NCBI GenBank assembly: GCA_018398765.1
Contig: JAHBMJ010002696.1
Location: 1 to 64,000 of the forward strand
Direction: 5' to 3'
Length of the DNA stretch: 64,000 nucleotides
Source of the DNA: Chromera velia
Taxonomy: Eukaryota; Sar; Chromeraceae
The position numbers were made by a program, and so were the translations under genes. The notes under the pieces were generated by a model. The model did not search any database. It was not told the DNA's origin and saw nothing but the letters and a program-made list of their open reading frames with translations. Each line of letters begins with the position of its first letter. The first letter of the stretch is position 1. Of the stretch, positions 1 through 64,000 are shown piece after piece.

Positions 1-234
1 AGGGGGGGGATTAGCTGAGAGAGAAAGGAGGAGTTTTCTTTGGAGAATGGGCCCGTGAGGAAAGGGTGAACGGAGAAGAGGGGAAACCGGCAGCAGAAGC
101 TGGACACGAACATCCGAACAAATTTTGACGCAGGCCTCCCTTTGCTATTCCATTGAATGACTGTCTGGGCGCAGTTGCCTTCCCTTCCTTCTTTTTTTCT
201 TCTGAACCTCAGCATCCTTGTTCGCCCCTTGCAG

Positions 235-2436
235 GCACTTCTGATCATTGCAGAGGACATTGACAGCGAGGCTCTGGCGACCCTCATCCTCAACAAGCTC
301 CGTCTGGGCCTGAAGGTGCGCACGTACATCAATCAACAGACACCTAGATACCAGCCTACACAAGTGTAAGGACAGACAGAGACACGCAGGCATGCACGGA
401 AACACGTGCACTTGCATGCAAACAGACAGACGGACAGACATACAGTCACAAATCCACAGACACAGGCACAATAGAAAAAGAAGTGCCCGCTCAAAGGGTT
501 CAAGAACTGCATCATGCCATTGATCCCGGCTCGCGTCTTTCTCTGTACGGCCAGTACGCAAGTGTGCGACATTCTTCGAAGGACGCATTTCCCTCTTGCA
601 TGTTCTGCTTGTGTGTTTGTGTTGAGATAACTGAGTGAGTGAGCCTCTCACTGCCCTTCTCTTCCCTTCCCTTCCCTCCTTCAAGCAGGTGTGTGCAGTG
701 AAGGCCCCCGGTTTCGGAGACAACAGAAAGGCCCAGCTGGGAGACATCGCAGCCCTGACTGGAGCGACGGTGATCACAGAGGACACAGGCATGAAGCTGG
801 ACAACGTGGACCCCTCCATGCTCGGGAGGGCAAAGACCGTGACGGTCAGCAAGGACGACACGGTCATCATGGAGGGCGCAGGCGCGAAGGCGGACATCGA
901 CTCCAGAGCTGATGCCATCAGACAGGTCAGTCAGCTAGCTAATTTGCATGTCTACTTGTGCGTACTAGATGATCGCACCCATCCAAGCAAATTGTGCATT
1001 GCCCGCAAATGAACATCGGGTTATGAGGAAGCGGACAGGCTGACCGGAGTTCGTGCCTCGTCTCCTGCAGGCGCTCTGTCTGTGTCTTTCCCTCGCTCTG
1101 CTTGCCCCCAACAACGACTGATGATTTTTTCTCATCTCCTCAGCTGTTCGTCCATATCTCCCATTTTGTCCCCATTGCCCGATTCGTCCAACGACATTCC
1201 ACACACACCGCAAGGAAGGCCCTCTCTGCCCCAATCTGTCTCTTGTTGCTTACCTGCAGGCCGTCTCCATGACAAACTCCGAATATGAGAAGGAAAAACT
1301 CCAAGAGCGTCTCTCGAAACTCTCTGGGGGCGTGGCAGTCATCAAGGTCAGTCAGTGCACATTCTCCTCTTTATCCCCTTTTTATTTTTTTTCTGTGAGG
1401 GAATCTGAAGCTGTCTGGCTCAGACCTCAGCCTGCCGCCGTCTCTTTTGTTCTCGTTTCGGTTGGGCGCCCCGTCGTGAGTGTGTGGGGGCAAGCAAGAG
1501 TCAGATTGAAAGAAAATCTTCAACCTGTCTGTCGCAATGCCCTAGCAACTCGATTTGACTGCATGTGTCGCTGGATCAATTCCGGATTTCTCTCTTCATC
1601 CATTCCACCCATGCATTGCTTTCATGCCGTGCCATCGTCTTGCCTGCAGGTCGGAGGCGCCTCCGAGTTTGAGGTCGGAGAGGTCAAGGACCGAATCCAG
1701 GATGCCCTCTGTGCCACCAAGGCCGCCGTGGAGGAAGGCATTGTTCCGGGAGGCGGCTGTGCTCTTCTGTACGCGTCTCTGGCCCTCGAGCACATCCTCA
1801 CAGAGAACTTTGATCAAAAGGTGAGGAGAGAGTCGGTGCATACGACAGCAGATTTCATGTGAAGGAAGAAAGAAGTGAGCGCGAAGGGGACTGTGTTTCA
1901 TTCAGCCTTGATTGTTCTCAGCAGACGAGGACGTAGCCGCCTTTCTTTCTCGTGGACATGAACTCAAGTTTTTGTCGCTGTGCATGCGTGCACAGAGTAG
2001 GTTCAACGCAGACCCTTGTGACTGTGCCGCGGTCATTCGGCTCTCAGCATTCCCATGCATGCAGACTGCACTCGACTCCTCAATCGTTCTTCGATCATGC
2101 TTTTGTCCGGCTAGATGCAGGTGGCGCATTTTCTTTCATGCATGACGGTCCCATACACGACAGTGGCAGGGGCCGAGAGCAGATGAAGCGTGGACATGAT
2201 TTTTGTCTGCCTCCCTCCTTCTCTCCCTGTCTGCCTCCCTGTTTGTCTGTCGGTGTGCCTGTGTCTCGCTGACTGCGTGCAGGTGGGTGTGGACATCGTC
2301 GGTCGTGCCTGTCAGGTTCCGTGCAAGCTGATTGCAGAGAACGCCGGGGTGGAGGGGGCTGTGGTGGTGGGCAACCTGCTCAGAGAGGGACAGACCTCTC
2401 GGGGATACAACGCACAGGTCAGTCTGTCTGTCTGTC

Positions 2437-2525
<89 letters not shown>

Positions 2526-2955
2526 CTGGTGTCAGTGTTATTTTGTGCAAGGCGGGATTTCCCTTCGAGAGCAGTAACGGCTAATGCGCAGGTAGGGCCG
2601 TCATTAACCCTTCTTCTTCTCTTCGGCACGTTTGCTGAGGCAATCAATCCGGAGAGTGAAAGAGAAGAAGGAGACTTGGCAGTATCATCTGGATGAAACG
2701 CAAAGGTCAAAAATGCGTGTCCAATGCATTGTCCTGATGCAGACGGGTGAGTACGTGGACATGGTCTCTTCGGGCATCATGGATCCCGCTAAGGTCGTTC
2801 GCACGGCCCTCACAGACGCGGCCTCCGTGGCCAGTCTGATGACAACGACGGAGGCGGTGGTGGTGGAGTCGGAGGAGAAGAAGGAGGGCGGCGGCATGCC
2901 CCCGATGGGCGGAATGGGGGGCATGGGCGGAATGGGCGGGATGGACATGATGTGA
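235..2955 (+). CDS. HSP60: Mitochondrial-type chaperonin HSP60 (Cpn60), C-terminal half
   Basis: Group I chaperonin subunit that folds proteins in an ATP-driven double ring, expected in the mitochondrial matrix. Six exons are visible: 235-315, 689-925, 1260-1346, 1650-1820, 2283-2417, 2743-2955. All have lengths divisible by three, so every intron is phase 0. They give 307 residues, about the last half of a usual 570-residue protein; the 5' exons lie left of the window. Diagnostic strings are [50 protein letters not shown] and [19 protein letters not shown]. The tail is a run of GGM repeats ending in MDMM, typical of mitochondrial and bacterial GroEL-type proteins. No frameshift or stop is seen. 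The family call is firm from sequence; the organelle is inferred from family knowledge because the transit peptide is not visible. Confidence 0.96.
2440..2528. repeat. Compound microsatellite in the last HSP60 intron
   Basis: A TC run passes into TATC, then TG, then AG units just after the fifth visible HSP60 exon. It is intronic. The same order of pyrimidine run then TG run recurs elsewhere in the window. Confidence 0.9.
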
Positions 2956-3925
2956 GCAAGCGAGAATATGATTGATCGCATGAATGATATATTCTCATTG
3001 GCTCATTTTTGTTCGCTAGGTGACAACGGGGGGGATGGGCATAATGAAGACTCGAGAGACGTGAGAATGTCATCAGCTCACGTTCTCAGGCGTGAAGGAA
3101 GGAAAGACTGTGGGAGACAAAGAAAGCTACATTGGAGGAAAAGCCTGAGATAGAACCGCAGACAGACCGGCAGGCACGCAAGAGAGACGGATCGAATTGA
3201 TACAAAAAAAATTGCAATTCTCTTCACGGAGGATGGGGAAGGGCCGCGGCAAACAGCCGTTGTCCCTCCGTTGCTCGTCTGTCTTTCTTCTTCTCGACTC
3301 GCTGTGATTCTCTGATTGATCGATCAACCACCCGATCGAGCTGCTCTCTGTCTGTCTATTTCATTGAGAGGGAGGGAAGAGGAAGAACTTCACACATCAA
3401 CAAATACCATGCAGAGAAAGTAGCTGCATGGCATGCAGAGTGAGTGCATTTGCATGCATGGAACAGTCAAAAAGTGTCCTGGGGAGAACAATCACTGATA
3501 CAGTCAAAAACTCCATGAGTGGGCCTTCACTTCGTTGCTCTAGTTGACTCGCACAGATGATGAAGAGAGTCCAGTTACGGAAGACGGTGAGACTTGATTG
3601 ATTTCTATTCCAAGAGTGAAACATACAGGCAAGATTCAGCAGGACGAAATTGGAATGGAGGTCGGGAGAGTACATAGAGGATTTAGTCGGAAGCAGGCTG
3701 GAGACGTAGATTTCTTCAGTGAAATCCGTTAGACTGACGACCACTAACTGCAGCAGTGAATACCGTTGTGAAGGTTAGTCCATTTCCATCCCGAAGTATA
3801 ATTTGTGTGTTCATTTTTTTTATAAAGGGTGTGTGCATAAGTCTCTAGGCATAAGTATCTGCATGAGTGTGTCTGTGTGGTAGTATTCGTATATCTGTGT
3901 GTGCGTGTGTGTACGTCTATGCGTA

Positions 3926-3929
<4 letters not shown>

Positions 3930-3967
<38 letters not shown>

Positions 3968-3969
3968 AT

Positions 3970-4005
<36 letters not shown>

Positions 4006-4020
4006 GGTGTGTGTGTGTGT
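3930..4020. repeat. TG dinucleotide repeat
   Basis: Near-pure TG repeat interrupted twice by short ATGG segments. It is intergenic and downstream of HSP60. Confidence 0.9.
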
Positions 4021-4685
4021 GGGTGTTTTATTAACATTAAAAATCGAGCTTCAGTTTGAAAGAGTTTCACTACTTATGAGCTTCTCAACATTAATATTTT
4101 TAAAGATAATAATAGGACTGGGGGGGCATTGACTTAAAGTTTGTTCCGGACTAGACTTGACTAATATGTATTAACTTGTTCAGCCCCCGCATAGTACCGC
4201 ATAGCATAACATAGCGTCACATTATTTTTTCTTTTTTTTTTAAACCTTTTTTTGATCAGTTTTTTCTGTGGTCCACTAACCAGTTACTATTAAGTTACTA
4301 AAGGTAACATAAGGATGAAATTTTACTGCCTGTCACTCTACTGCATAATCGGATACTTACCATCATACACGAATGTGTGTGAACAAACTTGCTATTACTT
4401 TTTTTAAATGAAAAACATTTTTTATTGTAGTTTGTTACTTGCTGTGAATAGCTATGAAGCATGCCAGTGTATGGTGCATGCATGGCTACGCATGGCTGAG
4501 GTTCTACAGGTATACATGCCGCGGCCGGAAAAGGGCTAGCTATAGCTAGCGTTTTGGGTGGCTCAATTAGACATTTTCACAAAAAAATCGTGGTCCTAAT
4601 TAAATTGTACTCAGTTGCATGCGTACGTCAAATCAGTCTGAAGAACGCTGCATATCAGAGCAACACGTACGCATATGTATATCTC

Positions 4686-4798
4686 TTTAGTGTTTCTCTG
4701 GTCCTGTGTCGGGCCAGTATGCATCTTGCCTATAGGTATAGGTCCTGTCCATCTGCTACGGCCAATCTGTTACAAGCGCATACCCCTCGGACTAGGCG
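4686..4798 (+). repeat. 113-bp dispersed direct repeat, copy 1
   Basis: Starts TTTAGTGTTTCTCTGG and ends near GGACTAGGCG. It matches 5809-5919 with scattered substitutions and a 2-bp length difference. The two copies lie about 1.1 kb apart in the same orientation. No coding sense and no recognised element family. Confidence 0.75.
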
Positions 4799-5808
4799 TA
4801 TGCATGCATGCCGAATCTGGCCGGCGTGGCCGGCTGGCCGAATCGCCTCGGGGGGTAGCTCAGCTCTGCTGAGATCAGTCGAGAGATCGCACGCGGATCC
4901 ACATAACGCATTTTTTTATTTTTTGGGGGGGAGGGGGGTTTGGTTCTGTTTCTATCCGTCCGTTACGGTGTCACCCAAATTCCAAAATATGCTCCTCAAG
5001 CAAGTCGCACGGAGTAGTGATCGCATTACAATTACTTTGCTCCTCATGATACGTGCCCCTCAAGTAACTGCGCACGGAGTTGTATGTGCGCGGTCCCGAA
5101 AAGCATATTTTGTGCATGTTGCCGTGGCCCCCGCCATTTTGCACAGGCAAGACATGCCCAAGTCGATCCCTGATGCTTTGCAAGTTGCATGGCCGACCCC
5201 CTAAATGGCCCCCCGAGGCACTCACCCAACTGCAACTGGTTTTCTTTACCATATATTTCACCATACTTTACCCACCGGGGTTTCGGCTCCTCCACCTAAA
5301 CATACCAAGTTTGAAAAAACTCCAGATAAATCCATGTAAAAAGCCTGCCCAAAAGTGAGGGGGCACTCATGCATTGCAGCCTACAAGAAGCGTGCACTGC
5401 CTCAGTCACAGCTCAGGATTCCTCAATCTAACCTAGAGAGAGAAAAGAGTCGTCAGCCTCCCGGGTGGACGGTCTGGTGGGTGCCCTGCAGAAAGAAAAA
5501 AGCGACACATATGGACAGAGGGGCATGCAGGGAGACGGATGGGCAAATCTTTCAGTTCTTATCACTCCAATAAAAATTTGATGGAAAAGGCTGTTTTATG
5601 GACCCCCCCGATCTCAAAGATATAATCAGCAACTTTGGAGACCCCCATTTGGTCACTTGAGCTGTGACCCAAGATCTCCCCCTGCCTCGACTTTGCACGA
5701 TCTCTCCAGCCAGAAAAGAGACGGCAGAGAAATGCATGCACGGGCGGCCCCGGAAGGCAGTGCAAAAGTGGGCAAAGTATGGGTGAATCTGGTATAGTGT
5801 CTCTGGTT

Positions 5809-5919
5809 TTTAGTGTCTCTCTGGTCCTTTGTCGGGCCAGTATGCATCTTGCCTAGGCATAGGTCCTGTCCGTCTGTTATGGCCAATCTGTTGCAAGCGC
5901 AAGCCCCTCGGACTAGGCC
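5809..5919 (+). repeat. 113-bp dispersed direct repeat, copy 2
   Basis: Second copy of the repeat at 4686-4798, sharing GGGCCAGTATGCATCTTGCC and the later segment GGCCAATCTGTT. Flanking sequence differs between the copies, so the repeat boundaries are fairly sharp. Confidence 0.75.
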
Positions 5920-6112
5920 GCCGCGCCTAGCTTATACTACTCCACGGTGGACAAAAATTAATACCTTTCATTCTCCGTGTGTTCGCGTGGTCAACTCTGC
6001 CTATCTATCTGGTTGGGTGTATCCCGTCATAATTAGAGCATGCATGCACTAGCATATAGCTGCATGGCGACTGCTGCAAACTGTCCTCCCGGGAAGCTGT
6101 CCCATTCTTTGC

Positions 6113-6143
<31 letters not shown>

Positions 6144-6444
6144 CCGACAGGTTGCGAAACATGAGTAGTGACCCCTTTTCGGAATCCTGATATTTCACCT
6201 TCCTGCACCGAAGTTGCCATGCATGTATTAATATACACTCCCTGCACAGCGATACAGCTGTTGCAGAAGTTAATTGTATTCTGACTCGGGGGATCCAATA
6301 CTAAAGCAGGCTGGACCTGCCAAATTCGTCCGCTTTCCTCCTGTTTCCTTTCCTTTTAACCTGGAATCTTCAATCAAAAACCAAGGCTGTTGTTTGGGGC
6401 CTTTCCTTGGTCACCTGGTTGTTCAACCTACAACAGGCGAATCC

Positions 6445-8262
6445 ATGCAGATTTTGCAATCTGTATCGGTCCTTTGTCTTTGGGGTGCATTCATTTCGTC
6501 GTGGGTCGTCTGTCACGCAGTTGGGCACTCTTTCCAGCTGGAAGAGGATCCCTTGGGCATTGGAGATGTCTTTGAGCAGAGGCCCTGGATTGAGGCACTC
6601 GAATTTGAGCTCGGGACTCCTCGAGGGGAATTTGGAGCACAGGAACGACACACTAATGATGACGTGTTGCTCAGCAGTCCAGATAGTCCGTTTGCGGGCT
6701 TCGTGTCTGCATTCCCCGATCACTATGATCTGTCACCAGTCGACAGAAGCGCCTCTATCGAGCTAGAAGAGGGGCCTGAGGGCACCTCGTCTTCCTTTGA
6801 CGGGGAAAGAGAGGAAGTAGACGGGGATGCTGCAGGGCCAGTGCAGCATTCGTCTGAGCCCTCTAAAAAGACTCCAACAGAAGTCTGTCTGGCGGTCGGA
6901 GCTGACACCAGCAGCTCCACTGACAAGACAAAACTGCAAATTCGAATGACTGGGGACCGCATCGATCAGCAGTCTGCCTCTGTTCTCACAGCACAGAGAG
7001 GTCAGCAACATGGAAGCAGAGGACAGAAAATAACAGACACCTAGGAGCAGTAAAGTGGATCGTTCCGGAGGGTCATCTCGTCAGGTCTTGTCATCAATTT
7101 GCTTGAGTGGGACCTGGCGCTGTGTATGTATGTTATGCATGTATATATTTCTTGTCGGCAAAGTCCTGCATGCTGCTGCTCTTTTGTCGTTCCTCTTTCT
7201 TTTGTAGAACCGTCAGCTCTCCCGGAAACGGTTTGAACTCCATGGGAATGTGTCTGTGAATGCGCCGAAGAAATCGTTGGTGTGTGAATGAAATGTCGCA
7301 TTTGTGCATGCGGCTCTCTGAATCTGGAACCTTTCGAAAGAAAGTAGCCAGCCGCCTTGTCTCCCGAATGTGGAGCGAGGAACTGCAGGAAGGACACTTT
7401 CTTCACAAGCAGGAGGGTAAAGTACTCTATTTATAATAAATGAACGAACCTTCGTTCGCCATCTTTTGTTCTTCCTCTGTGCAGCCCCATGTGTGCTGTC
7501 TCCTTTGGCCTCCGAGGTTCTCTTCTTCGCCTCCTCTCCGTCTTCAAGGGGAAAGGGAGAGGGACGGACACAGACGAAGAAGTGGGGAGCCGAGAAGAGG
7601 CGACTTTGCCGATCGGCACAAAGCAGTACTCGGGGGATTCTCCGACGTCTCTGCCTTCCACGAAATTCCCCTGACAGCCCCAGGTCCGAACCTTCTCTCC
7701 ACTTCTCTCTAGACCTCCAGGTGCCTTCAGAAAGCGAATGGGACCTGGGCGCTGTGGAGGACTCGAGTGATCTTCTCTCGGCCCTTGGGGGTGAGAGTCT
7801 CCGAGGACGCAGCGTGTGTCTCTACGGTTAGCACAATGAATGGTGGGGGCAAGGGAAGAAAGATTTTTCAGTGGAATGGGCGTTTTGTACAAATGATTTT
7901 CGCGTGGCGGTCCCGTTGCACAAGCATACTTGTGTACTCGTGTCTTGTCGTCGTCGGTGTTAGTTGAGTCCCGTTTGGTTCAGATAAAATGACACTTCGA
8001 CCCCATGCGGTAAAATTTTAGTGTACACTGTGCGACTGGAAGGGAAACTTCAATTCGCTTCTTCCCAAAAGAAGCAAATATACATCCTTCGTTTCATCAG
8101 GGCTTCCTTCCGCATGTATGGCGTCGTTTGTGTAGACCGTGACGGAAAGTGCACTTTTTTATGAATGAGTGCATGGAAAATCTTCGTCGCGTTCGAGTGG
8201 CACTGACTTCATTGGAGTGCAGGGCTACGCTTGTCTCTGTATATCAAATGCACATGGCTGTG

Positions 8263-8310
<48 letters not shown>

Positions 8311-10148
8311 TGTGCGTGTGGACGAGTGCAGCTCCTGGGCCCGGGGATGCGGGAGGCTCTTTTCCTTCTCTCTCCACGGAGGGAATCGAGATTCTCTCCA
8401 GCAGTGCTTTGGCAGACAGCCTCTTGATGCTGCTCGTGGAGAAAGTTCACACAGAATCAGAAAACGAAGTTTGTCTTCCTGTGGGGCAAGACAGAGAGAG
8501 AGGGGAGGTAGATCATCGTCTGAAGGGAAGTACGAAAAGGGAACGCAGATCGCCTGGCAGAAAGGACAGTATGGGGCTGACAGAGAGCACTCTCAGACGA
8601 CCCCGTTCGACAGCTCTGTCAACCATTCGTTCTGCCCCTCCCAACAAAAAAGACTCAAACACAAGGAGGAAGAGAATCAGTCCACACACCCAAAAGCAGC
8701 AGGACGCAGGAAGAGCCATCGACACAGCCACTCCAACCCCTCCGCCCCAAAACCCGACAGCGAGTTTGAATGAAGAGAAATCAGAAGGAGAAGAAGAAAA
8801 CCGAACAGAGGAAGGCAATCTTTCAAAGCGCTTTGCTGATTGGAAAAAGTCGACTCTTGTCTGTGCTGGGGCCGCTCTCCTCCTCGTTTTGATTTTTGTC
8901 GCGCTTCTCTTTTCTGACTACCTCGACGACATTTTTGACTTCTTTGCGTTTCCTTTCGAAACACCGAAACCGTCCCATCATGTGGACCCCCCCCAGGTCT
9001 CTTCTCTGTCTGGCAACACTGAGAGAAGGCGAGAGTGCAAAAAAGAGCTCAAAAAAAGGCAGCGTCAAAGCAACAAGAGCAGCAGCAGTAGCAGTAAAAG
9101 GACCACCACTACTGCAGGAGGGACGCAGAGGGCAAAAGGGGTTCTCTGTCTTCAAGCACAAGAGAAAGCCTGGGCCGAGACAGAAGAAAGAGGCAACAAT
9201 TGTTTTTTCCCTCTCGTCTCTGTGTTTGGTCTGACAAGTTCGATTTCTCCTTCCACACCAACAACAGCCCCGTCTCCTCCTGCCCACAAAATCAAAACCA
9301 AAGGAAGCATCCAAGAGACCGCCACTCTCTCAGAAAGACCAGCTTGGCTCGGAACGTCTCTGTTCTCTGACTCTGCGTTGCTTCGGAGGAAAAAAGAAAG
9401 GGCGGCAAGGGGAGGAAAGGCAAGAGACCACCACCGCAATTTTGAGTCAAAATTCCGGAGGGAGAAGAGCGTCACCCGCTCAGTCACTCCTTCCATCTCT
9501 TCCCCCAATTCCTTTCGGAAAGTTGTCACCTTCATATTCTTCTGCAGAAACCGACGTCAGACAGCAGAGACTTCAAGGTCCGTCTCTTCAGTACACAGGG
9601 AGCCTCGGGAGCGCCAGGTGAAAGAGAGAGAAGACTTGGGGCAAGGATATCGCGTTCTCGGTTCCAACCTTGAGGCTTCAAGCGCCGTTCTCTCGCCCCC
9701 TTTCTCCGATGCTTTGAGTCAGGGGACGTCAGTCTCTCGTTTCGCGTCGGCCTCTGTTGAGGTCAGCGTCGCCCCCCGGGTCTTCAGTCCCCTCTCTGCT
9801 GAAGAGACGGTCAAGTGCACCATAGAGACTGAGCCACTCCCTCCTCCCAGGATCATTTCAAAATCCTCAGAGTCCTCCAGACTTTGTCCCGGCAGTTTCC
9901 TTGACGAGGGCTACGGTGACAGACTGTCCTCTGCCCATCTGTTCGGCACAGTCAAGAATGCAGGGGGTCCCTTTGCGCATTCAGCGGGCCGATGCTCGTT
10001 GGTCTCTGTAGAGACTTTTTTGGACTGTTCCAGTGCACAGGGGGGGGTGAAAAATTTAAAAGAGGGGGAGAAGGAGGAGACACACCAAACGCACCAACCT
10101 GCGCGCGAAGCATCAGCCTTCCCGTGCAGCGCGTTCTATTCTTCTTAA
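6445..10148 (+). CDS. Predicted type I membrane protein with signal peptide, unknown function
   Basis: Three exons joined here: 6445-7000, 7485-7826, 8332-10148. Both introns are phase 1 and the reading frame stays open through both junctions, giving 904 residues. The chosen ATG starts a signal peptide (MQILQSVSVLCLWGAFISS then WVVCHA), with likely cleavage after CHA. The ectodomain is acidic and Ser-rich, then basic. A single membrane segment, STLVCAGAALLLVLIFVALL, lies near residues 473-495 and is followed by FSDYLDDIFDFFAFPF. The long cytoplasmic tail is Ser/Arg/Lys-rich with a poly-Ser stretch and looks disordered. No enzyme motif is seen. The last acceptor follows a TC/TG microsatellite. 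Topology is inferred from hydrophobicity; function is not recognised. Exon 2 is the least certain part. Confidence 0.62.
8263..8320. repeat. TC then TG compound repeat abutting a splice acceptor
   Basis: The run supplies the pyrimidine tract just before the acceptor used at 8332 in the membrane-protein gene. Reading through it would give a false Ser/Leu and Val/Cys stretch. Confidence 0.85.
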
Positions 10149-11096
10149 GAGCGCAACAAAGTTTTCAAAACCATAAATTTTTCTTCATTTCTATAAGGCT
10201 GCATGCACCTGCAATGCAGTGGCAGGCAGTTCAAGTATTTCAAAAGAAAAAAACAAACAAAGCCCATATTTTTGCGGGTGTTTTGCTACTTTACTGTGTC
10301 TTTCTCATTGTCATAGTGACTCAAAAACCTCTACAAAACATTTCGAATTTTTAAATGAGGATAAAAAACCAAAATTAACAATATTTAACTGCAACCAAGT
10401 AGGTAAACATGCAAGAAGATGAACTATTATATAAGTTCAAAGTTTAAAAGAGATTAAGTATTTTGGTTAACTGTTGTGCTAGCTGTTGTGGGTTTTTACT
10501 TATTTTTTTCTAAAACGTTGACTAATTTAAAGTCGAAGATCTGCTAGAAGCTCTACATCTGTTATATCAATATACTTATGCTATAAACACCAATTAGCTT
10601 TTTTTCAATGTACTAGTACATTGAACTAAACATTGAAGTAATTTGGAAATGTGACTAAAGAATTTTGAACAACTTATAAATAAATAAATAACTCAAAAGT
10701 TTACATATTTTTTGATACTATACGCCAATCGGTGTAGGCCTCAGGCTAGGGCTAAATATATAGGGCTAAAGAAAAATACCAAGGCCCCGGTCCGTTGTTC
10801 AAGTCCAGCCAAGTTCTCTCTAAATTGTCCTGCTTTTCGAAGGAGTGTTTTGCCGCGTCGAATTGGTCATTTACGAAGCACGTCTGTTTCTGTCTGGCAC
10901 TTTCTTTAATGATCGGGAGAAACGACAAATTGCATTTACGTGACACCAGACTTGAGCCGTTGAGGCTTGATAGAAAGAAAGCAGAAGCATTGAGCAGCCC
11001 CTCTTCGTGTGTCTGTATCGATCGCGATTCGGCCCTCTGTCTTTATTCCCGTCTCAATCCTCCGGTACTTCGATGTCGAGAGCAGCCTCAGCCTGT

Positions 11097-11127
<31 letters not shown>

Positions 11128-11166
11128 CACCACACCACACCACACCACAGAGGCAAAGAGACAACG

Positions 11167-11206
<40 letters not shown>

Positions 11207-12341
11207 CTCGAAGATGGTATGGGATCAATGTGTCAAAAAGAAAAAAGACTTCGGCTCTGCCCAAAAACTTATAGACAAGAAAAAGAGAAGGAACGAGCGA
11301 CCTTCATGAAAACCAGACACATACATTTGCCCATTCACCAGAAGGAATCAAAGATACCTGTGTGAGCTGAGTGCAGCTGCACCATTCAGAATGTCAGTGA
11401 GCTGGGCCAGAAAACGTTTTCCGGAAAAGCAAGCAACAAAAAGCTTTCTTCTGATGGCTGGAAGTGCCGAGCAAATATTAAAGTCGCTTTCTGCCTGATT
11501 CGAGTCGTGTGGAGCAAAAAGAGAAGGGCGGTCCACATACACACAGCCAGAAATACACATTTTGTTCATTCCATGAAAGAGTTGCTGACCACTTGGAGAG
11601 CTTGCCGAGTCACATCGCGTACCTGAATTGATTATAGAGATCTTCATGTGTTCTACATACATGAAGATTTGTTTAGCCTATATATGCACAAATAGGCCCG
11701 GGACGTGCAGGGGCTTATGAAATAGACGAATTTGCGTGTAACCCCGCAAGCAAGACCGTTCAAACCTAGTGCATTCATTGAGCTGTGAGCAAAAAGAACG
11801 AAGCTCTTCCAATGGCCGAGAGAAACGACCAAGAGATGGGGACCGAAAGTTAGTGTTTTGGGACTCATTTGATTTTCAAGACAGTCTACACCCTTTTCGT
11901 CTCATTTTATACCCTTGCATTCAGGAACTCGTACATAGTAAGCCAGCCGAGCAACCGGTTGGAGGATGCACCGGAATTGAATGAGTTTGGCTGATTGCAT
12001 GTGAGCCCAATTCCTTCCCTCCCCTCCCCCGTTAGGACAAGGCTCTGTCAATCTGATCAAGCAAGAAGACCACTGACCGCGAGCAACCCATCCTTGTCCG
12101 AGAGTACCTGCAGCAAGAATTGTGAAGCGGCGGAATCAAGAACCTAATGGAGATCGATGCGAGAGGGAACACACGGACAGCAGAAACAAAAAGCTTTTCT
12201 CTGCTTAGAAAAAGATGTTTTTTTTTTTTGCAAAAGAGAAACCTCTCCCCACTGTTGCAGTTCTTTCTGCCGCTCTCCGTGTCTCTTTGCTGGTCTTCCA
12301 CTTCGGTTCTGTGTCACTAGTTCATTTCCCCCCTCAGTGTC
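10149..12341. other. Non-coding gap between convergent genes
   Basis: Separates the 3' ends of the membrane-protein gene (+) and the secreted-protein gene (-). Bases about 10160-10770 are clearly AT-rich against the rest of the window. An AC run at 11097-11122 and an AG run at 11170-11202 follow. No exon chain could be built on either strand. Confidence 0.7.
11097..11202. repeat. AC, CCACA and AG microsatellite cluster
   Basis: AC repeat, short CCACA units, then a pure AG repeat within about 105 bases. Intergenic. Confidence 0.9.
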
Positions 12342-15300
12342 CTACACGTCGATTTTCCAAGGCTTACTGACTGATTGACTGACCTTCAAAAAAGACGTGT
12401 CGAGTTCTGTCCCCGCTCGTTGTTGCATCCTTCTCTGGCCCTCTTTTTCTTGCTGCCGGTGTTTTTGAACCTGCTTTACTTGAAGAAAAGATGGCACAGG
12501 CACATATGCTCTTTCGTTACGTTCTCTTCCCTCTCGTCCACCTTCTTCCTCTTCTTCCTCAGAGTCGCTCTGATTTTCTTCTTCCCTCTCTTCCCGCTTC
12601 AGCTTTTCTTCAGACGAGACGGCACTGTCTGGAGGCTCCCGGTCTTCGTTTGTGATAAAGGACGATCCCTCGTTTGTTTCGTCTCCTCCCTGTGGACTTT
12701 CGCCCTCCTCTAGCTGTGAGGAAGAGGAAGAACTGCCGATCTGCAGAAACGCTTGCGGATCCTTGAAGCGGGAGGCTAACATCTCTGCTGCAGTCTGAAA
12801 GCTGTCAGCTCCATAGAGCACCGTGGCAAGATCCCCAAGCTTGACAAAGACTGAGAGTGCGGAATCGCTTCGAAGCCGCTTCAGAAGATCTCTCCAAGCG
12901 GTATGGACTGTTGCGGATGTGTCAGAGGACTCTGGCTGAGGGTCCAGCAGGACCGCCAGAGAAGGAATGCCGTCCTTGACAGCATCGAAGAGGTTAGCCC
13001 ACTCGTCTGTCTCTTTTTGGACTTCTGCAACAGCCGCGTCTTCCTTCTCCTTCGCTTCCTCTTCCCCCAGCCTCTGGTCCTCTGCCTTGGCCCGGAGAGC
13101 CCTCAAGACGTCCTCTCGACGCCTCTCAAACACGATGTTTTTGACCTGCAGACAGACAGACGGGTACCCGCATGGAATGAATGAAAAGCTAAGCAGGCTG
13201 TGGTGGGAAGGAAGATCAAGCAGGAAGAAGAGGGCAGTGCCTGTCTGTCTGGACACTGAGGGAGGAACAAAAAGAGTCACGGACGAGCAGTCAGCCCAAT
13301 CACGCGGGAAGAAGTATGTGAAGAAGTCTTTGTGTTGTCAGAGAATGAAATGCGGCATTTTTTTCTCCATGGCTAGTCTGGCACATATTTGCTTCTTTTA
13401 GTACATATCAATAAAACCATAACAAGAAGAGGTAACCTTGTAAAGCAGCCCCTGACGTACCGCTTCCACGACCAGAGCAGAGTCTCCTCCCTTCCTCCAC
13501 GCCTCATCGACAGGACCCGTCAGCTCATCCGACGAGTTCCTCAGACGTCGCAACAGAGCAGCAAGGACGGTCAAGGAAGCCGGGGGGTCTCTCATGCTAC
13601 CGAGAGAGGCCCCGACGTCGGCAATGAACTTGACCACAGGATCCGGGCTGTCCGTCTCGATGTGGGCACTTCTCACCTGCAAGCAAAGAAATGGTGTCAC
13701 ACCAGTGAACCAAAATAGCTCAGATGACCAACGATTTGGATACACAATTTGGGCTCGTCTTTAAGGAAAATAAGCTTTCGCTCGAACAGGTGCGGCACAA
13801 TCAGGAAGAAAGGAAGGCACTTTGTTTCCGTAGGAAGGAAGGAAGGAAGGAAGGAAGAAAGGAAGGAAGGAAGGAAGGGAGGAAGAAGAAAACAGAGAAA
13901 AGGGACGGGACCGACCTCCTGAAGAAAGTTATTGAGAGTTTTGTCGTCTTCCATCTTCCACCTCTGTCTTCTCCAAGACTCGCAGGTGGACACAAAGACT
14001 GCAAGACACTTCTCCAAGACAAATGGCTTGCTTGGAGGGAGCTGCTCGCGCACGCACTCCTGCACTGCGGCAACCGACACAGCTGTTTTTTCAGGCGGAG
14101 GGTTGCCTTTGCTCCCTTGATCTTGCCATGAAGAAAGCTCGGACTCTCGTGCCTCCTTCCTCCTCTCAAACTCATCCTTGATCTGCAAGCAAACCCGGGA
14201 AGGGAAAGGAAAGAAGAGGGAGTCGGGATTTGAGGCCAAAAAACGCAGCAAGCGAATCTTGATTACAAGACCCAGACCGATCAATATGCATACACATACA
14301 CACAAACACGCGCACTCCCCCCCCCCNNNNNNNNNNNNNNNNNNNCCCCCCCCCCCACCCCCTCCACATTCACACACGTAAAAAGCATACTCGCTTCGGT
14401 ATGCAAGAAAGTATGAGAAATGCCTCTCGTTTAAAAATGATCCAGGCGGCAATTGAGTGCACGTTAGTCTGCCAGTCGATCAGTGAGTGAGTGAGTGAGG
14501 GAGGGAGTGAGTGAACAGAGAGTGCGTAGGGAGGATTGCCTTCCCCTTGGTTGCAAGTTTTTCTTTCAACAGCTTGTCAATTTCTTTCCATTTTCTTGTC
14601 TCTCCTCCCCTTGCGTCCTGGTCGTCATTCTTAGAGTGAGTCTCTAGTCAAGAAGTCCATCCAAGCCTAATCGAACGCAATTCTGAGACCGGATTGCGGA
14701 GAGAAACTTAAGAGAACATTTTGAAACTCACCGACTTCACACAATCCTGAGAGTCGATCAGACGGAAGGCCGGAGGATCTGTGGGGCTGTCGAGGCCGTG
14801 AGCAAATCCCTTCGTTGCCTGTCGGAAGCGATTCATCACAGGCTCCGTCCGAAGAGGGTCCACAGACACGGGAAGGGAGGAGCGCATTTCGGTTTGAAGG
14901 AAAGATGAGGAGAGGGGAGAGTCAGAGACTTGATCCGAACTCTCTCTGTCTCTGTCCTCCGTTTCCGTTTCTGACTCTCTCTCAGTTTCCTGGTCCTCGT
15001 CTGCTTCTGTGTCTTTTGTGTTTTCCTTTTTCCTCCTCCTGTTCTCTTCTGAGGTGACTGTCAGAAACGAGGGGGCGTCTGCAAACTCATCCTCGACAAG
15101 GCACGAGTCGTCGAGCAGGATGTCACCAAATTCGCTGTCGTACTCGTCGGCCCAGGCCCTCTCAAGGGGGAGACGGCCGAGCTTCAGGAGAGGGGGCTCC
15201 GGACTTTTGGCGAGTCTGCCGACCTCCTCTCCTGCAGGGAGCATATCGATCACCCCCCTGATGTAGGGGAGGTCGAGGGTCTCCGTGGTTGCCTCGTCTT

Positions 15301-16302
15301 TCTCCTTCAACCCCAGCACACGGTCACGAAACCTTCGCATCTCGGCAAAGGCATCGAAGATGGAATCACAGAAACAGGACTGCATCTTCAGGGTGCTCTC
15401 CTGAGGCATGGGCCAGTAGACGCGAAGGTACAGAGACCGCACGAAGCGCACCCACAGAAAGTCAAGGGACCGCAGTTGCTGGATCAGAACCCGCCGTGCG
15501 TTACGGGACCGGGCCAGAACGTCGAGGGCTTCAGTGAAGTAGTGCTTGTACTGGGCAAACTGCGAGAAGAAGAACAATGACACAAAACGTAAACGCAGGA
15601 ATCTCACCTCTTGTTGACCAAATGCGACTTCAGCTGTGGCAAACATTCAACGAGAGAGCTGTCAAAGGCAATGACAGGAACTTCCGGCTTACTCAGATAC
15701 CGGTTCCGTTGCCTTCATTCCCTCCTTTCGTCCGCGTGCTTCTTCTTCTCTTCTTCTCCCACTGACCGACCGACCTGCTCCTCGGGCGACTTCGGGAGGT
15801 TTTGGATCCGCTTTCCCCTTCCTTCTCGAGTGAGGCCATCATCGGAGAAAGAGTCGTCAGTGCTCCGCTCGGACTCCTGAAACACACAGGAGGCACGAGA
15901 GTCAGTCAGTCACACACACATACACACACACACAGACACACACACACACGAGAGCTCACAGAGGCACCAGCAGTCCTCTAAGTCATGAAACTCCTCGTCG
16001 GTCTTGGCCTTCCCAATCCCGAAAGCAATCTTCTGTAATTATTCTACAAGCCGCAAACCGGCGTTGCCCCCCTTCCTCGGAGGATGGAGCCATTCGGCGT
16101 TCTTTTGTGATTTGAAGAAAAGAAGGCCGAATCGAATCGAGGGGCTTGCCTACCCTCAATTGGAGAAACGATTGGTCGTCGTCTGGCAGTGTCTCCTTAG
16201 TGCCGTACTCTTCGTCGACAATCGTCTGCAAGAATCCCTCGGCCTCCCTGAAGAAATCCTGCAAACACACAGAACAAGAAAAGGGGAGAACAAACGTCAC
16301 GT

Positions 16303-16338
<36 letters not shown>

Positions 16339-16341
16339 TCA

Positions 16342-16406
<65 letters not shown>

Positions 16407-18957
16407 CCTGTAAAAAAGCAGAAATTCTCGTGTCAAAGAGATACGCACTCGCTCAATGTGGTCTCTTCTAAAAGGTGGACAATCAGAGAAACAGAAAAGC
16501 AACAGCAGACAAATGCTCAAACAGCCCGCTCTTGACGCCTTATCTCTGGGCCGCTCCCTGCGTGTTGACCTCGACAGATCATATCTTGCCAAGCAAAATG
16601 CTCACATACATGCTGGGCAAAGCAACGTGTCCATTCAACGTCAAATCACACTCAATCCTGACTGACTGACGCACGCACGCACTCACCGGATCGAATCTGT
16701 CCTCCGCGTCCATACAGGGTGAGGGGACTTCCCCAGTCAGAGTGCCCCGAGTGCCCAAAGGGGGGGTGCTGCTTCCAGGGGAACACTTGTCGTACTTCTG
16801 CCACCTCTCTAGGAACCCCTGCGGTGCATTCATTGAATTGTATCAAAGTTAGTCTTTCGAGGGACTGTCGGTCTTTCTACACGAGCACGCAGGACGAAAG
16901 AGAGACATGAAAGTCAGGCAAGATGGGAAGGTGGAAGAATGCGGAAGCGGCTTTCTGACAGGAGGAAGCTGATAATACTCGAGAAAGACATCTGACGAAG
17001 ATCTATAGGCCTCCTTTATCTCCTCTCTTTCTCCAAGTCGTTCACGCATTCGTACTCCCTGCCATGAGGTGGTACAGGTTGTTGTGTTTTTGCTTTTCTG
17101 CACATAAGCTGCCCACCCGCACAGTGGGCCACTGCAGAGCCAGGTCGTTTCTGTCCGGGTCGTCGAGAGTCTCCCTCACTGCTTGGAGCTTTGCGTGTGC
17201 CTCCGAGAGGGCAGTTCCCTCCTTGACCCCCATCTCGGAACTCCGGTGGGTCTGGAGGGGGTTGTCTACAGACATGGCTCCGAGGACTGCCTGGGGCCAC
17301 TGCTTGTCGAGCTGCATGCAGTGTTTGTTTGTTGCATCGACATGGTGCATACAAAATGTGTATGTGTACATGCATCAATCGGTCCAGGCAGAAACACAGA
17401 GAAGGTAAGGTGAGTGCAACCCCAGTGTATCGGTCAGCCGTCCGGCTGAGTGAGTGAGTGAATGAGTGAATGAGTGAGTGAGTGAGAAAGTGAATGAGTG
17501 AATGAGTGAGTGAGTCGTTGCCGTGTCGTCGTCCTGCTTCAGCGAGGGACAAGTCGAAATTGAAATGCTCCGAACCGCATTCGTCGAAAATCGAAAGAAG
17601 AAAGCGAGAGGGCAGCGTCCAGCCAGCCAGCCAGCCTGCCTGCCTGCCTGTCGAGACTTACGTGAAACAGCTGCAGGCAGAGAGAGAGAGGAGACAACCA
17701 GCAGGAGGGGAGGGTGGAAGGAGAAATTGATTGAGGACCAGGGGACAGTGACCGCTTGATTGTACACAAGTAGCGGGATGGAAGTAGGGTCTTATGGACT
17801 GTTCCAAAGGCTGCACGTGCGACTTGCAACCACCTCCGATACGAAGAGAATCTTCACGGAATCAACTTTGAACCACTTCAGATCCGATGACTTCATCCAA
17901 ATGGATAAAGGAACTTCTCCGGCGTATCATGAAAAAGGTGAGATGAAATGAAAACGTGCTTCCTTGCAAAGAGGAAATGGTCATCTGAGAGGAAAGAAAA
18001 GAAGCGCTTGGTCGACGCTTTCTGGTCTACTGAGTCAGTCCCGCGAAGCTTGCTAGGAGGAAGCTGACGGACCGTGCGTTTTGCAAGTTTCTTCTCCTCT
18101 TCGAGACTGCGCAACCTCTTGACGAGTGCGTCCCCTGCTTTGATGGACTGCACGCACGCATTTGAAATTTGAAAAGCACCTGTAAGCTTCGAAGGTTGCT
18201 AGACAGATGGGAGAGAGCGCCAGTGTCTGGATCAACTAACCACGGTGGCAGAGTTCAGAGTGCACTTCAGTGCCTTCGTTTCGAATGAAAAAGACGGAGG
18301 GGAGCAAGGAAAAAGAGGGATCTTTTTTTCAAGCAGCACCGTCCTGACACTGAAGATACTCGATACCGAAAACAATCACCCAGAAGAAGGAGACACACAC
18401 CGACCATGTTTGGACACCCAGACCCTCTTCTGTCATTCCACGCGCTGCTCTGCAAAAAGGAAGAAGGAGAAGAATCTACAGCCTCTCCCTCCAGCAGAGA
18501 GAGAACACTCGAAGCTGCCCCCCCCCTCTCTGCTGGGGGAAGAGAAGAAGGAGACACTGCCACGAGGTTGTCCGAGTGAGTCTCCCTCCCGCCCAACAGG
18601 GCCCCCCGACGTTGAGCAGGAAGAAGCCTCCGCCGGGCCTGTGAAGTCTCCGTGAGAGTGACGCCCGCCCCAGCGGGATGCAGGCCAATGGGCCCAGGTT
18701 CCCTTTTTGGAGGGTTTTCCCGCGCTGGTGGCTTCCCTTCTGCTCCTGGTTGATTGTTCTTCAAACCCAAAAGAAGGGAGGCCGACCCTGTCAGCCCTCC
18801 TGCATCTGCAGAAAGAATGTAGGGGGGAGCTGTGAAGTTGAGTATCTCAGCCCACATTTGGTCATTCTGCTTCTTCGGCGTGATTTGACTGACCCGTGGC
18901 GATGCAGAAGGAAGAGAGGACACCCAGCAACAACAGAGGAAGGGCGGTTGAGAACAT
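12342..18957 (-). CDS. Secreted acidic protein with repeated SFLQ motifs, unknown function
   Basis: Exons in transcript order: 18957-18894, 18805-18405, 18147-18031, 17311-17117, 17058-16960, 16818-16687, 16258-16154, 15876-15775, 15559-14732, 14182-13916, 13676-13437, 13145-12342. The first intron is phase 1 and all others phase 0, and the frame stays open throughout, giving about 1,117 residues. The short first exon encodes a signal peptide, MFSTALPLLLLGVLSSFCIAT. The mature chain is Pro/Ser-rich, then helical, then strongly acidic (runs of Asp/Glu near the 14,950-15,050 and 12,530-12,720 exon parts). The tetrapeptide SFLQ recurs (SSFLQSS, QSFLQLR, SSFLQTE, PSFLQVK), with GFLQ and AFLQ variants. 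A 9-nt microexon at 17662-17670 may add Leu-Phe-His. An extra exon in 15960-16032 or 17500-17620 is possible. The call as secreted is firm; no family is recognised. Confidence 0.75.
13831..13889. repeat. GGAA tetranucleotide repeat in an intron
   Basis: Reads as a long pyrimidine tract on the minus strand within the intron between exons 13916-14182 and 13437-13676 of the secreted-protein gene. Confidence 0.85.
14327..14345. other. Assembly gap of 19 N
   Basis: A short gap flanked by poly-C on both sides, inside an intron of the minus-strand gene. It does not affect the exon model. Confidence 0.99.
16302..16404. repeat. CATA, CA and GA compound microsatellite
   Basis: On the minus strand this is a TC run followed by TG and TATG units, upstream of the acceptor for the 16154-16258 exon of the secreted-protein gene. 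Confidence 0.9.
17662..17670 (-). other. Possible 9-nt microexon of the secreted-protein gene
   Basis: On the minus strand a TC-rich tract ending CCTGCAG precedes CTGTTTCAC, which is followed at once by GTAAGT, a near-ideal donor. Inclusion adds Leu-Phe-His in phase 0, matching both neighbours. This is inferred from splice signals only. Confidence 0.4.
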
Positions 18958-19803
18958 TCTGCGAGATCAGTCAGTGTGTCAGGACTGTGCCGGTTCTCTC
19001 TCCGCCCTTCCACATGCCCTTGTGCGACGTGATGACGCTAAAAATCTGCTACTTCTTGTCCTTGCTTGTGTGTACGCTGTGCACTTCCCTCAAGTAGAAT
19101 TGACGCTTTCACCTTGACGGTGCATGCATCGGGTCAGAAATATATATACATATGTGGACTTCTTCGCTGTAGTGGTGGGTTCACTCTGCAGTGCAGCAGC
19201 AAGCATAGTGACCTGTTTATGGGCGTGCCAGTCCGAATTAACAGTGTGTGTGGATGAACGGAGGCAAAAGAACAGATTCACACTGCCGATCGACGGAAAA
19301 ACCTGCCTGCCCCCTGCATGCATGGCTGTGACAACTATATAGTGTGCATGACAAAAACATGCAGCCCGCGGAGTTCGCATTTTCAACAGGACCATGCAGA
19401 GAGACATGCACTAAAGAAGAATTTCCTGTATCGGTATGCACGCCCCTGCATGCCAGGTTACCTTTCTCATGCACCCCTGGCAGGGCACGTAGCGCGTTCC
19501 GCAAGTATGGCCCCGGGAAGGTAGTCACTTTTAATTGCAATGCTCAGTGCATGCATGTAAACCTGGCATGCAGGCGCCGGGGTGACAAGCTTGGGAAGCG
19601 CAAGCCGCGCGAATGCGATGACCCGGTCGGGCCCGCATGCGCATGTTTGTAGTATAGTAACGCACAGAGCCGTATAGACCACAGAGCTTGACGCAGTGCG
19701 CAGAAATGTATGCGAAATTTACGAAATTATTGCTCTGTTTTGCGCCATCATATATATATATATATATATATATGTATTTCATTTGAATGACGGTCGACCC
19801 AAT

Positions 19804-19834
<31 letters not shown>

Positions 19835-20050
19835 GTAAGCTGATCGTTCAATTATTGTTTGCTTCTTTGTCTTCGGGAAGGACGACAAACCAGTCTGACT
19901 TACCTCTCCAAAAGAAGTTTCTCTTTGCATGAAGTCAACAAACATGAGGTGGGTGTATTGAGACACAAATAGGATCGAAATTCGAAGCCTGTCTCTTCTT
20001 TCAATCTTTGTGAGGAAGCAGTCGTCTCTTCAACTCAGCAGCCTGCAATC
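18958..20050. promoter_or_regulatory. Divergent intergenic spacer, candidate bidirectional promoter region
   Basis: Separates the start codons of the minus-strand secreted-protein gene (18957) and the plus-strand EF-hand gene (20051). It contains two TA runs (19750-19773 and 19803-19834) and several TGCATGCA-like words but no coding signal. No core promoter motif can be assigned with confidence; the regulatory role is inferred from position. Confidence 0.35.
19750..19834. repeat. Two TA microsatellites
   Basis: TA runs at 19750-19773 and 19803-19834 separated by about 30 unique bases, roughly 220-300 bases upstream of the EF-hand start codon. Confidence 0.9.
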
Positions 20051-21171
20051 ATGCCGGCGACTCATTCCCGCAAAGTCGCGGGTCTCTTCCGCAAGAAGGC
20101 AAAGGAGAAGTTCGTGTCTATCGAAGAGGCCTTCAAAAAAATGGACCTGGACTCCTCCAAGGCCATTGGAAAAGTCGAGTTGAAGATCGCCCTCGTTCGC
20201 CTTCAAATCGACGGCGTTGATGCCGACGCCCTCTTTGACGAGCTGGATGCTGACGGATCCGGTGGTCAGCTAGGCACCAATCTGTCTGTCTATGCATCCG
20301 CATTACTGCCACGTACACGCTGAGCCTTCCTATACATGCCCTTTCAAGGACGAGTCTGCTTGTGTCATGCATTCATGCGCACATAGTGTACCCACATGCA
20401 CTACACGCCGACCTTGTACATGCATGCGTGCAGAGGTGACCCTTGACGAGATGAAAGGCATCGTTGAGGCTCTCCCTTCTCAGTCCCACCTCGGCTCTCG
20501 GTCAGACCTGGGAGGAGGGGGACGGCACGGGTCCTTGGAGCTGGACAGCGACGATTTCAGCAGCAGCCATTCAGGTACGCATGTCGGTGCATGGGTCCTT
20601 TGACTGACTTCGGACTCTCATACACCCGTCTACACACAGCAGGCGGACAATCGTTGTGCTTAATTGTCTTGGATGTCACCTTCATTCTCTGCATTCTTCC
20701 TTCATGCAGATCTCTCACGCTCCCTGGCGACCTCCCGCAAGCCTAACATGAACGTGAAGTCTTCCGGGGCGGCTGCCAAGTTGAAGTCTCACGCGTCGTT
20801 GAATTTGACGAGCAAATCCGGATTCAGTAATAGCGATGATGAGAGCAGTCTACAGAGTGAAAACTTAGACAGTCGGAAGAAGAATTCGTGGTCAGACATT
20901 CAGCGCTTTCGCAGTGTGCTTCGAACGTTCTTTCGAGCTGTGTACGACAAGTACGTGACCGAGAGAGACAAAAAGGACTGCGTGTCCCGCTTCGAGGTGG
21001 TCCAGCGTTCTTTGACCAAGATGGATCTCTCGAGAGACAAGAGGCTGGAGAGAGACGAGATCCAGCTGCAGATTGACAAATTGGGTCTCAAGAGCAAAAT
21101 TGAGGGAGGGGCCGAGGCAGTGATGGAAGCCGTGGAAGTGATTGCCTCAGGAGCCGTCAGGAGATTGAGCG
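20051..21171 (+). other. EF-hand gene, N-terminal exons 1-3
   Basis: Exons 20051-20264, 20434-20574, 20710-21171, all followed by phase 1 introns. Exon 1 carries a degenerate loop (DLDSSKAIGKVE) and the first half of a canonical one, completed in exon 2 as DADGSGEVTLDE. Exons 2-3 encode a Ser-rich spacer. Exon 3 then has a helical EF-like segment with loop DLSRDKRLERDE, which lacks Gly at position 6. Confidence 0.8.
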
Positions 21172-23208
21172 GTGGGTCAAGCGACTTCAAGAATGAAAAA
21201 GGGTTCTGTTTAGCTAAAAAAATGAAGATTAAAGCAAACTGATCGGCAGCTGAGAGTGAAAGTAGTGGGAATTTGTTCTGTGCCGACAGCTTAGAAAGAG
21301 ATCATCAGTACAGCGACCGGCTGTGCCCAAAGCCCCTCAGTCTATGTGGAGGAACCTAGGGCCCAAAGCAGGATGGAGCCTCTAAGAGGAAGAAGGGCTT
21401 GATTCCATATTTGAAGGAAAAAAGAAGAGAAAGAAGTATGAAGTCGGGGCACGGTGAGAGGCCGTTTCAGCGCCAAAGAATAAAAAAGAACAGAAAGACA
21501 GAAGAACAGAGACACGCCACACGGGAACAGACAAGACAACAGACATCAAGGACAATTCAAGTGGATGATTGGAAAGCACGTACCTGCAAATGAAGCTCCG
21601 ACCCAACCTGCATCTTCTCTTGTCCATTTTGTCTTCCTGCATGCTCTCTTGCAACTAGAAGTAAGGTAGATGCTTTCACCAAAGGAAAAAATTGTGTCAA
21701 TTTGTGCAGAGGTGAGGGTAGAGGCTTTTATCGAGGCAGCTCGTTGTCTGCTTCGTTCCCGCGTACAAAGATTCCGCCTCCACGCCGTCCGAAAACACGG
21801 GTCTCTGGCGAAGGCCTTCAAGGTAATGGACATAGACGGGGACGGTCGTCTGGATCAGAAGGAACTTGAGAAGGCGCTGCAGAAAATGGGACTCGGGGAC
21901 AAGGGGGAAGCCCGAGCTCTGTTCAAAGAATTGGACGCCAATAGATCAGGGCGTCAGTCTCTACTACCAGCTGTCTGTTGCCTTTTACACAAAACACTAA
22001 TTTTTTTTTTCTCCTTACTCGATCGGTCTCTTCTTTGGATTGTGTCTCCTCTCCCATTTTGCCTCTCCGTTTCGCACTCCAATGCGTTTCCGAATTGATC
22101 TGGAAAGGAGACAGCGGAATGCTCCTCCGGAATTCGCTTCTTCTCTCTCTCTCTCTCTCTCTCTCTGATGAATCCAGAACCCTTGATGCTAATTCGTCAT
22201 CTTCGTGTTTTCTTCCTTCTCCTTTGTTTTTGCTCGCGTTGTTACTCGCACATTTCCACATCTGTTTTTTTGCAGCAATCGCAGCGAACAAATATATTTT
22301 CTCTTTTTCAGACTTTTCCTGAACCCGTTTTTTCCTGTTTTTTTTTCTTCCGTGTGCTTGCTTTTTGATCTGCTAGCTTGCGTGCTTGCTTGTCTTCTCC
22401 TTCATTCTACAGAGATCAACTTGGACGAACTTATAGGGGATTCCAGGCAGAACTTCCAGAAACGTAAAAGTGGCGCTGTGCTTGACTTTCGTGAAAGCGC
22501 TGTCGACGAGCACGGAAGCCTCACGAAGGCCTTCAACGAACTCAACGTAAATGGAAACTCCTACCTGAGCGCGAAGGACCTGACCAAGGCTCTCAAAACT
22601 CTGAGTCTCCACAAGAGAGTGACGGCAGACGAGATCTGCGAAGACCTAGAGGTCAAGGACGGAAAAGGTGCGTGGGTGAGGGAGGGAAGGGGCAATGAAG
22701 GAAGATAAATGATCGTATGGACTTTCAAAGAGCGGAGAAAATCTTCCTTTGCACATACGCAGACACGCCCAATGCACGCTGCATTCTTTACTGTCGTTGC
22801 TGCTCTACTGCAGGCATTGCTCTTGATGAATTGTTGGGGTTGGAGGAAACGTCAAGCGACTCTGAAGACTTCAGTGACTCTGACAGCGACAGCGTAGATG
22901 TGCACAAGAGCAGGAACGCTCGGTCTGTGGTGCTGGACGCTGGCAAGTCCGCTCCCGTTGCTGCAAGTCGAGGGTCGGCACTCAGTGGGAATGCAAAGAG
23001 AAGGGGGCAGGGAAAGCTGGCGGACAAATTCCGCAAGAGGGCGATCAGAATGCACGGGTCCCTTGTGAAGGCCTTCGAGGTGATGGACCTGAACGCGAAC
23101 ACCGAGATCGAATTGCCGGAACTTGAGATTGGTCTCATTCGTTTGGGGCTCGAGAGCGGTCGGGAAGCCCGCGCTCTCTTCAAAGAAATCGATGAAGACA
23201 ACAGCGGA

Positions 23209-23248
<40 letters not shown>

Positions 23249-23951
23249 TGTCAGTCACTCAGTCAGTCACTCAGTCAGTCAGTCAGTCAGTCAGTCAGAC
23301 AGACAAATCTATTCTCTCTGTCGATTTCCATTAAGTATGCAACACGTCCCCTTTCAGCCTCAGCATGTTCAGGTTTCCAAGAAGTACTGAAAAGTCCCCG
23401 GTTTGATTTCCAATGGCCGGAATGATCGAAATGCTGGGTGCAGGGATAAGTCTCGAAGAGCTGTTGGGCGTCCCAGTCGACAACCTCCGCAAGCGCCGCG
23501 CCGGAGCAGTAGCCCGGTTCAGGGAGAAGGCCGCTCGAAAGTTCAAGGGACTGATGCAGGCGTTCAACGAACTGGACACGAACGGCGACGGGGTCCTCAG
23601 CCGGTCGGAGATGGAGAGGGCCCTCGACCGTCTGCGGCTGCGGGAGGAAATCGATGTCGACGAAATCTTTGAGGANTGGACGCTGGCAAGTCCGCTCCCG
23701 TTGCTGCAAGTCGAGGGTCGGCACTCAGTGGGAATGCAAAGAGAAGGGGGCAGGGAAAGCTGGCGGACAAATTCCGCAAGAGGGCGATCAGAATGCACGG
23801 GTCCCTTGTGAAGGCCTTCGAGGTGATGGACCTGAACGCGAACACCGAGATCGAATTGCCGGAACTTGAGATTGGTCTCATTCGTTTGGGGCTCGAGAGC
23901 GGTCGGGAAGCCCGCGCTCTCTTCAAAGAAATCGATGAAGACAACAGCGGA

Positions 23952-23991
<40 letters not shown>

Positions 23992-26900
23992 TGTCAGTCA
24001 CTCAGTCAGTCACTCAGTCAGTCAGTCAGTCAGTCAGTCAGACAGACAAATCTATTCTCTCTGTCGATTTCCATTAAGTATGCAACACGTCCCCTTTCAG
24101 CCTCAGCATGTTCAGGTTTCCAAGAAGTACTGAAAAGTCCCCGGTTTGATTTCCAATGGCCGGAATGATCGAAATGCTGGGTGCAGGGATAAGTCTCGAA
24201 GAGCTGTTGGGCGTCCCAGTCGACAACCTCCGCAAGCGCCGCGCCGGAGCAGTAGCCCGGTTCAGGGAGAAGGCCGATTTCCATTGAGTATGCAATATGT
24301 CCCCTTTCAGCCTCAGCATGTTCTTCAGGAATCCCGGAAGTGCTGGAAAGTCCACGGTTAGAATTCTAAGGGCCGGAATAGTCTAAATGCTGAATGCAGG
24401 GATAAGTCTCGAAGAGCTGTTGGGCGTTCCAGTCGACAACCTCCGCAAGCGCCGCGCCGGAGCAGTAGCCCGGTTCAGGGAGAAGGCCGCTCGAAAGTTC
24501 AAGGGACTGATGCAGGCGTTCAACGAACTGGACACGAACGGCGACGGGGTCCTCAGCCGGTCGGAGATGGAGAGGGCCCTCGACCGTCTGCGGCTGCGGG
24601 AGGAAATCGATGTCGACGAAATCTTTGAGGAACTGGACCTGGACGGCAGGCAAAGTCAGTCAGTCAGTCAGTCGGTGAGTCAGTCAGTCAGTCAGTCAGT
24701 CAGTCAGGCAGGCAGTCTGTGACTCAGTCAGTCAGTCACGGCGACGGGGTCCTCAGCCGGTCGGAGATGGAGAGGGCCCTCGACCGTCTGCCGCTGCGGG
24801 AGGAAATCGATGTCGACGAAATCTTTGACGAACTGGACCTGGACGGCAGGCAAAGTCAGTCAGTCAGTCAGTCGGTGAGTCAGTCAGTCAGTCAATCAGT
24901 CAGTCAGTCGGTGAGTCAGTCAGTCAGGCAGGCAGTCTGTGACTCAGTCAGTCAGTCAGTCAGTCAGCCAGGCAGACTGTGACTCAGTCAGTCAGTCAGT
25001 CGGTGAGTCAGTCAGTCAGTCAGTCAGTCAGGCAGTCAGGCAGGCAGTCTGTGACTCAGTCAGTCAGTCAGGCAGTGACTCCCTCCCTCAGTCGGTTACC
25101 TAGTCAGTCCGTCCGTCAGTCAGTCGGCATGGTGCTCAGAGAGGCCACCAGACAAAACGTATGTCAGTCAGTCATTGCCTACCGTCTCGGTCACTCACCG
25201 GTCCTCCCCCTCCTTGCAGAGCTGACGGTGGAGGACCTGACGGGTCTGTCTTCCTCTGCGCGTGCGTCATCCGGGGACACAGTGATGGGAGTGAAGAGAC
25301 GGGGGGAGAAGGTGAAGGGCGACCGGCGTCTGGCAGAGCAGTTCAGGAAGAGAGTGATCAAGATGCACGGGTCTCTTGTGAAGGCGTTCAAGGTGATGGA
25401 CCTGAATAACAGCAGCCACATCGAGTTTGCAGAGTTGGAGATCGCCCTGCTTAGGTTGGGGTTCGAGGGAGGACGGGAGGCACGGGCACTCTTTGAGGAG
25501 ATCGACGAGGACGACAGCGGCAGTCAGTCAGTCAGACAGACAGACACACATCGTCTACCTGCCTCTCTTCTCCAACTGCGTGCGTGTTTGAGAGCCGTGT
25601 ACTTGATTGACTGTTGGCGATATCCCTCCCTGCTGCGCATCTCTCTCTCTGCGTCTCTATTTTTGCGTCTCCCTCGCAGCCGTCATCTGATCTCAGATTG
25701 TGCCGGTACGTTGTTTTGAATACTCAACCATGAGACTCTTCGTTTCTGTGTGTGTGCAGAAATCAGCCTGGATGAGCTCCTTGGAGTGCCTGTGGACAAT
25801 CTGAAGAAGAGACGAGCAGGGGCGGTCGCCAAATTTCGGGAGAAGGCCGCTCGAAAATTTGACGGTCTCCGCGCCGCGTTCAAAGAACTGGACACAAACA
25901 ACGACGGCGTGCTGAGTCGAGGGGAGATGGACAGGGCGATAGACCGTCTGCGTCTCCGAGACGAAGTGGACGTGGAGGAAATCTTTGAGGAACTGGACCT
26001 CGACGGACGCCAGAGTCAGTCAGTCAGTCAAGTACTCAGTCAAGCAGCCAGTCAGTCAAGCTTTCGATCAGGCGCTAAGTATATCAAGCTGTCGAGCAGT
26101 CAGTCTCAATAAGTCTGTCGTTGTCAATAAACTGGCCAGGATTGCTCAGGCCACGCCAACTAGATGTCATTCGTTTTGCTGCTTGAATTAAGGTTTTTGT
26201 CTTCCTGACGTGACTTCTCCACGAAATCCTTTCCTGCACAGTCGGCAAATTCTGTGCTTCTTCCTGTCAGACGACACTCACTGGCTTCAAACATGCAACG
26301 GTGATTGCAGAGCTCACAGTGGCTGACTTGCTCGGAGGTCGACAGCAGTCGTTTGCGACATCGAGAGGAGACAGTGACTTTGACCTGGACAGCGACCAGG
26401 AGAGCGATCGTGGATTGAACAGACACGGTTTTTCCTCTCAACGAATTGGGGGTTCCGTTGGACTTCGGGAGGCTCCTTTCGAGAAACAGATCGGTCGGGA
26501 TGGATTCGGCAGACAACCAACTGAGTCCAAAATCTCGGCAGGAGATGGAAAGAAGAAGAAGCAAGGAGGAGCTTCTCGGCTTGTCTCGTCCTTCAGGAGG
26601 CTGGCTGCAAAGAAATGGGGGTCTGTCGTCGGAGCATTCGAGAAGATGGACCTCAGCAAGAACAAGAAGCTGACAGTAGAAGAGCTGAGCGTAGCGCTTG
26701 TACGCCTAGGGGTGGACATCGAGGCCAGAGCACTCTTCGAAGAACTGGACCATAACGGAGACGGAGGTGGGCAGGAGTGTGACATGGACATAAGCGTTTT
26801 TGGTGTGCCTCTCTCCCGAACCGTCAGCTAGGATTAGAACATATGGAGCGCTGTCCCTTTCATTCTATTGTTTGACCTCCGTTCGTCATCTTTTTCGGAT

Positions 26901-29900
26901 GCGGTTTTCATTCCGACTGCGTCTGTAATTCGATGCCTTTTTTCCGATTTTGGCTGGACATTCATTGGATTCACTGCACAAGTTTTTGGCTTGGTTCGTA
27001 TATTTTTTGCTCATAACTGTGCCTCTGCATCAACGTATGGGAGCTTCGTGCACGTCTATTCGTAGACCCATATATTAATACATGCTTACTTACATACCAT
27101 CGCGACTATGGAGACGCAAGATAAAATTTTGCATCCACAAATACATCCCCTTATGCATGCAGTTGCCACTCAGGACACATTGATGGCAGGTTCATGCACA
27201 TCTGCCCGCAAAAACGATCGGCGCATGTTGTACTCCACACCAGAAACACATACCAACACAACATATTAATATTGAGTCCGAATGAATAAATTTGCAGTGG
27301 TCACTCTGCACGAATTGATGGGCGCCTCGTACGAGACTCTGAAGGGTCGAAAAGCGGGGGCCGTGTTGCACTTTCGTGAGAAGGCCGAGCGAAGGTTTGG
27401 GTCTCTAAGACAAGCCCTCAACGAACTGGACACCAACGGAGACGGCGAATTAAGCAGACGAGAGATGGAGAGGGCCCTTGACCGTCTCGAACTCCGAGAC
27501 GACGTCAGCGTCGAAGAGATCTTCCAGGAGTTGGACCTGGACGGAAGCAATCGTCAGTCGACAAATGAATCAATCAATGTGACAAGATATGCAAATCATG
27601 ACTATGTGTACACGGATTTTCTGTGTTTAACAGTCCTGCAGACCTTGCATGAACCTTGACCAGATCCGTCGACGCTCTCTTTTTCAAATTATAAAAAGAC
27701 GCCTGTCTTTTGTCTCTTAATGGAGAAACACTAGAAATGATAGCGGATGAAAAAGGAAGATGACAGAGGCTGGTGCCGGCTGTGACTCTGGTGAAATGAT
27801 TCACAGTGTCTGCTGATCACTGGTTGGGCAACTACAGCGCTTAAAGATGGAATGCATACAGCGGACAGCATCAAATTGGGGAGAGAAAATGCACATGAAA
27901 TGATTCCGCAGAATGATGATACATGCCGATGCGTGTCCATTTGCAGGTCTCTCTTTGCTAGAGTTGACAGGAGAGGACTTTGAGGGAGATGCCGCGAAGG
28001 CCTCGGGGAATTTTCGAGTCTTCAGGGACCCCGCCTGGAAGGATTCTGCCCAAGGGACCCAAAGAAAAAGAGACAGAAGGGGGGAACAACTCGTGGAGGC
28101 ATTCCGAGACGAAGTCATTCGCCGTTGGGGTTCCCTTCCTGCTGCCTTCAGACGACTGGATCGGAACGACAACGCCTTCCTGGAGTGGCGAGAAATTGAT
28201 TCAGCGTTAAGGAAACTGGACGTTTCGGGAGTAGACAGCCGGGAATTGTTCGAGGCACTGGACGTCAACGACAATGGAGGTGGGTGGGTGGGTGGGTGTG
28301 CCTCAGTCCTTAGGTCTAGTCTTCTTATGCATACACGTACCAAAGTTAGAGTTGTCTCTCAGGTTTTAGTGCAGCCGTATTTATCCCTGGTTTTTTCATC
28401 CGTGCGTGTAAGCAAAAATACGGGTCTTCATCTGAACCATCTGCAGGGATCTCGGTGGAAGAGCTCATGGGTGTGCACCCCGATGTGCTGACCAAAAAGC
28501 GGACGGGAGCTGTGATGAAGTTCCGAGAGGCTGCCACAGAGAGATTCGGCACTCTCCGGCTGGCCCTGAAGGAGCTGGACACAAATGGGGACGGCGTGCT
28601 GAGTCGGGTGGAGGTCGAGAGGGCCGTGAAGAGCCTAAACCTCCAACACGACATCGATGCAGAAGAGATCTTTGACGAGTTGGATCTGTCTACAAAAGGA
28701 AGTCAGTGGGTTCATTGGGAATGTCCAGCGAAGGTCTCTGAAAACATTCCTTATAAGCAGGGAGCTAAAGCCATTGTGCATCTTTGTTCTCGCAATCCCA
28801 GAATCTCACGCTCTGTCTTTTTAGCGACCTCCTGATTGGGAAGAGCCATCTGCAACCAACGACAATCACATTCCATTCCAGCTGTTTGCCCGACAGTTTT
28901 TGTAAACTGCGTATTTCCTAGACTTTCCGTACACTGATCCGTCAGAACAGAGAGCAGCGAAAAATCTCCATTTGTAATTAACATTCAGGTATTTGACTGT
29001 CACACATGGATTCTCTCCATATCCCCGCAGAGATCCGTCTGAAGGATTTGACTGGAGAGGACAGAGAGGGCGCACTTATGGATGAGGTCAGACTGAGTGC
29101 CCGTCCGCACCAAGCGTCCTCCTCCAACGCAGGACACGCAGCGCGCAATGTGAGTCCTCAGGTGGCCCGATTCAGAAAGAAGGCAATCGCTCGATGGTCG
29201 TCTTTGCCAGCCGCGTTCCAGAAATTGGACTTGAACAACGACAAGCAGCTCGACAGGGCCGAATTGAAGATCGCGTTGATGCGCCTGGAGCTGGAGACCC
29301 TGGATGAGGACGCGCTCTTCGCAGAGCTAGATGTCGACCGCACAGGAAGTGAGTGAGTCTTTAAGGCAAAATTTTTTTTTTGCTGGTTACGCACTTTTCT
29401 CCATGCTGCTGTTGCCCGTAAAGCTCACAAAGAGGCCAAAAGTCATTTCCATTCACTCCCTTATCTCGATGAGTGCGGAGATTTGTCTGGGACGTATTGT
29501 GTATCCTTAAATGCGTGAGATTTGTTGTATTGATTGCGTTTTCTTCTTGCACATGCGGTTCTTCTCTCACGTGCAGCGATCACGATGAGCGAGCTGATGG
29601 GCGCCTCTCCGCAGAGACTTCGGCGAGTGCAGCCAGGGGCCGTTCGCGTGTTTCGAAAACGTGCGGAGGACCACTGGGGTTCGATGCGCGTTGCGTTCAG
29701 AGAGATTGACAAGAACAACAGTGGGCATATCAGCAGGAAGGAACTGGATGCCGCGCTGGACAAAATGGGATTGGAGGGAACCGTGGGGTCCGATGAGCTC
29801 CTCGAGGAGTTGGACCTCAATGGAAGTGGAAGTGAGTCTGTATGGATGGCCATATTTTGACTTCCTTTTGTGTAGAAATATGTGTCGTTCCTCTTCGCCC

Positions 29901-32900
29901 GCCTATTTCTTTTCGTCTCTAGGAAAAAGTGACCATCTTGGCATGTCTGCCTGTAAACAGTTGTCACGTTGTTTTTTTCAAAGACGTTTGCTTTTCTGCT
30001 CTTCGTTGTCTGCCCGCAGAGATTTCTCTGGATGAGCTCTTGTCTGTGGTGGAAGACGACGACAGGGTAAGAGACGGCAAGGTGAAGGACGAGAGAAAGA
30101 AGACGGAGGAGAAGCGGAAAAGCGGAAAGCAGCTGAGAAGATTCAGAGCCAGAGCCATAGAGAGCTGGGGTTCCCTTCCGGCGGCGTTTGGAAAAATGGA
30201 CTTAAACGAAAACAGAAAGATCGACAGGTGGGAACTTGAAGCTGCCGTCGAACGCCTCGGGCTGAGAGGGGCAGTCGACCCAGAGAAGCTCTTTGATGAA
30301 CTCGACGAGAACGGCAGTGGACGTCAGTGCTTCATCCATCAGATTGGGAAACTGATTTGTGCTGGATGGAGGGACTGTTATGAAGCTTACCTTTTATTGC
30401 AATGTGACTTACGTGCCGAGAGAATCCGCATTCTGATCTTCAATTTCTTCAATTCCTTAGTTTTTTTTATCAGCCGTGTTTCTGGAAAGGCTGCTCGCAA
30501 CGCATCCGCGCCCTCGAGCTTCTCCCCGTTCTGCTTTCTTGCGTCGTTTCTCGCTACTTGTCTTCCCCCCCCTTTTTCGTTGATATGTCTGTGACAAGCC
30601 TTCGCATTCGTCTTGACGACAAATAAGATCAAGCAAGTTTGTTCCCCGAGTTTCTCTATGTGAATTCAAACAAGTGTGTATGCGTGAACCGTGCAATGCA
30701 GGTGTGAGTCTGTCTGAGCTGCTGGGAGCCTCCGCGGACGCTTTGAAGGAGGGAAGAGGGCACGCTGGCGCTGTGCAACGATTTCGTCGTCGTGCCTTGG
30801 AGCACTTCTCTGATCTCCACTCTGCGTTCTTAGAGATGGACTCGAATGGGAACGGGTACCTTGACAGAAGGGAAGTGGACATCGCAGTCCGGCGGCTTGG
30901 CCTCGACAGGGAGGTGGACGCGGAGTCTCTCTTCCAAGAGCTGGACCTCGATAACTCGAACAGTCAGTCAGTCGGTCGGTCAGACAGAGAAGATTTCAGA
31001 TAGGCCAATTGATACATACACCGAGAGCTAGACCAGACGAGTGCAAAGCCAAGCACAGCACACACGAGAAAAGGAACCCTCGCTGTACCACATTCTATAC
31101 GCCGTATCAACTCGTATTGTCCTTGAACTAGCCGAATAGCTTCTGGTTTGTTCTCTTCAGTTGAACACAAGACGTCATCTGATTTCTCCTCTCCGCAGAG
31201 ATCTGGGTGCACGAGCTGATGGGCACCCGACGTCGTGCTGAAGACGACAGCAGCGACGAAGAGGGCAGCGTGGGCAGAGACAAGATCGGAAAGAGAAGGC
31301 GAGACATCAGCCCGGCTGTCCTCGATTTCCGTCAGAGGGCGATGGAAAGATGGGGGTCCCTGCCGGAGGCCTTCAGAAAGATGGACGCGAGTGGAGACGG
31401 ACTTCTGAGCCGTGCCGAGCTCTCGACCGGTCTTTTCCGTTTGAACTTTGACGCGGCGGCAGTCGACAGAATCTTCAAGGAGTTAGACGTCCGGGGAGAT
31501 GAAAGTCAGTGAGGGTGGCGTTTTCTTTTATGCGTGCAGGCTTGCTTTTCCAACCTAGTCTGCTCTCTGCATTTGAGTGCATCATTCATACACAATGAAA
31601 AACGTGCGTTAATTTCTCTTTGCCACCCACCTCTGAAGTCAAGCGTGCAAACTTGTCTCTCGTGGCTCGAAATTTTTGGTTTTGCGGGGAGGGAACAAAG
31701 ACAACTTCATATACAGTAATCAAAATTTTGATTGTGAATGCACGCATGTATACGTGTATGCATATGTGTACATGTGTGCATGTGTGTGTTTCAGAGATAG
31801 ACGTCAGAGAGCTTTGCGGGGACGCTCCCAAGGGCTCTGGAGGGAACGACTTCGTTGCAAGCTCAAGCAGGGACAAAGAGAAGGCACGAGCGGTGCAGAG
31901 AGAGTTCAGATTCGCTGCCAAAAAGAAATTCCGCTCCCTCCGGAACGCCCTCAAAGAGCTCGGTCTTGACAGTGACGGCTTCATCAGGGCTCAGGATCTG
32001 CACACAATCCTCAACCGGGTCGGAATCGAAAGCTCTCACGATGCAGCGGAGGGCAAATTTGAACCCCTGGCAAAAAACTCAAAAGGAGGTCAGAAAGAAC
32101 GTCTGGAACGAACGAAGGAAGGAAGGAAGGAATGAAGGAAGGTTGTCAGTACGGCATCCAAGGACATGGCTTCCACATCCACCTGCACACCCCTATTTCA
32201 ATTTACCCTCACGTATCGATATTTCTTTTTCGTTTCAGTATTTCTACTTTTTTGTCTTTGTCTTCATGTGACACACACACTCCTTCAATGGCTTGAAGGC
32301 CTGCCTTCTCAGCTTTTCGGCAAATCCGCTTTTTCCTCATGAAGAGAGCAATTAACAAAATTCTGCGGATTCTAAAAGAAAATTCGGCACTTGCCGGTGC
32401 GGCTTGCAGAGGCGAGTGTGAGTTCTCTTGTGGGTTTCAACGTCTCGTCTGAAACTGAAAAGGACACAAGGGCACTAAGGGCTGCCCTTCTTGAGCGCTT
32501 CCTGAGCTTGTCAGACGCCATGACTATGCTGAAAAGGTCTGTGAAACGGTAAAATGAAGAGAGAAAAAAAAGGCATCGTACTTCAACACCATGTGCACTT
32601 TCTCTCGGTACCTCTTTCAGTAGAACCAGAGAAGCTCTTTCTGCCTATCTTTTGTGCCCAAATTCCTTTTTGGGAGTCAGCAGACGATTTTTCCACGGTG
32701 GAGAGTCTGACTTCTCACCTTTCGAAGCACCGACCATGGACCAGTAGAATGGCAATCTGTCGGATACTTGCTTGTGAATTGTGTCAGTGACGCCCTGAGG
32801 GAACTTCCCAGGATCCGTTTCTTGAATGAAAATGGTCATTGGAGCTTTTTCGTACCGTATGGACGAAACAATGTCTTGAAATTGTACCGTTTTGTTTCTC

Positions 32901-35900
32901 TCTCTGTATCCTCTGCAGGTCTCTTACTGAGCGTCGCGGTCTTTTAGCAGCCCAGAAAGAGGAGCACAACGACGCTGCACTTCGGGCCTTCCTCCTAGAA
33001 GCTCATGTAGTCCCCCCCGACTGCGACGTGGGCTCTCTGTTCGCTGTCCCCGAGGGAAAAGGAAACCCGACTCTGGAGGAAATTGGGGAAGCACTTGAAT
33101 ATGCAGGAGTCGAAATGGCTGCCCTGCTGGATAGAGACGGTCAGGTCGCCTCACTGTCCGCGGGAGGGTTTTTCGCGTCTTGCAGCACATTCTTGACTTC
33201 TTTCGCTCCACCAGGACCAGAGTTCCTTTCTTTTCGTCTTCCGCCTTTTCTTTTCATCTTTCATCAGTCTTCTGGGAAAGCTTGCCTGGTTGTCTGCATG
33301 TTGGCTTGATCAGTATCGAGGGGTCTGCTGATCAATTCTGGGGTTCACAATAATGGTCTGACTCTTCGCTTGCCCAGTCTCACTCATTTTCTTTCTACTC
33401 TCTCTGGTGTGCAGCCGCGGAGGCACTGGCAGAGGCCCGCATTCGCCTCTGCATCCGCTTCCCGAGTGACGCCCTGGTTGACCGGTTGGTGCTGATGGAC
33501 GTGAGGGCGGAGGACACAAGAGCTCAGCCAGCATCGCGCGTGCGTCAGTTCTTGATGGATGACCTCGCCCTTGCAGCTGAAGATGCGGACCTGGTCCTTG
33601 AGCAGATGGTTGCAGTGGCTTCTCCACAAAGCGCCTCTGGGGCTTACCAGAAAAGAGAGAAGATGGGGGGGAGGATGAGGGAGGACAGCGGCGATTCTCT
33701 GGAGGGAGAGGGAAGCGTTGCCGAAGGGAATGGAGGGGGGATGAGCCAGGGGGCCGCCCTCTCATGGGCCAACACGGCCGCCTTGGTGCAACACGCGGAA
33801 GGTTGGTCTTTCAAATGGGATGGGCGTGAATTCTAGCTCTATTCTTCATTTGGGGTCGTTTTGAACTTTGAAATTCGATGAGGGATGTCCATTCGAATTG
33901 AAGCAGCTCAAGATCTTTTGAAGGTTCTGAACTTTGTGTCTCCATGTCTGCTTCACTGTCTGCAGCGCGAAGGCAGATTGCATATGAGGAGAAAAGAAGA
34001 CTGGTGGGAACCCTTATCGAAAAACACGGGGACATTGACGGCGCGTTGAGACAGTGCGGGGTCCCTTTGAAGGACAGGTTCGTGATTTTTTTTTGTTCTC
34101 TCAATAGACTTTCTTCGTCGTAATTGCCCTCAGTTGTCTGGTTGTGGACCATCTTTATTCACCCTTCAGCTACTGGGCATTGTTCACAGCTCTGCACACA
34201 GTGTTTGCCTGTAGACGCTACACCCATCCATCCAACTGTCGTTTCGTTGATTCAGCTGCAGAAGCACATTGCTGGTTGATGGGGTTGACTTGTTACCCCG
34301 AAAATAAATGCTTTACTCACTTCTGACGGAATGATTGCTGATGGACTTGTCACCCTGATCGTTTCGTCGTGTCTGCAGACTGACCTTCACTGAGTTTTCC
34401 TCTGTCGTGGCGGGGAAGCTGCGTGTGCCCAAGTCTTACGTCCAGCCTCTATTCTCTGGGACTCTGGCAAACATCGGGGGTGACTGTCGGGGCCGCGTGA
34501 CGCTCTCTGACTTTCACAGATTCCTCGAAGCCTCCGATGTCTCAATGGACATCCACAAACTTCCTCCAAAAACGCGCGAACTAATGGTCAGAGCAACGTT
34601 GCAGCTGCTTGAAACCCATGGGACTGTGGGAGAAGTCCTGAAGGCTTTGCAGACAGACGACAAAGGCAGGTTGCCCAAACCGGCGCTTCTCTCCCTCCTC
34701 ACAGAAAGAGCAGGGTTGACAGAGGAAGTGGCAGACGGTGCCTTCGGGTGGCTGTTGGAGGAGGACGGAGAGATGGTGGCCAGTCGCGACCTGTCTGCCC
34801 TCCTCTTTCTGCTGTCTGCGGATGCTCATGGCATCAAAGGAAGGCTTCCCTCGAGAGCAGGACAGAGAGAGTCCCCTGTTTTGCAGCTTTTCAGACAGAG
34901 GGCAAAGGAGAAATTCGGCAGTCTCGAGTCTGCGTTCCAGAGACTGAAGCAACGACCCGGAGCCAAAAGTGGGGGAGAGGAGTCGTTGGGCTTTGAGGAA
35001 TTTGAGGATGCGATGAGGACTCTGGACCTTCAGGAAATTGACAGCAGGGCGCTGTTCGACGCTCTGGATGTGGACGGCAGCGGCAGTCAGTTGTCTGTTT
35101 TTCTTTAAATTTGGAAACACATGCATGAGTAGAAAGAACGGAAGTGGCCAATTTATTTGTTTGTTTCTTCTGAAAATTCAAACACTCCATCGTGTACGTT
35201 TGCGTGGAGTTTTAGATGGAATGAGAAATTGAGTCTTTGGCATGGCACTGAAAGTTTCGCTTCTTTTTTCTCCGAAAATTCTGTTGTCAAAGCAGTCACA
35301 GTTTTTCCGAGGCTTCCACAACAGCTCTGGCTTCTGCCTTGCTTCAAGGTGGGTACCTGTCTCCCTCCCTGCACGCATGCACAAGAAAGACCCTGTGGGC
35401 ATGACGATCGTTTCAAAAGAGTTGTCAGAAGGATCTTCTTATGATTTTCGGGACGTTTCCTACAATATGAATCAATTCAATTCCTTCCGAGTGCGTGCAG
35501 GAGTCTCGTTGATGGAGTTCATGGGCTTCCACATGCAACCCTCAGGTATGAGTTTTTTTTGCAGGGCGGGGAGCTTTCGTGTTTCGCGAGCTCGCTAGCA
35601 GGGCTTTGGTTTTTGAATACCATCGACAGTGAGAATTATTTTTCTGAACCTCCAAAACCGTTTCCTTTCGCCCTTTTTCCTGCTTCTGCAATTCATCATG
35701 AAAGAGCTTCATACCCAAACCTTTTAAACATGTGTTTCCATTGACATAGAGGCCCCTTTCCTTGCATCCATAATCTCTGCTTGGTTGCAGCGCGAGACTC
35801 CCTGCTTGCCTTGCGAGGTGCCATTCTGGAGCGTTTCTTCTCTATTTCAGAGGGCCTGCAGTGCCTTCAACGGTCAGCTGGGGGACAGGGGTCTTTGCTT

Positions 35901-37604
35901 TTGCGTTCATGCGGATTCAAGATTCTGCACAGCTGTATGCTCATGGGATCTTGAACCGATGCGTCGTGCACCGTACATACACGCAAGTCTATTGTATTGC
36001 AATCAGTGTATGGGGGCACGAATGATATGCCAATTGTAGACCTCTGCATGTGTTTGTTTATGACTCTTTTCTGTTTGCAGGCAAGTGCACTTGAAGGCAA
36101 AAAGGGCCCGTGGGGTGTCGTTTGTTCAGCAGGATTTTCCTTCATCCCGTCTGACGGACACGCAGCTTCGGCAGGCTCTGGAAGACCTCGGCATGAAATC
36201 TCTGCCCTCCCAGGACCTCTCGCTGCTTCTGGAAGAGCAGATGGGGCGTGCAGGGGAGGGGGAGGGATACGTGGAAGAGAAGGGCAGGGGAAGAGTGCAG
36301 GGGGAGAAGAAGAGAAGCTCCAGGGATATCGTCGCAAGATCAGTGGAGCTTCTGGACCTCCAGGCGGCCCTCAATTCTGTCGCCCCAGTTCTTGTCAAGA
36401 AGCTCGCAAAAGATGGTGGGTGGGTGGGTTCCTCAGAAGATAATTGCCTTCGTCTCTCCTTTTGTTTTGCCCCGACTGACAAAGAAGAGGAGTCACTCTC
36501 TTGTTATCTTCTTCATACTATCTGGTCCCATGCACGATCGATCGATCGATGCTTGATTGACTGACGTCCTGCTGCCTGCAGCCCAGGAGTTGCTTGCCCA
36601 CCTCCGGAAACAGATCACAGAGGCCTACAGGGATGAGCCCCTCGTGGATCAGTTGGAGCTCCTCGGGCTGACTGCAGGCTGCACGAAGCCTCAGGACGCT
36701 GCGGACTTCCTGCCCCTTCTCACGGGAAGGTTCGGCCTCCAGGAGGACACCGCCAAGACGCTCTTCCTGCAGGCAGCCAAAGTCATCACGCCAGTCACCG
36801 TGCGAAAGGACGACGAATACGCAGAGCCGTACGTGACCAGGGGGGAGTTTGCCACTCTCCTCCAACACTCAGAAGGTCGGACAGACAGAGGAGAAAGCTA
36901 AACATACAGGTAGACAAGTAGGTGAGAACGGATACTCTGCAGCTCTGCAGCTCAGCACTCAGAAGATTGAGCAGAGACCTGCATTGGAAATTGGAAGACA
37001 GATGCATGAAGGCGCAAAAGACGATCACGGGCTTTTTGACTTTGTCGGAGTCCCACTCGAACACATGCCGAAACCAACGTAGTTTTCAGTCTCATTTTTT
37101 CTGGTTCGTCTGCAATGACTTTCAGCATGAGTGTGTCCTCACTTTGTAGGTGCTGATTCTTATTCATGTCGATGAAACACCTCACACGGACCTATTTTAT
37201 CTTCTCTTCTCTTTTCTTTTCTTTTCTGCATGCAGCCGTTGCCACGCTGAGAGAAGACGAGAAGGAGACCCTCCTGCGTCACCTGCACAAGCACAGAGAG
37301 GAAGTTGACCGGGAGACGCGAAAAGCTGCAATGCCCCTTGACACGCGGTAGGTGGGTGCATGGGTCTAGAAGAGAAAGGGCAGGCAAAGCAACAGACAGC
37401 CTCATGCATTCAGTGGGTACAAAAATGATAGCTGGCGCGAAAAAGTCCATAAACATTCCGTCAGACAACAGGTGACTACAAAAGCAGAAAAGAATCCCCG
37501 GCCCCTTCCCGAGAAATTTGTCGACAGTCTCTCTGTATATGAACGAGACTGAACGAGGGACATGCCTGCATCATATCCCGCCCCCCCTCTCTCTATCTCT
37601 ATCC

Positions 37605-37639
<35 letters not shown>

Positions 37640-40600
37640 TGTGCATGTATGAGCGTATGTCTGTGTGCAGGCTCACGTTCCGCGAATTTTCCGCTTTCGT
37701 GATCACCACCCTTCTTCTGCCGGAGAGTCTCCAGAGCTTGGTCCGCCCTCTCTTCTCGGCGGTTCTCAAAAGCGCAGACGGCAGGGTTTCTCCCGACGAG
37801 TTGTTTTCTTTTCTCAACAAGGACACGGTCTCTCTGGACCTCTTCGCTCTGGACCCCTCCACTAGGGAGAAAATGAAAACGGCGTCGCAACAAATCCTCG
37901 CACACTTCAAGTGAGTGGACTCTTTTCCATCGCAAAAGAAACATTCAGTGCAAAAGAGAGGGGTTCTCTTTTCAGTCGGCGCTCCTCGTTTGCTCTCCAC
38001 GTCTAAATTTGATCACCATGCAGCTTTCAAAAGAACAATAAGGCGCACAAAGGTCCATTCTCTTGTCACTCGCATTAATGTCTTTCGTATAGGCAGGTCA
38101 TCTGTCTGCTTCTCAGCAGATTTTTGCATCTGTATGTACACATCTCTTTGCATAAAAATCTTGCATAATGTATGCAGATCCATGGACGCCCTACTGAACG
38201 ACATCCACCTACAGGTCGACGCGGAAATCCCAAAGCAGAAACTTCTGCACGCACTCTACCGACTCCCCATGACCGTGTGTGATCCAGAACTCCTCCGTGG
38301 GGCCTTCCACTGGATTGTCGGGAGAACAGGGGGGTCTGTGGACCTGCGTGAGTTCACTGCGCTCTTGCACGCCCTCACTGACCACGAGTACGACATCGGA
38401 CTGCAGACTCGAGCTCCCAGGACTCCTCAAATGCAGAAGCGAAAAATGTCGCCGGAGGAGGGCGCTCTCTTACAGAACATCCGTGCCCATCTGTTGAATA
38501 AATATGGGAGTTTGAAAACGGCTTTCGCTTCTTTGGAGACCGGCACAATTGGGGGAGGGGGCAATGACCGCATGCTCGCGAGAGAGGAGTTTATCGGTAG
38601 GGTCACCTCCCTCGGCGTCTCGTATCAGAAAGCAGCGAGATGTTTCGATGTACTAGATCTTGACACAGACGGAAAGGCCACCATCAACGAGCTGCACGTC
38701 CTCCTCACCCTCACACCCGACATCCACATCGTGCAGCGTGCCCGCGCCCTGCTGCTCTTCGACAAGGGGGCTTTCCCAACTGTGAAGGACGCAGTAGATT
38801 CTGCTTTCTTTGAGGCGGCGCGAGACAACAGGCCCGCCGTGGATGCAGATGAGTTCGTGGAGTTGATGAAAGTTTTCCGCTTCACTCAGGAAGAGGCTCG
38901 AAGACTCTTCAGTGCTGCTGACACAGATCGGGACGGTGCTGTGACAGTCGAGGACATCGTGGCGGCCGTGCGGTGTCCCATCTCTCCTCGGTCGGCTGCG
39001 ACTGCAATTCAGCAGAGTCACTTAAACGGCCTGGAGGCCTCTGTTGATGTCCTGAGACACCGATGGGGGTCTGTTCAGAAAGCATTTGCTGCACTGGAAG
39101 AGGTCAATGGGACGGGAGTCAGAGGGTCGGCACACAGGGGTGAGGCCAGTGGGGCTGCAGGGGGGGATTTGTTCAAGCCCGCTATCTGGCTATTGGACGA
39201 ACGCGGCTTTTCCAGGTATGCGGCAGGACTGGAGATGAAGCGAAGTGAACTTCGTACCCTGTTCGCCTCCCTGGACGTCTTCTCTGACGGCATGGTCAAT
39301 GCAGAGGAGGCCGAGTCCCTCCTGCAGGGCGTGGAGAGTCAGGAGATGGAAGCCCTCGTGAGGGAGTGTGAGTTGGAGGGAACACGAATCGGATTCGGCA
39401 GCGGGCTTCCTCCCGGGACCTTCCCTGTCGCTGTGGGAAGGGAGTCACCGGACGGCAGGCGTCGTTTTCATCAGAGAGTAAATTCCTTCGATGCAAGAGT
39501 TGTGCTCTCTCTGTTCCATAAAATCGTTTCGAAGCACTTCCCCTCAGTCGAAATTGCCTTGAGTGCTCTAGGCGTGCCGTTTGATCAACGCCTCTCCCGT
39601 CCAGAATTCATCGCGGCGCTCAAAACTTCGGTCGTGGGGACGGACCCAGAGTTCCCTTTCTGGCGGCAGGAAGAGTTGTTCAACGCACTCGATCGAAACC
39701 AACAAGGCTGGGTGAAGCTGCAGGAACTGGCAGTGGCTTTGAGGGACGAGGGCGGGAATGCAGCGGCACTCGCTGCCTTCCCTCAAGGCTACGGTCTGGT
39801 GAGGGACGGCCGTCCTCTGACTATCTGGAGTCTCGTTGACTGGCTCCGAGTCCGCATGAGAGAACGGTATGGCTCTGTGGCCACAGCGTTTGCCTGCATA
39901 GACACCCACAACGTCGGGCAAGTGACAATGCCCCAGTTCCGCCAGGCAGTGGAGGCTCTCGGGTTGATGGACGATGAGTCGGACGGTCTTGCTACGAGAA
40001 TCGCAGCCGTGCAGGTGCACGCCTCGAGACGGATGCACATTCCTGGAGCGTTTGTGCCGAATCTGTCCGACCAAATCTTCGAGGCGATGGATACACGGGG
40101 CGTTGGGCTGCTGACTGCAGAAGAGATGCAGGCTGCGATGCTAGTTGATCTCTACTCTCTCGAGCTCACAGGCTTCATCAGATCGGAATTCATCCAAACA
40201 CACGGAACTGTCCAGAGGGCATGTGACCATATGGCTCCATATTATTGGGTTGCACCCCATCGCAAAGTGACCTGTGGCGAATTCCAGAAGGAGATTCTCC
40301 GGGTACTTCCGACGAGAGACGGAAAGGCCGGAAGCAAGGAGCACGACTCTCGGTTCTTCGCTTTGATGGGTCACGTCGCATCGTTCCTCTCGGCCGTAGA
40401 TAGGGACAGAGACGGGTCGGCCGACTGACTACACGAAGGCATTACTGTCTTCTCCTCTTCTCGTGTGGATTGCACGTGCTTTCTGTCTTTATTTCTTTCC
40501 TCTGCATTTTTAGATGCTATGCGTTGTTTGTGCTGTGCTGAGGAGCTCACCTCAACTTTGTCTTTCTTTTCTTTCAGCTCTACTCCAATTTGTCTTCAGG

Positions 40601-40906
40601 CCAGTATTCAGAAAAACTCTTGCAACCCCTTTTCATTTTATCCAGGCGATTGTCCCCCTCCTCCCTTCCCCTGGTCAATCCTCATGGTGCGCCAAGGATG
40701 CTTTGCTGTAAATTGGTGTATGGACGCAAAATCAATCTCTGCCTGCCTGCCTGCAGATACATAACCCCCCACGAATTCCGGTGGGCCCTCTACCAGTACG
40801 CCGTGGAGACGCGGGAGTACGAGGAGGGATTCCTCTCCAACGTCGAGAACCTCGCATTCGAGCTGCGGACACGGTGCGTCAGCAGAGGAGATTCATTCTC
40901 TTTGCA

Positions 40907-40940
<34 letters not shown>

Positions 40941-43900
40941 CGTGTGTGTCAGGATGGGAATCGACGTTTTTCCCGGTTTTCTTACTTGTATTTCTCCTTA
41001 TTCCTCGGCCCATGCATGTGACTGCAGGTACAACTCCCTCCGAGATGCCATATGGACTGTCGATCACATCTACGTGGAGTCTCCCGCCCCCAACGCGACA
41101 CTGGGCCCCTCCAGACAGGGCAGCCCGAAGAAAGCACGCGTGCTCACGCCAGACGAAGTTCGGCGGAGGGCCAAAAAGATCGAGGAAGGCGATCATTCTC
41201 GCAGCAGCAGCGATGAGGGAGAAGGGAAGACGCGTAACAAAAAGAAGGGGGGTGCAAATTCAAGGAGAGAGGTGGGAAGAGGTGATCTGGGGATTCTGGA
41301 AATCACAGTCAACCCAGAGACCCTACTGTCTCCTGATGAATTTACTGCAGCACTGGCTGCATTGCATATGCCTCCAGGACTTACGCGCTACATCTTTCGG
41401 AACATGGACACGAACCATGAGGGCAAAGTGTCTCTATCGGAGCTCCGCTCAGTGTTGCAGAGAGCAGCAGCTGGTCCCAGAACACCGGCAGATCCTCTCG
41501 ACATACCGGAACTCCTAGATGTCCTCAAGCAGACAGAAGACGCAGCAGCGAAGTCTGCAGGGGACATCGGAGGGCCAGCAAGCGCTTCCTCAAAATTGGA
41601 CCCTCAAGGTCATTCCTGCCTTCCTCCCTTCCTTCCTTCCTTCCTTCCTTCCCTCCCTCAAACAGCGCTTTCATTCTGAGGCTCATGGCATGACAGGCTG
41701 CACACACGGACAAGTTTCAGCCTCTCCCTTCTGGAATGTTGTTGTTGAAGTCTTTCTGTTGCATTTGTGGAGATACTGTTGCTCCCCCCCCCCTTCTTCC
41801 TTGCGCCCAGTCCCGAAGTGCCTCAGAAATTTTGATTGAGTTCCTTCACTCTGCGTTGTCTAACTGCATGGATGGATGCAGCTCTGATGATCGAGCTTCG
41901 TGAGTTCATCTTGAGCAAGTACGAGAACATCGCGGCCTGTTTTGTGGACCTCGATATGGATTCCGATAGGTCCCTCTCCTTCATGGAATTTGACGCGGCA
42001 CTGAGGCGACTGGGGCTTCCGGGTTCATACAGCCACCCGCTTTTTGCCCTTCTGGACAAGAGCAACGACGGTATCGTGACGATCTCTGAACTCTGGCAGG
42101 GCATCCGAAAAGCTTCAAAGGAAGCAGCACAAGCCCTTCAGAAACCAATTCTTTCCCGTCTCTCCCAATCGACGCTGGTTGTCATCCAGAAATTGATGAG
42201 TGAGTACGGGAGTGCAGACAAACTTTTCTCTCTTCTGGATCTCAACTCATCGGAGTCGATTTCCGAGGATGAGCTGCAAAGTGGAGCGAGACGATTATGG
42301 AAAGCGGCTGAGGTGGAAGACAGAAAAGGTGTGGTGGACATTCTCACCCCTGAGGTGATTTCAAGCGTCTTCCATGAGATTGACGTCAGCCAAGACGGGA
42401 GGATTGAGCGGAAAGAACTTCACGAGATCTTCGTAGAGGTGAACGCTTTTGTTGAACAGGAGAAGGAGAGGCAACGGCTTCTGGCAGAACACAAAGGATT
42501 TGGAGACCCTTCTGGCCGTCTCGCAGGTATGGCCCGTGCAGACAACGCAGCAATGTCGTTCACGTCCAAACTTGATGGGTGCTTGAAGCCGGCAGCGTGT
42601 AGCTGCGACTCTACTCCGCTCTTTGCATTGCGACGGCGCATTCTCATTCGCAACAGCGACATGCGAAAGCCGATGGAGATTTTACAGCAATTTGACGACA
42701 ACCAAGCTCTCCCACGCCGCGAGTTCCTCACACTCACGGGACGCCTCGGGGGCACCCACTCTCTTTCGTATGGCTGTTGTGAGGGGCCTGTTGTCTTTGT
42801 GCTTTTGGCCTTGCTTGCTCGGCTTGAGAAAGACTACCTGCAGAGTCACGGGGTCGGGGGGGCAGGCCAGGGGCAGGGACAAGCTGCGGTAGCCTCGACA
42901 TCCCCCGAACCAGCAGTGAAGGTTGGGGATCTCACGCGTTGCCTCTTGGCGACAGACTGTGAGTTGGTTTCTCAAATGACCGACAAGTTGCTTCTGAAAG
43001 GGAGCAGACAGATAGACTTCAGCCGTCTCTGGCAGATGAGCGGCCTGACCGCATCTGCCCAGGTCGACAGACGCGGGTGGATCGAAATTTGCGGAGCCGC
43101 CCGTCTCCCCACTGAATTGGTCCCAGTTGCCGACGGACTCTTTTCTCTCCTGCTGGTTGAGAGCGTCGTCCCTCTGATGAACATGAGAGATGGAGGCCGG
43201 CCTCCCCCTTCGCCCCCCGCTCGTATCTCTCTGGACATTCTCGAACGTGCTTTGAGTCTCTCCATGAGGGGTCAAGTCCTTTCCTTGTTATGGGACGTCA
43301 TCGACATAGGCGTCTTGCCCACATGGACCGACCAGCCAGGAGTGGACCCGATGGCGCTGAGGGACCAGTTCGCGCATCCAGGAGAACTCCATCAATTCAT
43401 GCAGAAACGAATGCGGCTTGGAAGCAACCCCCTGCGCATAATTTCTCTGTTCACTCTGTTGAGAGGCACACAGGCAAAACCTCCCGCAGAAGTGCAGGAA
43501 CAATTAGGAAAACAAAACCCGCCACTGTACGTGACAGGTCGCGATCTGGTGGACGCTTCCGATGCCTGTTTCAGGTCAGTCGACGGGAAAGACCAGACAG
43601 GTCTACTGCAAAAGAATGCTCACAGGACAGTCGAACTCTTATATATGAGAATACGGTGATTTCTCCAAATGCCGCCCTTCGCTGCATTTCTTGACTGAAT
43701 TGCTTTCCTTTGATTTCCAGTCATTTATCCGCCGATCTAAAATTACGCAAGCAAAGACGATGATGTCACTTTTTGGTGTTGCATGGTTTTGCAGATACGC
43801 AGCTGTCCTCGCCTTCCAAGTCTTCTTCGCCGACGGCTTCTTTGCGGACCAGCTGTACGTCGCCACGGCCGAGGACCTCTTTCGTTCGTTGCCCTCTGCA

Positions 43901-44244
43901 TCTGCCGGGGCCCTTCTGAACGCAACGGGCCCGAGTCTGAATGCGCCTTCGCTTGCGTCATTGAGGAGATCCCTTCTCGGGTGCGCCTCCTCTCGGCTGG
44001 GACAGGCAGCTGCCAACCTGTGCAACCCCATGTACATAGCACAGCAACAAGAGGGGGGCAACAGCGATGGGTCTGTCGTCGTGGCGACAGCCGACAACTG
44101 TGTGCATAGGTCCGTCAGGCAGCTCCATCGATCGATCGATCAGGAAGGACGGTCTGTCTGTATTTCACACCTTCGTTCCTTTCTTTCTGTTTTCTGACCT
44201 TTCTGGAAATGATGGGTCGCAGCGAAAGGGTTTTCATCACTCTC

Positions 44245-44284
<40 letters not shown>

Positions 44285-47200
44285 GCTTGTAGAGGCTGTC
44301 AGAGAGCTGGCGTTGAAGCAACAGACAGCCGCGGGTCCTTCTGATGCTCTGTCTGGCGCTGCTTTCGGAGACAGCACCGTCCGTTTGCTGTCCGACAACG
44401 ATTTTTCTCGGGATGAGCAACCTGTGGATTGGCTGTCTGTCCGTGACGCCCTTTCTTTCTGTGGCCAGCTGACGGGAAGAGACGTCGCTCTGGCACGCTC
44501 TCTGATTCGAAACGCTCACGTCGACGTGGGAGAGCTCAACAGCAAAAACCTCCATGAAGCCTTGGCGGAATCAGCGGCCATCGGGGGGGGGGAGTCACAG
44601 CCGTGGGCGGTGGTACAGCGGTCAGTCAGTCGGTCACAAGGTTGTTGAAACGTAATTGAATTGAGCACTCGCCTCCCTATTTAAAAAAATGAAAATCCTG
44701 ACATTCGTGTCTCCACCTGACATCCCACACAGAATTGTACTGACCCGAATTGGGTTGGATTGGATGACTTTCCACTTTTGCCAAAGAGATCGATGCCGGA
44801 CTTCCCCAAGAAAGTCAATTCCTCTGCATGAGAACCTCCATGTGCGCATGCATCGATCGATACATGTATGCATGCTGATGTATGCACCAGCGTGCAAGTA
44901 ATTATGTTGCTTCGATCCGTGCCTGTGCAGCTCCCACCTCGGCGCAGCGCTTGCTCGTCTGCATTTTGAGATGGACGCGGGTGAGGTCGCGCTCCTCGCC
45001 CGTTACCTAGACGCATCGAACACAGGGTCGATCCACTTAGAGAGCCTTCGGGGCATTCTCGAACACGTGCACGGACCCGTCCGAGACCTTGAGGTGCCTG
45101 CTGCCAACCGCACTCTGGCAGAGGCCACAATGGCGATGTCCCTGCAGGGGGGAGCCGCCCTCGACGCACAAGCGCAGGCGGGAATATCCGAGGCTCAACT
45201 CCTCGGAGACTCCCTCCATGCGAACGCGAGGACAGGGGAACTTCCGGGACATGCCACTGCAGGGTTGAATGCCCTCCGTGACCTCTGTCGCATGGTTCGG
45301 CTCCGTTGTCCCTCTTTGCAGTCTGCGCTTCTCCGTTTCGTTTTCTCTGCCAACCCCCAGCTGAAAGGTGCGGTTTCGAACGTCAAATTCGAAGACCTCA
45401 AGTCCGCACTTCCCGAAGGCATCAGACTCGACGCCTTCAAACGTGCCCTCGTCGAGCTGAGGGTCCTTCCACCAGCACGGAACGCGGCAGCAAAGGCGGC
45501 ACTAGGCGGTGTGGACGGAACGGAGGCAGACGGACCCATATCGCGACTTGTCGCCCGTGCCATCGGATTTCTTCTTGGCGTCGGCCCGGCAGAGGCGCAG
45601 GCGTCAGTTGGAGTCAGAGGCTCCCCCATCAGCCCCTCAGGGGGAAGCAGGCGGGCACTGAACTTCAGCGTTTTTGCGGACTGCCTGAACGAAACGTACA
45701 GCGACACTCTCGCGCCTCTCCGTCCCCTTGCAGAGAAACTTTTCGACCAGTCTCTTCCGTTCAAAAAAGTCGTCGCGTCCATCGACAAACACGCCTTTAT
45801 CAAGACAGTCCGTGTTCCCTTGGAGCAACAGACCTCCACACAAGCACAGACAGATGGTCACCCCATGATGGGTGGCTGGTCTGTGCTTGAGGTCCGCGCC
45901 TTGTCTCCGGAGGGCCTGCAGCTCTTATTGCAGGACGTAAATATGCAAATGGACGTCAGCATCTGTGACGGACTGATCTCCTCGCTCAGAAGCATGAGCG
46001 GGCACGTGGAAACGGAGCCAGCGCCACAGCAGGAGGGCGCACCTGCAAGGTCGTGGATCTCGGTGGAAGATTTCATGGCCGAGCTTCGGCATCTGGTCGC
46101 ACAGGTTCCACTGCAGCGTCAGATGAGTGACGCGATCCAGCGGCTGTTCAAGGCACTGGACAGAAGCGAGAACGGGGCAATCGAAGCGGAAGAGCTGAAG
46201 AGAGGGCTCATGGCTTTTGGTAGGTCGTCTGCATCTTCTCGTCTCCACCTGCTGCTCTGCTTGGTATCGATCTGTCTGGTTCCCTTGTGTATCATTCTGT
46301 TTTATTTATGTCGTCGGCATTGATTTCTGTACACATTATGAATCTCTCCCTCTGTTCTGACTGACGCATGCAGGCCAGAGCGTACCGGACGAGGAGATTG
46401 TGCGCATCCACGCGCAGGCCGACTCGAACGGAGACGCCAGAATCGATGCTGCGGAGTTCCAAGCTCTCATGGCACCAGCCGTCCAGACAGCCATGCAGCA
46501 GGACGACGCGTTCTTCTCCCGTCTCCGAAACTCCTTCAGGCGAGGCGATCGAAACAAGGACGGGAAATTGACCGAGCAGGAGGCGGCAGACGCCCTCGCA
46601 GACCTGATGGGAAAGCCGATGGCCAAGGAAGAGGTCTCGGCGCTCTTCAGGGCGGCAGACAGGGATGGAAATGGGACGGTGGACGCCGACGAATTTTGCA
46701 CTTTCCTCTCTTTGTCAGGCATCGAGGGGGACATTCTGGTTCGACACCAAGGGTCGGGCGCTTCCCACGGGGGGCAGCAGAGGGGTCCGGCAAGGAGGGG
46801 GATGCAAGGGGGATCGGAAGTCTCCCAGCTGTGTGAAATTGCCAGGCAGAAGATTCGATATTCCCGGGCCCTCTCCGCAGACGCCCTCATCCCTGTCATC
46901 CTCGGCATTCCTTCCGGATTCCGAAGGTTGGAGCACGTCAATCCGTTGCTGTCAACGGCCGCAATGGACGCGGAGGGCTTCGCGGGTCTTGGCTTCGACC
47001 CCTCTGGCCTTCTGGTGGGTGATAAGGGGCTGCAGCGATCAGTGGCGACCCCAGGCCTCCAGATGGAGCTGGCGAGGGCCGCCTGGGCTTCGATGGGCCC
47101 GAATTCGCGGGATGCGGACGCTGGTGGGGGGTGCTGTGGTTGCAGGAAGGGGGGGAAGAGGGACGTTGACGAGCCCCTCGCAGTGAGCCGTGGGAGTGTC

Positions 47201-49067
47201 GGGGGCGCGTCCAAGGCCAGCTGCCTGGTTGCACGCGTGTCGGTTGCAGCGTGCGTGCCGAAATGTGAAAGCGGAGTTGAGGGTCAACAGCTCCGCGTGA
47301 GCTTGTGGAACAGACGGGAGAGGAAATACATGGTCAGTCAGATTGAGAATGACAGTCAGTGTATCTGTGTAGTAGTCCTCGAGAATCGTCTTTTTTTCTT
47401 CTCTTCTCTGACGAGTCAGACAGGAAACCTTGAAGCCTGCGCATCATTCGTGTTTTTTTCGTCTCATTTTTGTGTCCGCTGCTACAATTTCCGCATATGG
47501 TCTTCTTGTCTGTGGTCTCTGCAGGGCAACTCATGCTGCTTCTTAGCGTCAAAGTATGCGCAGCCTGTCGCACATGTCGCACCCGACGGCAGCGGGGTTA
47601 CCGGGGGAGTCTCCGGACTGGACGCTGAGTATTGGACGTTCACTGCTGGGAGTGCAGAGTCGCTGTTCAAGGCAGAGGCCGCAGCAGGGACTGCAGACCC
47701 TGACGTTGACATCTGCTTTGAGCTGGCGCTCCTGCTCAGACCCCCGGGCGCGGGGCCCTCAGTGCCGCCACTTCTAGTCTCTGCTGGGCATGCGCTGCTT
47801 CCCTTGCAGACTGCTTTGGAGTCTGCGAGGCGCGCATGGGAGACGGGGGCAGGGGGCAAGGGTCTCTTGGCCAAAGGAGGAAAGGGGAGGCGGGGCTCAA
47901 AGGGGGTTCTCCTCGAAATGCAAGCGGGGACACCGATGTCCCCGACGGTCTATGACGCAGCGTGGCGCTCTCTGGCCACTGCTTCCGGCCTGCCCAACAC
48001 GATTGTGTCGGAACTCTCTGCGCTATTTGCGCCGCCACCGGAGACGAAGGAGGACATCAGGGCAGCCAAACGGAGAGAGCAAGAAGCTGCAAAAGCAGCG
48101 AAGAGAGAACAGTCACTAGCCAGGCAAAAAGCAAGACAGGAAGCAAGGGCAGCGAAGGCAAAAGCAAGAGCGAAAGCGAAGGCTGCCAGGAGAAATCAGC
48201 CAGGGGAGGGGGAGAGGGGGGAAGTTCCTGCAGAAACGGACGGAGAGGGAGAGGGGGGCCCGGAGGAATCGGTGGCGGCGCCCGTGGGAGGAGCGGCTGC
48301 TTCCAGAGGTCTCTCCCTTGGCCCTCTTCCTCCTGCTCTGGCGACACCTCGCGGTCCTCGTCTCTTTGTTGAGACTGCCATTCTTGCCTCTTTGCCAGCT
48401 GCAGTGGCAGCACAGACAGGCGCTCTGCCTCCTTTCATTTCCGTTCCTCTATCCGTGTTAGAGGCCCTTCACGTTTTCAGGGCAGAGCTTGCAGAAGAGA
48501 TCCGCCTGCTTCAGTCTCGTTCCATGACTGCCGAGACAGATGTCGAAACAACAGCCGGGACCTCCCGTCGGGAAGAGGAGGAGCGCAGGCGGAGAGAAGA
48601 AAAGGAAAGAAAGGCGAAGGCAAAAGCTGAGGCAAAGGCAAAAGCCAAGGCAAAAGCGAAAACAAAGCCCCGAGGCGGCCTTTTTGGAAGGAAGAAAAAT
48701 CAGAACGGGGCCGGTGTAGAGGGAGCAGAACGAGAACAGAACGGTGACGCCACTGAGAGAGAAGAAGACAATGATGGCAACATGACAGAGGCAGCAGTGA
48801 CAGACGGAGAGGGAATGGCCCAATCTCAAAGGGTCACAAGCCAGACGCAGCACCCCACAGGGAACGCCACTGCATTTGCGCCACCATCGGGGGCCCTCTC
48901 ACTTCAGAGGAGTTGGGATCGGGCTTTTGCCTCCCCTCCCTGTGTGAACATCTGTCTCGTCACATTCCCTCGCATTATTCGCTCGCCTGCACTCTTACAG
49001 GTACCTACGTGTGTACAGTTAATGGGATGTGTGCATGCGTCTGTTCATCAAAGATTTCTTTCTTTCC

Positions 49068-49105
<38 letters not shown>

Positions 49106-50105
49106 CGCGGTTTCATTCATTCATTCTTTCTTTTTGTTTTCGTTCTTTTTCTGTTTTCTCTCGCGTTCTTCGCTTCCTTCCTTCCCTCCCTACGGTGGAA
49201 GTATCTACTCATGGAGACTGACAGCGATGGCGCCTCATAGTCATAGTCCTTCCCTTCCTTCCTTCTCTTCTTCTCGTGGCATGTACGCGCACGTGTGCAG
49301 GCGTTTCTGATCGGATGGACGCACCGGCTAGCTGCACTGAAGACCTCTCAGAGGTGAGTGCCTCTCTTTCCCTTCCTCCCTCCGTCTGTCCTTCTGCTGT
49401 GTTTGTCTGTATCGACATTTGTTTGTGCCTTCAGATAAATCTGTGTTTGTGCTGAGATTTCTCTGCATGGTGTTTGCTACTGACTTTTCTTTTAGCTTCC
49501 CTCTATCTTCGAAGCATGAGCACCGACTTGGAAGACTTTGATGGCACTGTTCCTTCTTTCCTTCTTTCATGCACGCTCAGTCTCGTCATTTGTGCCCGAT
49601 TCCATATTCTGTCTTATCCTCGTGCTTTCCGTACTAAAATGGATGAAAAAAACATTTGCCTCCCAATTCTCTCATCTGCAGGACTCCGGAGACTTTGAAG
49701 GCGATCTTCAAAGACATCGCGGCCCGCCTCTGGCTGTTCGTCTCTCAGTCTAGAGTTCCTGCCGAGGTGCTCCTAGCAGAAGGGGGAGCGGTGGCGGGCA
49801 GCTGTGGGGACTTTTCTCAGGACTTTCTCGTCTTTGCACAGGCAGGAGCGGGAGGACCTCAGACGCAGCTGCAGCTGCAGGGCGCACTCGGGGGAAAACT
49901 CGCCAAGGCGGCGGTGGAAGCGAAGGGGGTGGGGGGGCGGCCGCCTGAGGGAAGTGTTGACCTGACGGCAGGCTCCGAGCGGGAGCTGGCTGACTGGTTA
50001 CGGAAGGCCGCAACAGAGAAGCACATGACGTTCCGCCCCCTGGAAGTTTCAGAAGTCACAGTCGATATAATGCCTCTGGCAATTGACCTGGACAGGGACG
50101 GATAG
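20051..50105 (+). CDS. Giant multi-EF-hand calcium-binding protein, about 5,985 aa, 43 exons
   Basis: Start ATG at 20051 (MPATHSRKVAGLFRKKAKEK), stop TAG at 50103-50105. I placed 43 exons by GT-AG borders and checked every junction: phases agree all the way, with exon 7 assumed to be 255 bp where an N interrupts it. The protein is built from a repeated unit, FR..A...(Y/W/F)GSL..AF..LD, then an EF loop, then a second EF loop ending in a helix. Such chains bind Ca2+ through Asp/Asn/Glu at loop positions 1, 3, 5 and 12. No signal peptide or membrane segment is seen, so a cytosolic, cytoskeletal or ciliary role is possible. Large axonemal EF-hand proteins of the EFCAB6 kind are the nearest concept I know, but this is not a homology claim. 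Block-by-block exon coordinates are given in the next entries. Confidence 0.82.
22934..23533 (+). repeat. 600-bp exact duplication, copy 1
   Basis: Covers most of the B-type exon 22814-23209, its GTCA-rich intron and the first 90 bases of the A-type exon at 23444. I find no difference from 23677-24276 at an offset of 743 bases. Confidence 0.85.
23210..23302 (+). repeat. GTCA repeat starting at a 5' splice site
   Basis: The donor GTCAGT of the exon ending at 23209 is the first unit of a GTCA array with occasional GTCT and CTCA variants. Reading through gives a false Ser-Gln-Ser-Val repeat. Confidence 0.9.
23676..23676. other. Single N at a sequence join inside an EF-hand exon
   Basis: The A-type exon starting at 23444 runs identical to 24400-24631 up to this N. 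It then changes abruptly into a copy of the middle of the preceding B-type exon. This looks like an assembly join; the expected last 22 bases of the exon are missing. Confidence 0.9.
23677..24276 (+). repeat. 600-bp exact duplication, copy 2
   Basis: Second copy of 22934-23533. It begins inside a B-type exon without its acceptor and stops inside an A-type exon at GAGAAGGCCG. There it joins a diverged copy of the upstream intron (from ATTTCCATTGAG, compare 23326). As assembled it cannot splice as a normal exon pair and is left out of the gene model. Confidence 0.85.
24655..24738 (+). repeat. GTCA repeat starting at a 5' splice site
   Basis: Starts exactly at the donor of exon 24400-24654 and ends where a duplicated EF-hand fragment begins. 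Confidence 0.9.
24739..24854 (+). pseudogene. Truncated EF-hand exon fragment embedded in GTCA repeats
   Basis: Matches the 3' 116 bases of the A-type exon 24400-24654 (GDGVLSRSEMERALDRL onward) but lacks the 5' half and has no convincing acceptor. Two residue changes are visible against the parent: Arg to Pro in DRL(R/P)LRE and Glu to Asp in IF(E/D)ELD. Like the parent it is followed directly by GTCA repeats. Probably a by-product of unequal exchange within the repeats and not a used exon. Confidence 0.7.
24855..25130 (+). repeat. Long GTCA-rich tetranucleotide array
   Basis: About 275 bases of GTCA with GTGA, GGCA, GTCT and related variants, in higher-order blocks such as CAGGCAGTCTGTGACTCAG that recur. 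Intronic, between the EF fragment and exon 25220-25522. Confidence 0.9.
32410..35085 (+). other. EF-hand gene, exons 22-26: first copy of a duplicated exon block
   Basis: Exons 32410-32536, 32919-33139, 33415-33801, 33966-34077, 34379-35085, with intron phases 2, 1, 1, 2, 1. Recurring features are ALLERFLSLSDAMTMLKR at a phase 2 junction, a block ending in LVQHAE, and GVPLKDR followed across the next phase 2 intron by LTFTEFSSVVAG. EF-type helices remain but most loops are degenerate. The last exon regains RAKEKFGSLESAF and ends in a canonical half-loop, LDVDGSGS. Confidence 0.8.
35501..37910 (+). other. EF-hand gene, exons 27-32: second copy of the duplicated block
   Basis: Exons 35501-35545, 35791-35872, 36081-36415, 36582-36875, 37236-37347, 37671-37910. 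The order mirrors the previous block: AILERFFSISEGLQCLQR matches the first exon there, LLQHSE matches LVQHAE, and AMPLDTR then LTFREFSAFVIT matches GVPLKDR then LTFTEFSSVVAG at the same phase 2 intron. The first exon is split here by one additional phase 1 intron (35546-35790). Confidence 0.8.
40905..40949. repeat. TG then AG repeat just after a donor
   Basis: Lies in the intron between exons 40757-40873 and 41028-41608 of the EF-hand gene. Confidence 0.85.
44246..44280. repeat. TG repeat forming the 3' end of an intron
   Basis: A pure TG run of about 35 bases directly precedes the acceptor GCAG at 44281-44284, in place of a pyrimidine tract. Confidence 0.9.
47525..50105 (+). other. EF-hand gene, exons 41-43: possible C2-like region, Lys/Ala-rich helices and C terminus
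   Basis: Exons 47525-49000, 49301-49353, 49682-50105. The end of the preceding exon and the start of this one (CESGVEGQQLRVSLWNRRE, ICFELALLLRPPG, LLVSAGHALLPL) have a beta-rich pattern that could be a C2-like sandwich; this is only a guess. Two long charged segments rich in Lys and Ala (RQEARAAKAKARAKAKAARR and KAKAKAEAKAKAKAKAKTK) likely form extended helices. The protein ends with IDLDRDG, the first half of an EF loop, then TAG. Confidence 0.75.
49068..49109. repeat. TC then GC alternating repeat in an intron
   Basis: A TC run passes into about nine GC units, a sequence able to adopt Z-form DNA. It lies in the intron between exons 47525-49000 and 49301-49353. Confidence 0.85.
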
Positions 50106-52663
50106 CCTTCCCTTCAAGTTAGCAGCCCTCTGCCTGCATGTCTTCATGGGATCCGTCTGGAGAAAGAGGGGGAGATGGAAGGAGAATAAGCCCGATCGAT
50201 CAATCGACCGATCAAAGAAAACTCAACAACTTTACTTACGTAGAGCCGATCAAGAATTTGCGACCACCGCTGAGGAGGAACTTTTTTGTTATCGTTTGTG
50301 GGAAAGTAAGTTCATTTCAAATTACACATTCAATCGCAACATTCCTGTACAGCTTTGCGTATCGCATGATCGACACTGGGATCGACACCATATCGCATTG
50401 ACATTGTATAATTCATTGTATCATACAGTACATAAATCATTACTCACATCGATCTACATCGATCTCGTATATGCAACATATTGTCCATCATACAGTTTCA
50501 TGGCCATAGATAATATACTAAGACTGCAAACTTACAATAAAAACTTATACTAAAATAACGATGAACAATTGATTTGATTTAATTTGATTCTATTTATAAT
50601 CAACAATCAATTAGTATTTATTAGTACTTATTAGTATTAAACACGTACCTTATAATAACAGGATTTTGTAGTCGTCGTCAGTGACTACTGGCTTCCTACT
50701 TTCCGGCGATCGCTCTGCTTCTAGCTCTGCCTGAGGGGGCAGCCTGAACGCCACAACTCCGCCTCCGCCTGAATTCCTGTACTACCGGGAGCATCAGAAA
50801 GAGTAAGAGGGAGACTGACGACAAACTGGGTAGCTCCCTTTGAATGTCAGAGAGCATCCATTGCTCCCCTAGCTGTCTCTGTCGCATGGAGCCACGGGGG
50901 GGACAGCACCTAGCTCGATCCCTTCTCCACCCGAGTCAAGAGGGCGGGCGAGCAATCCTTTCTACAGTGCGGTCAGGGGTTTTCTTCCCCTCCCGACCTC
51001 TCTCTCTGCCTGCATTCTGTGTCTGTCTTCATTCTTCTTCATGAAGACAAATGAAGGAAGGGACACAAAGAACCTTCCTTCCTTCCTTCCTTTCATCCAT
51101 CCATCTCTGCCCTAGCTGGCAGCAGTCTCAGAACGCTCCCTGGCTCGTTTCGTCCCGCCCACCGGATTCATTCACGCGTGTTCTATTGGTGTTAAGCCTT
51201 TTCTGTGTAGACCTGCACCGAAAAAACGAGGAAAGAAAGAAAAAAACCAAGGAAGCAGGAAGGAAGGGGGGCAGTCGTCAGTGTGTGTGGGGGGGAAGAC
51301 GAAAAGCTGTGTGTCTGTCCAAAATCATGCCACGTTGCCTTCATTCTCGGAATTGTGAGCCAATTTGAAGAAAAGTCAGTCACGCAACTGAGCTTGTCGG
51401 GAGGGAGCCTGCCCTGCCCTGCCAGGAGGAGGGAGGGAGGGAGGATTCATTCATTCATTCATGCCGATGTATACAGGTGTGAATGCAGGTCAGGTTTGGA
51501 GAGAGGGAGGGAGGGGAGGGAGGGAGGATGCAGCAGTACTGAATCCCTCCCTCCCTCCCTCCCTGGCGGACGGGTTGGATGATCGACTGGCCGGCCGACG
51601 CATCATTCCTTCCTTCCTTCTCCTATTCACTGATGGAGAAAAAAAAAGAAACAGACAACCCTTGTCGACGTGTCACTCCTTGCTTCCCTTCCCCTTTTGG
51701 CAAGAAAAGAAAAATTGAAGAAAGAAGAAAAAAAAAGAAAAAGAATTAAGCACACAGGGAGGAAGGCAGAGACTGACGCGTCATTCCTTCAGCAGAAGGT
51801 ATCAGGACTCTTTCACCGTCCCATACTGATGTCATGTACGTGTTCGTTGTGTCCACAGGTGTGTGCGTCCAGTCAGTCAACCACGGGTGTGTCCGTCCAG
51901 TCAGACAGACAGGAGGAAAAGGATGTCCAGATACGAGGAGATGCGCCGCGGCATTTGCAAGGAAACAGGTTCAGATTTGTCAGTCGTGGCCAGCCAAGCC
52001 AAGTGTGAGGGAGGCAGGGGTGGTTGTCGTGCACGCCGTCGTTGCGGTTGCAGGTGTAGTATGAGGGGAAAAACAAGAAGGGAAAAAGGAGCAGCAGCAC
52101 AGAAGGGAGAAGATCGGCCAGGAAGACGGAAAAAGAAAGGAAGGTGAGAAGGGAGAAAAGCGTGTGTGGGGGGGCGAAGACATCATGGGGGGGAGGAATG
52201 AGAAAAGAGAGGCAGGTCTCGGATTTACGCGGAAAAAATAATTCCTTTGAAACAAGACGTCTCCTCGGGGAGCCTCGCTTCTTCCTTCTGCCGTTTGCTC
52301 TCACTTTCCACCCTCCTGCTTTCACTCCTACATCGACACTGCGATTGATCAATTGTGCTAAGAAAGCGGTCTGTTCTCGCGCCGTTGATCTCACCCGAGC
52401 TCTCCCCTTCCTCCTTCTCTTGACCACCTGCCTGTCTGCCTACCTGTTCGTTGAAAACAGCTTATCAAAGTGATATTTGACTCGAGAAGCGAGTTGCTGG
52501 TTGAAGTCAAGGACCCTTCTGTTTTTTTTTTTTTTCCGTTTTATTTCCATCAGTGGGACGGGTGGGATGAGAGACAGGTGCACAGTGCAAAAAAAAAAGA
52601 AGAGCCAAAACGGCCGGGGGGTGAAGTGAACAAACGACAAAACGGGGCGGACGGGTGGACCGA

Positions 52664-52731
52664 AAGGAAGGAAGGAAGGAAGGAAGGAAGGACGGAAGGA
52701 AGGAAGGAAGGAAGGAAGGAAGGAAAGAAGG
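52664..52731. repeat. GGAA tetranucleotide array
   Basis: About 17 units with single GGAC and GAAA interruptions, within a wider purine-rich strand. Frames across it give false Phe-Leu-Pro-Ser repeats on the minus strand. Confidence 0.9.
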
Positions 52732-53394
52732 CCGCGGAGAGGGGAGTTTGAAACAAAAACACCAAAAGAGAAAGAAAGGAAACCAGTAGGAGAGACACCG
52801 AACCAAAAAGAGAAGGACCGAAGGCGAACAGCCAAGTTGGGAGCCGTGAAAACAGAGAAGAGAAGACGATGGGCAGACAAGAGAGAGAGACAGAGAAAGA
52901 GAAGTCAACAAAAGAGAAAAAAAGAGAGAGGACAGACACAGGAGGGACACAGAGACAGAGAGGTAGAGATTTGAACATGCATGCATTCATCCATTCAGTG
53001 AGAGGGCACGCACTACTCATCAGTCTGTTGACTGGCCCTTCTTTTTCCTTGCCCTTTTCCATTCCCTCCCGCGTTACCATTTACTCACAGCCGCCCCGCC
53101 CCTCAATTCTCCAAAATCCATCATGGCGAGCGGCAAGCAACTATTAAAGATAACTAGTTAGAGAACCTTCTTTTCGTGGTCATGCTTTTTCTTGCTCTCT
53201 CGACGAAAAGATTCGAGATGTACAAACGATCGAGTACAGAGCTTGAGACATGCCGACACCATGCAGCCTGATGATCACCTGTTCGATTCGAATGGCTTTG
53301 ACAAACGCAGCCAGCCAAATCACTTCTTCTTTTTTTCTGCGCCTTTTCCTTTTCTTCTTTCCGAATCATCAATCAAACCTTCTGGCCGACGTAC

Positions 53395-53528
53395 CTTCAG
53401 CAGAGACACCCACAGCAAGGAGATAAGTGTTGGATGCGTTGAGGTCGGAGAGAAATTGCAGAAGAGTCGACTGTCCCGATTGACCCAGGGGGGGAGAATT
53501 TGTTGTGCGATAGTGCTCCAGCTGGAAG
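53395..53528 (-). other. Possible minus-strand exon
   Basis: Bounded by a good acceptor (TGAGTGCAG) and a strong donor (GAAG then GTACGT) on the minus strand. It is open in one frame and reads FQLEHYRTTNSPPLG, then STLLQFLSDLNAS, then NTYLLAVGVSAE. The alternation recalls ILEI/FAM3-type domains, which have a short helix followed by a hydrophobic strand, but the match is weak and neighbouring exons could not be found. Confidence 0.25.
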
Positions 53529-53596
53529 CTGCACTCACACACGGAGACAGAAAGAGATAGTCGGATTTCAGATACGTCAGATCGTTTTTTTCACAG

Positions 53597-54066
53597 GCAC
53601 GTCAGCGGAGACCGCACAACTGTGTTGTAGGTATGAGTGGGGAAAGGCGGTAGAGCCAGACAGCAAGAACGGAGACGGACAAAGCTCTTGGCAAGGGAAA
53701 CGCATCGTGGCACAAAAATTGGCGGGACGTGGCAGGACGAACGCCCGAGAAAGTCAAGGGACACACAGCACGGGCTTGGTAGAGGTGGGAACGAAGTGGG
53801 AGTACCGCTTTGGAGGTGTGGTGATTCAAACGAATAGTCCACTGACTGACGGACTCTCTGTAGAGGTGAAACTTTCGAAAAGCCGCGAAGGCGACCCTGT
53901 TCTGTCTGAAGGTCTGCTGCTGCTGCTGCCGCCAGAAGCCCCCTTGGCGGAAGGCTCCGAAATTTCTCGCGCCTCCACGAAGCTGCAGAACAAAAGAGCA
54001 AAGGGATCCATTCACCAATGGGCACCAAAAGAAGAGTCCGGCCGTCTCTTTCTAAGCCTCGCCTGA
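53597..54066 (+). other. Possible plus-strand exon or gene 3' end
   Basis: An acceptor (TTTTTTTCACAG) at 53596 opens a frame that runs to TGA at 54064-54066. It reads TGLVEVGTKWEYRFGGVVIQ, then LTDGLSVEVKLSKS, then SEGLLLLLPPEAPLAEGSE, a plausible beta-rich chain. The complementary strand is also open over much of this stretch and has its own good acceptor near 53981, so the strand is uncertain. Confidence 0.3.
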
Positions 54067-54479
54067 AAGAGAGAAAATAGACAATCACACACTCACCATT
54101 ACACACAAAAGAACTGCGGGCAGTGCACTCTAGAGCCTTCCAATAATCCAGAGAGATGCGAAATGAAAACGAGGCAGCTAGGGAAACCTTCGATGAAAAA
54201 TCCTGTGACGGTCTTATGAGGGTCGTTCAAGCAGCTACGCGCGAAAAAGAATATGAAATTCTTCGAAGGTGCAGAAAAATCCGTTGGACCAATCTGCCGA
54301 AAAGCGGTTTCAAGACGCTGTTTCGACCTGATTCACACTGAAGCAGTCTGAGAATATGTCCGCTGGAGGTTTTCAGGCCATTAAAGCCGACTTTTCAGTT
54401 GTTAAGGGTTGGAGATGTTTGGGGCGCCGGAGACGCGAGAGACGCCAAATGTCCCGTAAGGCTGCATGGTGCCATGGTG

Positions 54480-54600
54480 TGCATCGGTGCATGTGCATGC
54501 ATCGCCGCGCTGGCGCGCCGCGCATGAACCTGCAGCGGCCGCCGCGCCGCCGCCGCATGCCGCCGCCGCGCGCGCCAATCTAAAGCCGCGCGCTTTTTGT
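54480..54600. other. GC-rich, CpG-dense patch
   Basis: Consists largely of GCCGC, GCGCG and CCGCCG words with TGCATGCATC at its left edge. Composition is sharply different from both flanks. No coding sense. Confidence 0.6.
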
Positions 54601-54969
54601 TGCAAGGCATTTTCTTCTTCTTCTTTTCCCTTCTTCACATGCCGCGACCAACACAAGTGGGTGACGGAGTGCTTAACTTCTCCTTGCCTAACTTGCATTG
54701 GACACACGCAGAGGATCGGACAGGACAGCCTGCAATGAGCCCTGCATGACTATGCGGTGGAAGGGAGCTCTCGACTCTCTTCGCCTCAGAAGGTCAAGCT
54801 GCATGATGTGGAGTTGGGCATGCATGCAGTCTCCGGCGTCGTGGATTCAAAGCTTCCGGCCCTCAATAAATTTTGCGCGAGCATCAGAAACGAGCGAACG
54901 AGCAAATTTGGGTGTGTGAGAAGATAGGGTCTGCATTGGCTGAAAAAAGGGTGGAAGATAAACTCACAG

Positions 54970-57900
54970 GAACACAACCAATGTTTCTGCTATCCTCGCC
55001 CAGTCGAGAGGGCATGCGTCAAGTTGTCCAAATCGATTCGCACTCGCCGTCTCCTCCGGTATCTTCCCCTCTGTCCCTCCCTGGTGCCCATTATGGGCAG
55101 GCCCCGAGGTCCCAATCTTCCTTCCAATGGGCTGGCAGAGGCACGGGCAGAGACGGGGGGGCTCTGGAGAGAGGAGACGGTGCAAAAACGTTGGAGGGTC
55201 TCGACCGTTGCAGTGGTGTGGAGCTGCAGGGGAACTTATCGTTTGAAACTTTGGAGGTGCGGCAGATGGAAGGAACAGTGACGAATCTCACGCGTAGGGC
55301 CGGTGGACGTTTTCTGGTGGCAACTTTTGCCGATGGTGGGTGAGAAGGAAGGAAGGGAGTGGGGGCAGATTCGGGGAACGAGAGGCTGTTAATCCTGATC
55401 CATTACTTGCAAGCAACCTGCATGTGCGTGGGGTTGTATGCCTGGCTCCGCTGTTCTGGATGTAACACGCATATATACGTAATACGATGCACACGTACAC
55501 AAGTTGCGAACGTTTTCCGAATTGGAGCACGAGGCAGAAGGACTACCTTTGCGTGACTGTGAAGGATAGAAGTGATGCTATTCGTTCCCCTTCCCTTTCT
55601 TCAGAAAGAGGTTTGCCAGAGACTTCTCAGGAAGGCCGTGATCTCTCTTCCTCTCTTTCTCTGTCTCTGCACACTCATACTTCACTCATGCAGTGCAAGC
55701 ACGACTCAGCAGTTTCGTGTTCTCTACGTCTGCGTATTTTTTGGATTACTCATATGTATGCAGGAGGCACTTCAACCTTCGTGGTGGAGGGTGAGAAGGC
55801 TTTCCTAGTCTCTAGAGGGACCAGGGGGGGCCCTTTGAAAGAGGGATCGTCCGACTTTGTTCCGACAGGGGGGCCCGGGAGGGTGCATGCGGATGCAAAA
55901 TTCTGTTGTGCGGGACCGAGTGATGCTATGCGTTGTTTGGTGTTGCACGAGGAGATCGGGTGTGGACGGGAAGAGGTGAGCCGGCTGGGCTTTTACAATC
56001 GGTGTAGCGATGAAATATTTCTTTCATAAAGGTTTAGAACAGATGCTTTGATGGATCGGGGGGGTCTTTTCTGACAACAAAGGATGGGTTCCTTCAGAAT
56101 GATGCATGATCTTTGAGCAAGAATTGATTGAGTTGCTTGGCTGAAGGAAGGAAGGAAGGGAGGAGACGAGACAAAGTGGGGGGTTGGTTGTCGCTTGCCT
56201 GGCCTTGGTGTCCCGTTTGGTTGTCATCGTGTCTGCATGTCCTCGCTAAACTGAATGGGGTGTATGATGATTCGTCGTTTCTGGTGGTCTTGCAATAATA
56301 CAAGATTAGGAACCCTGGTCGTTCTTTTCCGTTCTCGGGTTCTTTTCGACTCTTTTGAGTCTGCTCTGCACGCCCTCAGCAGAGAGGTTTTGTGCGGCAC
56401 GGCAGACACATGTAATAAGAATGTCGCACCTGCGTTCGTGTTTTTGCAGAGTCTTTTTCTGTCCGGCGGTTCCGCTCCTCTTTTGAGCCTGGAGAGCCCC
56501 CTTCCTCCTCTTCTAAAAGTGTCAAGAAGCCTAGGGTCGGTTTCTATATGAAAAACTCGATCAGGCGTTCATGATGGCATGGATGGATGGATGGATGGAT
56601 GGATGGAGCCGTCTGAAGGATCGATGCGCTCGTCCGTCTCTCTGCCTGCTGTTGCTGTCTCGATCCTAGAGATCCATGAGGAGATCAGACTGCTTCCCTC
56701 TGCACTCGCACTCGCACTCTTGGATAGGACTCTTTCCTTCGTTTCTTTAAGCTGCCTTTTCAAATAACGTCCCGGCCTGGTGTGATTCTTCCGATGTGCC
56801 TCCCGCAAGGGCTCACCTCCTCCTTCCCTTCTCTCTCACGCAAAGCACGGGAAAGGAAGACATAGAGAAGACAACCCCCCCCCCCGCACTTCGTGTTCCC
56901 ATGTCGGCCTTCGTGAGAACAAAAGTCTGTTTGAGCAAGGCAGCGGAAGGTCGGAAGCAAGAAAGAGACAGCAAGAGGGAGAGGAAGAATGAAAGGGAGA
57001 AAAAATGGAAGGAAGGGAGAAAGAAAGAGAGAAAAAGAGGGAGGAAGGACGGGAGAGATAAAGAAGTAAAAGAGACATTGTGTGTATTCCGATGTACTTT
57101 CAAAGATTCATCAGGCAAGCAGCAGAGCCGCATTCTTGCCGGACTGCAACAACGGATCAAAACAGAAGACGGGGACAAAACAAACAAAATCTTTTTTTGC
57201 ACGCACACCTTTCTTTTCTTTTCCGTTGTCTGTGTATTGCTCATGGACCTCATATCGTTGCCCTCAAAACGTGCAGTGGTTGGAAGGAAGAAGGACGCGA
57301 ACGGGCAAGCGCAGACTCCGCCATCAGATCGCTGTTTCACTTGCCCGAGCCCTCAGAGGTCCGTCCGTCTTGACCTCGTAGTGTACATGTACGTTCATGT
57401 CTCTGATGTGTAGGGGCATCTTTGTTTTTGAATGTTCAGCGGCTTAGTCTCAATTCGAGCTCGCACGTGTCATCTGTATTGTATGTGTGTGTATGTGTGT
57501 ATCTGTATGCCCCGTGTGTATGTGTGTGTGTGTGTGTGTGCATGTAATATTTTCCCGTCTTCGTTCACTGTCGGCACCCGCTTCTGTCTTTCCCTCCGCC
57601 ACAGCGTGCTCCCTCGATAGACAAAGCACTCTCATTAATTCAACATACGCTGCTGATGTTGTTCTTGTTTCCCCACAACTTTCTTGTCTCTTTGACGTCG
57701 CGACACCCTCTTTTCTTTTCTTTTTGGACAGGTTGGTGATTCTTGTCGTTCTTCCTTGACTCTGTCTGTATGTATGTCTGTCTGTCTGCCGTAAACGAGA
57801 TTGATTTAAAAAATGAGTGAACGAATAAAGAGAGAGAAAAGAAAACGAAAAAAGGAGGGAGGAAAGGTGGGGAAGCATGAATGAATAACGAAAGCAAAAA

Positions 57901-58385
57901 ATTGACAGACGATGGAGAAAGGACACTACTGTCTGTCTGGCTGGATGGCTGTATCTCTGTATGTATGTTTGTCAATTTTACAGTGCGCTTCGTTTGTCTT
58001 TTTCTTACTTATGTGTGCAGGTTTCTACTTCGAAAGCGAGCAGGCCGAGACCGCTTTCCCTCGTTGACCCTCTTTCGGACTGGTCAGGCTCTTCTCCCTT
58101 CTTCCTCCGCTGGTCTCGTCGCATGGAGACGGCGTCGCGGTCCCCTCTCTTCTCCGTGGACTCAGAAGGAAAATTCGATTTTACGTACGTGGGTGGGGGG
58201 GTGAGTGAGTGGGGCCTTTGACTGAGTGCCTAGTTGTGGTCTGGTCGCGTTGCTTCTCTGCTCTCTGCTCTCTGATGGGGGGGGTTTCCGTCAACCAGTC
58301 TCTCTCTATATATATCCCTCTGTGTGCCTATATGGCTGCTGTCTCTCTCGCAAGCACGCGCACGCACGGACACAGGCATCCATGC

Positions 58386-58417
<32 letters not shown>

Positions 58418-61400
58418 TACGACGGTTGTCTACGTCCTTTGTTTTCTTCTTTGGCAGGCGCATAACCTCCTTTTCTGTCTTCTTTGGCAGAATTATAGCC
58501 TCTTTTTTTTTTGGCAGGATTATAACGTCCTTTTTTTTTTCTTCTTTGGCAGGACTATACACAAAGGGAAAGAACAATTGAAACAAAAAGAAGGAAAAGA
58601 TGGACGACCAATCTCACAGTGTGGATGGGAGCCTGGAGGAGACACACTGAAAAGCCAATCCCCTCTCACGATTTGACGTGATCACGGGAAATCACACGCG
58701 AATCATAACTTCAGCAAAGACCAACAGAGAGGAATAACTGACACAACAACTACGCAACAAAGAAGAGCTTTATGTCCTGCTGAGCGTTTGGTATGTGTTG
58801 TTTCTTTGCAGAGTTGCCGGGGCCCTGCGGCTCTTCAGTGGGCACCTGTTATCGGGTCTTCCACAGTCCTTGGCAGAAAACGGTCAGACAGACCGCCTGG
58901 CTGCCGTCTGTTCGGGGAAGAATGTGACACGCTTCCCCGGACCCTCTCAAGGAATCCCGCCGATCGTTTCAGTCACGCAATCCATCTATATACATACATC
59001 CGTATTCGTTTGTCTGCGTTGAAAGTCAGATATCAGACACAAATACGAACCTCGTCAGGCAGGCCTCATTCGGATCGACCTCCCCAGATCCTTTCTATCT
59101 CTCTCCCTGAAACGAAACAAGCTGTTCAAGCTTGAAAGGGCGAGATTGCCTTTGGTCTCTGTGGTCGTGCCCTCCGTCCATCTCTGTCCTCACTCACACA
59201 AGCACCTTCTCTCTCCCCATCCCACAACCTCTCGTCCCCCTTCTCCCTGGTTGTCTCCGTTCATCTTGAGCGTTCATTGTGCTTTCTCGATTGGCGCATC
59301 ATTCTGTTGTCTGCCCCCCCCATGCCCTTTCTTCTTTGTGTGTGCAGAGCACTGCATGGCTCTGGATTCGTCTCCCCCGTCTCCTCCCTCAGAAGATGCA
59401 CCGTCTTCCTCCAAGAGTTTTGGAGGCGATGGCGGTGGGGTGATGGAGGAGTCAGAGGGTCAGCCTGAGGGGAACGGGAGAGGACGCAAGAGATCGCGGG
59501 ACCCGTGTCAGAGGGGGGAGGAGTCGACCGGGCCGGCGCCTCAGGCGGAGGCGCAGGAGGGCAAGTGCACGGCGGCATGTGAGGGGTTGGAGCTTCCTCT
59601 ATCATCCTCTCAAGGTGACGGTACGTGTCCTCGTGGAGTTCCTGGAGAGTCCCTTGGGAGTCTCGGAGGCGAGGGGGCGGGGAGTATTAATAGAGGGGGG
59701 GGTGCTGAGGGATCTCTTCGGGAAAACAGGAAGAGGCAGAAGGAGACGGCGTGGAGCCTTAGAAGAATCCAGGTGGGTCCGTCCGTTGAAAAGCAAATAA
59801 GTTGCATGCCTTGCGTATGTGTTCGTTCATCCCCCCTCTGCAGGGTGTGTGCATCTTCTCGACTCTCTTTGTGCGTGGGTCCTGCGTCCTTGTTTCGTGA
59901 AAGAAGAGTCATGCAAATTCGGTAGGACAGAGATGCAAGAGAGAAAGGGGGGGGAAATTCTGGAGACGGGTATGTTGGTGTGAAGAATTCGGTTGTGCCA
60001 AAGAGCTTCTTTCTCTCTGTCTCTCTCTTTAGGGACATCTCGACAGTGATTTTACGTGGATATGAAATGAAAGCTTGTTTCTGTGGCTTGCATGCAGACA
60101 AACGAAGCCAGTTTGCCGGATGACGGCAATTTTCGAGTGATTGCCGCAGCGATTTCCCCAAATTCTTGCCGAGGCTTCTTGTCTGGTGTGACAGAGGGGG
60201 AGCAGGAGGGACCTTGCATATTCGCTGCGGCAATTGTGGAGCATGAACGCGGGGGGGCGAAAGAGGCACAGAGGGGCAATGAGACGAAGGAGGACCTGAC
60301 TGGGAGAGAAGGTCCAGCAGGCCCCTGCTGCAGTGGAGAGAGGAAGGAAGAGGGAGCGTCGGGAGGAGGCCAAGAGGGGGACAGAGAGACATTGCTGGTT
60401 CTTCGGGATCTTTCATGGGTCAGTGTGTGTGTGTGTGTGTGTGTGTGTGGTCAGTCAGTCAGCCAGTCAGTCGGCCAGGAGGGCAGATTTAAGTTGTAAT
60501 GTGCAGCAGACTGGACTTTTTTGGGGGGAAATTCCGGTCCCGGGAGTGGTGTGTGAATGGAAATGGCGTCGACGAGGAGAGTTGGAGGGTGACGTCTTAG
60601 GACGCACACACACATTTCTTCTTCCCTCTCTCCTTCCTTCTCCCTTCCATCTGGTGTGAGGATCTTTCTGTATCTGTTTCACACCCGACATACCTGTGAG
60701 TGCTGCAAGTATCTGTCTTTTTACTGCTGAATCTATCAAATTTGTCCTTTACTGAACGGCATCTTTCTGCAGGCAGTAGGAGCGATTCCCTCCCTTTGGC
60801 CCCTCGCGTTCCTCCCAGAGAGAATTGAAACAATCGGAAGCTTCCTTCAGGAAACACAGGCGGCAGGTGAGGCACGAGAGATGCAGAGGGTTTTGCATCC
60901 CGGTAGACATTTGCATGCATGCCATATGGATAACACACGTAGACGCCATCAACACCTACTCGCTCGGCTTCAGAGAGTTTGGTCGAATTGGCGTCCTCTC
61001 AGTGCGGTCTCTTCGACTCATGAGTTTTCTTCTTTCGTTCGTTCGTTCTTTCTTTCTTTCTTTCTTTCTTTTTTTCTTTCTTTTCTTTCTTTCTTTCTTT
61101 CTTTCTTTGTTTGTTTGTTTCTCGAAAGACATGCACTCTTTTTCTGTGACCGACGGTATCTCGATCAGCCTTCCTCTCCACATTGCAGTGATCGATTGTT
61201 GCCGCGCTTTAGTTGTGTTCTATATCAGTCGGTGTGGCCGTCTCCTCTCCTCTTGCCATCTTGCGGCGGCTTGATGCTCTGACAGGGTCTCCCCGTAGTC
61301 ATGCACTCCCAGAGAGTCCGCATTGAAGGTCAATCGTCTTTTGTGATTGTGGAGGGTGCAGCCTCCCAGTCTCTCCGTATCGGCACACTGATGTTGAAGG

Positions 61401-61893
61401 CGAAGATGAAGAACCTGGCGGGGTTTGTTGAGGAGAAGGCCGCACGTCGGCGCAGAGGAAGGGAGGGGAAGAGGGGAGGCAGAGAAAGAGCCGAAGAAGG
61501 GGAGCTTATGGAGGAGGAAGGAGAAGGAGATGTGGACATGGACGCGGGAAGAGGAACAGAAGACAATCCAAGCTCTTCTTCTCGTGCTGTTCCGACAAAG
61601 GCACACAGATCGCATGAAGATAGGGACGTTGAGGAGAATGACGACGACGAGGAGTCCGATGACGACAGCGACACTTACAGTGAGACTTCCTTTTTGGTGG
61701 GAGAATCTGACAGAGGTTCAGAAGGAGGCGCCTCTTCAGACGCTGATGATGCCACAGAGGATGGAGACGGCGAGGGAGACGAGGAAGAGCTCTCTGCTCT
61801 CAGAGAACTCACAGGAGGTCAGCCAGCCCGACAGACCCGCGCAAGAGGGAATGAGTGCCAGCATCAAGGAAAACATGTGCGGGCTGGGATCTC

Positions 61894-61934
<41 letters not shown>

Positions 61935-62201
61935 GTGTGTGTGTGTGTGTGTGTGAATGTGTGTTGGTGTGTGTTCGTTTGTGCTTGGTCGAGAGAGGAG
62001 AGAGAGACTCACGTTTATGGATCACGAACGACTTTTATTGAAGCCACCCAGTTTTTTTGCTTTCCTGCCCTCCGTCTGCGCAGCAACTGCGAGTGTGGAT
62101 CTGAGCGTGAACGCGGCAGCCAACAGGGCGGTATTGCGACAATGGAGACGGGTGGCGCTCTTGAAGGCACCCACGCGAACGTTGAAGGTCTGCTGCTTGC
62201 A

Positions 62202-62241
<40 letters not shown>

Positions 62242-63218
62242 CGAACCACTGGCCAGCATGGTGTCACACCTGATGCTGTAATTGTCATTTGAAAGGGGTC
62301 TGAAAGACTGGACGGATCCACTAAGAGGGTGTCTGGCAAGCAGCCGGCGTATTTGTCCTCCTCGGAGTTCTCGTATCGTCACTGTGCAGTGTTGTTGCGC
62401 GTGCTGTTGTTCACTCCCCTTTATCCTTTCCTCCCATCGTCGCTGTTCTCTTCTCTTCTCTCTCCCTCTGTCCGTTCACCTTCGTTCGGGTTTTCCCTTC
62501 CCTTCCCGTGCAGCGTCTGTTGTCTGAAAACTTGGGGTTCCCTGCCAACGTCGCGAAGATGCGAAGAGACGTTGCCACGGTAAGTGAGTGAAAAGGAAGG
62601 AAGGAAGATGGAGTGGGCGGGCCGGCCGGCTGCGTGTTCGTGTGAGAGGAGAGCGTGGCTGGGGCTGCCTCCCCCCCTCTGTATTTATGTGTGTGTCCTT
62701 TTTGTTGCGGTTTCTGTAAGAGAAGCAGTCGCAAGGAGATGGAGAGAGAGGACCTTCTTGGGGATTGGGGTGGTTTCAGAATGACAAGAGAGCATCTACA
62801 AGTGAACGTCTGTTTCCTCCCTCTGCCTGAATTTATTCTTTCCTTCTTTCTTTCTTTCTTTCTAAATTCTTTCCTTCTTTCTTTCTTTCTTTCTTTCTTT
62901 CTGTCTTCCTTCCTTTCTTTCTTTCTTTCTTTCTGTCTTCCTTTCGTTCTTTCGTGAAGGCCCTCGATGCCCTCCTGGAGGCGACGACGAATCGCGTCCT
63001 CCCTGCGTGTCTCCGTGTGAGCGTCCTCCTCTCTGCGACCCGGGGGGCTCTGGAGGACCTCCAGTCAGTCCCTCACACGCACACTCCCCCCCACTCTTTT
63101 GCAGGCAGGCAGGGGTACAGACTGATAAGAAGAAAATCACAGGACGGACCGCGTTCATGAAGACGCACCTTTGCGTGACCTGACTTAACCTGCGTTGCGG
63201 TGGACTTGGTTGAGGAAC

Positions 63219-63252
<34 letters not shown>

Positions 63253-63654
63253 TGTGTGGCAAGCCACTTGAGCAGCGGTTAACCTCAAGAATCTTGAAGT
63301 ACACTTTCGTGATGTGTGAGAAGGGGAGAGGCCTTACATAACCTCGCTTTATTTTCCTGCATGTTTCTTCCTCTGTTTTTTGACTGCAGTTGGAGATGTC
63401 GGCGAACGGGATCTCAGAGAGATGGTCGGTCTCAGAGAGAGATGGAGAGGATAATTGGAAAAAAGAAATATGTAACAGTTTGTGAACATGTATGCATACT
63501 CTCTCTATGCGTGGAGACTGGGGTGAGTCGTTGAGGTAATAAAGGGGAGGCTGGAGGTATTTTGGAGGCAGAAACGGTTAGGCAAAGTTTCCGAGAGTTG
63601 CCATACAAGCTGCTGTATGTGTGTATGTATGTATGTATGTATATATGTATATAT

Positions 63655-63689
<35 letters not shown>

Positions 63690-63900
63690 TTATGTATATA
63701 CATGTACATACATGCATGCTTGAATTCGCTTCTCTTTTTTGTTGGAGATGATTTTGTTTCGCGCCCTTTTTTTTCTCCCGTTCTTTCTCTGCTTCTGTCC
63801 CTCTGGACACGCATGCATGCATGCACTGCAGCCATTGACGAAGCCCTGAAGTGTCTGGAGTCCCTTGAGGCCACCGTGGAACTCGTGAGGGCAGCTGCAG
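54970..63900 (+). CDS. Multi-exon gene of unknown function, partial at both ends
   Basis: Exons chained here: 54970-55335, 55764-55975, 56450-56535, 57277-57358, 58021-58184, 58812-58882, 59348-59772, 60098-60418, 60773-60866, 61299-61817, 62084-62187, 62514-62579, 62960-63063, 63390-63424, 63832-63900. Phases 0, 1 and 2 are mixed and agree at every junction; the last exon ends in a donor, so the gene continues past the window. The true 5' end is unknown: either an upstream exon splices at 54970 or translation starts at ATG 54981. Early exons look beta-rich (VELQGNLSFETLEVRQMEG, GRFLVATFADG, TSTFVVEGEKAFLVS). The middle is Gly/Ser/Glu-rich, the 61299 exon is strongly Asp/Glu-rich after a basic segment, and the last exons are short helices (ALDALLEATTNRVL, AIDEALKCLESLEATVELV). 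No family is recognised. Confidence 0.6.
58447..58556 (+). repeat. Tandem acceptor-like units
   Basis: Four imperfect units of the form poly-T, TTTGGCAG, G or A, about seven bases with a TA core, then CCTTTTT. Each resembles a pyrimidine tract plus 3' splice site. They lie in the intron 58185-58811 of the unknown gene. Confidence 0.7.
61029..61108. repeat. TTTC tetranucleotide repeat
   Basis: TTTC units with a few TTTG and TTCG variants, in the intron before exon 61299-61817. Confidence 0.9.
61893..61965. repeat. TC then TG compound repeat
   Basis: In the intron following exon 61299-61817; same order as the repeats at 2440 and 8263. Confidence 0.9.
62208..62238. repeat. AC dinucleotide repeat
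   Basis: Begins about 20 bases after the donor of exon 62084-62187. Confidence 0.9.
62836..62955. repeat. TTTC-rich repeat ahead of an acceptor
   Basis: About 120 bases of TTTC with TTCC and TAAA interruptions, serving as the pyrimidine tract of the acceptor at 62959. Confidence 0.9.
63221..63258. repeat. TG dinucleotide repeat
   Basis: Intronic, between exons 62960-63063 and 63390-63424. Confidence 0.9.
63615..63690. repeat. TATG then TA repeat
   Basis: TG and TATG units followed by TA runs, in the intron before exon 63832-63900. Confidence 0.9.
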
Positions 63901-64000
63901 GTCGTGAGGGCAGAAAGGGAGGCAGGACGGGAAACGGGTAGAAAAAGGGTGCGATGTTGTTGGCACAGGGGCAGAGGGGGCAAGTAAGAACTCGTGTCTT

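Follow-up and report, generated by a model that had tools for sequence, protein, structure and literature searches.

Does the forward strand between positions 20,051 and 50,105 carry a single giant gene for an EF-hand protein, or have adjacent genes been joined in prediction? The window analysed here covers bases 1 to 64,000 of a 90,421-base contig (C2658) of the Chromera velia assembly (177.8 Mb in 4,040 contigs). The 58 light-harvesting matches in this assembly fit Chromera velia, and a family search for psbA returned none. Chromera velia is a free-living relative of the apicomplexan parasites, and the gene would give a concrete starting point for studying calcium control of shape there. We favour, with moderate confidence, one gene at 20051-50105 encoding a protein of about 5,900 residues, predicted to be a calcium-responsive scaffold. 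One giant gene is most likely the best model for this region; it is unproven, and its unity would rest on homology between its parts more than on agreement of intron phases.

Extent and exon structure of the predicted gene

A Viterbi splice and coding model confined to positions 19,451-50,700 ran from an ATG at 20051 to a TAG at 50105, with 40 exons and 6,009 residues at two intron penalties and with 38 exons and 5,934 residues at a third. For its coding statistics we used open frames of this same stretch together with 19 of 21 hand-picked segments; its splice tables were set manually. In the final model (Table 1), four short exons (20, 25, 26 and 40) were added by hand, edges were set manually at 32919, 35085 and 49000, and two donors (26767 and 28280) were shifted to sites that restore an EF loop. 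Coding scores are slightly below zero in three of the four added exons (exon 20, -1.7; exon 26, -1.1; exon 40, -1.7), and exons 20, 25 and 26 fall inside the internal repeat alignment described below. Upstream of the ATG, an in-frame stop occurs at 19970 with no ATG in between. The absence of in-frame stops within exons adds no proof, as the model forbids them. Simple repeats are present in the introns.

Table 1. Predicted exons and other features of the region (positions in the window).
Feature	Position	Strand	Remark
Whole gene model	20051-50105	+	Conservative: 41 exons, 40 introns, 5,900 aa; ends vary with model settings
Exon 1	20051-20264	+	Start codon, first EF-hand module
Exon 2	20434-20574	+	Gene model
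Exon 3	20710-21171	+	Module hit
Exon 4	21710-21952	+	EF-hand module
Exon 5	22413-22667	+	255-nt module
Exon 6	22814-23209	+	A-type module
Suspect assembly stretch	23444-24399	+	N at 23676 and exact 600-base copy; exons excluded from conservative model
Exon 7	24400-24654	+	255-nt B-type module
Predicted exon inside 200-base near-copy (98%)	24708-24854	+	Excluded from conservative model
Exon 8	25220-25522	+	A-type module
Exon 9	25760-26014	+	B-type module
Exon 10	26311-26766	+	A-type module; donor refined, restores EF loop
Exon 11	27298-27552	+	B-type module
Exon 12	27947-28279	+	A-type module; donor refined
Exon 13	28447-28701	+	B-type module
Exon 14	29031-29348	+	A-type module
Exon 15	29577-29831	+	B-type module
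Exon 16	30020-30322	+	A-type module
Exon 17	30702-30962	+	B-type module
Exon 18	31199-31504	+	Module
Exon 19	31795-32088	+	Final module of regular array
Exons 20-21	32410-32536 (hand-added), 32919-33139	+	Internal repeat 1 begins
Exons 22-23	33415-33801, 33966-34077	+	Gene model, repeat alignment
Exon 24	34379-35085	+	Uninterrupted; similar to exons 30 and 31 and to array modules; end is a split canonical EF loop
Exons 25-26	35501-35545, 35791-35872	+	Both hand-added
Exons 27-30	36081-36415, 36582-36875, 37236-37347, 37671-37910	+	Internal repeat 2
Exon 31	38178-40415	+	2.2-kb exon, EF-hand pairs
Exons 32-33	40757-40873, 41028-41608	+	Gene model, module search
Exon 34	41882-43574	+	EF-hand pairs, then non-EF sequence
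Exons 35-37	43795-44109, 44285-44620, 44931-46219	+	Without recognised domain except one EF-hand at end
Exon 38	46374-47332	+	Last strong EF-hands
Exons 39-41	47525-49000, 49301-49353 (hand-added), 49682-50105	+	Tail without recognised domains

The chain from ATG to stop proposed by the sequence-only reading is recovered with both ends, whereas its count of 43 exons becomes 41, or 44 for the gene as assembled (6,100 residues). The roughly 200 residues that separate these two versions stem from a suspect duplication at 23.4-24.9 kb, beside an N. Here a 600-base copy, exact even across its intron (22934-23533 equals 23677-24276), begins directly after the lone N at 23676, and near-copies at 94% and 98% lie in the same stretch. 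This is most simply read as an assembly fault, or else as a very recent duplication, given that the other module duplicates have dS of at least 1.5. The proposed length of about 6,000 residues lies within 5,900-6,100, its exact value depending on the copy.

We also trained the model on other sequences, namely 19 exons of a related array on contig C2846, a kinase-like gene on C3589 and long frames on C2894. At each of three penalties (-10, -14, -18), the predictions overlapped more than half of 37 of the 41 final exons. At -18 the agreement was exact for 26 exons, for 25 donors and 32 acceptors out of 40 each, and for the ends at 20051 and 50105; at -10 and -14 the chain did not close before the end of the stretch. 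The model scored 1,996 at -14, where the reverse strand reached 535 and three random sequences 275, 278 and 326. These 'shuffles' are first-order Markov sequences, and no chain in them was closed by a stop before the sequence ended.

EF-hand content and conservation of the modules

A module profile built from 16 array exons detected 30 modules at E <0.05, with two matches in 11 control sequences. Refinement over rounds raised this to 37 modules with one control match, in a profile that control matches passing the threshold had also entered (two in round one) and with E-values calculated for single sequences. The detected modules cover 2,717 residues of the 5,916-residue version (46%), a lower bound since degenerate EF-hands may escape detection. 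The protein had been described as built almost wholly from EF-hands, a description that this coverage does not bear out. Coverage is 90% over residues 1-1869, 44% over 1870-3932, nil over 3933-4918, complete over 4919-5047 and nil beyond. The first ~1,850 residues form a regular array, in which each module consists of a conserved helix-like FRxxAxxxFGSLxxAF stretch followed by an EF-hand pair. In the following ~2,000 residues the EF-hand modules are looser, and one segment of ~600 residues there occurs in two copies; the C-terminal remainder has three or four further EF-hands and long stretches without known domain.

The protein belongs to the EF-hand superfamily by both curated profile matches and canonical ligand loops. 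Among ten exon pieces compared with Pfam, PF13499, PF13405 and PF00036 scored above cut-off in several, and only EF-hand families passed; nothing was found in Pfam for four non-EF pieces, nor in the Protein Data Bank for one tail piece. A suspected likeness of the tail to nephrocystin-4 found no support. Strict calcium-ligand loops number 25 (23 before two donors were refined), compared with a mean of 0.06 and a maximum of 2 in 500 shuffles, and these approximately 25 canonical loops are putative calcium sites.

Many loops are degenerate, and many pairs combine one canonical with one degenerate loop. The canonical hand of the pair alternates between two module types, A and B, in 12 of 18 array modules, those counted lying at residues 440-1669. 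Within these 12 modules, the first loop is fully canonical in all six B-type and in none of the six A-type modules, and the second in five of six A-type modules (all six after donor refinement) and in one of six B-type modules. The six modules starting at 6, 199, 288, 355, 1671 and 1773 were excluded from this count, and not all of them alternate. Because the modules arose by duplication, Fisher values for the alternation are not independent evidence. One possibility is that so many loops serve as a high-capacity calcium buffer without structural role. We find this quite improbable: 25 strict loops on one chain would suit a buffer, but many other loops are degenerate, and the ~1,900 residues without detected EF-hands would be left unexplained.

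Among exon pairs more than 45% identical (21 of 46; the 25 pairs at or below 45% identity were left out), dN ranges from 0.15 to 0.55 and dS is at least 1.5 or saturated. Such low dN against high or saturated dS points to purifying selection on the reading frame. It argues against a decaying or misassembled tandem array in place of a working gene, an explanation with which the exact copy adjoining the N and the simple repeats in introns would agree. Long open exons such as 38178-40415 likewise speak against it, and the visible assembly fault is limited to ~23.4-24.9 kb, so that we consider this explanation highly improbable.

Evidence for one gene or several

Agreement of phase at all introns, which the sequence-only reading had thought very unlikely by chance, proves little by itself, since random sequence also yields long phase-consistent chains (54, 62 and 63 exons in three runs). 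A loose, under-penalised model chained 594 'exons' over 64 kb; under-penalised models of this kind, which turned the entire window into one false gene, were discarded. In the final model, 27 of 40 introns are in phase 1, including all of the first 19, a predominance that is expected from the duplication of exons with phase 1 at both ends.

As in-phase splice sites are easy to find, it is conceivable that two or more adjacent genes have been falsely joined, for example an array gene at ~20-32 kb and one or more downstream genes, or that the gene has other ends. We regard this as a doubtful but serious alternative, and the chains in random sequence are one point in its favour. Another comes from runs over the whole window, in which 20051-50105 stood as its own gene at one of eight settings. 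At six settings it fused with neighbouring sequence on one side or on both: five gave a single chain across nearly the whole window, and the remaining one ended at 50105. The eighth divided it into three parts (20051-29356, 29585-37351 and 38182-50105). Exon placement held up throughout, with 34-37 of the 41 exons overlapped, but gene ends and unity did not; no exon was placed at 50.1-51.5 kb at any of the eight settings. Those runs at higher penalties led us to lower our confidence in one gene and to raise that in several. The split at 29.4 kb, however, falls within the regular array and interrupts one of its canonical EF loops, which indicates that the model's own splits are unreliable.

Forced two-gene breaks cost 16.0 at 24,350, 22.1 at 38,000 and 31.5 at 32,150-32,600, each figure including 24 charged for the additional end and start. 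The costs near 24.35 and 38.0 kb fall within that charge, and the latter would be compatible with separate genes. A second array on contig C2846 (66249-78968) speaks for one gene: it has ~21 modules of the same type, a similar exon pattern and 19 of 22 introns in phase 1, in a rough model that strays into unrelated sequence and, upstream, bridges a gap of 4.4 kb. Among the exons tested, C2846 holds no counterpart of exon 24 (non-module part), 31, 37 or 39, which would be compatible with separate genes.

Exon 24 speaks against separate genes, as sequence of both the array type and the downstream type occurs within this one exon. When it was compared with the whole genome, exon 30 was matched by residues 1-79 (44%, E 2.2e-5), exon 31 by residues 95-235 (30%, E 2.9e-6) and array modules, for example at 20069-20263, by the end of the exon (43%, E 1.3e-5). 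Aligned with exons 30 and 31 joined, it spans their junction (32%, E 9e-29). Internal repeats 1 and 2 align with 26% identity and 94 gaps in 612 columns (E 1e-42), and this alignment extends, though weakly, over the transition near 32 kb from the last array module to what follows. For the junction-spanning and repeat alignments, composition correction and filtering were off, which makes these E-values flattering. The internal repeat thus appears to link the two sides of 38 kb well, and those of 32 kb less convincingly. Splits near these two positions had been named by the sequence-only reading as what would overturn it; exon 24 opposes the one near 38 kb, and that near 32 kb is opposed less strongly.

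Splicing itself offers a further argument for a single gene. An EF loop cut by an intron is restored (at least five of six key positions) at 14 of 40 introns, compared with 4.0% of positions drawn at random from the same protein; two of these 14 donors were chosen for that property, and the number before refinement was 12. Canonical loops are restored in this way across 35085/35501 and 40415/40757, which again argues against separate genes. The basis for the joins at 43.6, 44.1, 44.6, 47.3, 49.0 and 49.4 kb is coding signal and splice sites only. The single gene of the earlier reading is therefore favoured by homology and restored EF loops, while its ends and unity shift with model settings.

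Related proteins and a possible role

In a comparison of the module profile with the Protein Data Bank, five EFCAB6 sequences ranked first among the best 60 of 440 matches. According to two reports, EFCAB6 is a microtubule inner protein with multiple EF-hands that occurs in mammalian cilia and sperm, added at the doublet inner junction (PMC8595878, PMC10663601), and one of them describes it as lacking an orthologue in Chlamydomonas (PMC10663601). It resembles the predicted giant protein in that EF-hand-like units, whose loops are partly degenerate, form a long array. That the latter is an orthologue of EFCAB6 is unlikely in our view. With the module profile the best EFCAB6 score was about two times the calmodulin score, against about 1.4 times with a control profile (nine ordinary EF-hand pairs of the same genome), a difference that would favour orthology. 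Nevertheless, the control profile likewise ranks EFCAB6 second to sixth, and we have dropped the claim of a special kinship. With the starting profile, two EFCAB6 chains gave 12 and 11 rows, most too weak alone, and no single stretch passed. Its top rank mostly reflects repeat number, as long arrays sum many weak matches. EFCAB6 also has ~1,500 residues, with an array expected throughout, in contrast to 5,900 residues with modules in 46%. The earlier statement that the protein has far more EF-hands than calmodulin or the known large axonemal EF-hand proteins agrees with its 30-37 module hits against the 12 and 11 rows of EFCAB6, a rough comparison given that thresholds differ. EFCAB6 is, by analogy, the nearest precedent for an EF-hand array as a structural element. 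If the locus encodes one protein, it would be several times longer than EFCAB6, whose EF-hand array is the longest among the best 60 of 440 solved-structure matches.

Calmodulin, centrin and calcium-dependent protein kinases share the EF-hand fold with the giant protein (Pfam EF-hand models match). They have four EF-hands in a small protein or in one regulatory domain, an arrangement from which the giant protein departs. Tcb2 of ciliates is also a small protein. Two reports describe it as an EF-hand protein whose assembly or contraction is driven by calcium (PMC12661445, PMC13035854). Its likeness, that of a calcium-driven EF-hand protein in a protist, lends an idea of mechanism only and does not come from sequence.

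The role of a calcium-responsive scaffold, proposed earlier, is plausible for the predicted protein; the spring proposed alongside it would be conjecture. With its serial EF-hand pairs, its conserved lead-in and its many pairs in which one loop is canonical and the other degenerate, the protein looks more like a calcium-responsive rod or scaffold than like a plain sensor. The protein, if it is one, could be a calcium-controlled structural element, a scaffold or linker that is probably cytoskeletal. Calcium bound at many sites would alter the angle and the exposed faces of successive EF-hand pairs, so that the chain would take on another shape or bind partners differently; the unique tail may be the anchor. 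A bolder version, which we put forward as speculation and hold to be unlikely, is a single-chain, calcium-actuated rod with ~25 sites in alternating hands, in which calcium would shorten or stiffen a ~6,000-residue molecule anchored by a tail for which no second genome copy was found.

Among the best candidates scored in whole-genome searches, exon 31 matched only within its own gene, exon 37 matched itself and one marginal sequence, and exon 39 matched itself and 41 weak sequences, many of them through its charged stretch. Among the literature entries listed, no title or start of an abstract names such a gene; the published Chromera gene set, which may hold a prediction of it, lay outside that search. 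A scan of prokaryote genomes returned at least two loci, both resembling ordinary EF-hand proteins. The locus illustrates how exon duplication in one fixed phase may build such an array. Within the Chromera genome, a few modules each are also found on contigs C855 and C379.

Donor and acceptor sites of the array gene

Across the 40 introns of the giant EF-hand array gene (20265-49681), the donors are unusual in carrying C at intron position 3 in 23 cases, a base permitted by the hand-set donor table of our splice model. GTCAGT is the most frequent donor hexamer (14/40), and 38 of the introns end in GCAG; all three counts predate the refinement of two donors. Seven introns begin with at least two GTCA units, and this repetition creates tandem candidate donors 4 bases apart. 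Matches to GTCA-type donor repeats numbered 373 in total, and those listed include many other contigs.

C-terminus and other features

The predicted protein ends in DLDRDG directly before the stop. These residues resemble the opening half of an EF-hand loop, as though the chain had once continued into another unit, since lost. On contig C2894 of the same genome, an array-type module (helix-like stretch plus EF-hand pair) shares a rough gene model with helicase-like sequence, a likeness judged by eye only; this model suggests a candidate fusion.

Coordinates of the features discussed
Feature	Position	Strand	Details
Introns opening with at least two GTCA units	23210, 24655, 25523, 26015, 30963, 44621, 47333
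C-terminal half-loop and stop	50060-50105
Partial TCP-1/cpn60 chaperonin gene	1125-1859	+	PF00118, E 2.3e-10
Single array-type EF-hand module	C2894:71857-72030		within stretch L015 (C2894:66001-76000)
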